A stretch of DNA of 64,000 nucleotides from Pseudomonas sp. N3-W. Its GTDB lineage: Bacteria > Pseudomonadota > Gammaproteobacteria > Pseudomonadales > Pseudomonadaceae. Within the stretch, counting starts at the first letter, position 1, and each line of letters begins with the position of its first letter. Both the position numbers and the translations under genes were made by a program. The notes under the pieces are model-generated. The model made no database searches. It saw only the letters and a list, made by a program, of their open reading frames with translations, and had not been told where the DNA came from. Shown one piece after another: positions 1 through 64,000 of this stretch. The stretch is taken from assembly GCF_024970185.1 (NCBI RefSeq), contig NZ_CP103965.1, positions 3,220,001-3,284,000 of the forward strand, read 5' to 3'.

Positions 1-10233: not shown

Positions 10234-11336
10234 CAGCGATACAACGCTCTGAGTAGGGTGTCGAGGCGATAGCGGTAGGCCGGTCCGTCGAACTTGCGGG
10301 CCCAGTCGCGCAGCGCTTGCGTATCGGCGGGCGTTTCGTCCTCTGCCTGATTGATCAAGGCGGCTTTGAGCTGGGCGCGGTCATGGGCGCCGAAACGTCG
10401 TGCCGATGGCGGCGCCACTTCATCCAGCGCCGAGCCCCTGGCCACGGCCACCGGTGTACCGACGCTCAACGCCTCGATCACCGGCAGGCCAAAGCCTTCG
10501 GCGTACGAGGGCTGCCACAGGCATTGGGCGTGCACATACAGCGCGTGCAACTGGGCATCGCTGACGCCATTGACCCAGTACAACCCCGGCAATCCGGCCA
10601 GTTCCGCGGGCAAATCACTGGCGTGACCGACCAACACCAACGGCGGGACACTCGGGTGCTCCCGTCGGCAGGCGTGCCAGTTCTCGACGAAAAACGCCAT
10701 GTTCTTGCGTGGCTCGCGGGTGCCCACCACCAGCCAATAGCGCTCGGGCAAACCTTCGGGCAACGCCCCTGGTTCGTCCTGGTACTCGGGAACCAGATTG
10801 TTCAGGACCCGGACCTTGGGTTTTGCCCACGGGAACAGCCTGACCGCTTCATTGCAGGAATAACGCGACGGGCACCAGACTTCATCGGCAATCCAGATCG
10901 ACCAGGCAATCGAGGCGGCGTCAATCATGCGGTACGCCAAGGCCTTGGTCTTTGAGCGATGAAAGTTGTTCTGGGTCAGCTGGAACAGGTCATGCAGGAT
11001 CAGCACGTAACGCGTCCCGGCCGGTTTGTGGCCCAGCGGCAAGCCCATGTTGGCGGTGGCGATATACAAGTCGATGGTGTGCTCACGCAAGGCCGCGGGC
11101 AGGAATTTACGCTCGAAGCGCAGCCGCACCTGAGGCCGTTGCAGGCCGTCGAGCGGGCTTGTCCATGGCGGGCAGACAGCGCTCAGCCGTTGTGGGTGGT
11201 CCAGCGGCGCTTCGCTGAACAGCACCAGTTCTGTGTCACCGCGCTCCAGCAACGATTCTTCAAGTGCCTTGACCTGACGGCCAATGCCCGACGAGGGCGC
11301 GACGGTGGCGGGACGGTAATCCAGGGCTACGCGCAT
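10233..11336 (-). CDS. pslI: Family-4 type glycosyltransferase (PslI)
   Basis: A 367-residue GT-B glycosyltransferase, the same length as P. aeruginosa PslI. The C-terminal nucleotide-sugar-binding domain shows GTREPRKN and the GT4 E-x7-E region SYAEGFGLPVIEALSVGTPVAV, followed by ARGSALDEVA. It is predicted to add a sugar, probably mannose, glucose or rhamnose, to the lipid-linked Psl repeat at the cytoplasmic face. It overlaps pslH by 10 bp and pslJ by 1 bp. Confidence 0.88.
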   Translation of the reverse strand: MRVALDYRPATVAPSSGIGRQVKALEESLLERGDTELVLFSEAPLDHPQRLSAVCPPWTSPLDGLQRPQVRLRFERKFLPAALREHTIDLYIATANMGLPLGHKPAGTRYVLILHDLFQLTQNNFHRSKTKALAYRMIDAASIAWSIWIADEVWCPSRYSCNEAVRLFPWAKPKVRVLNNLVPEYQDEPGALPEGLPERYWLVVGTREPRKNMAFFVENWHACRREHPSVPPLVLVGHASDLPAELAGLPGLYWVNGVSDAQLHALYVHAQCLWQPSYAEGFGLPVIEALSVGTPVAVARGSALDEVAPPSARRFGAHDRAQLKAALINQAEDETPADTQALRDWARKFDGPAYRYRLDTLLRALYR

Positions 11337-12541
11337 AGTGGGCTGACCTCGGCAGATGGCAATGTCCGGTAGATCTTCTCCAGCTCATCGCCGGCCACCG
11401 ACCAGTCGTGATAATCGCGGGCATAACGACGTGCCGCATCAGCCAGACGGGCGGCGAGCAACGGCTCGGTCAGCAGGCGTACCACCGCATCGGCCAGCGC
11501 TTGCGCGGTTTCGCCGACCAGATAGTGTTCTTCTGCACGCACCACAAGCCCCGACGCGCCTTGCCCGGTACTGACCAGCGGCAGGCCGGCAGCCATGGCC
11601 TCCAGCACCTTGAGTTTGGAGCCGCCACCGTGACGCAACGCCGCAAGAAACAACGCACAACGCCCCTGCAAGGCGGGCAGGTCGGGAACAAACCCCAGCC
11701 ATTCAATGCGCCTGTCAGGCCAGCGTTCGGCCCAGGCGGCCGGCAACGCATACCCGGCAACGGCCAGACGCGCCTCGGGGCAGGTTTGCCAGACGCGAGG
11801 AAAGATGTCCTCCAGCATCCATTGCACGGCGTCCAGGTTCGGGGCGTATTCGTAGTTGCCGACAAACAGCACACGCTGGCTGTCCGGGGCAGCGACCACC
11901 CCGGCGAAGGCGTGGCTGTCGACGCCGTTGACCACCACATCAACCGGCGTGGCCGTCAGTTGGCGCATGGCGTGTGCGTCTGTTTCGGTCACGGCCACAA
12001 CGTGCCTGGCCGAGTTGAAGGCCTTGCGTTCCCAGCGCCGGCAGCGCCACTGATCGAAACGCACAAAGGGCAGCGCCCATCCCGGAAAGCGATCATAGGT
12101 GGCACCGCCCAGGCTGGATTCGAGGTTGTGTTCGGTCAGCACGAAATCCCTGGACGTATTCAGCAGTGGTTGCAGATAGGGCTGCAAGCTGTAGCTGTGC
12201 TCGATTTGAATCACATCCCAGGGCTCGCGCAGCAGTTCGTCGAAGCATTGGCGCAAGGCACGGGACAGGCCATTGATGGTGGTCAGCAGCGGCCAGGGCG
12301 CAAACAGCCCGGCCAGTACCGTCATGGGGTGTTTGAGCGGGCGACGCGGGATCACGATCAGGCGTTCGAGCCAGGGTTCAATCGCGGCCCGGGCGCCAGC
12401 GTCTGCCTCGGTCTTGGATTGCACCAGCAGGGTAATCCGGTGGCCACGTTCGCTGAGTGTCCGAAGCAGGTGGTATTGCCGGGTCTTGCCGCCGCTGGTC
12501 GTGGGCCAGGGCAGATAGGGCAGAATCCAGAGGATTTTCAA
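11327..12541 (-). CDS. pslH: Glycosyltransferase (PslH)
   Basis: A 404-residue GT-B enzyme (P. aeruginosa PslH is of about this size). The N-terminus has the acceptor-domain motif LPYLPWPTTSGGKTRQYHLL. The C-terminal half has VLFVGNYEYAPNLDAVQWM and the GT4 element GGGSKLKVLEAMAAGLPLVS with both glutamates in place. It is a cytoplasmic sugar transferase of the Psl repeat-unit pathway. It lies 25 bp downstream of pslG, one of the few non-overlapping junctions of the operon. Confidence 0.88.
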   Translation of the reverse strand: MKILWILPYLPWPTTSGGKTRQYHLLRTLSERGHRITLLVQSKTEADAGARAAIEPWLERLIVIPRRPLKHPMTVLAGLFAPWPLLTTINGLSRALRQCFDELLREPWDVIQIEHSYSLQPYLQPLLNTSRDFVLTEHNLESSLGGATYDRFPGWALPFVRFDQWRCRRWERKAFNSARHVVAVTETDAHAMRQLTATPVDVVVNGVDSHAFAGVVAAPDSQRVLFVGNYEYAPNLDAVQWMLEDIFPRVWQTCPEARLAVAGYALPAAWAERWPDRRIEWLGFVPDLPALQGRCALFLAALRHGGGSKLKVLEAMAAGLPLVSTGQGASGLVVRAEEHYLVGETAQALADAVVRLLTEPLLAARLADAARRYARDYHDWSVAGDELEKIYRTLPSAEVSPLCA

Positions 12542-12566
12542 ATACGGCGCTCCATTTCAGCGTTGT

Positions 12567-13895
12567 CTACCACACCAGAATCTGCAGGGTCGGTTTTACC
12601 CCGGGCGTAATGCCGTCCGCCGCGTCGAGGCTTTGCTGCGTACCGGTCAGCGGGTCGTAAAGGCTGGCCTGATGAATCTCCGGCAATTTCAACGTGCCCA
12701 TTTCGGCACTCCAGAACATCAACAGTTGTTTGCCGTCATCGCGGGTCCAGGCCACGCTGTAGAAGCTGTCGGGCGCACCTTCGAGCACGGGTGTCTTGCC
12801 GGGCTTGAGCCGTGGGCCGGTGATGTCGAGAAAGCGTGCCAATGCCTGATACACCGGTTTTGGTTCGCCGTTCAGATCAAGCAGGCCGTAGTGCTGGTCG
12901 CGGGCCGAGGCGCGATCATCGAGGTCGGACAGCGCGAAGAGAAATATCCGCTGATAGTCCTGGGTACTCATCAGCGCCAGGCGCCGCAAGGTGTAATCCG
13001 CCTGGCCATCAACGCCGATCAGCGCCTGCATTTCTCTTGGACCGGCGTAACTGGACCAGCCCCATTCGGTGGCCCAGACATTTTTCAGCCCGGCGTTGTG
13101 CAGCATGTCGTTGAGTTGCTTGCCGCGCAGCAGTACTTCGTTTTTGCCCGGCTCGTCAGTTTCCGGCGTCACGGAATAAGGGTGATAGGCCGCGACCATG
13201 CCAAGGCTCTGCACGCCGAGTTTGCCGAGGGCCTGGAACATCAGGGTTTTGCCCAGCGTCGGCATCTGGCTGTAGTAGGCCATGCCGCCCATGACCTGGG
13301 TTTTACCGGGCGCGACCTGGTCCAGCGCCTGATGGGTAGCCAGCAACAGTTGGCCGTAGGCGGCGGGATCGACCTGCGGGCGCCAGTTGTTGGGCAGGTT
13401 CTGCTCGTTCCACACCTGCCAGGCGTCAATGTTGGGGTAGCGTTGGGCAAGCATGGCCATGCGCGTGGCATAGACCTTGGGGTCTTTGGGCGGGTATTGA
13501 TCCTGAAACGGCGCGCCGACCGGCGCCCGGGTAATGAACGGCGCCGAGCCGACCAGATAGAACACTGACTTGAGCCCGCTGGCGGTCAGGGTCTTGTCCA
13601 GCTCATCAAGCGTCGACAACTGATAGTCGTCTTCCTTCGGCTCCAGGCGATCCCAGTGCAGGTCCACCCGCACCCATTGCAGCCCCAGCTTCTGATAGGC
13701 GCTGATCTGCTTGCGGTACTGCGCCGGGGTGAACCACAAAAAGTGTGCATTCACCCCCAAATAGTCTTTCCATTCCAGGGTGCGGTCGGACGCAAGATTG
13801 ATCGGCACTGCAATGGCTGGCTGGCTGAGCAAACCCGTAGCGCTGAACATCAGCGCCGCAACGACAGGCAGGAGAGGGCGGCGGCAAGAGGTCAT
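12567..13895 (-). CDS. pslG: Periplasmic/secreted family-39-type glycoside hydrolase (PslG)
   Basis: A 442-residue (beta/alpha)8 glycosidase, identical in length to PslG of P. aeruginosa as I know it. A signal peptide or membrane anchor occupies residues 1-29. The acid/base glutamate is E164 (WQVWNEQN) and the nucleophile E277 (WATEWGWSSY). Notably the usual WNEPN reads WNEQN here. The family cleaves Psl-type glycans and supports chain processing during synthesis. The start overlaps pslF by 4 bp (ATGA). No frameshift or truncation is seen. Confidence 0.93.
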   Translation of the reverse strand: MTSCRRPLLPVVAALMFSATGLLSQPAIAVPINLASDRTLEWKDYLGVNAHFLWFTPAQYRKQISAYQKLGLQWVRVDLHWDRLEPKEDDYQLSTLDELDKTLTASGLKSVFYLVGSAPFITRAPVGAPFQDQYPPKDPKVYATRMAMLAQRYPNIDAWQVWNEQNLPNNWRPQVDPAAYGQLLLATHQALDQVAPGKTQVMGGMAYYSQMPTLGKTLMFQALGKLGVQSLGMVAAYHPYSVTPETDEPGKNEVLLRGKQLNDMLHNAGLKNVWATEWGWSSYAGPREMQALIGVDGQADYTLRRLALMSTQDYQRIFLFALSDLDDRASARDQHYGLLDLNGEPKPVYQALARFLDITGPRLKPGKTPVLEGAPDSFYSVAWTRDDGKQLLMFWSAEMGTLKLPEIHQASLYDPLTGTQQSLDAADGITPGVKPTLQILVW

Positions 13896-15073
13896 AGGGT
13901 TCGCTCCTCACACGCCGCCTTGAACAGATCGGAAAAACGCCGGGCCGTTGCCGACCACTCACGCTGTTGCCCGGTTTCGCCGGCCCGAACCGCCCACTGA
14001 CGCGCCAGGTCGGGGTCGAGCACCAGCCGGGTCAGGCAGTTGCTCAATGACTCGACATCACCTTGCTGATAGGTAATGCCATTGCCGGCCGCGACTTCCT
14101 CGGCAAAGGCACGGGCGTCGGAGGTGATCACGCCGCGCCCGCAGGCGTTGGCCCAGGACAGCGCGCCGCTGGTGCCACGCATCTGCCCCAGCCAGCCGAG
14201 CTTTTTCGATTCGCGGTAAGGCAGCACCATGACGTGGTGCGCCTGAATGGTGTGGGCGATCTCGCTGGATGGCAGGTCCAGTTGCCAGTCGACGATGTCG
14301 TCGAGTTGCAACTCGCTGATCCGTCGACGCAGCCCGTCAAGATAGTTGCCCGCCGGGTCGAAGGTCATTTCCGGCGCGGTGCCGCCAGCCAGCGTCAGGC
14401 GCACGTGGCCGCGCGATTGTGGATGCGTCGCGAGCGTGCGGGCAAAGGCTTCGATCAGGTCTTCGATGCCTTTGCCTCGGTAGATGAAACCGAAATACAG
14501 CAGACGCAGCGGTTCCAGTGGTGGCAGTTCGACCGGTGTGATCGGCAGGTTGCCGTGCGCAATCACCGCCACCTGGTCTGCACGCAAGCCCATGCGCTGG
14601 CGCAGGCAGTCGCCGCCCAGGCGGGTGAGGGTGATCAGGCGCGCCATGCGTCTGGCCAGAAGTCGCTCTTCATGCAGAGTCAGTGGGTCAGCGAGCAGCG
14701 CAGCGGCCTGCGGCATCGGATGCGGCAGACGTTCGAGCAGGGTCAAGGGCCAGAACAGCCGGGCGCGGCGCCAGATCAGTCGTTCCGGGTCGTGCACCGT
14801 GGCGGTCAGGGGAATCTGCGGTTGTGTGCGGCTCAAGTAGTCGAGGGCCTGAAATTCACCGAATCGACCGCCACCGAGTTCGGCGTGCACCAGGTCAACA
14901 GTGCGCCAGTCCAGCGCCTTGAGGCGCGCCAGTTGCTGCGTCAGGTCGTGACAGCCGGCCAATGGCGTCAGCACCTCGATGCCCAGGCCGCGCAGTGCCG
15001 TGCTGAAATGCGCGGCATAGTCGGCAATCCCGGTTTGCTCAGGAGGCAGCGGGGCCAGCAGCACGATTCGCAT
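13892..15073 (-). CDS. pslF: Glycosyltransferase (PslF)
   Basis: A 393-residue GT-B/GT4 glycosyltransferase. It shows the N-terminal nucleotide-binding-like start RIVLLAPLPPEQTGIADYAA, then LYFGFIYRGKGIEDLIEAF and HHVMVLPYRESKKLGWLGQM in the donor-binding domain. It lacks the simple EGFGLP form but keeps the overall GT4 plan (RGTSGALSWANACGRGVITS). It is predicted to build the Psl repeat unit in the cytoplasm. It overlaps pslG by 4 bp and pslE by 1 bp. Confidence 0.87.
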   Translation of the reverse strand: MRIVLLAPLPPEQTGIADYAAHFSTALRGLGIEVLTPLAGCHDLTQQLARLKALDWRTVDLVHAELGGGRFGEFQALDYLSRTQPQIPLTATVHDPERLIWRRARLFWPLTLLERLPHPMPQAAALLADPLTLHEERLLARRMARLITLTRLGGDCLRQRMGLRADQVAVIAHGNLPITPVELPPLEPLRLLYFGFIYRGKGIEDLIEAFARTLATHPQSRGHVRLTLAGGTAPEMTFDPAGNYLDGLRRRISELQLDDIVDWQLDLPSSEIAHTIQAHHVMVLPYRESKKLGWLGQMRGTSGALSWANACGRGVITSDARAFAEEVAAGNGITYQQGDVESLSNCLTRLVLDPDLARQWAVRAGETGQQREWSATARRFSDLFKAACEERTL

Positions 15074-17055
15074 CAGGCCGCTCCACGCCAGTTGTTCAGG
15101 CGCGCCAGCACCGAAGCCGGCACTTCGAAGCGGCGGCGATTGAGGATAAGGCCATCGACTTTGCCAAATGCGGTCGTGAGCAGCGACATGGCGTTTTCGA
15201 TCATTGGCACTGTGCTGGTGCGCGCCTCGATCACCAGGGCGATCAGGTCGGCGCGGCGCAGCAGCAAGAAGGTTTCCTGATTCGATGACAGTGCCGAAGC
15301 GTCCAGCAGCAATACTTCGCCGGGCTGCGCAGGGTCGGCGGCGTTGACCTTCACCCGATGCCCGCGCTCCTCAATCAGATGGCGCAGTTGCTCGATGATG
15401 AAACTCACGCCTTCGCCATGACGCGCCGAGGTCAGGCCCAGCGCCAGGCCTTCGGCCTCGATTCGCTGCATGGGTAACAAGCTGTACAACCGGTAAATAC
15501 TGGCCGTCATGGCCGCAGGCGTTGCATCGTCTCGGTCCGGCACGCTGCCCCACAACGGCGTCTGGAACAGCTCCTGCAGTCGCGCCCCGTCGTGGATGCG
15601 CTGGTCCAGCAGGTAGCAGACATAGATGGTCAGCAGCCCCACCGCCAGGCCGGCGGGAATGGCAAACAGCAGGATCAGCAGGCTTTTGGGGAATACGCGA
15701 GCCGGGTTCAGCGTGGCATGCTCGATCAGCGCGATATTGCTGATCTGGCTGCTGTCCAGCTCGTGGTCGATACGCGCCTGCTCAAGATTTTCCGAATACA
15801 GCGCATAGCTTTTTTCAGCCGTGTTCAGTTGTTGAGTCAGGCGGTTGAGCACCGGTTCATCGGTCATTACCCGGTCACGTTCGGTACGCAATGCGTCGAG
15901 GTTTTTGTCGTAGTCGGCGATTTGTCCGACCAGTTTCTGTTGCTGCAACTGGGCGTCGATCACCTGCTGCCTGACGTTGGTCACCAGGCCGTTGGGCGCG
16001 GTGTTTCTGGAGCGTTCCAGACGAGTCTCTTCTTCGGCGCTCATGGTTTGCAGTGACTGGATGTTCTCTTCGATCTGTTTCACCGCTGGCGCCCCTGGCA
16101 GGTAAGTGCGCAACAACCGTGCGCGCTCGACTTGCAGGGTGTTGATCTGGCGCTTGAGGTCGAGTTGGGTCGGGTTGAGGCTGGTTTCGCGCGTGGTCAC
16201 CACTTCAGCCGGCTGGTCCTTGATTTGCTGACGGGCGTTGATCAGGAAACTGCTGAGGCCGGACAACTGGTTCTGCGCATTGACCCGTGCATCGGTGAGG
16301 CGGTCGATCTGGCTGGTGAGGTTTTTCAGGCGGGCGTCGACGCTGATCGAATCGATCTGCTTCAGTCGGCCTTGCAGTTGTTCCCTCAGGCCGAGAATCT
16401 GCGAGGCCACTTTGTCGCCTTCGGTTTCATAAAACGCATACAGGCTTTTGCGGCCCAGCACGCGGGCGCGTTCCTCCAGATACGCATCGACCCAGATCTG
16501 CACGACCTGCTGCGCCACTTGCGGATCATCCCAGGTAAAGCTGACTTCGATCACTGACGAGCCCGGCTCGTGACTGGCCGAGAAGTTTTTCTCCAGGCGG
16601 GTGGCCAGGCGGTCGAGAGGGCTTTGCTCTTCGGCAAGTCCCACGAACTGCAATACGCTGCGCACGCCTTCGATCACGCCACCCGCGGCCTTCTTGGCGT
16701 AGAACTTCAGGGTTTTCCAGAAGCCCTCGGGCGGTGCGTCGGCGGTCATTGCCAGGTAACGCTCGGCGACCATGTGCACGATAGGCCGGCCGGTGAGCAT
16801 TTTTTCCTCATCGACGATCGGATCGTGCTGGGTGCTTGGCGCGATCAAGGTCTGTCGGTTGCCAGCCTCGATCGGCACCGTGGTGCTTTCGCGCCCTGGC
16901 TTGACCAGCAGCCGCGCGTTTGACTCATAGCTGGCCGGCAGCAGGAAAGCGCCCAGCACCGCGACCACGATCGTGGTAATGACCGCCAGCCGGAACTCAC
17001 GGCGGAAGATGAAGAACAGTCGTAGCAGGTCGCGTAGAGAGCGTATTTCGATCAC
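15073..17055 (-). CDS. pslE: Polysaccharide chain-length determinant / co-polymerase (PslE, Wzz/GumC-like)
   Basis: A 660-residue inner-membrane protein (P. aeruginosa PslE about 662). It has a Wzz-type N-terminal helix (about 15-38), a large periplasmic coiled-coil domain (about 40-440, heptad-rich around 205-260 and 300-420), and a second helix (about 445-468, SLLILLFAIPAGLAVGLLTIY). The cytoplasmic tail resembles a BY-kinase fold but shows no Walker A motif, so it is probably not an active tyrosine kinase. It is expected to work with PslD and PslJ in polymer length control and export. 70 bp separate it from pslD. Confidence 0.9.
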   Translation of the reverse strand: MIEIRSLRDLLRLFFIFRREFRLAVITTIVVAVLGAFLLPASYESNARLLVKPGRESTTVPIEAGNRQTLIAPSTQHDPIVDEEKMLTGRPIVHMVAERYLAMTADAPPEGFWKTLKFYAKKAAGGVIEGVRSVLQFVGLAEEQSPLDRLATRLEKNFSASHEPGSSVIEVSFTWDDPQVAQQVVQIWVDAYLEERARVLGRKSLYAFYETEGDKVASQILGLREQLQGRLKQIDSISVDARLKNLTSQIDRLTDARVNAQNQLSGLSSFLINARQQIKDQPAEVVTTRETSLNPTQLDLKRQINTLQVERARLLRTYLPGAPAVKQIEENIQSLQTMSAEEETRLERSRNTAPNGLVTNVRQQVIDAQLQQQKLVGQIADYDKNLDALRTERDRVMTDEPVLNRLTQQLNTAEKSYALYSENLEQARIDHELDSSQISNIALIEHATLNPARVFPKSLLILLFAIPAGLAVGLLTIYVCYLLDQRIHDGARLQELFQTPLWGSVPDRDDATPAAMTASIYRLYSLLPMQRIEAEGLALGLTSARHGEGVSFIIEQLRHLIEERGHRVKVNAADPAQPGEVLLLDASALSSNQETFLLLRRADLIALVIEARTSTVPMIENAMSLLTTAFGKVDGLILNRRRFEVPASVLARLNNWRGAA

Positions 17056-17125
17056 AGGATCACTCCGTTGATGACGCGGTAAACAGTGGCTGATGAAAAC
17101 AGATCACGTGAGCCGGTCCTGTCGC

Positions 17126-17938
17126 CTAAGGTGCAGTGTTGAAATAGTTGTTGGTGTTGCCGCTGTTCTTCACGCCCTGATTGTTCAGGTCATAGTTGAA
17201 GCCGACGCCAATGCCTTTGTTGACCGGGAACAGCCGCGTGAAGTACATGTCCACGGCTTCGACGGTGCTGCCGATCCGCGACTGCGGCACGTAGATCAGG
17301 TCACCCCGCTGCAAGGTCACCATTGGGTGATTGGGGTCGCTGAGCAGGCTGCTCAAATCGACGAAGTACATGGTGTACTTGCCGTTGGCGCCGGTTCTGA
17401 GCAGGGCGATGTTGGAGCTGTCCGCCGACGGCAACACGCCACCGGAACTGAGCAGCGCCTGCTCGATGGAGACGTTGCCGGCCAGGTTGAAGAACGCCGG
17501 ATTGGCCACGGCACCCCCAATGAACACCCGGTTGCTGGGGGCGATGGCAATATTCACCGTCACTGCCGGCTCACGAAAGATCGTCTTGTAGCGGTCGGTG
17601 ATTTCCTTGCCCAGGTCCTCGGGGGTGCGCTGCGAGGCTTTGATCCGGCCGATATTGGGCAGCGAAATGAACCCGTCGGGGCGCACCACGAACAAGGTCA
17701 CTTCATCGGATTTGGCCGGCTCCTGGGCATCGCGCACGATGCGCAGGGTGTCGGCATTCTGAATCAGCACCTGGGCGGGTGGCAGGTCGGCGAGGGTCAA
17801 GGCCGCCTGATGTCGGGCTTTGACGGTGTCGCTGTCGGGCAGCGCAACATGCGCGGGCGTGGAGCAGCCGGCCAGCCACAGGGAGGCGGTCAGGATGCTC
17901 GACAGACACAGCGTTGAACGTCGGTTAGTGGTCGTCAT
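17126..17938 (-). CDS. pslD: Polysaccharide export outer-membrane lipoprotein (PslD, Wza-like)
   Basis: A 270-residue lipoprotein with signal peptide and lipobox LAGC (Cys25). It is followed by the poly_export domain (about 60-150; VTLFVVRPDGFISLPNIGRI) and an SLBB domain (about 160-245; VFIGGAVANPAFFNL, RGDLIYVPQSRIGS). It lacks the C-terminal transmembrane helix of full-length Wza, as is usual for PslD-type proteins. It should form or support the periplasmic/outer-membrane conduit for Psl. It lies between pslC (7 bp) and pslE. Confidence 0.92.
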   Translation of the reverse strand: MTTTNRRSTLCLSSILTASLWLAGCSTPAHVALPDSDTVKARHQAALTLADLPPAQVLIQNADTLRIVRDAQEPAKSDEVTLFVVRPDGFISLPNIGRIKASQRTPEDLGKEITDRYKTIFREPAVTVNIAIAPSNRVFIGGAVANPAFFNLAGNVSIEQALLSSGGVLPSADSSNIALLRTGANGKYTMYFVDLSSLLSDPNHPMVTLQRGDLIYVPQSRIGSTVEAVDMYFTRLFPVNKGIGVGFNYDLNNQGVKNSGNTNNYFNTAP

Positions 17939-17945
17939 TGACAGC

Positions 17946-18860
17946 TCAGGTCCAGTAGTTGGAAAACATGCCCAGGCGACGCTTGAGCGTCGTTGGCAGA
18001 TGATGTTCAGCGTGCCCCAGGCGATAGCCCAGCAATTTCAGGGCACTGCGCAGCAGCACTTCCGGCACCCGGTGCAACGCGCCGGCTTCACGCAGGGCCT
18101 GCAATTCAGCCAGCACAAAGCGTTTGCCTTCGCCTCCGGCAGCACCGAATGTTTCGCCGATCCAGCGCTCACGGCCGTAGAACACGCCGATATCGAAATA
18201 GCGGCGAAATTCCTGCAGGAGACTGTAGTGGTGCGAGTGCTCTACGCAGGCGCTGGCGGCGTAGCGCACGAGGTAACCGTCAAGCAGCATGCGCGCGGCG
18301 ACATAGGCGTCTTCGCTGCCGATCACATCGGCAGGAAAACCACCGATGGCGTCCAGCGCGCTTCGGCGATACATGGAAAACGAGTCCGAACTGAAGCACG
18401 TCTTGATACCCAGCTCAGGAGCATCGTCCAGGCTTTTGGTCCGGCTCTGGGCGGTGTAATTGAATCGCCGCGCTTGCGCTTCCAGCACCCCGGCGCCGGG
18501 GTGGGGCAGTTGGCGACCGTAGGCGACACCGATACGCGGGTCCTGCTGCAATTCATCCAGCAGATTGGCAAACGTCTGCGCACTGGCCGGGATCGCATCC
18601 TGAGTCAGCATGATCAACGCGTCGGCATCGACCTGCTGGCTGGCCCAACGGCGGGTGCCACCATGGTTGAAGGTGCTGGCAGGGATCACATGCACCTGCG
18701 CGCCGAAATCCCGAAAGCGGCTGACCGTGTCATCGGTGGAGCTGCTGTCAACCACCAGCACCGTATCCGGTTGCAGGGTCTGGGCCTTCAACGCGGGCAA
18801 CAACCGGTCCAGATGCGGCTGCGCGTTGCGGGTCGGGATGATCAGTGCCAGGCGAGTCAA
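17946..18860 (-). CDS. pslC: Family-2 glycosyltransferase (PslC)
   Basis: A 304-residue GT-A enzyme (P. aeruginosa PslC about 303). Its N-terminus is the GT2 nucleotide-binding start LALIIPTRNAQPHLDRLLPA, followed by VLVVDSSSTDDT and the metal-binding region ALIMLTQDAIPAS. Sequence of this type, with SSTDDT and TQDA, is typical of rhamnosyltransferase-like GT2 enzymes. It is a cytoplasmic transferase in repeat-unit assembly. The start overlaps the pslB stop side by 4 bp (18857-18860). Confidence 0.9.
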   Translation of the reverse strand: MTRLALIIPTRNAQPHLDRLLPALKAQTLQPDTVLVVDSSSTDDTVSRFRDFGAQVHVIPASTFNHGGTRRWASQQVDADALIMLTQDAIPASAQTFANLLDELQQDPRIGVAYGRQLPHPGAGVLEAQARRFNYTAQSRTKSLDDAPELGIKTCFSSDSFSMYRRSALDAIGGFPADVIGSEDAYVAARMLLDGYLVRYAASACVEHSHHYSLLQEFRRYFDIGVFYGRERWIGETFGAAGGEGKRFVLAELQALREAGALHRVPEVLLRSALKLLGYRLGHAEHHLPTTLKRRLGMFSNYWT

Positions 18861-20317
18861 GGTTTCACCTGGGCAGGTGCGCGACCATAGATGTCATCGA
18901 AACGCACGATGTCGTCTTCGCCAAGATATTCGCCGCTTTGTACCTCGATCATCACCAGATCGATGATCCCCGGATTGCTCAGGCGATGACGATGTCCGGA
19001 CGGGATGTAGGTGGACTCGTTGCTGCGCAACAGAATCTCCTGGTCACCGTTGGTGATCATTGCCGCGCCGCTCACGACGATCCAGTGTTCGCTGCGGTGA
19101 TGGTGCATTTGCAGGGACAACGACTCCCCGGGCTTGACCACGATGCGTTTGATTTTGTAGCGCGAACTTTCCTCCAGCACGGTGTACATGCCCCAGGGTC
19201 GGGTGACGGTACGGTGCAGGCTGAACGCCGGGTGATTCTGGCGTTTGAGTTCCTGGACAATGTGGCGCACGTCCTGGGTGCGAGAAGCATCGGCCACCAG
19301 AATCGCATCCGGCGTATCGACGATGATCAGGTTGCTGATGCCAACGGCGCCCAACACCCGTTTGGGCGAGTCGATGTAGCAATTGTGAACGTCATGCAGC
19401 ACCGCTTCGCCATTGATCTGATTGCCCGATTCGTCACTGGGCGTGAGCTGGCGCAGCGCGTCCCAGGAACCGATGTCACTCCAGCCGATGTCGCATGGAA
19501 CCACCGCGACGCGCTCGGATTTCTCCATCAGTGCGACATCGATCGAGACGTCCGGGGCGAGGGCGAAGCTGTCTGCGCCAAGCTCACGCTGGCGGCAACG
19601 CGGGTTGTCCAGGGTCACGCCGTTTTCAAGACTGGCTTTGGCTGCAGCCAGCACATCAGGCGCATGCAGCGTCAACTCTTGCAGCAGGGTGTCAGCGCGA
19701 AAGCAGAACATGCCGGCATTCCACAGGTGCTTGCCGCCATCGACATACGCTTGTGCAGTTGTCAGGTCAGGCTTTTCGACGAAGCGCGCAACACGAAAAC
19801 CCTGAGTCAGCGCCGCGCCTTGTTCTATATAGCCGAAGCCGGTTTCGGCCTTGTCCGGGCGAATGCCGAAAGTCACCAGATAACCTTCGTCGGCCAGCGC
19901 ACGGGCCTGACTGACGGCGCGCACGAACGCGTCCTCGTCCAGGATCAGATGGTCGGCCGGCATCACCAGCAAGTGTGAAGCCTCGCCCAGATGCGCTTGA
20001 ACATGCAGCGCGGCGACGGCAATGGCAGCCGCTGTATTACGGCCGAAGGGCTCAAGCAGCAGGTCAAGGCTCAGGTGTTCGCTGTTGACGCTGCGGTAGT
20101 CGTCGAGTGTGCGAAACAGCAGTTCACGGTTGGTCACCGTCAACACGCAGCTCACATCGGGTAAATGCCCGGCACGAATGAAGGTCTTTTGCAGCAGACT
20201 CTGACCATCACGCATGCGCATGAACGGCTTGGGCATGTTCTGCCGCGAAACAGGCCAAAGACGCGAGCCCGAGCCACCCGAGATAATGCAGGGGATCAAT
20301 GCAGTGAGTGCGCTCAT
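18857..20317 (-). CDS. pslB: Bifunctional mannose-1-phosphate guanylyltransferase / mannose-6-phosphate isomerase (PslB)
   Basis: A 486-residue type-II PMI-GMP enzyme. The start at 20317 (MSALTALIPCIISGGSGSRL) is set by the TGATG overlap with pslA. The N-terminal guanylyltransferase has GGSGSRLWPVSRQNMPKPF and the FVEKPD motif. The C-terminal cupin isomerase domain (about 350-480) has RPWGMYTVLEES, the metal-binding QMHHHRSEHW and the product loop. It makes GDP-mannose, the main Psl precursor, from mannose-6-phosphate. Paralogues such as AlgA could partly replace it. Confidence 0.95.
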   Translation of the reverse strand: MSALTALIPCIISGGSGSRLWPVSRQNMPKPFMRMRDGQSLLQKTFIRAGHLPDVSCVLTVTNRELLFRTLDDYRSVNSEHLSLDLLLEPFGRNTAAAIAVAALHVQAHLGEASHLLVMPADHLILDEDAFVRAVSQARALADEGYLVTFGIRPDKAETGFGYIEQGAALTQGFRVARFVEKPDLTTAQAYVDGGKHLWNAGMFCFRADTLLQELTLHAPDVLAAAKASLENGVTLDNPRCRQRELGADSFALAPDVSIDVALMEKSERVAVVPCDIGWSDIGSWDALRQLTPSDESGNQINGEAVLHDVHNCYIDSPKRVLGAVGISNLIIVDTPDAILVADASRTQDVRHIVQELKRQNHPAFSLHRTVTRPWGMYTVLEESSRYKIKRIVVKPGESLSLQMHHHRSEHWIVVSGAAMITNGDQEILLRSNESTYIPSGHRHRLSNPGIIDLVMIEVQSGEYLGEDDIVRFDDIYGRAPAQVKP

Positions 20318-21753
20318 CAATAGACTTCCTTCGTGGACAGAATGGCCGGGACCGTCATGAACACGATGTACAGATCCAGCCAGACCGACCATTTCGAGAT
20401 GTACTCGAGGTCGTACTCGACGCGCTTCTGGATTTTGTACAGGGTGTCGGTTTCGCCCCGGTAGCCGTTGATCTGGGCCCAACCGGTAATGCCGGGTTTG
20501 ACCCGATGGCGAGAGCTGTATTCACGCACAGCTTCCTCGAAAGGTACGCCGGCCGCCTTGGTCGCCGTGGCGTGGGGCCTGGGGCCGACAATCGACATGT
20601 TGCCCATCAGCACGTTGAACAACTGCGGCAACTCATCAATGCTGGTCTTGCGGATAAAGCGCCCGACACGGGTGATTCGCGGATCTTCACGGGTGGTCTG
20701 GCGCTCGGCGTTGCGGTCGGTCTGATTGACATACATCGACCTGAACTTGAACACGCGAATCAGCCGGTCGTTGTAGCCATAACGCTTTTGCCGGAACAGC
20801 GCCGGGCCCTTGGAGTCGAGCCGCACAGCGAGGGCGGTCGCCAGCAGAATGGGCGACAACAGGACAATGCCCACGGTCGCGAGTACGAGGTCTTCGCAAC
20901 GTTTGATCAAGGGTGACCAACCCTTTAGCGGCAACTCGGACGTATTGAACATCAGGATGCCGGCAACATCGGTGATGCGGTTGTGGCCAAAGCGCAATGT
21001 GGTGATGTCGGGGACCAGTGCCACGTTCACCGACATCTGCCGCAAGCGCTTGACCAGACCGCCGATGCGCGCCTCTGCCGCCCAAGGGAGGGCGATCAGG
21101 ACTTGATTGACCTGCTCGGAGCGAATCAGCTTTTCCAGGTCGCGGCTGTTTCCCAGCAGCGGCAGGCCCGACAGTTCGGTCGGTATGCGTTCGGTGCGGT
21201 CATCAATGAAGCCGATCAGCCCGGAACGGATATCGCCGTTGCGCTGGATGTGCTCGGCGACAAACAGGGCGCTCTCGGTAAAGCCGAGGATGACGGTGCG
21301 TTGCAGGTACTTGCCGGTGTCCATCCAGTATCGGAACAGGTGCAGCAACAGCAAACGCTCGATGCCGAACATGATCAGGCTGGCGAAGAACCAGAGGGCC
21401 AGGTCACGCACACTGAAAACGGGCAGCAGGTGCAGCCCCTGGTACATGAACAGCAGGATGCAAAACGCTGAAGTCCAGGCCATCAGCATCACCCGGAAAC
21501 GCAGGCGATTGCTGAAAAAATCCTCGCTGTACACGCCCAGCGCCTTGAACATGATGACCGTCAGTACCGCAAAGAAAACCAGCAGCCCGAGCACCGTGTG
21601 CCATACATCAGAGGAAGGAGATTCAAGGCAGAACAGCAGAATGACTGCCGGCAATGCTGCAGTCAGGGCGTGGGTGACTTTCACGCCGGCAATGAAGAGT
21701 TCCATGAAACCGGCGCGTGTCAGGAACCTGCTGTCTATCGACTTTTCAAGCAT
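20317..21753 (-). CDS. pslA: Undecaprenyl-phosphate sugar-1-phosphate transferase (PslA, WcaJ-like)
   Basis: A 478-residue polyisoprenyl-phosphate hexose-1-P transferase, the exact length known for PslA. It has four to five N-terminal membrane helices (about 15-125), a CoA-binding-like Rossmann region (about 140-260) and the C-terminal bacterial sugar transferase domain (KRCEDLVLATVGIVLLSPIL, KFRSMYVNQTD, RFIRKTSIDELPQLFNVLMG, VKPGITGWAQINGYRGET). It starts Psl synthesis by loading the first sugar phosphate onto the lipid carrier. It is the first gene of the operon; AAGGG lies 6 bp before the ATG. Confidence 0.95.
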   Translation of the reverse strand: MLEKSIDSRFLTRAGFMELFIAGVKVTHALTAALPAVILLFCLESPSSDVWHTVLGLLVFFAVLTVIMFKALGVYSEDFFSNRLRFRVMLMAWTSAFCILLFMYQGLHLLPVFSVRDLALWFFASLIMFGIERLLLLHLFRYWMDTGKYLQRTVILGFTESALFVAEHIQRNGDIRSGLIGFIDDRTERIPTELSGLPLLGNSRDLEKLIRSEQVNQVLIALPWAAEARIGGLVKRLRQMSVNVALVPDITTLRFGHNRITDVAGILMFNTSELPLKGWSPLIKRCEDLVLATVGIVLLSPILLATALAVRLDSKGPALFRQKRYGYNDRLIRVFKFRSMYVNQTDRNAERQTTREDPRITRVGRFIRKTSIDELPQLFNVLMGNMSIVGPRPHATATKAAGVPFEEAVREYSSRHRVKPGITGWAQINGYRGETDTLYKIQKRVEYDLEYISKWSVWLDLYIVFMTVPAILSTKEVY

Positions 21754-22173
21754 GTCAGCCCTTCACTGCCGGGACACCCCAGCTCGACTACGGATGAAAA
21801 TTAAGGGCAGTGGCGGGTTGCAAATGCAGCGCTGTGCACCCGTGCCAAAGTGGCCGCAGGAATGATGGCGCTATGATGCTATCGGCATTTCCTTTGTGTC
21901 AATCATTTGACTTGAGTAAGGCAATGAAGAAACTTTCATTATTTCTGAATGGCTTTCGACATTTATTTGACGATCGGTCATGTTGGTGCTCCCTGCATCC
22001 GCATGGCACTCACGTGGCCAGCCTGTCGCTGGCCGTTTGCTGTTTTTTGAGTCTGGTTCAGCACCTGCATTCTGTCCAATGAGGTGGCCGGACATTTCAA
22101 GGGCCCACGATGACAGGTTTTTCGGGGCCGCAGTCTCCTGGCAAGACTTGTTCAGAATCCTGAACGCCGTTTG
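21754..22173 (-). promoter_or_regulatory. psl operon leader and putative promoter
   Basis: 420 bp separate the stop of the RND pump gene (22174) from pslA, both read leftward. A consensus -35 hexamer TTGACA lies on the minus strand at 21903-21898. A weaker TAGCAT follows after 15 bp, so a promoter near 21880 would leave a leader of roughly 120 nt. Such a leader fits the post-transcriptional (Rsm-type) control known for P. aeruginosa psl, but I see no unmistakable Rsm site. No strong terminator for the pump operon and no convincing small gene were found. Confidence 0.4.
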
Positions 22174-25100
22174 TCACTCAGCCCCGTCGGCGATCGGCTC
22201 TTGTGTCGCCTCTGTCTCGTGATGGTGGGTCGAGCCAATGAACAGATACATGGCGGGCACCATGAAAAGCGTCAGCAGGGTACCGATCGAGAGTCCCGAG
22301 AAAATCACCAGCCCCATGTCGTGACGCCCCGCTGCGCCTGCGCCGGAGGCCCATACCAGCGGCACCACGCCCAGCACCATCGCCGCCGTGGTCATCAGGA
22401 TGGGGCGTAAACGCACCCCGGCGGCTTCTTCGATGGCCTCGCGCTTGCTGTGACCGGCGCGTTGCAGTTCGTTGGCAAACTGGACGATCAGAATCCCGTG
22501 TTTGGTGATCAGGCCGAGGAGGGTGACAAGCCCCACCTGCGTGTACACGTTGATCGAAGCGAAACCCATGGTGATGAAAGCCAGCGCGCCGAACAGAGCC
22601 GGCGGCACCGAGAACAGGATCACCACCGGGTCGCGGTAACTCTCGAACTGGAACGCCAATGCCAGATAGACGATGAGAATCGAAAACAGCAGCAGGCCGA
22701 CGAATCCGCCCGACTCCTGAATGAACTGCCTCGACTCCCCAGAGAAGTCAGACGAGTAACCGGAGGGCGCCACGCTTTTCAGGATACCGTCCAGTTTTTG
22801 CAGCAACTCGCCCTGGGCCGTGCCACTGACCCCGGAGATGGTCGCCGAGTTGAGTTGCTGGAAGTGGTTGACCGACTCCGGCTCTGTTGTCGTCTCGATG
22901 TGCGCCACCGTACGCGCCGGAATCATTGCCCCTGATGGCGTGCGAATGTAGTAATCGAGAATCTGGTCCGGGTTCAGGCGGTCGACCTGCAACACCTGGG
23001 GAATGACTTTGTACGAGCGTCCGGCCGTGGAGAAGTAATTGACATAGTTGCCGCCCAACGCGGCTGACAGCGCGGCACCGACGTCAGCTTGCGTCATGCC
23101 CAGCGCAGCAATTTTTTCCCGGTCTACGACCAGCTTGGCCTGCGGCTTGTCGAGCTTCAAATCCAGGTCGGAGAAATAGAACAGCTGCTGTTTGAGTGCC
23201 TCGGCCAACACCGCCTTGGCCACTTCATTGAGGTTGTCGACCGTGTCGGTGGTGGTAATGACGAACTGCACCGGCAGCCCCTGTGCGCCAGGCAACGACG
23301 GCAAGGGAAAGGCCGCGATGGTGGCGCCGGGCACCTGATTCCATTTCTGTTGCAGCTCCAGAATCAACTGCGCTTGCGAGCGGTCACGATCACCCCATGA
23401 CTTCATCAACACACCGCCAAGTCCCTGATTGAGCGCCGGCAAGCCGGTGAGCTGGAACATCTGCGCGTATTCCGGTTCCTGTTTGGCGATCTGGAACGCC
23501 TGGTCGGCAATCCTTTCCATCTGTGTCGGTGAGGCCGTCGGCGGGCCCTTGATCTGCATGAACACCAGCCCCTGATCCTCGGTCGGCGACAGCTCGCTCT
23601 TGGCGGTCATGCCACTGGCCGCCACCAGCGCGAACAGCAGGAAGCCAAAGATCACCAGCACCGGCCAGGCATCCAGGCCGGCTGACAACACGCTGTGATA
23701 GCGGCCACGCAGCCAGTCGAAATACTGGTCAAGCTTGCGGGCGAATTTGCCTTCTTCCTGACCGGTCTTGAACAGCTTGGAGGTCATCATGGGCGACAAG
23801 GTCAACGCCACGACGGCTGACACCGACACCGCGCCTGCCAGCGAGAAACAGAACTCCTTGAACAGCGCCCCGGTGAGGCCGCTGCGAAGGCCAATGGGCA
23901 CGTAGGCGGCAATCAGCACCACGGTCATGGCGACGATGGGGCCGCCCAATTCCCGGGCGGCGTGGATCGCGGCTTCGAATACGCTCTTGCCTTCTTCCTT
24001 GATATGTCGGTCGACGTTTTCCACCACAATGATCGCGTCATCGACCACCAGACCGATTGCCAGCACCAACGCCAGCAGGGTCAGCAGGTTGATGGTGTAG
24101 CCCAGCAGAAACATGATGAAGAAGGTGCCGATCAGCGACAGCGGGATTGCCACCAACGGCACGATCACGGCACGGAACGAGCCGAGGAACAGGTAGATCA
24201 CGATCGAAACAATCACCATGGCCTCGGCCAGGGTCTTAACCACTTCCTCGATCGAGGTGTTGATGAAGGCCGTGGAGTCGTAGACGATTTCGCCACGAAC
24301 CCCCGCCGGCAGTTGTGATTGCAGCTCGGGGAACACTTTGCGCACGTTATCGGCGACGTTCAGGATGTTGGCGGTCGGCGCCGTCTTGATACCGATGAAT
24401 ACCGAGCGTTTGCCGGAGAACGCCACGCTGCTGTCGTAGTTTTCTGCCCCCAGCGTGACGTTGGCGACATCCTCCAGGTACACCAGGGCGTCGCCGTTCT
24501 GCTTGATTACCAGGCGCTTGAACTCATCCACCGAGTGCAAATCGGTCCCGGCGGTCAGGTCGACGGTGATCATCTGGCCTTTGGTCGAGCCGACAGCCGA
24601 CAGGTAGTTGTTGTTGGCCAGGGCCACGGAAACGTCCTGCGCCGAAACGTTATGGGCCGCCAACTTGTCCGGGTCCAGCCAGGCCCGCATCGCAAACTGG
24701 CGTGCGCCGAGGATTTCTGCGGTCTGCACACCTTCGAGTGAGTCGAGCTTGGGCTTGACCACCCGCACCAGATAATCGGTGATGTTGTTGGTGGGCAATG
24801 TGTCGCTGTAGAAGCCCAGGTACATGGCATCGGTGGTCTGTCCGACGGCGACCGTCAGCACCGGCTCCTGTGCCTGCGCGGGCAACTGGTTCTTGACTGA
24901 GTTGACCTGGGTGTTGATCTCGGTCAGCGCCTTGCTGGCGTCATAGTTGAGCCGCAACGTCGCGGTGATGGTCGAGGTGCTGGTAATGCTGGAGGAGGCC
25001 AGGTAGTCGATGCCCTGCGCCTGCGCGACGGCCGATTCCAGTGGCTGGGTGATGAAGCCGGCAATTGTCGAGGCGTCCGCGCCGTAGTAGGCCGTGGTGA

Positions 25101-25239
25101 TGGTCACGACCGTGTTTTCGGTGCGCGGCCACTGATTGACCGGCAAGCCGAAGATTGAGCGCAGCCCCAGGATCAGGATGAACAGCGAGATGACGACGGC
25201 CCAGACCGGTCGCTTGATGAAGGTATCGGTAAATTTCAT
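22174..25239 (-). CDS. RND (HAE-1 family) multidrug efflux pump, inner-membrane subunit
   Basis: A 1021-residue proton-driven RND pump. The topology is classic: one N-terminal helix (about 10-29), a large periplasmic loop (30-330), six helices with the proton-relay signature GLVVDDAIIVVENVDRHI (about 400), a second loop, then helices ending MVPAMYLFI. Conserved features include PVNQWPRTENTVV, TLSPMMTSKLF and GLITKHGILIVQFANELQ. It is the last gene of an OMF-adaptor-pump operon, 8 bp after the adaptor gene. It should export amphiphilic toxic compounds across both membranes. The substrate is unknown. Confidence 0.95.
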   Translation of the reverse strand: MKFTDTFIKRPVWAVVISLFILILGLRSIFGLPVNQWPRTENTVVTITTAYYGADASTIAGFITQPLESAVAQAQGIDYLASSSITSTSTITATLRLNYDASKALTEINTQVNSVKNQLPAQAQEPVLTVAVGQTTDAMYLGFYSDTLPTNNITDYLVRVVKPKLDSLEGVQTAEILGARQFAMRAWLDPDKLAAHNVSAQDVSVALANNNYLSAVGSTKGQMITVDLTAGTDLHSVDEFKRLVIKQNGDALVYLEDVANVTLGAENYDSSVAFSGKRSVFIGIKTAPTANILNVADNVRKVFPELQSQLPAGVRGEIVYDSTAFINTSIEEVVKTLAEAMVIVSIVIYLFLGSFRAVIVPLVAIPLSLIGTFFIMFLLGYTINLLTLLALVLAIGLVVDDAIIVVENVDRHIKEEGKSVFEAAIHAARELGGPIVAMTVVLIAAYVPIGLRSGLTGALFKEFCFSLAGAVSVSAVVALTLSPMMTSKLFKTGQEEGKFARKLDQYFDWLRGRYHSVLSAGLDAWPVLVIFGFLLFALVAASGMTAKSELSPTEDQGLVFMQIKGPPTASPTQMERIADQAFQIAKQEPEYAQMFQLTGLPALNQGLGGVLMKSWGDRDRSQAQLILELQQKWNQVPGATIAAFPLPSLPGAQGLPVQFVITTTDTVDNLNEVAKAVLAEALKQQLFYFSDLDLKLDKPQAKLVVDREKIAALGMTQADVGAALSAALGGNYVNYFSTAGRSYKVIPQVLQVDRLNPDQILDYYIRTPSGAMIPARTVAHIETTTEPESVNHFQQLNSATISGVSGTAQGELLQKLDGILKSVAPSGYSSDFSGESRQFIQESGGFVGLLLFSILIVYLALAFQFESYRDPVVILFSVPPALFGALAFITMGFASINVYTQVGLVTLLGLITKHGILIVQFANELQRAGHSKREAIEEAAGVRLRPILMTTAAMVLGVVPLVWASGAGAAGRHDMGLVIFSGLSIGTLLTLFMVPAMYLFIGSTHHHETEATQEPIADGAE

Positions 25240-25247
25240 GGGACACC

Positions 25248-26456
25248 TTATTTTTCTTGTGGCGTCGGGGCGGCGTCGTTCAAGGGCGCGGCACTGTTAT
25301 CGACCTTCACCGATGAGCCATTCTTGAGCTTCATCTGGCCACTGGTGATCACCATATCGCCTTCCTTCACACCATTGAGGATCGCGACCTGATCGCCGCG
25401 GGTCGGGCCAGTTTCGATGAACGTCTGCTGCGCCGTGAGCACGTCTTCGCCCTTGTCGTTTTTCGTCGTGGTTGCAATGAACACGGTGGTCCCGTAGGGG
25501 TTATAGGTGACCGAAGTCTGGGGCACGGTGAGGTAATGCTGCTTGGCGCCGGACTCGACAGACGCACGGGCAAACATGCCAGGCACCAGGCGTTGCGCGG
25601 AATTGCCGATGGTCGCCTCGACTGTGACGTTACGGGTGGTCTGGTCGAATTTGGTGTCGATGGACGTCACCTGGCCAGTGAACGTCTGCTTGGGCAAGCC
25701 GTCTGCCGTGACCGTCACCGGTTGGCCGATGGCAATCGCCTGCAGCTGGGTTTGTGGCACGTTGAAGTCGATGTAGATGGGGTCGAACGTTTGCAGGGTC
25801 GCGATCTTGTCACCGGGATTAAGGTACTGGCCGGGGTTGACGCCGGTAATACCGATGCGTCCGGCAAACGGCGCGCGAATGCTTTTCTTCGCCACCAATG
25901 CCCGTTGCTGTTCAGCGGCGGCGAGTTTGGCTTTCAGGTCGGCATCGTCTGCATCGACCTGTGCTTGCGATACGGCATGCACCGCCAACTGCGCCTTGTC
26001 TCGTTTAAGGACAGTGGCCGCCAGGTCCGCCGTGGCCTCCAGCGAATGCAGTTGGGCGACGTCCGAGTCGGCATTCAGCTGCACGAGCAGTGCTTGTGCC
26101 GCGACTTCCTGGCCCGGTTTGAAGCCAATGGTGCGCACGATGCCGCCCACCTCCGTGGTGACGTCGACCCCGCGAACGGCCTTCATCGAGCCGACGGCAG
26201 ACACGCTTGGCTGCCAATCGGCGAACTGCGCCTTCATGGCGGTCACTACTGAGGGTGGTTGCGGCACCTTTGACTGTGCGATCAGCTTGGAAATCTGGGT
26301 GTATTTCACGCCGGCGATGATTGCGACAATGATCAGGACCACGGCGATCATGATGATCATCGGTCGAAGCAGCCGCCGTTTACGCGGGCTGCCGGGTTCG
26401 GTCGACCGAGGGGGCAGGGGAGAGTCAGTCTTGACGTCGTCCATGGAGGTTCTCAC
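25248..26456 (-). CDS. RND efflux periplasmic adaptor (membrane fusion protein)
   Basis: A 402-residue HlyD/AcrA-type adaptor. An N-terminal membrane anchor (about 31-50, LRPMIIMIAVVLIIVAIIAG) precedes a lipoyl domain (TEVGGIVRTIGFKPGQEVAA ... KKSIRAPFAGRIGITGVNPG), a short alpha hairpin (about 135-190) and beta-barrel and membrane-proximal domains. It has a membrane anchor rather than a lipobox. The reading begins with GTG at 26456 overlapping the OMF stop (GTGA). An ATG at 26444 is an alternative start. It bridges the RND pump and the outer-membrane channel. Confidence 0.93.
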   Translation of the reverse strand: MRTSMDDVKTDSPLPPRSTEPGSPRKRRLLRPMIIMIAVVLIIVAIIAGVKYTQISKLIAQSKVPQPPSVVTAMKAQFADWQPSVSAVGSMKAVRGVDVTTEVGGIVRTIGFKPGQEVAAQALLVQLNADSDVAQLHSLEATADLAATVLKRDKAQLAVHAVSQAQVDADDADLKAKLAAAEQQRALVAKKSIRAPFAGRIGITGVNPGQYLNPGDKIATLQTFDPIYIDFNVPQTQLQAIAIGQPVTVTADGLPKQTFTGQVTSIDTKFDQTTRNVTVEATIGNSAQRLVPGMFARASVESGAKQHYLTVPQTSVTYNPYGTTVFIATTTKNDKGEDVLTAQQTFIETGPTRGDQVAILNGVKEGDMVITSGQMKLKNGSSVKVDNSAAPLNDAAPTPQEK

Positions 26457-28105
26457 TGTTTCGGTTGTTCGAGTCGAGCCGACACGGCTGGATCAGAAGT
26501 CGCGGGTGCTGCATGTTTGGGGGCCGGATCCGGCATGATTTCCTGTAGCGACGGCAGGCCGAAGCGGTCGGGTTTGCCCGCCGTGGCCGGATCTACGTCG
26601 GTGCGGTTCCACCAGCCGCCGCCCAATGCCTGGAACAGCGCGGTGGTATCGCTGTAGCGCGCGGCCTGCGCCCGGACGCGGGTGACGATGGCGTTCTGAT
26701 AGGTTTGTTGCGCGGTGAGCAGACTCAGGTAGTTGACCGCGCCGAGCCGGAACTGCGCCTGCGCCAGGTCCAGACTCTGCTGAGCCGCCTGTTCGGCGAT
26801 CACCTGTTGATTGAGCGCATCGGCATCGGCTTGCAGTGCCCTCAGTGCGTTGGCCACATCCTCAAAGGCCGAGACTACGGTGCCACGGTAACGAGCCGCC
26901 GACTCATCGTAGGCCGCCACGGCGGCGCGCTTGCGATGCTCCAGCGCGCCGGCATCGAAGATCGGCTGAGTGATCGATCCGGCGAGGCTCCAGATACCGG
27001 TGCCCGACGAAAACAACCGGGTGCCGGCCAGCACCTCGGAACCCAGCGAACCGGTGATGCTGAACTGCGGCAACTGATTGGACACGGCGACGCCTATGTT
27101 GGCGCTGGCTTGATGCAGCTGGGCTTCGGCGGAACGCACATCGGGGCGCTGCAAGACGATGGCCGAAGGCAGGCTGAGGGGCAGTTGCTCAGGCAGATGC
27201 AGTGAAGCCAGGTCGAAGCGCTCGCCCTGATCCTGATTCGGGAAGCGGCCCAGATAGGCCATCAACTGGTTGCGCGTTTGCGCGAGTTGCTTTTGCAGCG
27301 GCGGCAAGGTGGCGCGGGTTTGCGCAAGGCTTGCCTGTTGAGTGAGTACGTCGGTGTCGGCGATTGCGCCCAGTTCACGTCGGGATTTGAGCAGGTCGAG
27401 CTGGTCGCTCTGCAGTTGGATGATTTGCTCGGTGGCCGTTATCTGATCGCGCAAAGACGCCAGGTTCACCGCCGTATTGACGACGTTCGAGCTCAATGTC
27501 AGGTAAGTCGCTTCCAACTGGTAGCGCTCGTACTCGGCTTGGGCAGCCGTTGACTCGATCTGGCGCCGAACGCCGCCGAAAACGTCCGGGGCATAGGAAA
27601 CGTTCAGGGATGCAGCATTGACCGTCAAAATCGGTATTGAGCTGCTGCCCGAGGTGGACGAGCCAAAGCTGACCGGCGACACCTTCTCGCGGGTTTTCGA
27701 TGCCGTGGCGCTCAGCGAGGGAAACAGCGACGCCTGATCGGCGTAGACCAGTTCGTTGGCCTGCCGCAGTGCTGCCTGAGCGGCGGCCACATCGGTGTTG
27801 GCGCGAAGGGCTTCTTCGACCAGCGCATTGAGGGTCGGCGAGCGGAACAGCGTCCACCACTGGCCGGGAATATCCATGCCGGCAACCAGCCGTTGCGCTG
27901 CGCCGCCTGCAACGTCGCCTGCGGAGGCGGTCGTTGCAGGCAACTTTTCCCGCGAGTAACCGGCGTTTTCAGCCACGTCGGGGCGGCTGAAGTTCGGTCC
28001 CACTTTGCAGCCAGCGAGCATTGCCAGGCACAGGCAACACACGAGGACAGGGACTCGAGTGAGAGGCTTGGCAGGGTGCCGGGCTTGGGGTTTCAAATTG
28101 ACCAC
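26453..28105 (-). CDS. RND efflux outer-membrane factor lipoprotein (OprM/NodT family)
   Basis: An outer-membrane channel lipoprotein of about 550 residues. I place the start at GTG 28105, which has GAGAG about 8 bp upstream and leads directly into a lipoprotein signal ending LAGC; an upstream ATG at 28195 would add 30 uncharged-poor residues. Two OEP repeats follow (each with long coiled-coil helices). WWTLFRSPTLNALVEEALRA, typical of NodT-type proteins, is present near the N-terminus. Being first in an OMF-adaptor-pump operon is less common than the Mex order and matches arrangements such as PseABC of P. syringae. Confidence 0.9.
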   Translation of the reverse strand: MVNLKPQARHPAKPLTRVPVLVCCLCLAMLAGCKVGPNFSRPDVAENAGYSREKLPATTASAGDVAGGAAQRLVAGMDIPGQWWTLFRSPTLNALVEEALRANTDVAAAQAALRQANELVYADQASLFPSLSATASKTREKVSPVSFGSSTSGSSSIPILTVNAASLNVSYAPDVFGGVRRQIESTAAQAEYERYQLEATYLTLSSNVVNTAVNLASLRDQITATEQIIQLQSDQLDLLKSRRELGAIADTDVLTQQASLAQTRATLPPLQKQLAQTRNQLMAYLGRFPNQDQGERFDLASLHLPEQLPLSLPSAIVLQRPDVRSAEAQLHQASANIGVAVSNQLPQFSITGSLGSEVLAGTRLFSSGTGIWSLAGSITQPIFDAGALEHRKRAAVAAYDESAARYRGTVVSAFEDVANALRALQADADALNQQVIAEQAAQQSLDLAQAQFRLGAVNYLSLLTAQQTYQNAIVTRVRAQAARYSDTTALFQALGGGWWNRTDVDPATAGKPDRFGLPSLQEIMPDPAPKHAAPATSDPAVSARLEQPKQ

Positions 28106-28294
28106 TGTTTTTACTCTCTCGGTAGTGCGGCGTGGCACATGTGAGGAGGGGCAGCCAGAACCGGTCATGCCGGTTTTTTTGTGCAAGCTGTCCAACAGGA
28201 TAGGTGAGTTCGCCAGTTTTGCTGTGGTCCTGGCATGAAGAACTGGTCAGCTGGCGGGGCACGATTGTGATGAGTGCCTGGTCGTGCGCTCGCG

Positions 28295-28325
28295 CAGCTT
28301 CGGATGCACTTGCGATCCGAAGCTG
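28295..28325. repeat. Perfect 11-bp inverted repeat (hairpin) downstream of the yghU-like gene
   Basis: CAGCTTCGGAT and its exact complement ATCCGAAGCTG flank a 9-nt loop. The hairpin sits 24 bp past the stop of the YghU-like gene and upstream of the efflux operon. No T tract follows on either strand, so it is not a standard terminator; it may be a weak terminator or a regulatory palindrome. Confidence 0.6.
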
Positions 28326-28348
28326 ATACGACAGGAAGTCAGCGAGAT

Positions 28349-29188
28349 TCAGCCCAGATCAGCGGCACTATGACGCTCCGGCACCTGACTCGATTCATCG
28401 CCCCACGTGCGGTTGACGCGCTGCCCGCGAATCACCGCAGGCCGGTTGGCGATGTCTTCTGCCCAGCGCTGCACATGGGTGTATTCGTCGGCGGCGAGAA
28501 ACTCGGCGGCCGAGTACACGTTGTTGCGCACCAGTTGCCCGTACCACGGCCAGACCGCGATATCGGCGATGGTATAGCGGTCGCCGGCCAGGTACGGGGT
28601 TTCGCCCAGGCGTCGATCAAGGACATCCAGCTGACGCTTGGCTTCCATGGTGAAGCGGTTGATCGGGTATTCCAGCTTCTCTGGGGCATACGCGTAGAAA
28701 TGCCCGAAACCGCCGCCCAGATAAGGCGCTGCACCCATCTGCCAGAACAGCCAGTTCAGGGTTTCGGTGCGCCCTGCCGGGTCGGTGGGCAGGAAGGCGC
28801 CGAACTTTTCCGCGAGGTAAAGCAGGATCGAACCGGATTCGAATACGCGAACGGCAGGCGTTACGCTGCGGTCCAGCAGCGCCGGAATTTTCGAATTGGG
28901 GTTGATCTCGACGAAGCCGCTGGAGAACTGATCACCTTCGCCGATACGAATCAGCCAGGCATCGTATTCGGCACCCGTATGGCCAAGCGCCAGCAGCTCT
29001 TCGAGCAGGATGGTGACTTTCACGCCATTGGGCGTGGCCAGCGAATACAGCTGCAACGGCTGCTTGCCAACGGGAAGTACCTTGTCGTGGGTCGGCCCGG
29101 CGACGGGGCGGTTGATGCTGGCGAACTGGCCGCCAGACGGGGCGTCATTTTTCCAGACTGTCGGGGGAACATACGGCGCTTTGCTCAT
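28349..29188 (-). CDS. yghU: Glutathione-dependent disulfide-bond oxidoreductase, GST superfamily (YghU-like)
   Basis: A 279-residue Nu-class GST-fold protein. Start 29188 (MSKAPYVPPTVW) has GAGG 8-9 bp upstream. Residues about 45-130 form the thioredoxin-like glutathione domain (LYSLATPNGVKVTILLEELL, NPNSKIPALLDR, FESGSILLYLAEKFG), and about 140-270 the helical domain (YLAGDRYTIADIAVWPWYGQ). YghU proteins bind two glutathiones and reduce disulfides in the cytosol. The gene stands alone, divergent from nothing, 77 bp downstream of the GlxA-type regulator and in the same direction, so it may be that regulator's target or operon partner. Confidence 0.93.
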   Translation of the reverse strand: MSKAPYVPPTVWKNDAPSGGQFASINRPVAGPTHDKVLPVGKQPLQLYSLATPNGVKVTILLEELLALGHTGAEYDAWLIRIGEGDQFSSGFVEINPNSKIPALLDRSVTPAVRVFESGSILLYLAEKFGAFLPTDPAGRTETLNWLFWQMGAAPYLGGGFGHFYAYAPEKLEYPINRFTMEAKRQLDVLDRRLGETPYLAGDRYTIADIAVWPWYGQLVRNNVYSAAEFLAADEYTHVQRWAEDIANRPAVIRGQRVNRTWGDESSQVPERHSAADLG

Positions 29189-29265
29189 AAGACGAACCTC
29201 ATCGTTTGTTTGCTGTGGTCGCGTAGACCACACATGAAAAATGCTTGGGGCCACTTCGGTCGGGC

Positions 29266-30348
29266 CTACAGGGCCAGGCCCTGCAACGCGATTGCCAATG
29301 GAGCAGGGCCGCCGGTTTGCTGAACCGGCAGCGGGGACGCTGCCTGGGTGCGATAACTCAGCGGGCTTGTACCCCACTGCTTCTGAAACACACGCCGCAT
29401 GCGTTCCTCCCGACCGAAGCCGACGGTTTCGGCAATTCTTTTGATCGGTTCGCGGGTGGTTTTCAGCAGTCGGCTGGCCGCTTCAAGACGTAAATTCTCC
29501 ACGGCGTGGGCGGGCGTTTCGCCGGTGGCGGCGACATAGGCACGGGCAAAGTGACGTGGGCTCATGCCAAATTGCTCGGCCAGCCGCTCGACGCGTAAAT
29601 CGCCATTCAGATTGCCGGCAATCCAGGCGTGCAGGCGGGCCAGGCGTACATCCGGATCGGTGCGCAGTGCCCTGGACTGTGCATCAAGCGATGCACTGAG
29701 TTGCGACTGCTCCGGGGATCGCCACAGGAACACTGTGAAATAGCGTGCCAGCGACAACGCCGCCTGGGGCCCGAGGTCTTGTTCGACCAAGCCAAGGGCC
29801 AGGTCGATACCGGCGGTTGCACCCCCGCAGGTCCAGAGGTTGCCGTCGTGCAGGTAAAGCCCGTCGGGTTGGCATAACACCGCCGGGTAGCGCGTCTGTA
29901 ACTCTTCGGTGAATTTCCAGTGGGTCACGACCTTGCGCCCGTCGAGCAAGCCGGCGGCCGCCAGGGCAAACGCACCGGTGCCTATCGAGCAGAGGCGGCG
30001 GATTTCGGTGGCTCGGCGGCGCAACCAGTCGCGGGCGTGTTCGTTGGCCTCCAATGCGGCCATCCCCGGTCCGCCCGCCACGATCAGCGTGTCGATCTCG
30101 GGTGCCTGCTGGTCGATCTGTTCCAGTGAACAGGTGCTCACCGCGATCCCCGAGATCGACATGACCTGGCCACCTTGCGGCGAGGCAATCAACAGGCGAT
30201 AGGGCGGATGCGCTGCGAAGTCGCCGCGCAAGATGCGCGGTATGGCGGCAAACACCTCCAGCGGGCCAGCGGCGTTGAGCAACAGATGGTCATCGAATGC
30301 CAGGACCACCACCGTGCGCAAAGGGGCGGATGCCGGGATGTCTGACAT
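29266..30348 (-). CDS. GlxA-type regulator: DJ-1/PfpI domain fused to AraC HTH
   Basis: A protein of about 360 residues. The N-terminal DJ-1/PfpI-like domain (about 8-180; DTLIVAGGPGM, then a nucleophile-elbow-like CSIGTGAFALAAAGLLDGRK) is followed by a C-terminal AraC domain (about 210-320; LRVERLAEQFGMSPRHFARA, FGREERMRRVFQKQWGTSPL). A further ATG at 30399 would add 17 residues; neither start has a strong ribosome site. Family members sense small molecules and activate neighbouring genes. It is divergent from the arylsulfotransferase-like gene and upstream of yghU, so either could be its target. Confidence 0.88.
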   Translation of the reverse strand: MSDIPASAPLRTVVVLAFDDHLLLNAAGPLEVFAAIPRILRGDFAAHPPYRLLIASPQGGQVMSISGIAVSTCSLEQIDQQAPEIDTLIVAGGPGMAALEANEHARDWLRRRATEIRRLCSIGTGAFALAAAGLLDGRKVVTHWKFTEELQTRYPAVLCQPDGLYLHDGNLWTCGGATAGIDLALGLVEQDLGPQAALSLARYFTVFLWRSPEQSQLSASLDAQSRALRTDPDVRLARLHAWIAGNLNGDLRVERLAEQFGMSPRHFARAYVAATGETPAHAVENLRLEAASRLLKTTREPIKRIAETVGFGREERMRRVFQKQWGTSPLSYRTQAASPLPVQQTGGPAPLAIALQGLAL

Positions 30349-30431
30349 GGCAGCAAAGGGGGGGTGTTTGGCATGGAGCGGCACGGCGGGCCTCGACATA
30401 CTGGATTCAACGTATCAATGAGAGCACGACA

Positions 30432-31601
30432 ATGCCGCTAAAACCTTCTGCTGCCAAGCTCCCCGATGTGCCGAACGCGTCCTCAACCCGCCTGGACAGC
30501 ACCACGCTCAGACGTCAGAAGACCGGCCTGACCGCTGTCGATCACGCCCGCAGCGCCGGTGGCTACACGCTGTTCGCCCCGCAAACGGCTGACGGCAATG
30601 TGTTCTTGATCAACCTTGATGGCGAGATTGTGCATCGCTGGAAATTGCCCCAGCGCCCCGGTCGCGATGCGGTGTTATTGCGCAACGGCAATCTCGGTTA
30701 CAACGGCAACCATCCCGATTCTCCCGCGTTGTTCCCCGGCTGGTCGGTGTGGCATGGCGGTGCATTCAGCGAGGTCACGCCTGATGGCGAAGTGGTCTGG
30801 GAGCACACCGACCTGTTCCATCATCACGACGCCCAATGGCTGGATAACGGGCACCTGCTCTACACCACCGTCGAGCCGTTGAGTCCGGAGCTGGCGAGCC
30901 GTGTCGTGGGCGGGATTCCCGGCAGTGAAGCGGCCGGGGGCGTGATCTATGCCGACGTGGTCAAGGAAGTGGATCGCCAGGGTCAGGTCGTCTGGGAGTG
31001 GCGCAGTTGGGAGCATCTACGTCCCGAAGATTATCCGCTGCATGACGCCTTTGAGCGTTACCACTGGCCCATGACCAACGCCGTTTCCCCCGGCCGCGAT
31101 GGCAAGGTGATCCTCAGCCTGCGCAGCGTGTCTTCGGTGATCGCGATCCAGCGTGGCAGCGGTGAAGTGCTGTGGCGGTTGGGCCACGATCTGGTCGCGC
31201 AGCAGCATTGCCCGAGCGAGTTGGAGAACGGGCACATTCTGGTGTTCGACAACGGTATTTCCCGCCCGCATGTCAGCATGCCGCACTCGCGCATCCTGGA
31301 AATCGACCCGCTGACCCGGCGCATCGAATGGCAATACGCCGATTCGCCGGGCTACGCCTTTTTCACGCCGTTCATGGGCGGTGCACAGCGTTTGCATAAC
31401 GGCAACACGCTGGTGACCGAGGCCAACTTTGGTCGGTTGTTTGAAGTCACCCGGGCCGGGGAAGTGGTTTGGGAGTACATCAATCCGTATTTCGCCGCGT
31501 ATCCCGATCAGGCATCCAGGAACTACCTGCCGGGCGAGAACAACGCGATCTTCCGCGCGCACCGTTATCAGCGAGAAGACATACCGTGGTTGCGTGACTG
31601 A
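30432..31601 (+). CDS. Arylsulfotransferase (ASST)-family beta-propeller protein
   Basis: A 389-residue protein with repeated propeller blades of the ASST type (NVFLINLDGEIVHRWKLP, GEVVWEHTDLFHHHDAQWLDNGHLLYTT, ENGHILVFDNG, LHNGNTLVTEANFGRLFEVT). Several conserved histidines follow the family pattern. It lacks a signal peptide, unlike the periplasmic PAPS-independent AssT enzymes, so a cytoplasmic role or a non-sulfotransferase function is possible. The ATG at 30432 has GAGAG 7 bp upstream. It is divergent from the GlxA-type regulator and followed by the REPIN array. The substrate is unknown. Confidence 0.78.
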   Translation: MPLKPSAAKLPDVPNASSTRLDSTTLRRQKTGLTAVDHARSAGGYTLFAPQTADGNVFLINLDGEIVHRWKLPQRPGRDAVLLRNGNLGYNGNHPDSPALFPGWSVWHGGAFSEVTPDGEVVWEHTDLFHHHDAQWLDNGHLLYTTVEPLSPELASRVVGGIPGSEAAGGVIYADVVKEVDRQGQVVWEWRSWEHLRPEDYPLHDAFERYHWPMTNAVSPGRDGKVILSLRSVSSVIAIQRGSGEVLWRLGHDLVAQQHCPSELENGHILVFDNGISRPHVSMPHSRILEIDPLTRRIEWQYADSPGYAFFTPFMGGAQRLHNGNTLVTEANFGRLFEVTRAGEVVWEYINPYFAAYPDQASRNYLPGENNAIFRAHRYQREDIPWLRD

Positions 31602-31636
31602 ACGAGACGCCCGGAGCTTGAGGACGGAACTTCCCA

Positions 31637-32790
31637 GTGGCGAGGGAGTTTGCTCGCGCTGGACTTGCTTTTTTGAAGAGAGGGACCGCTTCGCGCTCCA
31701 GCGGGAGCAAGCTCCCTCGCCACGGGTTTATGGCCCGGTACCGGACTACTTTTTCGGCGTTTTACCACTGGTGGAGATGTGCAGGTACGTCATCACACTT
31801 TCGGTCCGTGTGGCGAGGGAGCTTGCTCGCCACGGGTTTATGGTTCGACACCGGACTACTTTTTCGGCGTTTTACCACTGGTGGAGATGTGAAGGTACGT
31901 CATCACACTTTCGGTCAGTGTGGCGAGGGAGCTTGCTCGCGCTGGACTGCGCAGCAGGCCCCTGTTTTTTTGAAGAGCGGGACCGCTTCGCGCTCCAGCG
32001 GGAGCAAGCTCCCTCGCCACGGGTTTATGGCTCGGCCCTGGACTACTTTTTCGGCGTTTTACCACTGGTGGAGATGTGCAGGTACGTCATCACACTTTCG
32101 GTCAGTGTGGCGAGGGAGCTTGCTTGCGCTGGACTGCGCAGCAGGCCCCTGCTTTTTTGAAGAGCGGGACCGCTTCGCGCTCCAGCGGGAGCAAGCTCCC
32201 TCACCACGGGGTTATGGCTCGGCACTGGACTACTTTTTCGGCGTTTTACCACTGGTGGAGATGTGCAGGTACGTCATGACACTTTCGGTCAGTGTGGCGA
32301 GGGAGCTTGCTCCCGCTGGACTGCGCAGCAGGCCCCTGCTTTTTTTGAAGAGAGGGACCGCGTCGCGCTCCAGCGGGAGCAAGCTCCCTCGCCACGGGGT
32401 TATGGCTCGGCACCGGACTACTTTTTCGGCGTTTTACCACTGGTGGAGATGTGCAAGTACGTCATCACACTTTCGGTCAGTGTGGCGAGGGAGCTTGCTC
32501 GCGCTGGACTGCGCAGCAGGCCCCTGCTTTTTTGAAGAGCGGGACCGCTTCGCGCTCCAGCGGGAGCAAGCTCCCTCGCCACGGGTTTATGGCTCGGTAC
32601 CGGACTACTTTTTCGGCGTTTTACCACTGCTGGAGATGTGCAGGTACGTCATCACACTTTCGGTCAATGTGGCGAGGGAGCTTGCTCGCGCTGGACTGCG
32701 CAGCAGGCCCCAGCTTTTTTGAAGAGAGGGACCGCTTCGCGCTCCAGCGGGAGCAAGCTCCCTCGCCACGGGGTTATGGCTCGGCACTGG
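31637..32790. repeat. Tandem array of ~187-bp units: REPIN plus copied 3' end of the rpiR-type gene
   Basis: The marker ACTACTTTTTCGGCG recurs at 31745, 31855, 32042, 32229, 32417 and 32604, and in the true gene end at 32791. Spacings are 110, 187, 187, 188, 187 and 187 bp. Each unit holds an inverted REP pair (GTGGCGAGGGAGCTTGCTC ... GAGCAAGCTCCCTCGCCAC, loop about 55 bp) and about 90 bp copied from the end of the adjacent minus-strand gene, including its last ~20 codons and stop. The 110-bp unit has lost the REPIN interior so that the arms collapse to one hairpin, and the first REPIN (31637-31722) has a shortened loop. Copies differ by a few bases and share GTTTTACC where the gene itself has GCTTTACC. 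Confidence 0.95.
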
Positions 32791-32791
32791 A

Positions 32792-33727
32792 CTACTTTTT
32801 CGGCGCTTTACCACTGGTGGAGATGTGCAGGTACGTCATCACACTTTCGGTCAGTTCAGTCGCCAGCTTCACCGCTTCTTCGTTTCGCGCCATGACGCCC
32901 GCAACCAGGCCTTCGATCAGCGCGAGCACGGCGATGTTGGAGCTGGTCAGGACCGGATGATCAGCGGGTGCGAACAGTGTGTGTTCGGCGATGCTGGTCA
33001 GCGGTGAGGCGGGGGAGTCGGTGATGGCCAGCACCGTGGCGCCACGCTCGTTGGCGAAGCGTGCCAGTTGCAGGGTGTCGAGGGAATAGCGCGGCAGGGA
33101 GATCGCCAGCAGCACGTCCTTTTCGGTGATCGCCGCGAGGCGGTACGCGGCGTTTTCGTTGCCGCCTTCCATGCTGATGGCGGTGGCGTCGGCACAGAAC
33201 GGCATCAGGGTCGAAGCGGCAAGGCCGGCGAAATAGACGCTGTTGCCAAAGCCCAGGATGTAGATCTTGCGCGCGGTGGTCAGCCGGGTGACGAAGGCTT
33301 CAAAGGTATCGGCATGGTTATTGGTCGCCGCTGTCGCGAGGTTGCTGCTGGCGCTCTGAATCTGCTCATGCAGACCAAACGCGCCGCCGGGCCGATGGGC
33401 CAGTTCGTTGCGCAGCTTGTCGACCGGCGAGACCATCTGCTGCAATGTCGCCACCAGCTCGGCCTTCATGCCGGTGTAGCCCCCCAGGTCCATGGCCTTG
33501 GCCAGGCGATTGACGGCGGCGGTTGAGGTCAAGGTTTCGTGGGCCATCTCTTCGATGGTCAGTGTTGCCGCTCGCAGCGGATGACGCAGGATAAAGTCCG
33601 CGACCTTGCGCAGCGACGGTGGCAAATCGGCAACGATTTCCGCCAGTTTGCGCATGACCGGTGCGGCATAGACCGTGGTGTTTTTCGATGGGGTCGGCAT
33701 GTGCGGCTCAACAGTTCCTGAGGGCAT
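32792..33727 (-). CDS. RpiR/MurR-family transcriptional regulator with SIS domain
   Basis: A 311-residue protein. The N-terminal RpiR helix-turn-helix domain (about 25-100; PPSLRKVADFILRHP, TIEEMAHETLTSTAAVNRLA) precedes a SIS sugar-phosphate-type domain (about 145-270; KIYILGFGNSVYFAGLAAS, DVLLAISLPRYSLDTLQLA, VLAITDSPASPL). An ATG at 33700 is an alternative start. Family members usually sense phosphosugars, but amino-acid-linked members also occur. It lies 62 bp after aotP-like and reads the same way, so it probably belongs to and controls that operon. Its 3' end is the source of the copies in the adjacent array. Confidence 0.9.
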   Translation of the reverse strand: MPSGTVEPHMPTPSKNTTVYAAPVMRKLAEIVADLPPSLRKVADFILRHPLRAATLTIEEMAHETLTSTAAVNRLAKAMDLGGYTGMKAELVATLQQMVSPVDKLRNELAHRPGGAFGLHEQIQSASSNLATAATNNHADTFEAFVTRLTTARKIYILGFGNSVYFAGLAASTLMPFCADATAISMEGGNENAAYRLAAITEKDVLLAISLPRYSLDTLQLARFANERGATVLAITDSPASPLTSIAEHTLFAPADHPVLTSSNIAVLALIEGLVAGVMARNEEAVKLATELTESVMTYLHISTSGKAPKK

Positions 33728-33789
33728 AAGGTTGGCTGGAGTGTATCCGAAGCCAACCGCTGGTGCGCAGCGCTGAAAATGAGCGAGCG

Positions 33790-34554
33790 CTATTTCAAAC
33801 TGCCGGAAAGAAATTGCTGGAGGCGTTCAGACTGCGGATTGACCAGCACTTCGCGCGGGTCGCCGCGTTCTTCGACCTGGCCCTTGTGCAGAAACACCAA
33901 TTGGTTCGAGACCTCGCGGGCGAAGCCCATTTCGTGGGTCACGACCACCATGGTCCGGCCTTCCAGGGCCAGGTCCTGCATGACTTTGAGCACTTCGCCG
34001 ACCAGTTCGGGGTCGAGTGCCGAGGTGGGTTCGTCGAACAGCATCACTTCCGGTTCCATGGCCAGCGCGCGGGCGATCGCCACGCGCTGCTGTTCGCCAC
34101 CGGACATGTGCGCCGGCCACGCGTCCATGCGATGGGCCACACCGACTTTGTTCAGATAGTGCTCGGCTTTTTCCCGGGCTTGTTTCTTGTCGATGCCAAG
34201 GACATGCACCGGGGCTTCCATGACATTTTCCAGCGCACTCATGTGCGACCAGAGGTTGAAGTGCTGGAACACCATCGACAGTCGCGAACGCATGCGCTGC
34301 AGCTGTTTGGGCTCGGCAGCCTTGAGACCGCCGAGTTTGTTGCTCACCAGTTTCAGCTGTTCACCGTTGAGCACGATATTGCCGGCGTTGGGCTGCTCCA
34401 GCAGGTTGATGCAGCGCAGGAACGTGCTTTTGCCGGAGCCGCTGGAACCGATGATGCTGATCACGTCGCCGGCCTTCGCCTCCAGGGACACACCCTTGAG
34501 TACCTGGTGGCTGCCGTAGCTTTTGTGCAAGTTCTGAATTTCAAGTTTGTACAT
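33790..34554 (-). CDS. Amino-acid ABC transporter ATP-binding protein (AotP/HisP-like)
   Basis: A 254-residue ATPase of the polar amino-acid uptake family. It contains Walker A GSSGSGKST, the Q-loop region, signature MSGGEQQRVAIARAL, Walker B VMLFDEPTSALDPELVG and the H-loop VVTHEMGFA. The start at 34554 (MYKLEIQNLHKSYGSH) is favoured because upstream codons look non-coding. It energises the permeases encoded by the aotM- and aotQ-like genes, and sits fifth in the operon, 19 bp after the aotO-like gene. Confidence 0.95.
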   Translation of the reverse strand: MYKLEIQNLHKSYGSHQVLKGVSLEAKAGDVISIIGSSGSGKSTFLRCINLLEQPNAGNIVLNGEQLKLVSNKLGGLKAAEPKQLQRMRSRLSMVFQHFNLWSHMSALENVMEAPVHVLGIDKKQAREKAEHYLNKVGVAHRMDAWPAHMSGGEQQRVAIARALAMEPEVMLFDEPTSALDPELVGEVLKVMQDLALEGRTMVVVTHEMGFAREVSNQLVFLHKGQVEERGDPREVLVNPQSERLQQFLSGSLK

Positions 34555-34573
34555 GCTGTTCACTCTTCTGGAA

Positions 34574-35686
34574 TCAGTCGCTGAGCAAGCGACCCTGGCG
34601 AATAAGGCGGGTGCCGGCGACTTTGGCCAGCCACAAACCAGGCTGGGCAAAACGCAGACGTTCACGGGCATAGAGGATGCCGTCGGTGCTGGCGCGCACG
34701 ATGCTGTGCCGGTCGGTCAGCGGGTCAAGCACTTCAAACAGCGGATCGCCGACCCGAACCCGCGCCCCCAGCGGTTGCAGGAAACTCACCACGCCGGGGT
34801 GGGGCGCATAGGCGTACTGCGTGCCGGCGAAAGGCGTCGCTTCACAACAGGTCGTCGGCGCGGCCGGCCAGTCACCGCTGATCAGCCCTTGCTCGGCGAG
34901 ATAGCCAAGAATGGCCTCGGCGCTGTCGACACATTGCTCACGTCCGGTGTCGGCCATGCCCCGTAATTCGAGGGTGGTGGCCACGCAGGCCAACGCAATA
35001 CCGGCCTCAGGGAAAAGCTCGGCCAGACGCAACCAGGGGATAGCGCAGGCTTCATCGAAGGCGCTGCCACCGGCGTCCTCGGCCAGCAACGCGGCGCCGG
35101 CCCCGAGTCGAGCGGCCAATGAACGCAAGCGTGGCCAGTTCTGCGGCATGGCGTAAAGCAGCATGATCGACTCGAAGTCGCAATGCAGATCCAGCACCAC
35201 ATCAGCGTCACACGCATGGCGCAGCAACAGGCGCCGCTGGCCATCGAGCTCTGACGTCGCGGGTGGCATGTCGGCGAGGACATCGAGCATGGCGCGACGG
35301 ATCAGCGCGGTGTTAGCGTCAGCGTCGGCGCCCAGTTGGTCTTTGACCAGCGCCGCCACGGCTTCGGTCAGCTCCGGGAAGTCGCGGTTGAAATTCTTGC
35401 CGCTGGAAAACTCGAAGCGACCCTGATGGGTGGCCTGGAACATCTGCGCGATGCCGATCGGGTTGGCCATCGGCACCAACTCGATCACCCCGTTGAGCCG
35501 ACCCAGTTCTTCCAGCACCCGCAGGCGCCGCTTGAGTTCAACCGCCACGCGCATCCCTGGCAGCTCATCGGCATGCAAGGACGCCTGGATATAAGCCTTG
35601 CGCGGCCCACTGCCAAAGCGAAACAGCGACAGACGCCGCTCAGTGCCCGACGCACTCCACGGCAACAGGTATTCGATGTGTTCCAT
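34574..35686 (-). CDS. Succinylglutamate desuccinylase/aspartoacylase-family zinc hydrolase (AotO-like)
   Basis: A 370-residue M14-like metallohydrolase. The zinc ligands fit IQASLHADELPG (H and E) and LDLHCDF (H), with NFNRDFPEL supplying substrate-binding residues. The family deacylates N-acyl amino acids. P. aeruginosa has a similar unassigned gene (aotO) at the same place in its arginine/ornithine uptake operon. Here it could release an amino acid from an acylated or conjugated substrate imported by the transporter. It lies 9 bp after the aotM-like gene. Confidence 0.86.
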   Translation of the reverse strand: MEHIEYLLPWSASGTERRLSLFRFGSGPRKAYIQASLHADELPGMRVAVELKRRLRVLEELGRLNGVIELVPMANPIGIAQMFQATHQGRFEFSSGKNFNRDFPELTEAVAALVKDQLGADADANTALIRRAMLDVLADMPPATSELDGQRRLLLRHACDADVVLDLHCDFESIMLLYAMPQNWPRLRSLAARLGAGAALLAEDAGGSAFDEACAIPWLRLAELFPEAGIALACVATTLELRGMADTGREQCVDSAEAILGYLAEQGLISGDWPAAPTTCCEATPFAGTQYAYAPHPGVVSFLQPLGARVRVGDPLFEVLDPLTDRHSIVRASTDGILYARERLRFAQPGLWLAKVAGTRLIRQGRLLSD

Positions 35687-35695
35687 AACAGCTCC

Positions 35696-36391
35696 TTAAT
35701 GCTTGCGCGGTGCCAGGTACGCCAGCCAGCGGCGCTCGGCCAACTTGAACAGACGCACCAGAATGAAGGTCAGGGCCAGGTAGATGAGGCCGGCGGTGAT
35801 GAATGCCTCGAACGGCAGATAGAACCGCGAACTGACCGTACGCGCGGCTCCGGTGATGTCCACCAGCGTGACAATCGATGCCAGGCTGGTGGTTTGCAGC
35901 ATCATCAGCACTTCATTGCTGTATTGCGGTAATGCCCGGCGCAAGGCCGAGGGCAGCAGAATCCGTCGGTACAAGGTGAAGCGCGACATGCCCATGGCTT
36001 TGGCGGCTTCGATTTCGCCATGCGCCGTGGACTTCAGGCTGCCGGCCAGCAATTCGGCACTGTAGGCACTGGTGTTGATCGCAAACGCCAGGCAGGCGCA
36101 AAAGGTGGCACTGGACAGGTAGGGCCAGAGCACGCTTTCACGCACTGCCGCAAACTGCGCCAGGCCGTAGTAGATCAGGAACAATTGCACCAGCATCGGC
36201 GTGCCACGAATGACGTAGGTGTAAAGCCAGGCCGGAAAACTGAGCAGCGGTGAGCGGGAGACCCGCATCAGCGCCAACGGAATCGCCAGCATCAGGCCGA
36301 ACGCCAGGGAAATCAGCAGCACTTTGAGGGTCAACAAGGCGCCGTTGAAATACAGCGGCAGGTTTTCCCAGATCAGGTTGTAGTCGAGCAT
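35696..36391 (-). CDS. Amino-acid ABC transporter permease (AotM/HisM-like)
   Basis: A 231-residue inner-membrane permease of the HisMQ type with about five membrane helices. The EAA loop (HGEIEAAKAMGMSRFTLYRR) contacts the ATPase. The RGTPMLVQLFLIYYGL stretch is the usual signature of polar amino-acid permeases. It pairs with the aotQ-like gene located 16 bp upstream. Confidence 0.94.
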   Translation of the reverse strand: MLDYNLIWENLPLYFNGALLTLKVLLISLAFGLMLAIPLALMRVSRSPLLSFPAWLYTYVIRGTPMLVQLFLIYYGLAQFAAVRESVLWPYLSSATFCACLAFAINTSAYSAELLAGSLKSTAHGEIEAAKAMGMSRFTLYRRILLPSALRRALPQYSNEVLMMLQTTSLASIVTLVDITGAARTVSSRFYLPFEAFITAGLIYLALTFILVRLFKLAERRWLAYLAPRKH

Positions 36392-36407
36392 CAGCGGTGG
36401 CTCCCCA

Positions 36408-37097
36408 TCACAATTCGGCGGCTTTGATGCCGACCGAATAGTGTTTTTCCAGATAGCGCAGCACCAGCAGCGACACGCTGGTGAGCATCAGATACAGCGC
36501 CGCCACCGCGAGGAAAAACGTAAACGGCTCGTGGGTCGCGTCCGCGGCGTTCTTGGCCTTGAACATCATGTCCTGCAGGCCGATGACCGAGATCAGCGCG
36601 GTGGATTTGGTCAGCACCAGCCAGTTGTTGGTGAACCCCGGAATGGCGAAACGAATCATCTGCGGCACCAGGATTCGCCAGAACACTTGCATGCCGCTCA
36701 TGCCGTACGCCGCACCGGCTTCGGCCTGGCCTTTGGGGATTGCCATGAATGCCCCACGAAAGGTTTCGCTGAGATAGGCACCAAAGATGAAGCCCATGGT
36801 GCAGACGCCGGCAATGAACGGATTGATGTCGATGTAGCGGGTGTAACCGAGCCCGAGGGCGATGCGGTTCACCAGGTCCTGACCGCCGTAGAAGATCAGC
36901 AGGATCAACACCAGGTCCGGAATACCGCGGATCAGGGTGGTGTAACTTTCGCCGAGCATCGCCAGCCATTTGAGCGGCGACAACCGAAAGGCTGCACCGA
37001 TCAGACCGAGGACAATCGCCATGGCCATCGAGGTCAGGGCCAGGTTTATGGTCAGCCAGGCGCCATCGAGAATGCTCGATCCGTAGCCGTGAAGCAT
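36408..37097 (-). CDS. Amino-acid ABC transporter permease (AotQ/HisQ-like)
   Basis: A 229-residue permease. The start at 37097 (MLHGYGSSILDGAWLT) has GAGGA upstream and fits HisQ-family N-termini. It has about five helices, the RGIPDLVLILLIFYGGQ signature and the EAA loop PKGQAEAGAAYGMSGMQVFW. Together with the aotM-like subunit it forms the heterodimeric channel. It follows the binding-protein gene by 92 bp. Confidence 0.94.
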   Translation of the reverse strand: MLHGYGSSILDGAWLTINLALTSMAMAIVLGLIGAAFRLSPLKWLAMLGESYTTLIRGIPDLVLILLIFYGGQDLVNRIALGLGYTRYIDINPFIAGVCTMGFIFGAYLSETFRGAFMAIPKGQAEAGAAYGMSGMQVFWRILVPQMIRFAIPGFTNNWLVLTKSTALISVIGLQDMMFKAKNAADATHEPFTFFLAVAALYLMLTSVSLLVLRYLEKHYSVGIKAAEL

Positions 37098-37189
37098 GAT
37101 GAAGTTCCTCAAGCGAGCGCCAGAAAACGCGCGAGTAAAGACCAAAGCGCTACCCGCAAGGGGTCGGCGCCAGGGTTGCGGTCAGGTGT

Positions 37190-37966
37190 TTATTCGCCGT
37201 AGATATCGAACGCGAAATACTTGCTCATCACTTGCTGGTACTTGCCATTGGCGCGGATCGCGTCAATCGCAGCGTTCAGGCGTGCCACGTTCACGGTGTC
37301 GCCCTTGCGCACTGCAATCCCGGCGCCGCGACCGAAGTATTTCGGGTCGTTGATGTCCGGGCCAACCAAGGCAAAACCGTTGCCGGCCGGGGTTTTGATG
37401 AAGCTCTCGTTGGTGTTGACGATGTCGGCAAGGGTGGCATCCAGACGACCCGATGCCAGGTCGAGAAAGGCTTCGTTCTGTGAGCCATAGCGAACGATTT
37501 CGACCCCGGCTTTTTCCAACTGCTCGGTGGCAAAACGGTCGTAGGTAGAAGAGCGTTGCACGCCGACTTTCTTGCCCTTGAGATCCACCAGTGGGTCGGT
37601 GATCACGTTACCGGCCTTCATCGCGAACTTGCCCGGCGTGTGGTAGTACTTTTTGCTGAAATCCACCGATTTCATCCGGTCTTCAGTGATCGACATCGAT
37701 GACAGCACGGCATCGATCTTGCGCACCTTGAGCGACGGAATCATGCCGTCGAACTCCTGAATGACCCACTCACATTTGACCTTCATCTCTTCGCACAGCG
37801 CGTTGCCGATGTCGTAGTCGAAACCACTGACATTGCCCTCGGGGGTCTTGTACGAGAAGGGCGGGTAAGCAGCCTCGATACCGATGCGCAAGCTGTCGTC
37901 GTCGGCGTGAGCCAGAAAGCTTGCGGCACACAGTGCCAGGGCACCTAGAAGTTCTGTCTTGTTCAT
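37190..37966 (-). CDS. Periplasmic amino-acid-binding protein (AotJ/ArgT/HisJ-like)
   Basis: A 258-residue secreted binding protein. The start at 37966 (MNKTELLGALALCAASFLAHA) has AAGGAG 7 bp upstream and a clean signal peptide. The mature protein shows the LAO/HisJ pattern RIGIEAAYPPFSYKTPEGNV, FDYDIGNALCEEMKVKCEWV and SSMSITEDRMKSVDFS. Ligands are probably basic amino acids or derivatives. It is the first gene of the aotJQMOP-like operon. The upstream region carries a minus-strand terminator-like hairpin at 38117-38140. Confidence 0.94.
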   Translation of the reverse strand: MNKTELLGALALCAASFLAHADDDSLRIGIEAAYPPFSYKTPEGNVSGFDYDIGNALCEEMKVKCEWVIQEFDGMIPSLKVRKIDAVLSSMSITEDRMKSVDFSKKYYHTPGKFAMKAGNVITDPLVDLKGKKVGVQRSSTYDRFATEQLEKAGVEIVRYGSQNEAFLDLASGRLDATLADIVNTNESFIKTPAGNGFALVGPDINDPKYFGRGAGIAVRKGDTVNVARLNAAIDAIRANGKYQQVMSKYFAFDIYGE

Positions 37967-38116
37967 ATTGTTGACTCCTTGGAGGGACGGTGTGGGTGCA
38001 GTTACGTGCCGTCCGGATTGGCGCTGGAGCAGTCCTGTTGATTGTGCGGGGCTATAAATGACATGTTTTATTTCATTAATCAATCATATGAAAATAAACG
38101 TATCAGTCGAGGGCGC

Positions 38117-38140
38117 AAAAAATCCCGGATTTACCGGGAT
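38117..38140 (-). terminator. Rho-independent terminator-like hairpin read leftward, upstream of aotJ-like gene
   Basis: On the minus strand ATCCCGG-TAAAT-CCGGGAT is followed immediately by six T. It lies about 150 bp upstream of the aotJ-like start codon and reads towards it. No minus-strand gene precedes it, so it may end a small RNA or act as a leader attenuator of the transport operon. Confidence 0.7.
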
Positions 38141-38536
38141 CCTGCTTGTTGCCGCTGGCCCGGCACTGGGTGCCAGAGCGGTTGCGGGCGGGTGAGTACC
38201 GCCGGTCAGGATGAAGGGCGGGTGTGCATGTCACTCTCCCTTGCGTTCGCGATATGGCAACCACCCGCGGTGGCTACGCCACCGAGCGTCTTTTTCACTG
38301 TCGGGGGATTAGCGGCAAGTGCAAATACACGTCAGTGTCGGAATAGATTTTGTGTGAGTGCGTTTCATGAACGAACCATTGCCGGGACTGTTTCCTGAGG
38401 CATTTAATCTTGCCGTCAGACAACAAGTTTCGAAAGATATTTAAACAGTGGCTTGTACAGTTATAAATCTCCGTTTAGTATCCGCAGGCATTAAAGGGCA
38501 TTTTGCCATCTGGGCATATCCAGAGGGGTCACAAGG

Positions 38537-38572
38537 ATGAAGGCTCTCATTGTCATGAAGAAAAAAATCTAG
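38537..38572 (+). CDS. Possible 11-residue leader peptide
   Basis: An ATG at 38537 with GAGGGG about 8 bp upstream opens an 11-codon frame (MKALIVMKKKI) ending in TAG. It is in the AT-rich leader ahead of the accessory cluster. The ribosome site is good for such a short frame, which is why it is listed. A leader peptide is possible but chance is equally plausible. Confidence 0.2.
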   Translation: MKALIVMKKKI

Positions 38573-38643
38573 AACGCCGGACTTTTTTCAGAAGTTTGCG
38601 CACTTGAATGTCGCTCTTCGTCGGCTCTTGCCAAGCGGATGTC

Positions 38644-38685
38644 TGACGCCGCGTGTTGGCCATAGCGTCAGTACCTGCTAGTACT
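38644..38685. repeat. Adjacent inverted repeats, candidate operator
   Basis: TGACGC (38644-38649) is complemented by GCGTCA (38665-38670). Overlapping its end, AGTAC (38670-38674) is complemented by GTACT (38681-38685) with six bases between. Two nested dyads this close in an otherwise AT-rich spacer suggest a protein-binding site, for instance for the TetR-type regulator of the cluster. Confidence 0.35.
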
Positions 38686-39261
38686 ATCGCCAGCGAAAAA
38701 CATCAGTAAATCCATGTTTTTAAAGGATTTATTAAAGATCAAAGGTGTGCAAAACCTGCACCGACAGACCGTAGATTGCTTCTTCTCGGTCGAGGCTTTG
38801 CCTGAAATACCCGTATTTTACTGAACTAAATGAACTGCCGGGTTTAATTAGAGCTTATATTCTTCTTACGCACTTTTATGTGCGCGTACCGCTCGGTTAG
38901 TTTGCTGTTATTGCACTGACGGGTTTATTTAGTGATGTTGTACCGACAAGTTTAATTAAGGCAATGCATTATATTGAATGGCTCGAGAACGCCGCTCTGG
39001 AGTTCGCGCAGTGTCTATTCCGGTATGCAGCGCCGGATTTAAGATAAGTGTTACAAGTTGTGACAAGTTTGTTTTGAATTGATTTTGGCTTTAGCCAGTT
39101 TGGCTGTTTCTCTTGTCCAGGTGTGCGAGCGCGGTGCCGTGTGCCTGATAAACAAGAAGGGTGTGCTTTGACTGAAGAGCGTGGGTCGTCTGCGGGTGTC
39201 GCAAACGGCGAGCTACATCGCTTTTCTCGGTTTCCATCTGCTAAGAACAAGGAGTGTCAGG

Positions 39262-40071
39262 GTGAGCAACGACAACATGCTGAATCGGTCGGTCCCGTTA
39301 TTGACCGACATCGGAATCGAGAAACTCGCAGCGTGCAGCGTGGTGATCGCGGGCTGCGGAGGGGTGGGAGGCGCGATGGCTCTGACGCTCTGCCGGATGG
39401 GCGTCGAGACGTTCAAACTGGCGGACCCCGGCGTATTCGACCCGCCGGACATGAACCGTCAGTGGGCCGCCACCGGGCGCACGATGGGTCGCAACAAAGC
39501 GCTGGTCTATCGCGAGTTGATCCTTGATTTGAATCCCCGGGCCAAGGTCGAGATTTTTGTCGAGGGCATCACTGACAGCAATCAAGGCGAGTTTTTGTCA
39601 GGGGCCGACATCATGGTCGACTGTCTGGACGCCAGTGTGCCCTACAGCCTGAGAGAGTCGTTGCACCGCAAGGCTCGCCAACAGGGCATTTTCAGCGTCG
39701 TCGGTCCGATCATGGGCTTTGGCTGCTTTGCCATTTGTTCCTCGCCCAAGGGCCTGGGGATGGAGTTCTGGACCGAGACACTGAAGGTGGCCAAGGAGCA
39801 GGGCACATTGCCGCCGGTCTTTGATGAGATATTTGTACCGCAGCATATGCAGGCGATCGTTAAAAGCCTTGAAGTCGGCAAGGTGCCGACCGTTGCAGTC
39901 GGGCCGTTGATCGCCACCTCGTTGTTGGCAACCGAGTGCGTGAATTATTTGTTGCATGGCACGGTGCCGGGGTTCCGGGAGCCGATCGTTCTGCCGAAGG
40001 TGATGTTCTTCGATTTGAATCGGATGAACTACAAAGTCATCGACGTTTGCACGTTGAGCGAACCGGCATGA
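39262..40071 (+). CDS. ThiF/MoeB/E1-like adenylyltransferase
   Basis: A 269-residue Rossmann-fold adenylating protein. Start is GTG 39262 with AAGGAG 7 bp upstream. Nucleotide-binding GCGGVGG is at 31-37, DPGVFDPPDMNRQ at 55-67 carries the acidic residue and Arg of E1 enzymes, and the GRNKA lysine is near 79. The paired CxxC zinc sites of MoeB/ThiF are not visible. E1-like proteins activate a carboxylate as an acyl-adenylate, on a small carrier protein or a peptide; no ThiS/MoaD-like partner is encoded nearby. It is the first gene of the cluster and is coupled to the PLP-lyase gene by an ATGA overlap. Confidence 0.8.
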   Translation: MSNDNMLNRSVPLLTDIGIEKLAACSVVIAGCGGVGGAMALTLCRMGVETFKLADPGVFDPPDMNRQWAATGRTMGRNKALVYRELILDLNPRAKVEIFVEGITDSNQGEFLSGADIMVDCLDASVPYSLRESLHRKARQQGIFSVVGPIMGFGCFAICSSPKGLGMEFWTETLKVAKEQGTLPPVFDEIFVPQHMQAIVKSLEVGKVPTVAVGPLIATSLLATECVNYLLHGTVPGFREPIVLPKVMFFDLNRMNYKVIDVCTLSEPA

Positions 40072-41342
40072 ATGGCGTGGGGGATTCACCACAGACGCGT
40101 CGCAGCATCCTTGCGCAGGCGGGATTCAATCTCGATCTGGTCCCGGCTTGCCGGGTTGCCGATGACTATCAGACCGACAGTCTGATGAACGTTACCGTCA
40201 GTGCCCAGCCTTTGCCCGACGGGGACGACGGTCTCGATACGCGTTTGTCACAGTCTTTCAATGCCTTGTTCGGCATGCCGCTGGTCATTGCGGTGGCTCA
40301 GGGGCGAATGGCGGAAGCCATCCTCAGTAACGCCCTGGTTGTCCCCGGTGACCGTGTTCCCGGCAGCCTGCCGTTTCCGACAATGCAGGCCCACCTGCAG
40401 CGAAACGGCGCGGTGTCCGTGCCTGTCGCCGCTGCGAATGCGCAGCCCGACAGCGCGCTGTTCTGTGGCGATATAGACGTGGTCGCACTGGAACGCGTCA
40501 TTACGCAGGTCGGTCAGCGAGTGCCGTACCTGTTGCTGGAGGCGTGTACCAATGCAATCGGCGGCCACCCACTGTCCGTTGAAAACCTGCGAGCCATCCG
40601 GGAAGTTGCCGATCGTCACGAGATTCCGGTGTTCCTGGATGCCACGCGAATTTTCAGCAATGCCAGCCTGATCCGCCAACGGGCGCCCGGATGGCAGGAG
40701 CAGAGTGTCGAAGCGATTGTGCTCGAACTGTGTGCCTTGGCCGATGGGTTGCTGCTGAGTGCAACCAAGGAGTTCCCGTGCTCCATTGGCGGCTTTCTAG
40801 CCACGCGAAATCGCGATGTATTTCAACGCTGTCTCGATCAGACCCTGTTGTTCGGCGCGGGCCTCGATGTGTCGGCAAAGCGCCGGCTGGTAGTGGCGAT
40901 GTCGGATGCCCAGGGGCTGGTCGACGGCGTAGCCGAGCGTCTGCAGCGCGTTCGCAAATTTCAGGCATTGCTGGGGACGGATTGCCAGGCGACCCAACCT
41001 TCGGGCGCTCATGGCGTGTTCTTGAATGGCGGGGGGGCGCTTGAGGCCATACCCGGCCATCTGCATCCGGCCCGGGCCTTTCTGAATCACTTGTACGTGA
41101 AGTATGGAATCAGGGGGGCGCTCAATCCCGGAGCATCGGTTGAGAGCGGTGAGGCCTTGATTCGCTTTGCCGTGCCGATTGTCGGCAAAAGCGACAACGA
41201 CGTCGAGACCGCTGCTCGGTGCATTCGAGCCGCGCTCGCGGAAGCTGACGAGTTTGTTGCCCTTGAGGAGGTCAGTCGTCCCGTGGGTGTGAGCGGAGCA
41301 CTGATGGCCACCTACCGCCCCGTAGAGAGTATTGGATCGTGA
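40068..41342 (+). CDS. Tryptophanase/tyrosine phenol-lyase-like PLP enzyme
   Basis: A 424-residue fold-type-I PLP protein of the beta-eliminating lyase family. Hallmarks are EACTNAIGGHPLS (Asn162), FLDATRIFSN (Asp191, Arg194; compare DATR of tyrosine phenol-lyase) and the Schiff-base segment SATKEFPCSIGGFL (Lys234). Classical enzymes have a K-K-D at this last site where this protein has T-K-E, and it is about 35-45 residues shorter, so reaction specificity may differ. It could cleave or make a C-beta bond of an aromatic or other amino acid. Translationally coupled to both neighbours (ATGA at 40068, GTGA at 41339). Confidence 0.82.
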   Translation: MNGVGDSPQTRRSILAQAGFNLDLVPACRVADDYQTDSLMNVTVSAQPLPDGDDGLDTRLSQSFNALFGMPLVIAVAQGRMAEAILSNALVVPGDRVPGSLPFPTMQAHLQRNGAVSVPVAAANAQPDSALFCGDIDVVALERVITQVGQRVPYLLLEACTNAIGGHPLSVENLRAIREVADRHEIPVFLDATRIFSNASLIRQRAPGWQEQSVEAIVLELCALADGLLLSATKEFPCSIGGFLATRNRDVFQRCLDQTLLFGAGLDVSAKRRLVVAMSDAQGLVDGVAERLQRVRKFQALLGTDCQATQPSGAHGVFLNGGGALEAIPGHLHPARAFLNHLYVKYGIRGALNPGASVESGEALIRFAVPIVGKSDNDVETAARCIRAALAEADEFVALEEVSRPVGVSGALMATYRPVESIGS

Positions 41343-42178
41343 AATATTTATTCCTGTGGTTCAGTCTTCTGTTCTCCTCGCTGGTCTTCGGTGCGGCCTC
41401 GCCGTCAACCCCCGAACCCAGAGACATCATCTTTCGCTCGGAAGAGCGGCCAACCGGCAACGACTCGGTTTCAATGCTGGTCATTACCTTGACCGACAAG
41501 GCTGGCGTCGGCAGAAAGCGCGGTTTTATCTGGTATCACCTGAGCGGTGAACTGGGTGCACGTGACCTGCAGAAGTTTTTCTTCCCGCGCAGTATCAGGA
41601 ACGTGGCGACGTTCAATGAGGAAGTCAAAGGCGCGGAAGATTTGCAGTACCTGTACTTGCCTGCAGCCAGCAGGGTGCGTCGGGTTTCTTCCAAACACCA
41701 GACCTGGGTGGGGTCGGACCTGATTTACGAGGACCTGCAAAAGCTCAAGCTCGATGACTGGGATTTCAGCCTGGTGAGCAGCGCGAGCGAAGACGGATTT
41801 CCCGTTTACGTGATCGACTGTACCGCCAAGCCGTCGTCGAATTCAGCGTACGGCAAACGCCGCTACTTCATTCGCTCCGACGGTACGTATTTCCCGAGCC
41901 GGATCGATTTTTTCGATGCGAGCAATGCACTGATCAAACGCGTCGAGCGCAAAGATGTGCAGGCCTATGGTGATGCCCTTTATGAGCGGTTCGTGAATGT
42001 GACGGATTTCCGCAACGGGCATAGCACGTCGCTGGAGCGCAAATGGGTTCGGGTAAACACTGGCGTATCGGTGCCGATGGTCTCTCTTCGCCAGATGGAA
42101 CGGGGCATCGAACTTTACTCGGAGCCCTCGGACATCATGCGTTTGGTCGATGACGAGATGAGCAGGATGACGGAATGA
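41339..42178 (+). CDS. Outer-membrane lipoprotein-sorting (LolA-like, PF17131-type) protein
   Basis: A 279-residue secreted protein starting with GTG 41339. Its signal peptide (KYLFLWFSLLFSSLVFGA) is followed by a beta-rich domain with features of LolA-like proteins that accompany MMPL exporters (KRGFIWYHLSGELGARDLQK, LYLPAASRVRRVSSKHQTWV, SRIDFFDASNALIKRVERKD). Such proteins are thought to carry a lipidic molecule through the periplasm. Coupled to the previous gene and to the barrel gene downstream, and probably works with the MMPL protein at 51163. Confidence 0.78.
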   Translation: MKYLFLWFSLLFSSLVFGAASPSTPEPRDIIFRSEERPTGNDSVSMLVITLTDKAGVGRKRGFIWYHLSGELGARDLQKFFFPRSIRNVATFNEEVKGAEDLQYLYLPAASRVRRVSSKHQTWVGSDLIYEDLQKLKLDDWDFSLVSSASEDGFPVYVIDCTAKPSSNSAYGKRRYFIRSDGTYFPSRIDFFDASNALIKRVERKDVQAYGDALYERFVNVTDFRNGHSTSLERKWVRVNTGVSVPMVSLRQMERGIELYSEPSDIMRLVDDEMSRMTE

Positions 42179-43530
42179 ACTGGGCGCCTTTTACCCGGCT
42201 TCTCGGCCCGTTCGCCTTGATGGCCAGTAGCATCGCTGGAGCAGACGAAGCTGGCGAACCGTTCAGTTTCGCGCCGCTGAGTAATGGCCATACCACGACA
42301 ACGGGCTTCCTGGACTTGCGCAGTGACGTCGGGCTTGGAAGCGGCGACAAGAAGTCGGGGGCCGGCAGCCTCAAGACCGATGTCGATAGCGGTTACAGAG
42401 GCCGAGGACGGTTTGAACTGACTCATCAGATGGAAACGACCCGTCTGGTGCTGTCCGGTGATGCGCAGCTTGAGCGCGAGCGTATGCGTGGTGGTCCGGA
42501 CCACAATGACCAGACGGCGCGTGTTTGGGAAAGCTACTTGGAAATCGATGGGGAAAAGCTCAGCTGGCGCATCGGGCGACAGGTTATCCAATGGGGTGTG
42601 GCCGATGAAGTCAGTGTGATCGACAGCTTCACGCCCCAGGATTTCCGTAGTTTTCTTGTTCAATCCAGGTTTGAGCGCAAGTGGCCGGTGACCGCCGTGA
42701 GCAGCCGATATTTTCTGAGTGGCGAGGACTTTGTCGAGGTGGTCTGGCTGCCCGAATTCAGGGAAGACCTGCTGGCCCGGCCGGGAGAGGAGTGGAGCCT
42801 GTTTGTGGAAAACAATTACGTCAGGGGCCTGGGTCTGCGTGAGCGTTCTAGCGCCACGCAGAACGGGCGATTGGGTGACAGCGTATTCGCTGTTCGCAGC
42901 ATGACACGCCGGGAAACGTTCGATTTTTCGTTGAACTATGCCTACCACTTTGAGCAACTGGCGGCGTTTGAGGCGGACATCGAGGGTGTAGAACCCGATG
43001 GAAAGATGCTAGGGACGGTGCAGCCTTACCATGCTCGCCAACAGACCGCGTCCATGGCTTTCGAAACAGGGCGGGAGGGGATCGGATTACGCGGGGAGTT
43101 GGCCTATGTGACCGATTCGGGCTATGTCTCTTACGACATGAACGTACCGGGACTGGTTGAGCGGCGTGACACAGTAAGAGGGGTGGCGGGAATTGATTAC
43201 ACGTTCGCCTCGCGAACGTACATCAACGTTCAATACACCCTTGATTATATAAAAAACCATAATTCGATGATGCAGCCCGACAAATTTCGACCCAGTGTGA
43301 CCTGGCGAGTCAATACGCCGTTGGTGGGCGAAGACCTGTGGTTGGAGTTTCAGGGGCGAGAGTTTTTCAACATGACCGACAGGTTCTGGCGTTTACAGTT
43401 GCGCTGGCGAGTGACGGATGACTGGGAGTTACGCGGCGGCGGCCTGCATCTTGCGGGCGCTGACGAGGGTATTTTCGGACAGTTTCGTGACAATGACCAA
43501 GTGTATGTGGGTGCTCATTATTACTTCTGA
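42175..43530 (+). CDS. Outer-membrane beta-barrel, DUF1302-like
   Basis: A 451-residue exported protein. After a signal peptide (about 1-23) it is composed of alternating amphipathic strands and ends with an aromatic residue (VYVGAHYYF), the outer-membrane C-terminal signature. WRIGRQVIQWGVADEVSVID is a motif seen in DUF1302-type barrels. These occur with LolA-like and MMPL proteins in lipid or hydrophobic-compound export sets. It closes the four-gene coupled block (ATGA overlap at 42175). Passage of the cluster product across the outer membrane is inferred. Confidence 0.75.
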   Translation: MNWAPFTRLLGPFALMASSIAGADEAGEPFSFAPLSNGHTTTTGFLDLRSDVGLGSGDKKSGAGSLKTDVDSGYRGRGRFELTHQMETTRLVLSGDAQLERERMRGGPDHNDQTARVWESYLEIDGEKLSWRIGRQVIQWGVADEVSVIDSFTPQDFRSFLVQSRFERKWPVTAVSSRYFLSGEDFVEVVWLPEFREDLLARPGEEWSLFVENNYVRGLGLRERSSATQNGRLGDSVFAVRSMTRRETFDFSLNYAYHFEQLAAFEADIEGVEPDGKMLGTVQPYHARQQTASMAFETGREGIGLRGELAYVTDSGYVSYDMNVPGLVERRDTVRGVAGIDYTFASRTYINVQYTLDYIKNHNSMMQPDKFRPSVTWRVNTPLVGEDLWLEFQGREFFNMTDRFWRLQLRWRVTDDWELRGGGLHLAGADEGIFGQFRDNDQVYVGAHYYF

Positions 43531-43704
43531 AAAACGCTTGATGCTCTGACACGTCGGCGGGTGCGCCGTCAGGGACCAGGCGAATGAGATGTCATGTGAC
43601 TTGAATGAAGTGTTTTTCATTCTTGCGCCGTCGTACGGCCCGAGTTTCTTTTGGGAAGTGGTGAACGTTGTGGCTTTTATCAATTACACACAGGAGCGTG
43701 AACA

Positions 43705-44481
43705 ATGAATGGTAATAACGAAACGTTGAACTCGAACGCCTATCAGGCCCGGATGAATGTTGCCAGGGCGCAGTTTGCCAGGCGTGAGGACGTCCAGCAG
43801 CTTTTCAATTCGCCGCTGGACCCGGAACTGCTCAATCTGTTCATGATCCACTGGTGCGCGATGAGTGCCGCCTTGACCACGCCTATCCCTGAGTACCTGG
43901 CGACTGCCGGAGTACGTTGCGAGGCCTTGGGCTTGACTGACCTGGCAGAGTTTTTCAAGGAACACACCGAAGAAGAGGATGGGCATCACGAGTGGGCGGC
44001 TGCCGATACTCACAAGTTGGTGAAACTGTGGAACGAGCAGCAGCCAGCGTTGCAACTTGATGCCGAGGAACTGTTGTTTACGAACATGACTGCTTCGGTG
44101 CGCAACTATCATCAACTGCACAGGGATGTTGTATCAGGTGATGCTCCCTGGGCGGAATTGGCGATTGATGTCGAAATCGAATTGATCACCACGCAATACG
44201 GTCCTCCACTGTTAAAAGCGTGTGCAAGCGCACTGTGTGAAGAGTCGCGTAAAAGCATTTCGTTTCTCGCTGAACACGTGAACTTCGACTTTGGGCACAC
44301 CGATACCAACTTCCGGGTTGTTGCCGAATTGATTGAAGCCAAACCTGAGTTTACCGCCCATTTGGTCTCGATCGGTGAGCGCGCGCTCGATACGTATGGG
44401 GACTTCCTTGGCGAGGCACTGCACTTGGCCAAAAAGTCTTATGGCGTGCTGGAGCGCAATCGGACAGCGGTCGGCGCTTGA
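43705..44481 (+). CDS. Haem-oxygenase-like diiron oxidase family protein (HDO/CADD/UndA-like)
   Basis: A 258-residue all-helical protein with AGGAG before the ATG. Metal-ligand candidates follow the HDO pattern: an acidic/His cluster EHTEEEDGHHEW (86-97), a helix glutamate in DVEIELITTQYG (Glu157/159) and the diagnostic H-x3-D-x2-H as HVNFDFGH (His191, Asp195, His198). HDO enzymes use non-haem iron and oxygen to oxidise amino acids, fatty acids or their own side chains. In this cluster it is a likely tailoring oxidase. It starts a new sub-block 174 bp after the barrel gene. Confidence 0.8.
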   Translation: MNGNNETLNSNAYQARMNVARAQFARREDVQQLFNSPLDPELLNLFMIHWCAMSAALTTPIPEYLATAGVRCEALGLTDLAEFFKEHTEEEDGHHEWAAADTHKLVKLWNEQQPALQLDAEELLFTNMTASVRNYHQLHRDVVSGDAPWAELAIDVEIELITTQYGPPLLKACASALCEESRKSISFLAEHVNFDFGHTDTNFRVVAELIEAKPEFTAHLVSIGERALDTYGDFLGEALHLAKKSYGVLERNRTAVGA

Positions 44482-44532
44482 GCTGAACAGGTAATAACCA
44501 GGACAGGATAGGGATATAAGGAGCGGGTCGGT

Positions 44533-45654
44533 ATGTCGAAAAAAGTTTGTGGTACGTGCTTGCTTACCGATGATGTCGAGGGTGTTGCACTTGATTCGGA
44601 TGGCATTTGCAACGTGTGCCGTATATGGCAGGGCGGCGGCGAGCAACGCCAGGAGCAGCAGCGCATGCATTTCCAGAAAGACCTGGAAGCAACATTGCGC
44701 GCAGCAAAGGGCAGTGGCAAACAGTATGACTGCATTGTTTCTTTCAGCGGAGGAAAGGACAGCTGTTACTTGCTGCATCGGCTCGTGGTCGACCATGGCT
44801 TGAAGGTGCTGGCTTATACAAGCGATTACGACATACCGCCCAGAACCTGGGAGAACATACGGCGAACGGTCAAGGCCCTGGGGGTTGATCACCATGTGCA
44901 CAAGCCGTCGCTGACGCTCTACAAACGCTTTATCCGACATTTGTTGATGAATCAGGGACCCAAGGGTGCCGTTCATACCGTGTGTTACTTCTGGCTGGAT
45001 ATTCGCGAGGGCGACTTGCTGCGCTTCGCGTTGGACAAAGACATTCCGCTGATTTTTACCGGCTACTCGCCGGGGCAACCAGACCCTGAGCGGATGCTTT
45101 ATGAGATGCCGCCGGCACGAATTGCCCGGGACTGGACGCCTCACGAACTGTTCCGCAGCGGCGTGTTCCAGGAGCATGAACTCGCGTTGTTCTGGAACCC
45201 CCGGCGTTATGCCGCCGGTGTGACGTTGCCCAGAATCCTGGCGCCGTTCCATGCCTGGGATTACGACCAGGCAAAGGTCACCGCCAAGGTCATCGAACTG
45301 GGGTTGGTACAGGACCGGATTCACGCCAATCCGGTGCTCAGCAATTTCACCCTGAACTGGCTGCTGATGTATTCCGATCTGAAAAATCTCGGGCACAACC
45401 CTTACAAGCCGGAGTTTTCCAAGCTGGTTCGCGAAGGCAAGGCCAAGCGGCTGCAGTGGCGGATCGTCTTCGCGCTCATGGACTTCATGGTGCGCAAGCA
45501 GATCCTGATGGGCCGTCATATCAAAAAGTCGCTGCAAGACCTTGAGCTTCAACTCGACGATCTGAAAATGGCGCCCCCGGCAGCCGTTACGCCGACATCG
45601 AGCGGCACTCAAGTGCATTCAGACACCATGGGCAAACCCCGGGATTACGCGTGA
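44533..45654 (+). CDS. PP-loop ATPase / N-acetyl sugar amidotransferase-like protein
   Basis: A 373-residue adenine-nucleotide alpha hydrolase. An N-terminal Cys4 knuckle (Cys6, Cys9, Cys26, Cys29; CGTC and CNVC) precedes the PP-loop SFSGGKDS (70-77), the layout of WbpG/PseA/LegB-type amidotransferases. Those enzymes adenylate a carbonyl or amide oxygen and install an amidine using ammonia from a HisFH-type partner; related PP-loop enzymes insert sulfur. No HisFH-like partner or sugar gene is nearby, so the substrate is probably not a sugar. AAGGAG lies about 9 bp upstream. Confidence 0.8.
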   Translation: MSKKVCGTCLLTDDVEGVALDSDGICNVCRIWQGGGEQRQEQQRMHFQKDLEATLRAAKGSGKQYDCIVSFSGGKDSCYLLHRLVVDHGLKVLAYTSDYDIPPRTWENIRRTVKALGVDHHVHKPSLTLYKRFIRHLLMNQGPKGAVHTVCYFWLDIREGDLLRFALDKDIPLIFTGYSPGQPDPERMLYEMPPARIARDWTPHELFRSGVFQEHELALFWNPRRYAAGVTLPRILAPFHAWDYDQAKVTAKVIELGLVQDRIHANPVLSNFTLNWLLMYSDLKNLGHNPYKPEFSKLVREGKAKRLQWRIVFALMDFMVRKQILMGRHIKKSLQDLELQLDDLKMAPPAAVTPTSSGTQVHSDTMGKPRDYA

Positions 45655-45677
45655 TCGGCTGTGTTGTGTCCGTTCGC

Positions 45678-45698
45678 CCACCCTGTCGTGCACAGGGT
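45678..45698. repeat. Perfect 8-bp hairpin downstream of the PP-loop gene
   Basis: CACCCTGT-CGTGC-ACAGGGTG forms a perfect stem-loop 23 bp after the stop of the PP-loop gene. No T tract follows, so it may protect or attenuate the transcript rather than end it. Confidence 0.5.
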
Positions 45699-45778
45699 GA
45701 GCGCCTCGAGTGGCATGGCGTGAGGCACGTCTGCCGCTGGCGGTTTTTTGCCCGGTTTATTGTTTTGTGGGTATTCAA

Positions 45779-46591
45779 ATGAACAACGATTCTGCGCGGG
45801 ACGCCTTGTTTGACGGGTTCACCGAGTTCGAGTTTTCCCACGCCGACGTCAAGCGTGTGGTGTATCGCCGAGGTGAGGGGCCGGGCGTCATTCTGATGCA
45901 TGAAGTCCCTGGGCTTCATGAGGGGGTCGTACGTTTGGCAAGGCAACTGGCGAGCGCGGGTTTGAGTGTCTGGATGCCCGTGCTTTTCGGCTCGCCCGGG
46001 GTGGCTGTGACACCTGTGTCGGTGGCGGTATGCATGGGAAAAGTCTGCATCTCCAGAGAGTTTCGGGTATTGGCAGGGCGCAAGACCAGCCCGATTACTG
46101 ACTGGCTGCGTGCACTTGCCCGTCATGCGCATGCTGCTTGTGGCGGGGAAGGGGTCGGGGTCGTCGGGATGTGCCTGACGGGTGGTTTTGGCTTGGCCAT
46201 GATGGCGGATGCCTCGGTCATTGCCCCTGTCCTGGCAAACCCTTCGCTGCCGTTCGCGTTGTCGGCGGGGCAGGGACGTGCCCTGGGGATTGATGAGCAA
46301 ACACTCCAGGCGGTCAAGGAGCGCTCGGCTGTCGAGAACATACCGGTACTGGGCTTGCGCTTCACCGGGGACCCGGCGGTTCCGAATGCACGATTCGAAC
46401 GGTTGCGAGAGGAGTTCGGCAGCCGGTTCGACTCATTTGAAATCGATTCATCGTCGAGCAACGCCCATGGAATCAGCCGCTGGGCGCACTCCGTGCTCGG
46501 GGTCAGTTACTGCGACGAAGAGAACCACCCGACCCGGTTGGCAGAACAGCGGGTAATCGAATTCTTGAAACGCCAGCTTGCAAAAGCCTAG
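45779..46591 (+). CDS. Dienelactone hydrolase-family alpha/beta hydrolase
   Basis: A 270-residue alpha/beta hydrolase. The nucleophile elbow is GMCLTGG (Cys132), the cysteine form typical of dienelactone hydrolases. Asp198 (FTGDPAVP) and His230 (SSNAHGI) complete the triad. The oxyanion region is LMHEVPGLHEGV. Start ATG 45779 is chosen by family alignment; the ribosome site is weak. It may open a lactone or an activated ester, or act as a thioesterase-like release enzyme in this cluster. Spaced by 124 bp from the PP-loop gene and 177 bp from the antiporter gene. Confidence 0.82.
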   Translation: MNNDSARDALFDGFTEFEFSHADVKRVVYRRGEGPGVILMHEVPGLHEGVVRLARQLASAGLSVWMPVLFGSPGVAVTPVSVAVCMGKVCISREFRVLAGRKTSPITDWLRALARHAHAACGGEGVGVVGMCLTGGFGLAMMADASVIAPVLANPSLPFALSAGQGRALGIDEQTLQAVKERSAVENIPVLGLRFTGDPAVPNARFERLREEFGSRFDSFEIDSSSSNAHGISRWAHSVLGVSYCDEENHPTRLAEQRVIEFLKRQLAKA

Positions 46592-46768
46592 GCAAAAGTA
46601 TCGGTTTTGGGTGTGTCGGTGTTTTGGATATACGGACGTTATCTCAAGTGTAGGCAGGACCGCAGTGAGACGACGTTCGACAGCGTCCGTCAATAAGGGG
46701 GCGGGGCCGCTCCCTTCCATGCTGTGGCAAACGGACAGGCTTCAACTACTCGCGCAAGGATGAATCAG

Positions 46769-48055
46769 ATGAATTCGGGAATCATATTCATACAGTTGCT
46801 CTTGATACTGTGCGTGGCTCATGCCCTGGGACGGGTAGCGTACTGGTGTGGCCAACCTGCGGTTATCGGCCATCTGCTGGCCGGTGTGATTGCCGGCCCG
46901 ATGGTATTGGGCCAATACCATCCCGAGCTCCGGACGTATCTGTTTTCCAACGTCGTGGGCCTGATGGCACTCAGCAAAATCGGACTGGTGTTCATCATGT
47001 TCGGCCTGGGCCTGGAGGTGGGCAAAAGCGAAAAAGCGACGGGGGCAGTAAACGGTCGCGGTGTCGTCGCCATTGCGGTCGCCGGTTTCCTGGGCGCCGG
47101 ACTGGCAGGCATGCTGCTGGGCTATTTCACTCACGGCACCTTCGCCGCAGGCACGGACCGAGGGCCATACATGCTGTTCTTTGGAGTGGCGATGGCGGCC
47201 ACTGCCGTGCCGGTGCTGGCCGCCATCCTCGACGACAGGCGTTTTTTGCACCATCGCCTGGCCCCATTGGTTCTGAACGCCGCGGTGGTCACCGACATTC
47301 TTGCCTGGTTTGCCCTGTCGGTGGTGTTGGTTTCACTGTCCAGCGGTGGGCTCAAGGGTATCTTTTTCTCCAGTGTCACCCTCGTGGTGCTGGTGATCGT
47401 GGCCGAATTCATGATCAGCCGCCGCTATTCGTCAGCCGCGTCTGCAAAGCCAGGGGCTGATTCGACAAAGGTGCTTGTTGCGGCGCTGATCGTTCTGTTT
47501 GCCTTCTGCGTCGTCACCGATCTGGCCAACGCGCACGTCACCATCGGAGCCTTTATCGCCGGCCTGGCCTTTCGCAAGCACAGCGTTCTGCGGGAGTTCT
47601 GGGAAAAAGGCCCGCACGCTTTAGTGAGCCAGTTCTTTACGCCGTTATTTTTTGGCACCGCGGCTATGAACGTGGCAATCAATGCAGCCGATTGGCCAGA
47701 ACTGCTGATGTGGGCCGGCGTATTTTTCCTGGTGGGCGGGGCGGGAAAAGTGGGCATGTCTTATCTCTCTGCCAGGGTCACCGGTCTTTCGAAGTCCGAC
47801 GCCTTGGTGGTCGCAACGCTGATGAATACCAAGGGAGTGATGGAGATCATCTTGTTGACGGTGGGACTGGAGATCGGGGTCATCTCTGCGCAGCTCTACG
47901 CCATCCTGATGGTCGTCGCGTTGGTGGCAACCGTTATCACCTTGCCGGTGGTTCGACTGATACCGCTCAGCAAGGCTGCGCCGAGTGCAACGAACACCGT
48001 CCTGCGTTCAGCTCACAAAGAATCGAAAAAGCGCCCATTGATGGACAGTGTCTGA
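46769..48055 (+). CDS. CPA2-family cation:proton antiporter (KefB/GerN-like)
   Basis: A 428-residue polytopic membrane protein with about 12-13 helices. ATG 46769 is preferred because AAGGA lies 8 bp upstream; ATG 46760 is too close to it. It shows the CPA2 start pattern (CGQPAVIGHLLAGVIAGPMVLG) and the discontinuous ion-path helix region (VLNAAVVTDILAWFAL, with the conserved Asp). No C-terminal TrkA-N domain follows, so KefC-type regulation is absent. In natural-product clusters such antiporters often give self-resistance or export. Its role here is unknown. Confidence 0.88.
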   Translation: MNSGIIFIQLLLILCVAHALGRVAYWCGQPAVIGHLLAGVIAGPMVLGQYHPELRTYLFSNVVGLMALSKIGLVFIMFGLGLEVGKSEKATGAVNGRGVVAIAVAGFLGAGLAGMLLGYFTHGTFAAGTDRGPYMLFFGVAMAATAVPVLAAILDDRRFLHHRLAPLVLNAAVVTDILAWFALSVVLVSLSSGGLKGIFFSSVTLVVLVIVAEFMISRRYSSAASAKPGADSTKVLVAALIVLFAFCVVTDLANAHVTIGAFIAGLAFRKHSVLREFWEKGPHALVSQFFTPLFFGTAAMNVAINAADWPELLMWAGVFFLVGGAGKVGMSYLSARVTGLSKSDALVVATLMNTKGVMEIILLTVGLEIGVISAQLYAILMVVALVATVITLPVVRLIPLSKAAPSATNTVLRSAHKESKKRPLMDSV

Positions 48056-48193
48056 CCTATTGATCAGCGCACTCACTATCAGGGGGTTGAAGAAGGAGAG
48101 GGTGGTACTAACAGCCAATTGGCGATAACCGTGATCAATCTTGTTTCAGAACGCATTAGTCAAGATGGATCTGAAGAGCGAGGGATAAAGGAT

Positions 48194-49375
48194 ATGACAC
48201 TAATAATGCCTTTGTTGAGTGCAGACGTAGACAGTCGATGTGTTGGCGAGGAGCATTTATCGGTACAGCAGTGCACCCTTATGGATGCTCCCGTTATGCC
48301 GATGTATGGGCGCATAACGGGCGGGCTTCATGCTGTCGAGAGTATTGCGCGGGTCATTGAATTGACGGAAGAACGACTGATCTTGCGGGCCGATACGTGC
48401 CTGGTCGTGGATACCCGGTACGAAGTCAGTATTCAGGATGATGTGGCCGGACGAGAGCTTTCATTTCAGGTCGTCATTACTTATGTCGAACCTGAGCAGA
48501 CGCCAGGGGAGTGGTTTGTTCTCTGTCAGCCCGCTTGCGGCGGTGCAAGAAATGCCTGGTCACGAGATATCAGAAACCTGTGTCAGCGATTGCGTGTCGA
48601 TCGGGCGATGGCGCAAGAAAACCGCCAACCGGGTGGTCAACTGGTCAGGTCGCTGGGCCATCACTCCCAGTCGTCCAGCGTCTGCTTCGGCAACGCCAGG
48701 GCCGTTGATGATCGAGAGGCTGCCTACCGACTGGTGTATGACGCCTATTTTCGCAAGGGGTTGGCGGAGCCCGCCGATAACGGGTTGTTTACCAACGAAT
48801 TTCTACTCAATCCGGAGACTGTGACCTTCGTCGGCAAAGTGCTGGGCGAGGTTGCGATGACAGTCACCTCTATTGCCGACTCTGTCGACCAATTACCCAT
48901 GGATGCGGTGTTCGAAGATTGCCTGGCACCGTTGCGCAAGGAAGGGCGGCGCCTGGCCGAGTTCGGCATGCTGGCCGTCAACCCGGCATTCTTCGGGGCC
49001 ATCGCCTACACCGTGCATGACCCAGACAAAATGGTCACGGTGTACTCGTTGTTTCGTATCGCATTGCAACATGCAAAGTTCGCAAAAAACTACACGGACA
49101 TCGTATTTGCCATTCCGCCCAAGCATCAGGCGCTGTATCGATTCATGGGCGTTAATGCCATTTCAGAAGTTCGCTATTACAGCAAGTACAACACCCCGGC
49201 CGTGGCGATGCGGATTGACTTGCTGGCGCTGAATCTACGTCCACACGTTCGAGAGTTTCTCTTTGGTACACCGATTTCAACACTGAATGAAATCGGCCAA
49301 ACGGAGTGGTCGGCAGACGCACTGGAAAGAATATTCGGGGGCGTCGGCGCAACGACTGCGCCGCTGGAACTTTGA
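48194..49375 (+). CDS. N-acyl amino acid synthase, FeeM-type GNAT protein with N-terminal beta domain
   Basis: A protein of about 393 residues. The start at 48194 (MTLIMPLLSAD) has GAGGGA 8 bp upstream; upstream TTG/GTG starts are possible. The C-terminal part (about 165-345) matches the FeeM/autoinducer-synthase-like GNAT fold (DREAAYRLVYDAYFRKGL, GRRLAEFGMLAVNP, FRIALQHAKFAKNYTDIVFA, YRFMGVNAISEVRYYS). FeeM enzymes transfer a fatty acyl group from acyl carrier protein to an amino acid. The N-terminal ~115 residues form a beta-rich domain resembling PilZ in outline but without an evident RxxxR/D-x-S-x2-G c-di-GMP motif. It probably supplies the acylated core of the cluster product. Confidence 0.78.
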   Translation: MTLIMPLLSADVDSRCVGEEHLSVQQCTLMDAPVMPMYGRITGGLHAVESIARVIELTEERLILRADTCLVVDTRYEVSIQDDVAGRELSFQVVITYVEPEQTPGEWFVLCQPACGGARNAWSRDIRNLCQRLRVDRAMAQENRQPGGQLVRSLGHHSQSSSVCFGNARAVDDREAAYRLVYDAYFRKGLAEPADNGLFTNEFLLNPETVTFVGKVLGEVAMTVTSIADSVDQLPMDAVFEDCLAPLRKEGRRLAEFGMLAVNPAFFGAIAYTVHDPDKMVTVYSLFRIALQHAKFAKNYTDIVFAIPPKHQALYRFMGVNAISEVRYYSKYNTPAVAMRIDLLALNLRPHVREFLFGTPISTLNEIGQTEWSADALERIFGGVGATTAPLEL

Positions 49376-49421
49376 GCTTCACGACAAGCGTCAACATCAG
49401 CAAGCCAATAGGGAGATACGT

Positions 49422-50567
49422 ATGGATAGGGTAATAAAAGCGGTTAACGGCAGTTCGGCGTTTGACTTCCCCACGATTGACCTGAGCCACGACCCACAGA
49501 TTGGCCGTGTGACCAGGATGCAGTATTGGGCCGATTTTTTGCGCCGGTATTACTTTGTCGGGCGCAAGGACCATGGTCCTTATGGAACACCAAAATGCGT
49601 CGAACGGACCAAAAGCATCGAGGCACGCGTACTCGCTCAATCCAGGGAATATGGCGACGCGCCAACCTTGCCCGTGCCTGAAGTCTCGATGAAGGATCTG
49701 ACACCGGAGAACTTCCACAAGATCTATCTGGAGCCCAACACGCCGGTGGTATTTCGCGGGGCCGCAAAGGACTGGGAAGCGGTCAAGAAATGGACCCCGG
49801 AATTCTTTGCAGAACATTATGGAGACGTCAAGGTAGCGACTCGGGTACGGGGGACTGAACTCAACGAAAAGGCCCTGCAGTACATCGATCTGCCGTTGTC
49901 GGAAGTCGTGGAAAACATCAGGAACGGTGGTTCCTATTACCCGGGACACACTGAGGACCTTTTCAATAAACACCCGGAACTCAGAAATGAACTGGACCTT
50001 GATACTCTGGGCAAGTACCTGAGCACCCGAGACAAACGCATCATGTCCACCCAGCTGTTTCTTTCAGCAGGTGGCGTTATTTCCGGTTGGCACTGCACCG
50101 GCGGTCCCAACCTGTTCACGATGGTCAATGGCGTGAAGAAGTGGACGTTCGTTCACCCCAAACACTCCATGTGGATGCACCCCATTACCCGCAAGGATAT
50201 GTTCTATGCGGCGACCATGTTGGACTGGCGAAAAAGTCATGATGAGATCGAGGCTGACGGCTACCCGTTGTATCGCTACATTCCAAAATACACGACTACG
50301 CTGGAGGCGGGCGACGTGCTGTTTTCGCCGCACTGGTGGTGGCATTGCGTTGAAACACCGGTGCCTTCGATCGCCATTGCCTCACGAGCGATCAACAAGT
50401 TGGTGATGGGCAACAAGATGTTTTCCCTGATGTGGATTACGTCGCCGCGGTTCCGGCAAACCGTGATGACGGTGCTCAAGGACGGCTGGGGATCGGACAA
50501 GGCCACCGGTGCCAAGCTGGCTTTTGAATTCGATACCGAGGAATTCGTCAGACGCGTATCGCGCTAA
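49422..50567 (+). CDS. Cupin-8/JmjC-like protein with altered metal triad
   Basis: A 381-residue protein. The cupin-8/JmjC-type core spans about 95-325. The first metal segment reads SGWHCTGGPNLFTMVNGVKK (His224-Cys-Thr226) where HxD/E is normal; a likely 2-oxoglutarate-contact lysine follows (Lys239/240), and the distal His is in FSPHWWWHCVE (His308). If active it would be an Fe(II)/2OG-type oxygenase lacking the carboxylate ligand, a feature otherwise known from 2OG halogenases. It may also be inactive or structural. It follows the FeeM-type gene by 46 bp, so N-acyl amino acid is a plausible substrate. Confidence 0.75.
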   Translation: MDRVIKAVNGSSAFDFPTIDLSHDPQIGRVTRMQYWADFLRRYYFVGRKDHGPYGTPKCVERTKSIEARVLAQSREYGDAPTLPVPEVSMKDLTPENFHKIYLEPNTPVVFRGAAKDWEAVKKWTPEFFAEHYGDVKVATRVRGTELNEKALQYIDLPLSEVVENIRNGGSYYPGHTEDLFNKHPELRNELDLDTLGKYLSTRDKRIMSTQLFLSAGGVISGWHCTGGPNLFTMVNGVKKWTFVHPKHSMWMHPITRKDMFYAATMLDWRKSHDEIEADGYPLYRYIPKYTTTLEAGDVLFSPHWWWHCVETPVPSIAIASRAINKLVMGNKMFSLMWITSPRFRQTVMTVLKDGWGSDKATGAKLAFEFDTEEFVRRVSR

Positions 50568-50595
50568 GCCGGGCAAATGATGTTTTAGTAGGCCC

Positions 50596-50635
50596 TGGTG
50601 TACCAGGTCCCGGTGGCTTTTTGTCGGCCGGGACC
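50596..50635. repeat. Tandem hairpins between the cupin and MAPEG genes
   Basis: CCTGG-TGTA-CCAGG is followed by GGTCCCGG (50606-50613) pairing with CCGGGACC (50628-50635). A T5 run lies inside the second loop. They may form alternative structures in the leader of the MAPEG gene; a weak terminator/attenuator is possible. Confidence 0.4.
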
Positions 50636-50680
50636 GCTGGGGACATGGAAGGCATCAACCCATTTTCTTAAGGAGCGAAG

Positions 50681-51115
50681 ATGAACACCGTTTTGTATAG
50701 CTATGCGCTGTGTGTGCTGGTGTTGTTTGTGAAGATGTTTGCAATCTCCTGTTATCAAGGGGTCTATCGCATTGGTCGCCTGACCTTCAAGAATGCCGAG
50801 GATGCCAGGTTTGTCGGTCGTCCTGCCAGTGACCAGGAACTGCCCCAGGTCTCGCGTGCGGCGCAGGCATGGATGAATGACCTGGAGAATATCCCGTTGT
50901 TTTTTGCGCTGGGCGCGCTCTATGTCATGGTCGATGCTCCCGCAGAACCCTCCATCTGGTTGTTCTCCGTATTTACCGGTGCCCGCGTGGTGCACACCGT
51001 GACTTACCTGGCACGTTGGCAGCCGTGGCGTACGCTCTCTTACGCCGTGGGTATCGCGTGCCTCTTCGGTATGGCCGGGATCATCCTTTCAACACTGGCC
51101 GAGCGGACTGTCTAG
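50681..51115 (+). CDS. MAPEG-family membrane protein
   Basis: A 144-residue protein with four membrane helices in the MAPEG layout (microsomal glutathione S-transferase 1-like). The glutathione/charge motif between helices 1 and 2 and in helix 2 is recognisable (DLENIPLFFALGALYV), and helix 3 has the family TGARVVHTVTYL pattern. A strong AAGGAG lies 7 bp before the ATG. MAPEG enzymes conjugate or reduce lipophilic substrates with glutathione in the membrane. With the soluble GST at 53511 it suggests glutathione chemistry or detoxification in the cluster. Confidence 0.85.
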   Translation: MNTVLYSYALCVLVLFVKMFAISCYQGVYRIGRLTFKNAEDARFVGRPASDQELPQVSRAAQAWMNDLENIPLFFALGALYVMVDAPAEPSIWLFSVFTGARVVHTVTYLARWQPWRTLSYAVGIACLFGMAGIILSTLAERTV

Positions 51116-51162
51116 TCGTCGATCAATTGTGACCAGGCTGCGCTGACAAGTGGGGTGACGTT

Positions 51163-53457
51163 GTGTACACAGCTTTATTGATTCGCTTTCTGGTGAAGTG
51201 GCGCAAAGCCAATGCGTTGGTGGCGATCCTTGCTATTTTCGCCATTTCTCCCGGTGTACTCCAGACGCGCTTCGATGCGTCGGTCGAGTCCTTTCTGCCC
51301 CAGGGGGATGTTGAACGTCAACGCTATGACAGTTTCAAGGAGGTCTTCGGTGATGACCGCATGGTGGTGGTTGCCTTGCCGCCTCAGACGGTGTTCAACG
51401 CGCAGGTGTTGGCGCAGTTAAAGGCAGCCAGCGAGAACATCGAGCGTTTACCCGATGTCGCACGAGCGACCAGTATTGCGACGGTCAACATCATTTATGG
51501 CCAGGACCAGTCGATTGACATATTGCCCGCTGCGGACGCCTTGGAGCAGCCGGCCCTCTATGATCCGCAGCGGATTATCGACAAGCTGCGCAACAACTCG
51601 CTGTATCAGCGTGACCTGATTTCTCTGGACGGTCAGGTCGCAGCCATTCTTGTTGAGGCTCGCACAGGCGGTGATAACGCCAGGTTCGAGCGAATCCTGC
51701 CCGTCATTCGCGAACAGATGCACGCGGCCGGTTTTTCCCGGTTCTATGTCGCGGGTGAGCCGGTGGTTGAACACCAGGTGACCAGCGATATGTGGTCGGA
51801 CCTGAAAACGTTCATCCCGCTGACCTCGCTGGTGCTGTTTGTCTTGTTGCTGGTGCTGTTGCGCAACCTTGGCGACGTGTTTGTGGTGCTTGCGATCGTG
51901 ACGTTATGCACGCTGCTGTTGCTCGGTGCCATGGGGACACTGTCTATTGCGGTGAACGCGGTGACGGTCGGATTACCCTCGGTGCTGATGTGTATCGCGG
52001 TCCTCGACTGCCTGCATATCCTCGACACTTACCGTCAGTCCCTGAGTAGCGCAATGACAAAAGTCGAGGCCCTCCAGCGCACCCTGACGGTTAACCTCAT
52101 ACCCTGTTTTCTGACTTCATTCACCACGGCCATCGGCTTTCTGACCCTCGCGATCAGCGAGGTAGCGCCCATCAGAGAATTCGGCGTGATCGCGTCGCTG
52201 GCAGCCATTGGCGCTTATGTCATCTCGCTGATGGTGATGCCGAGCCTCCTTGAGTGCATGCCCGTCAGGCGGGCGCGCAAGGCGCCTACTTATCATTATG
52301 CAAACTGGGTCAAACGGCTGGAACCGTTTTACCGGTCCCGTCGTCTCTTGCCGGTGCTGACCGCATTGGCGGTGCTGGCGGCAGTGATTCCGATCGGGCG
52401 GTTGCATGTGGAAGCCTCGTTCCTGAACTTTATCGACAAGCTGGCCCCGGTCAGGGTGTCGACAGATTTCATCGAACAACAACTGGGCGGCGTTGCCAGT
52501 CTGGAAGTCAGCCTGAGAACGGCACAGAAGGGCGGCGTGCTGGAGCCGGCCGCCCTGGAAGAAATTGCCGCCTTGCAAGCGTTCGTCGCGAAGCTCAATG
52601 GCGTGGACAAGAGCCTGTCCGTTGTCGATTTCATCAAAGACATTCATCGCGAGATGAACGGTGGCGACGCGCGTTACTACCGTTTGCCGGGTAACCGGGA
52701 GGCGGCCGAGCAGTATGTGTTCACCTATTCGCTTGCCGGGCCCGACCACGAGTTGAAAAGTTTCCTGGACTACGACAACCAGACGACCCGCGTTCGCATT
52801 CGCCTCCAGCAATTGCCTTATGCTGAAATGCAGCAGGTCATTGAGGCGGTGAAGGGGTATGCCGCCGCGCGTTCCTCAAGTGCTTTCACCTTCAGCCTGA
52901 CGTCCTATTCGGTGATCCAGGCCGTGATGGTGCAGAAACTGCTCGAAGGCATGTTGTGGGGAATCGGCTTTGCGGTTGTTTCGATGTTCGTGGCATTCGT
53001 GATGTTGACCCGTTCATGGCGGATATCGGCCATCGCCGTCGTTGCAAACACATTGCCGTTGGTGGCGGTCTTTGGCTTGATGGGCGCCCTGGGGTTATCG
53101 ATCAATATCGGTACTTCGATGATCGCCTGCATCATCTTTGGCCTGGTCGTGGACGCCTCGTTGCATTGCTTCTATCACGCCAAGCACTTCGCAGACGGCG
53201 CATCGACTGCGCAGCGGGTCAAGGCAATTTTCGAGGATACCGGGGAGGCGTTGTTGACGGGTGGTCTGGTACTTTGCGCAGGCTTCCTGGTGCTGGTCCT
53301 GGGTGAGTCCTATTTCACCCGACTGTTTGGCGCTTTTTGTGCCTTGGCAATACTGATCTCGGTGTTCTGCAACGCGGTCGCCATTCCCTACCTGATCTAT
53401 CACTTTACTGACAGTGAGCGGCCAAGTACCGAGGCCAATCCCGTGTTGGGCACCTGA
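51163..53457 (+). CDS. MMPL-family RND exporter
   Basis: A 764-residue membrane protein starting with GTG 51163. It has one N-terminal helix (about 18-34), a periplasmic domain (about 35-220), five helices (about 222-360), a second helix/periplasmic domain pair and five C-terminal helices, giving the 12-helix MMPL plan in two repeats. This family exports lipids and hydrophobic products. Together with the LolA-like (41339) and barrel (42175) proteins it could form an envelope-spanning export route. Spaced 47 bp after the MAPEG gene. Confidence 0.9.
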
Positions 53458-53510
53458 AAGGCCCGACCACAACGCCATGCCTGGATGAACACCTGTTCAA
53501 GGATGAACCA

Positions 53511-54203
53511 ATGATCGATTTGTATACCTATGCGACTCCCAACGGCTGGAAGGCCTCCGTCATGCTGGAAGAACTCGCCGTGCCTTATCAGGTCAGGACG
53601 GTTGACCTGATGGCGAGAGAACAGCACACGGAAGCCTTTACGGCGTTGAACCCGAATGGGCGCATCCCCGTCATTGTCGACCGCGATGAGGATGATTTCT
53701 GTGTGTTCGAGTCGGGTGCCATCCTGATCTATCTGGCTGAAAAACACGACGTCTTGCTGCCCCGCGACCACAAGCGTCGATCGGTGGTGATGCAGTGGCT
53801 CATGTTTCAAATGGGTGGGGTGGGACCGATGATGGGGCAGGCCAACGTGTTCCATCGTTACTTTGCGGAAAAAATCCCCAGCGTCATTAGCCGTTATCAG
53901 AATGAAGCCAAACGCTTGTTAACGGTCCTCGACCGGCGACTGGCGACGCAAGAGTATCTGGCTGGCGATTACAGCATTGCCGACATCGCCAACTGGTGCT
54001 GGGCGAGGAGCCATGAGTGGTCGGGTGTCGAGATCCTTGACCTGCCTCATTTGCAACGGTGGCTGGCGGCAATCGAGCAGCGACCTGCCGCACAGCGCGG
54101 GGTCCGGGTTCCTTTCGATATCAGTGACGTCTTTGGCGCTGGCCGCCAGTCGGCATCTGCCGAAACGTATGCTCGCGCCGGTCAGACATTGTTTGTCCCC
54201 TGA
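53511..54203 (+). CDS. Glutathione S-transferase (Nu-class/YfcG-like)
   Basis: A 230-residue cytosolic GST. The N-terminal thioredoxin domain ([48 protein letters not shown]) and C-terminal helical domain ([20 protein letters not shown]) are complete. The TPNGWK start is the Nu-class pattern with Thr-Pro-Asn in place of a catalytic Ser/Tyr. It lies 53 bp after the MMPL gene and may detoxify or conjugate cluster intermediates. Confidence 0.9.
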
Positions 54204-54345
54204 GGCCCGCAAACGATCTCCTGGCCGATGCCGGGAGTTGCGGGCCATACCAGAACATCAAAATAACAAGGCTGGTTCTGCTCACTTGCAAGCACGTCGA
54301 GTGGCTAGCCAATCAGAACGTCAACCAACCCGTGTGTGGTGCCAG

Positions 54346-54984
54346 ATGTCCCAGCAATCAGTTTTGTTAAACAGGGCAGGTCGCCCGAAGGATCAAGCCA
54401 AACGTAAAGCTGTTCTCGAAGCGGCGAAGTGTCTTTTTTTGCGAAAGGGGTATGAGGGCAGCAGCATGGATGCCATTGCCGCGGAGGCCGGGGTTTCCAA
54501 GCTGACTATCTATAATCACTTCAGCGACAAGGCAACGCTGTTCTCCGAGGCGATCACGGCCAAATGTGATGAGCAATTGCCTGAGCGACTGTTCGAGTTT
54601 TGCCCAAAGGCCAGTGTCGAGAGCGTGCTGCTCATGATCGGGCGCAATTACTATGAACTGATCAGCAGTCAGGAAGCGGTAGAACTGCAACGCATTGTGG
54701 TGGCAATGGCCAATCAGGAACCCAGGCTCGCCCGGATGTTCTACGAGGCGGGAGCGCAACACATGGTGCGCGAGATGAGCAAATTGTTGATCCAGGCGAC
54801 CCATGCAGACCGGCTTCGAGTCGAAAATCCCGGAAAAGCGGCTGAGCGTTTTTTCTGTCTGCTCAAAGGAGACGACTATTTCCGCGTGCTGATCGGTATT
54901 TGCCCACCGCTTGTGGGGGAGGAGGCTGAACAGCATGTTCGCGAAGTGGTGGGGTTGTTCATGAATCTCTATCGTTGTAGCTGA
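54346..54984 (+). CDS. TetR/AcrR-family transcriptional regulator
   Basis: A 212-residue regulator. The N-terminal HTH (about 18-65; SSMDAIAAEAGVSKLTIYNHFSDK) is followed by an all-helical ligand domain. The start at 54346 is chosen from the length of the family N-terminus; ribosome-site support is modest. It closes the cluster, 142 bp after the GST gene, and is the natural candidate for controlling it, possibly through dyads in the leader near 38644-38685. Confidence 0.9.
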   Translation: MSQQSVLLNRAGRPKDQAKRKAVLEAAKCLFLRKGYEGSSMDAIAAEAGVSKLTIYNHFSDKATLFSEAITAKCDEQLPERLFEFCPKASVESVLLMIGRNYYELISSQEAVELQRIVVAMANQEPRLARMFYEAGAQHMVREMSKLLIQATHADRLRVENPGKAAERFFCLLKGDDYFRVLIGICPPLVGEEAEQHVREVVGLFMNLYRCS

Positions 54985-55179
54985 TCAGAGGATTCTTCGT
55001 CGCGGCATCTTGCGCACTGCTCAGTCGAGTGACCAGCACGCCGGGCCGGGCCGGTTCTTTTGATCCGAAGCCATGAACATGACAGTCGATCGGCGAATCG
55101 CTGGCAACTGGCTTGTTCGAGCGTACTGTTACCAGGCGTATAACGGTTTGGAGATCGGAATTCATTCGCGAGGTGCTTC

Positions 55180-64000: not shown

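Follow-up and report, generated by a model that had tools for sequence, protein, structure and literature searches.

Fourteen consecutive plus-strand genes of Pseudomonas sp. N3-W, at 39277-54984 of the 64,000-nt window (the whole stretch of DNA that was analysed), constitute a very rare cluster and form one unit. From the anatomy and conservation of the cluster we infer its product: tentatively but plausibly, this would be a horizontally mobile island for an exported, N-acylated and heterocyclised amino acid of the azolone type, with a step that introduces sulfur (or nitrogen). In the best reading the amide oxygen would be replaced by sulfur (or nitrogen), with self-protection of a glutathione type; the sulfur step is less likely than the overall claim of a real cluster whose product is N-acylated and processed by the E1. 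An earlier note had proposed accessory biosynthetic genes whose product is not recognised, which is supported: the neighbourhood is conserved (see below), and none of the characterised clusters in the literature searched matches it exactly; the open literature likewise yielded no description of this cluster.

The ORFs encode 144-764 aa, and the block starts at 39262 if the in-frame upstream start of g01 is chosen (Table 1). The first four genes overlap by 4 nt and the remaining intergenic gaps are 46-177 nt, figures that depend on the chosen start codons. The GC content of the cluster genes (0.54-0.61) is mostly below that of the surroundings, and that of the leader stretch 38001-39000 is 0.477. 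Homology with three relatives stops near 38105 in the leader, where three 17-nt repeats at 38834-38958 are candidate operator sites through which the TetR regulator (g14) would repress the putative operon. Pfam matches above cut-off comprise ThiF, Beta_elim_lyase, LolA_like, DUF1302, DLH, Na_H_Exchanger, FeeM, Cupin_8, MAPEG, MMPL, GST_N, and TetR with an AefR-type C-terminus, while the assignments of the heme-oxygenase-like diiron oxidase (HDO) and the PP-loop enzyme fall under the family-model cut-offs yet hold, the former by predicted structure and the latter by its TIGR03573 match. The run of 14 plus-strand genes and the domains named for them in the earlier note are borne out by the ORFs and by Pfam, NCBIfam and structural modelling, though that inventory omitted the CPA2 antiporter.

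Table 1. Features of the cluster, with positions in the window
Feature	Position	Strand	Evidence
AT-rich leader	38105..39276	+	ends of homology, candidate operator repeats
g01 ThiF/E1-like adenylating enzyme, probable N-acyl amino acid cyclase	39277..40071	+	PF00899 1.5e-30
g02 TPL/tryptophanase-like PLP lyase	40068..41342	+	PF01212 4.9e-34
g03 LolA_like periplasmic protein	41339..42178	+	PF17131 6.4e-34
g04 DUF1302 outer-membrane barrel	42175..43530	+	PF06980 3e-9
g05 heme-oxygenase-like diiron oxidase (HDO)	43705..44481	+	model and PDB matches
g06 PP-loop ATPase, WbuX type, with Cys78 and Cys151	44533..45654	+	TIGR03573 3.1e-29, below cut-off
g07 dienelactone-hydrolase-family protein (DLH)	45779..46591	+	PF01738 3.9e-10
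g08 CPA2 monovalent cation/proton antiporter, distantly Kef-like	46769..48055	+	PF00999 1e-35
g09 FeeM-type N-acyl amino acid synthase	48194..49375	+	PF21926 3e-35, above cut-off
g10 Cupin_8/JmjC-fold, His224-Cys-Thr226...His308	49422..50567	+	PF13621 3.8e-27; alignments to 8a82, JMJD5
g11 MAPEG membrane protein	50681..51115	+	PF01124 1.2e-26
g12 MMPL/HAE3 RND-type exporter	51163..53457	+	PF03176 6.9e-21; TIGR00921 2e-40
g13 glutathione S-transferase (GST)	53511..54203	+	PF02798 9.4e-14; PDB 4eci 1.3e-83
g14 TetR regulator, AefR-type C-terminal domain	54346..54984	+	PF14246 4.8e-27, PF00440 3.3e-15

The same gene order is present in six Pseudomonas records (five besides the window), with the GST absent from the searched stretch in three of the six. 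Seven core genes (E1, TPL-like lyase, GST, HDO, PP-loop, cupin-8, and MAPEG) occur together in all three cyanobacterial loci, in an order that differs from that of Pseudomonas and with 40-73% identity of the core proteins; the DLH is found in two of these loci, the contig of the third stopping before its position. A single MAG fragment (L042) holds six of the cluster genes and additionally a serine acetyltransferase gene. This recurrence outside the window, in five Pseudomonas records, three cyanobacterial loci, and one MAG fragment, exceeds chance, and the synteny check revealed a conserved neighbourhood, not scattered homologues. At least seven and probably eight proteins, each of a different family, have thus kept company across two distant phyla, which marks them as one pathway. 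No match to MMPL, LolA_like, DUF1302, TetR, or a recognisable FeeM was found in the three cyanobacterial loci, from which the antiporter is likewise missing, placing these functions outside the shared core; the export set of the earlier note, although present in the window as MMPL, LolA_like, and DUF1302, is therefore not part of that core.

Acyl-oxazolone synthesis is the nearest known logic, and the cluster resembles that family in its working without being a member. The known set combines FeeM-type N-acylation, ThiF cyclisation, and a nitroreductase (PMC10404671, PMC12856293). As in oxzAB of Pseudoalteromonas rubra and tyzACB and trzAS of Mycobacterium, a FeeM-like synthase is paired here with a ThiF-type protein, a probable ATP-dependent cyclase, and the tyz genes are flanked by mmpL and cysK1/cysE (PMC10404671), with an MMPL gene also present in this cluster. 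The earlier statement that no described pathway with this set is known holds, in the literature searched, for the set as a whole, but FeeM and E1 form the first half of the acyl-oxazolone logic. N-acyl synthase chemistry is supported by the PF21926 match and by the alignment of g09, which carries about 170 extra N-terminal residues, to PDB 2g0b (1.1e-15): Glu256 occupies the catalytic position (chain position 96, with a one-residue offset assumed from the Glu95 of FeeM; PMC4897644), and the catalytic Glu is thus kept.

The E1 and FeeM proteins (g01 and g09) both match PRK14852, in separate stretches of the model (34-199 and 317-543). The top NCBIfam models of g01 are PRK08223, PRK14851, and PRK14852, with every NCBIfam match under cut-off; the same three are ranked first by two of the nearest non-cluster E1s, while three more distant E1 rows rank TcdA first. 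Among the 29 nearest non-cluster relatives, a FeeM/Acetyltransf_5 gene adjoins the E1 in ten (FeeM above cut-off in eight of these) and a nitroreductase domain lies within the E1 ORF in seven; no such acyltransferase was found within the short stretch examined around each of the other 19. Unlike the E1s of oxz, tyz, and trz, those of the cluster group in a separate clade that does not fall within the FeeM/nitroreductase-linked E1s, and because they join three TcdA-like rows over very long branches in the midpoint-rooted tree, its root is unsure. A gene that was not recognised directly precedes the E1 in all three cyanobacterial loci; at this FeeM position there was no Pfam acyltransferase match even at E 10 and no FeeM profile similarity, and the predicted structure (pLDDT 40) was useless. 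A FeeM search of three non-Pseudomonas genomes returned one sub-cut-off match away from the cluster and no match in the other two.

None of the 14 proteins matched the nitroreductase model PF00881 at E 0.1, so the cluster has no counterpart of the desaturation established for oxazolone synthesis, in contrast to oxz, tyz, and trz, beyond which the cluster adds the HDO, PP-loop, TPL-like lyase, DLH, cupin-8, MAPEG, GST, CPA2, and LolA/DUF1302 functions. In the available part of PMC12479983, most stieleriacine, kyonggic acid, and thalassotalic acid clusters pair an N-acyl synthase with a ThiF gene, as here, but wherever ThiF occurs a nitroreductase gene accompanies it, and that part mentions no HDO/PP-loop/lyase set. 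The HDO assignment of g05 is upheld despite a sub-cut-off Pfam score (PF14518, 23.2 bits; cut-off, 28.9), as the predicted structure (pLDDT 89.5) resembles the solved structures 3dde, HrmI, CADD, and UndA, indicating a heme-oxygenase-like fold, which AetD also shares. A sequence search found no solved relative at a convincing E-value. The H-x3-D-x2-H motif, which we take to be the helix motif typical of HDOs, is present in the cluster HDOs of all ten loci; conserved Glu/His positions also occur, and these residues are candidate diiron ligands. If the HDO acted as a desaturase in place of the nitroreductase, the cluster could encode a plain N-acyl amino acid or acyl-oxazolone pathway, and the substrate of the PP-loop, lyase, and cupin would be the precursor amino acid, not the acyl amide. 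The FeeM/E1 pairing, the lack of PF00881, and the resemblance of the g05 model to UndA (desaturase/decarboxylase in its PDB title) fit this account, which is nonetheless unlikely: the cyanobacterial clusters keep the PP-loop, lyase, and cupin while FeeM is unrecognisable, the cluster E1s are a separate clade, and UndA is just one among several HDOs of similar Z.

The amidine- or sulfur-type modification proposed earlier is supported as a live possibility. Against TIGR03573 (WbuX) g06 scores 102.5 bits (cut-off, 203.2) with residues 4-180 of 373 covered, and it matches PDB 8wex at 4.6e-12. With WbuX/WbpG it has in common the PP-loop motif and four cysteines in the N-terminal part, these cysteines being present in 16/16 sugar-amidotransferase-like proteins, while the C-terminal half is divergent and two cysteines are added; a column test found Cys151 in 9/9 cluster members examined versus 0/16 sugar-amidotransferase-like relatives and Cys78 in 9/9 versus 3/16. 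Extra cysteines can be structural. HisH had one match per genome in all eight cluster-bearing genomes (E <=1e-20, a threshold under which a very divergent copy could fall), and no HisH gene was found beside the cluster. A standard WbuX/WbpG amidotransferase is not supported, with the TIGR03573 cut-off not reached and no dedicated HisH partner found at that threshold in the eight genomes. Lack of a second HisH in these genomes and the extra cysteines make sulfur no less likely than nitrogen. That g06 is a true amidotransferase, forming an amidine whose nitrogen would come from free ammonia or some other donor before the E1 closes an imidazolone, and with the TPL-like lyase making or trimming the amino acid, is rather doubtful; its best family match is indeed an N-acetyl sugar amidotransferase and the four shared cysteines agree, yet the score is half the WbuX cut-off over part of the protein, and the single HisH and the Cys78/Cys151 of the cluster argue against it.

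For the sulfur reading, the lyase g02 is the candidate donor. Alignment to 1c7g indicates that the TPL residues Lys257, Asp214, Arg217, His343, and Arg404 are kept (with TPL/tryptophanase, g02 shares the lysine, Asp, and Arg of the PLP site and the Arg for the carboxylate), while the position of Tyr71 is variable and the loop that holds Arg381 is deleted. The TIGR02618 score is 167.5 bits (cut-off, 720.7), and four aligned relatives are 40-64% identical to the window's copy. A true tyrosine phenol-lyase is not supported, as Tyr71 and Arg381 are needed for phenol leaving-group chemistry. According to PMC3870968, Arg381 is also deleted in the listed PKS-embedded PLP domains, leinamycin's included, and the Tyr is replaced in one, the modelled domain, so that g02 has the deletion in common with leinamycin-type SH domains and the Tyr loss with the modelled one; in the leinamycin family, the SH domain is known as a thiocysteine lyase (PMC8479088). 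Unlike these embedded domains g02 is a stand-alone enzyme, and its profile is nearer TPL than any PKS-embedded chain among the matches listed.

The cupin-8 protein (g10) has His-[Cys/Ala]-Thr in 10/10 copies, with Thr replacing the iron-binding Asp, where JMJD5 has His-Gln-Asp and 8a82, the nearest solved relative, aligns Gly. A standard 2-oxoglutarate hydroxylase facial triad (His-x-Asp...His) was accordingly rejected for all ten copies. The Thr, the Gly of 8a82, and the unmatched FeeM, MMPL, LolA, and DUF1302 in the three cyanobacterial loci would suit a core whose product is a small, reactive metabolite and not a lipid (a nitrile, N-oxide, or halogenated compound derived from the HDO, with cupin-8 as a JmjC-type halogenase) and a FeeM that acylates late, in Pseudomonas only, for export or masking. 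Aetokthonotoxin synthesis also combines an HDO with a tryptophanase, and AetD itself is among the matches listed. This scenario is nevertheless improbable, since the known 2-oxoglutarate halogenases have, to our knowledge, Gly or Ala and not Thr at the Asp position, and the cyanobacterial gene before the E1 could be a divergent acyltransferase.

In the preferred reading, FeeM would N-acylate an amino acid and the PP-loop enzyme would use ATP on the new amide oxygen, as do sugar amidotransferases of its family, with sulfur from a cysteine-type substrate via the TPL-like lyase instead of ammonia from a HisH glutaminase, turning the amide into a thioamide (or an amidine, should nitrogen be the atom used). 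The E1 would adenylate the carboxylate and close a five-membered ring, comparable to the ThiF-type cyclases of oxazolone synthesis, and the HDO, replacing the absent nitroreductase, would oxidise the product, perhaps together with cupin-8. Taken in full, as a thio-azolone/thioamide lipo-amino-acid pathway spread to Pseudomonas and cyanobacteria by horizontal transfer, with lyase-derived sulfur, a PP-loop thiotransferase acting on the N-acyl amide, E1 ring closure, and tailoring by an Asp-less JmjC-fold enzyme, this proposal is somewhat doubtful. Were the sulfur reading true, the folds of an amidotransferase and of a tyrosine lyase would have been turned into a pair that inserts sulfur into a small molecule; were it wrong, the cluster would still likely add a new, E1-dependent branch to lipo-amino-acid chemistry that includes a JmjC-fold enzyme without a standard iron ligand, and under either reading the pathway is compact enough to express heterologously. 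The N-acyl synthase, export set, and conserved cluster of the earlier interpretation persist, while it missed the antiporter and the oxazolone kinship, and three of its assignments are altered: the lyase (PF01212) lacks residues needed for tyrosine, the PP-loop amidotransferase, a WbuX-type match, has extra cysteines and no second HisH in eight genomes, and the cupin-8 protein (PF13621) lacks the usual iron-binding Asp.

The remaining genes may have a role in protection and export. The GST, MAPEG, CPA2 antiporter, and DLH hydrolase would guard against or trim the electrophilic ring, and in Pseudomonas MMPL, LolA-like, and the DUF1302 barrel would deliver the lipid to the outer membrane. The antiporter matches the NCBIfam models TIGR00932 (2.8e-33) and KefB (5.2e-7), and alignment of the DLH points to a putative Cys132-Asp198-His237 triad.

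A full-length orthologue of the PP-loop protein, at ~80% identity, is present in four of 397 other genomes in the genus sample, and the cluster neighbourhood is present in all four (a further 15 of the 20 matching genomes, among 398 in the genus, have a partial PP-loop match alone and were left out of the cluster count). All fourteen genes occur in two of these loci, and in the other two the GST is absent from the 20 kb fetched. Two PP-loop peptide patterns, run against a genome collection of 84,980 species, picked up seven loci, of which four belong to Pseudomonas and one each to Nostoc flagelliforme, Microcystis aeruginosa, and a MAG fragment binned under the label Dehalococcoidales. The fourth Pseudomonas locus of the scan (L037) also lacks the GST and may be from the same species as another Pseudomonas locus, L033; the other three, L038, L039, and L040, were taken as contigs of genomes G768, G770, and G785 from the genus sample, and each was counted once. 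The HDO was found in one of 398 genomes of the phylum, that of the window itself, and, for the Nostoc phylum, in three of the 339 genomes searched. Recurrence across six records from Pseudomonas, three loci from cyanobacteria, and a single MAG fragment rules out a chance neighbourhood, and no description of the gene set was found in the open-access full-text literature searched for it.

The three cyanobacterial loci share the order cupin-8, MAPEG, an unrecognised gene (217–233 aa), E1, lyase, GST, HDO, and PP-loop, followed in two of them by the DLH, with the third contig stopping short of the DLH position. Identities to the window proteins are 72–73% for cupin-8, 64–66% for E1, 63–64% for PP-loop, 55–57% for DLH, 54–59% for MAPEG, 49–53% for HDO, 47% for GST, and 40–41% for the lyase. 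Over the stretches compared (tblastn, 1e-5), none of the three cyanobacterial loci gave a match to the LolA_like or barrel protein, and none of the four non-Pseudomonas loci to the antiporter, FeeM, MMPL, or TetR protein. The unrecognised gene, directly before E1, is possibly the missing acyltransferase of the cyanobacterial clusters; a Pfam scan at E 10 gave only one chance-level match (DHDPS), hhalign against FeeM gave no support for an acyltransferase, and the structure model was uninformative (pLDDT 40.2). Two of the cyanobacterial clusters, in Nostoc (L041) and genome G1125, also contain a secreted-looking protein of 246–267 aa with a C-terminal motif that we take to be PEP-CTERM-like, 67% identical between the two genomes and without a Pfam match in the one copy scanned.

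The MAG fragment (L042) carries LolA_like, barrel, HDO, PP-loop, DLH, and cupin-8 genes, and its bin label looks doubtful due to the presence of LolA and outer-membrane barrel genes. A serine acetyltransferase gene lies between its DLH and cupin-8 genes; cysE/cysK1 also flank the tyz genes of Mycobacterium, as described in PMC10404671. Amongst the Pseudomonas, all five other loci possess a gene of the bile-acid-symporter family (SBF/BASS), which was seen between the DLH and the antiporter in four of them. The window lacks this gene, and a search for a remnant there came up empty (best E 0.33). Genes recognised by eye adjoin the cluster in two of these loci, a trans-sulfuration-type PLP enzyme in L033 and L034 and an Lrp-type regulator in L034, and may simply reflect the genomic site of the cluster.

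Coordinates of sequence features in the window and in the loci compared
Feature	Locus	Coordinates	Strand	Remark
ACYGMCRRGTTTAWTTA copy 1	window	38834-38850		
ACYGMCRRGTTTAWTTA copy 2	window	38915-38931		
ACYGMCRRGTTTAWTTA copy 3	window	38942-38958		
Unrecognised gene before E1	L041 (Nostoc)	5226-5927		
Unrecognised gene before E1	L043	5355-6008		
Unrecognised gene before E1	L050	3497-4180	-	
Secreted-looking protein, copy 1	L041 (Nostoc)	11096-11878		
Secreted-looking protein, copy 2	L041 (Nostoc)	12343-13146		
Secreted-looking protein	G1125			between PP-loop and DLH
Transposase-like ORF	L041 (Nostoc)	11-535		
Transposase-like ORF	G1125, contig C4			upstream of cupin-8
Serine acetyltransferase gene	L042 (MAG fragment)	5036-5983		
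BASS-family gene	L035 (Pseudomonas)	9704-10606		equivalents in other loci
Trans-sulfuration-type PLP enzyme gene	L033 (Pseudomonas)	18703-19962		
Trans-sulfuration-type PLP enzyme gene	L034 (Pseudomonas)	18009-19268		
FeeM fused to cyclic-nucleotide-binding domain	L067	2297-3484		

Of nine flanking genes of the window that were checked, none adjoins the cluster in four of the other Pseudomonas loci. In three relatives without a lyase match at 1e-3 (G006, G021, and G029), DNA homology to the left flank (83–87%) stops at window positions 38098–38115, ~1.2 kb upstream of the first gene. This end point suggests an island that includes the AT-rich leader (0.477 GC); an empty insertion site was not seen, as the right-flank genes were outside the 6–10 kb fetched in the three relatives. 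Based on neighbourhoods conserved in two phyla and the evidence from the flanks, we read the cluster as horizontally transferred. Transposase-like ORFs, recognised by eye near two cyanobacterial clusters, fit such mobility. Plasmid-borne relatives were ruled out, with the PP-loop query matching eight of 72,556 plasmid records and none with 80% query coverage.

PRK14852 is matched by both the FeeM (positions 34–199) and the E1 (317–543) of the cluster, and E1 matches at 1e-15 occur in 60 of 274 genomes of the class. The 63 matches listed include the gene of the window; loci were available for 30, and the 29 non-window loci were used. Neighbouring ORFs (n = 55) were assigned by a greedy longest-ORF choice within a short stretch, so that more distant neighbours were not seen. 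An ORF with Acetyltransf_5 and FeeM occurs near E1 in 10 of these 29 nearest loci, with FeeM above the cut-off in eight of the 10 (one ORF checked per locus, 10 of the 11 in the group), and in seven of the 29 a nitroreductase domain lies within the E1 ORF. This combination is that of the acyl-oxazolone route, as outlined in PMC10404671 and PMC12856293, in which FeeM-like N-acylation is followed by ATP-dependent cyclisation by ThiF and desaturation by a nitroreductase-type oxidase. One of the 10 FeeM ORFs (L067), beside a non-cluster E1 gene, also carries a cyclic-nucleotide-binding domain and may encode an N-acyl amino acid synthase under second-messenger control; fusions of FeeM enzymes to the PilZ (c-di-GMP-type) domain are known cases (PMC4897644). 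The extra N-terminal region of the cluster FeeM (g09) had no Pfam match.

In the E1 tree, all seven cluster E1s used group in a single clade (98/91), separated from 26 of the 29 others. The remaining three sit beside it on a very long branch and act as an outgroup, as TcdA ranks first for them, but the root of the tree is unsure. The cluster E1 (g01) is under the cut-off in every NCBIfam model matched, and there is no nitroreductase among the 14 cluster proteins. Due to the separate clade, the sub-cut-off matches, and the missing nitroreductase, the cluster was not filed as an acyl-oxazolone member; it probably shares the first steps of that pathway.

The lyase keeps, by alignment, TPL Lys257, Asp214, Arg217, His343, and Arg404 (as Lys234, Asp191, Arg194, His315, and Arg366), the residues for PLP and the carboxylate. 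It lacks TPL Tyr71, and the Arg381 position falls within a deletion; these active-site losses rule out a plain tyrosine phenol-lyase or tryptophanase. The loss of Arg381 is shared with the PKS-embedded PLP domains listed in PMC3870968, including that of leinamycin, and the loss of the tyrosine with the domain modelled there, in which it is replaced. The SH domain of the leinamycin family is described as a thiocysteine lyase (PMC8479088). Four N-terminal cysteines of the PP-loop protein are common to all 16 sugar-amidotransferase-like proteins compared (distant relatives, one a 171-residue frame), whereas Cys151 and Cys78, both present in 9/9 cluster members examined (of 10 loci, L037 left out), occur in 0/16 and 3/16 of them, respectively. 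At an E-value threshold of 1e-20, HisH gave a single match in each of eight cluster-bearing genomes, so no dedicated sugar-pathway-type glutaminase was seen and, with no second match, a WbpG-type sugar pathway was ruled out. Given the lyase changes, the PP-loop cysteines, and the lone HisH together, the inserted atom may well be sulfur.

The cupin-8 protein has His-Cys/Ala-Thr at its motif in 10/10 copies; the aligned residues are His-Gln-Asp in JMJD5 and His-Gln-Gly in 8a82, its nearest relative of solved structure. The altered motif rules out a canonical 2OG hydroxylase. The protein may be a two-histidine oxygenase, of which AspH is an example (PMC10947486), a halogenase-like variant, or no oxygenase. 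No subfamily stands out among the structural matches of the HDO in the VIA listing, and therefore no reaction type was ruled out.

MAPEG and GST belong to families of glutathione enzymes, and the antiporter to CPA2, with weak similarity to KefB (5.2e-7). Glutathione adducts open KefB/C, which would fit an electrophilic azolone; as no regulatory domain besides PF00999 was recognised in the antiporter, a Kef-like role is only a suggestion. The presumed export set consists of the MMPL, LolA_like, and DUF1302 proteins. PF17131 also occurs in two of the 55 neighbours of other E1 genes, and DUF1302 had no match among solved structures. MMPL paralogues are many in the eight genomes counted, too many for the exporter of the cyanobacterial product to be picked out.

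Scans for sigma-70 promoters and terminators gave scores at or under shuffle level. The 17-nt degenerate pattern ACYGMCRRGTTTAWTTA has three copies in the 64 kb window, all upstream of g01 and all perfect in a search that allowed two mismatches; 0.03 copies are expected by chance, a value that overstates the surprise because the pattern was written after the region was seen. No matching repeats were reported in the L033 and L035 stretches, and GTTTAA-type half sites are also found upstream in the alignment of L033 and L034. The repeats are putative operators, for which the TetR protein of the cluster is the natural candidate.
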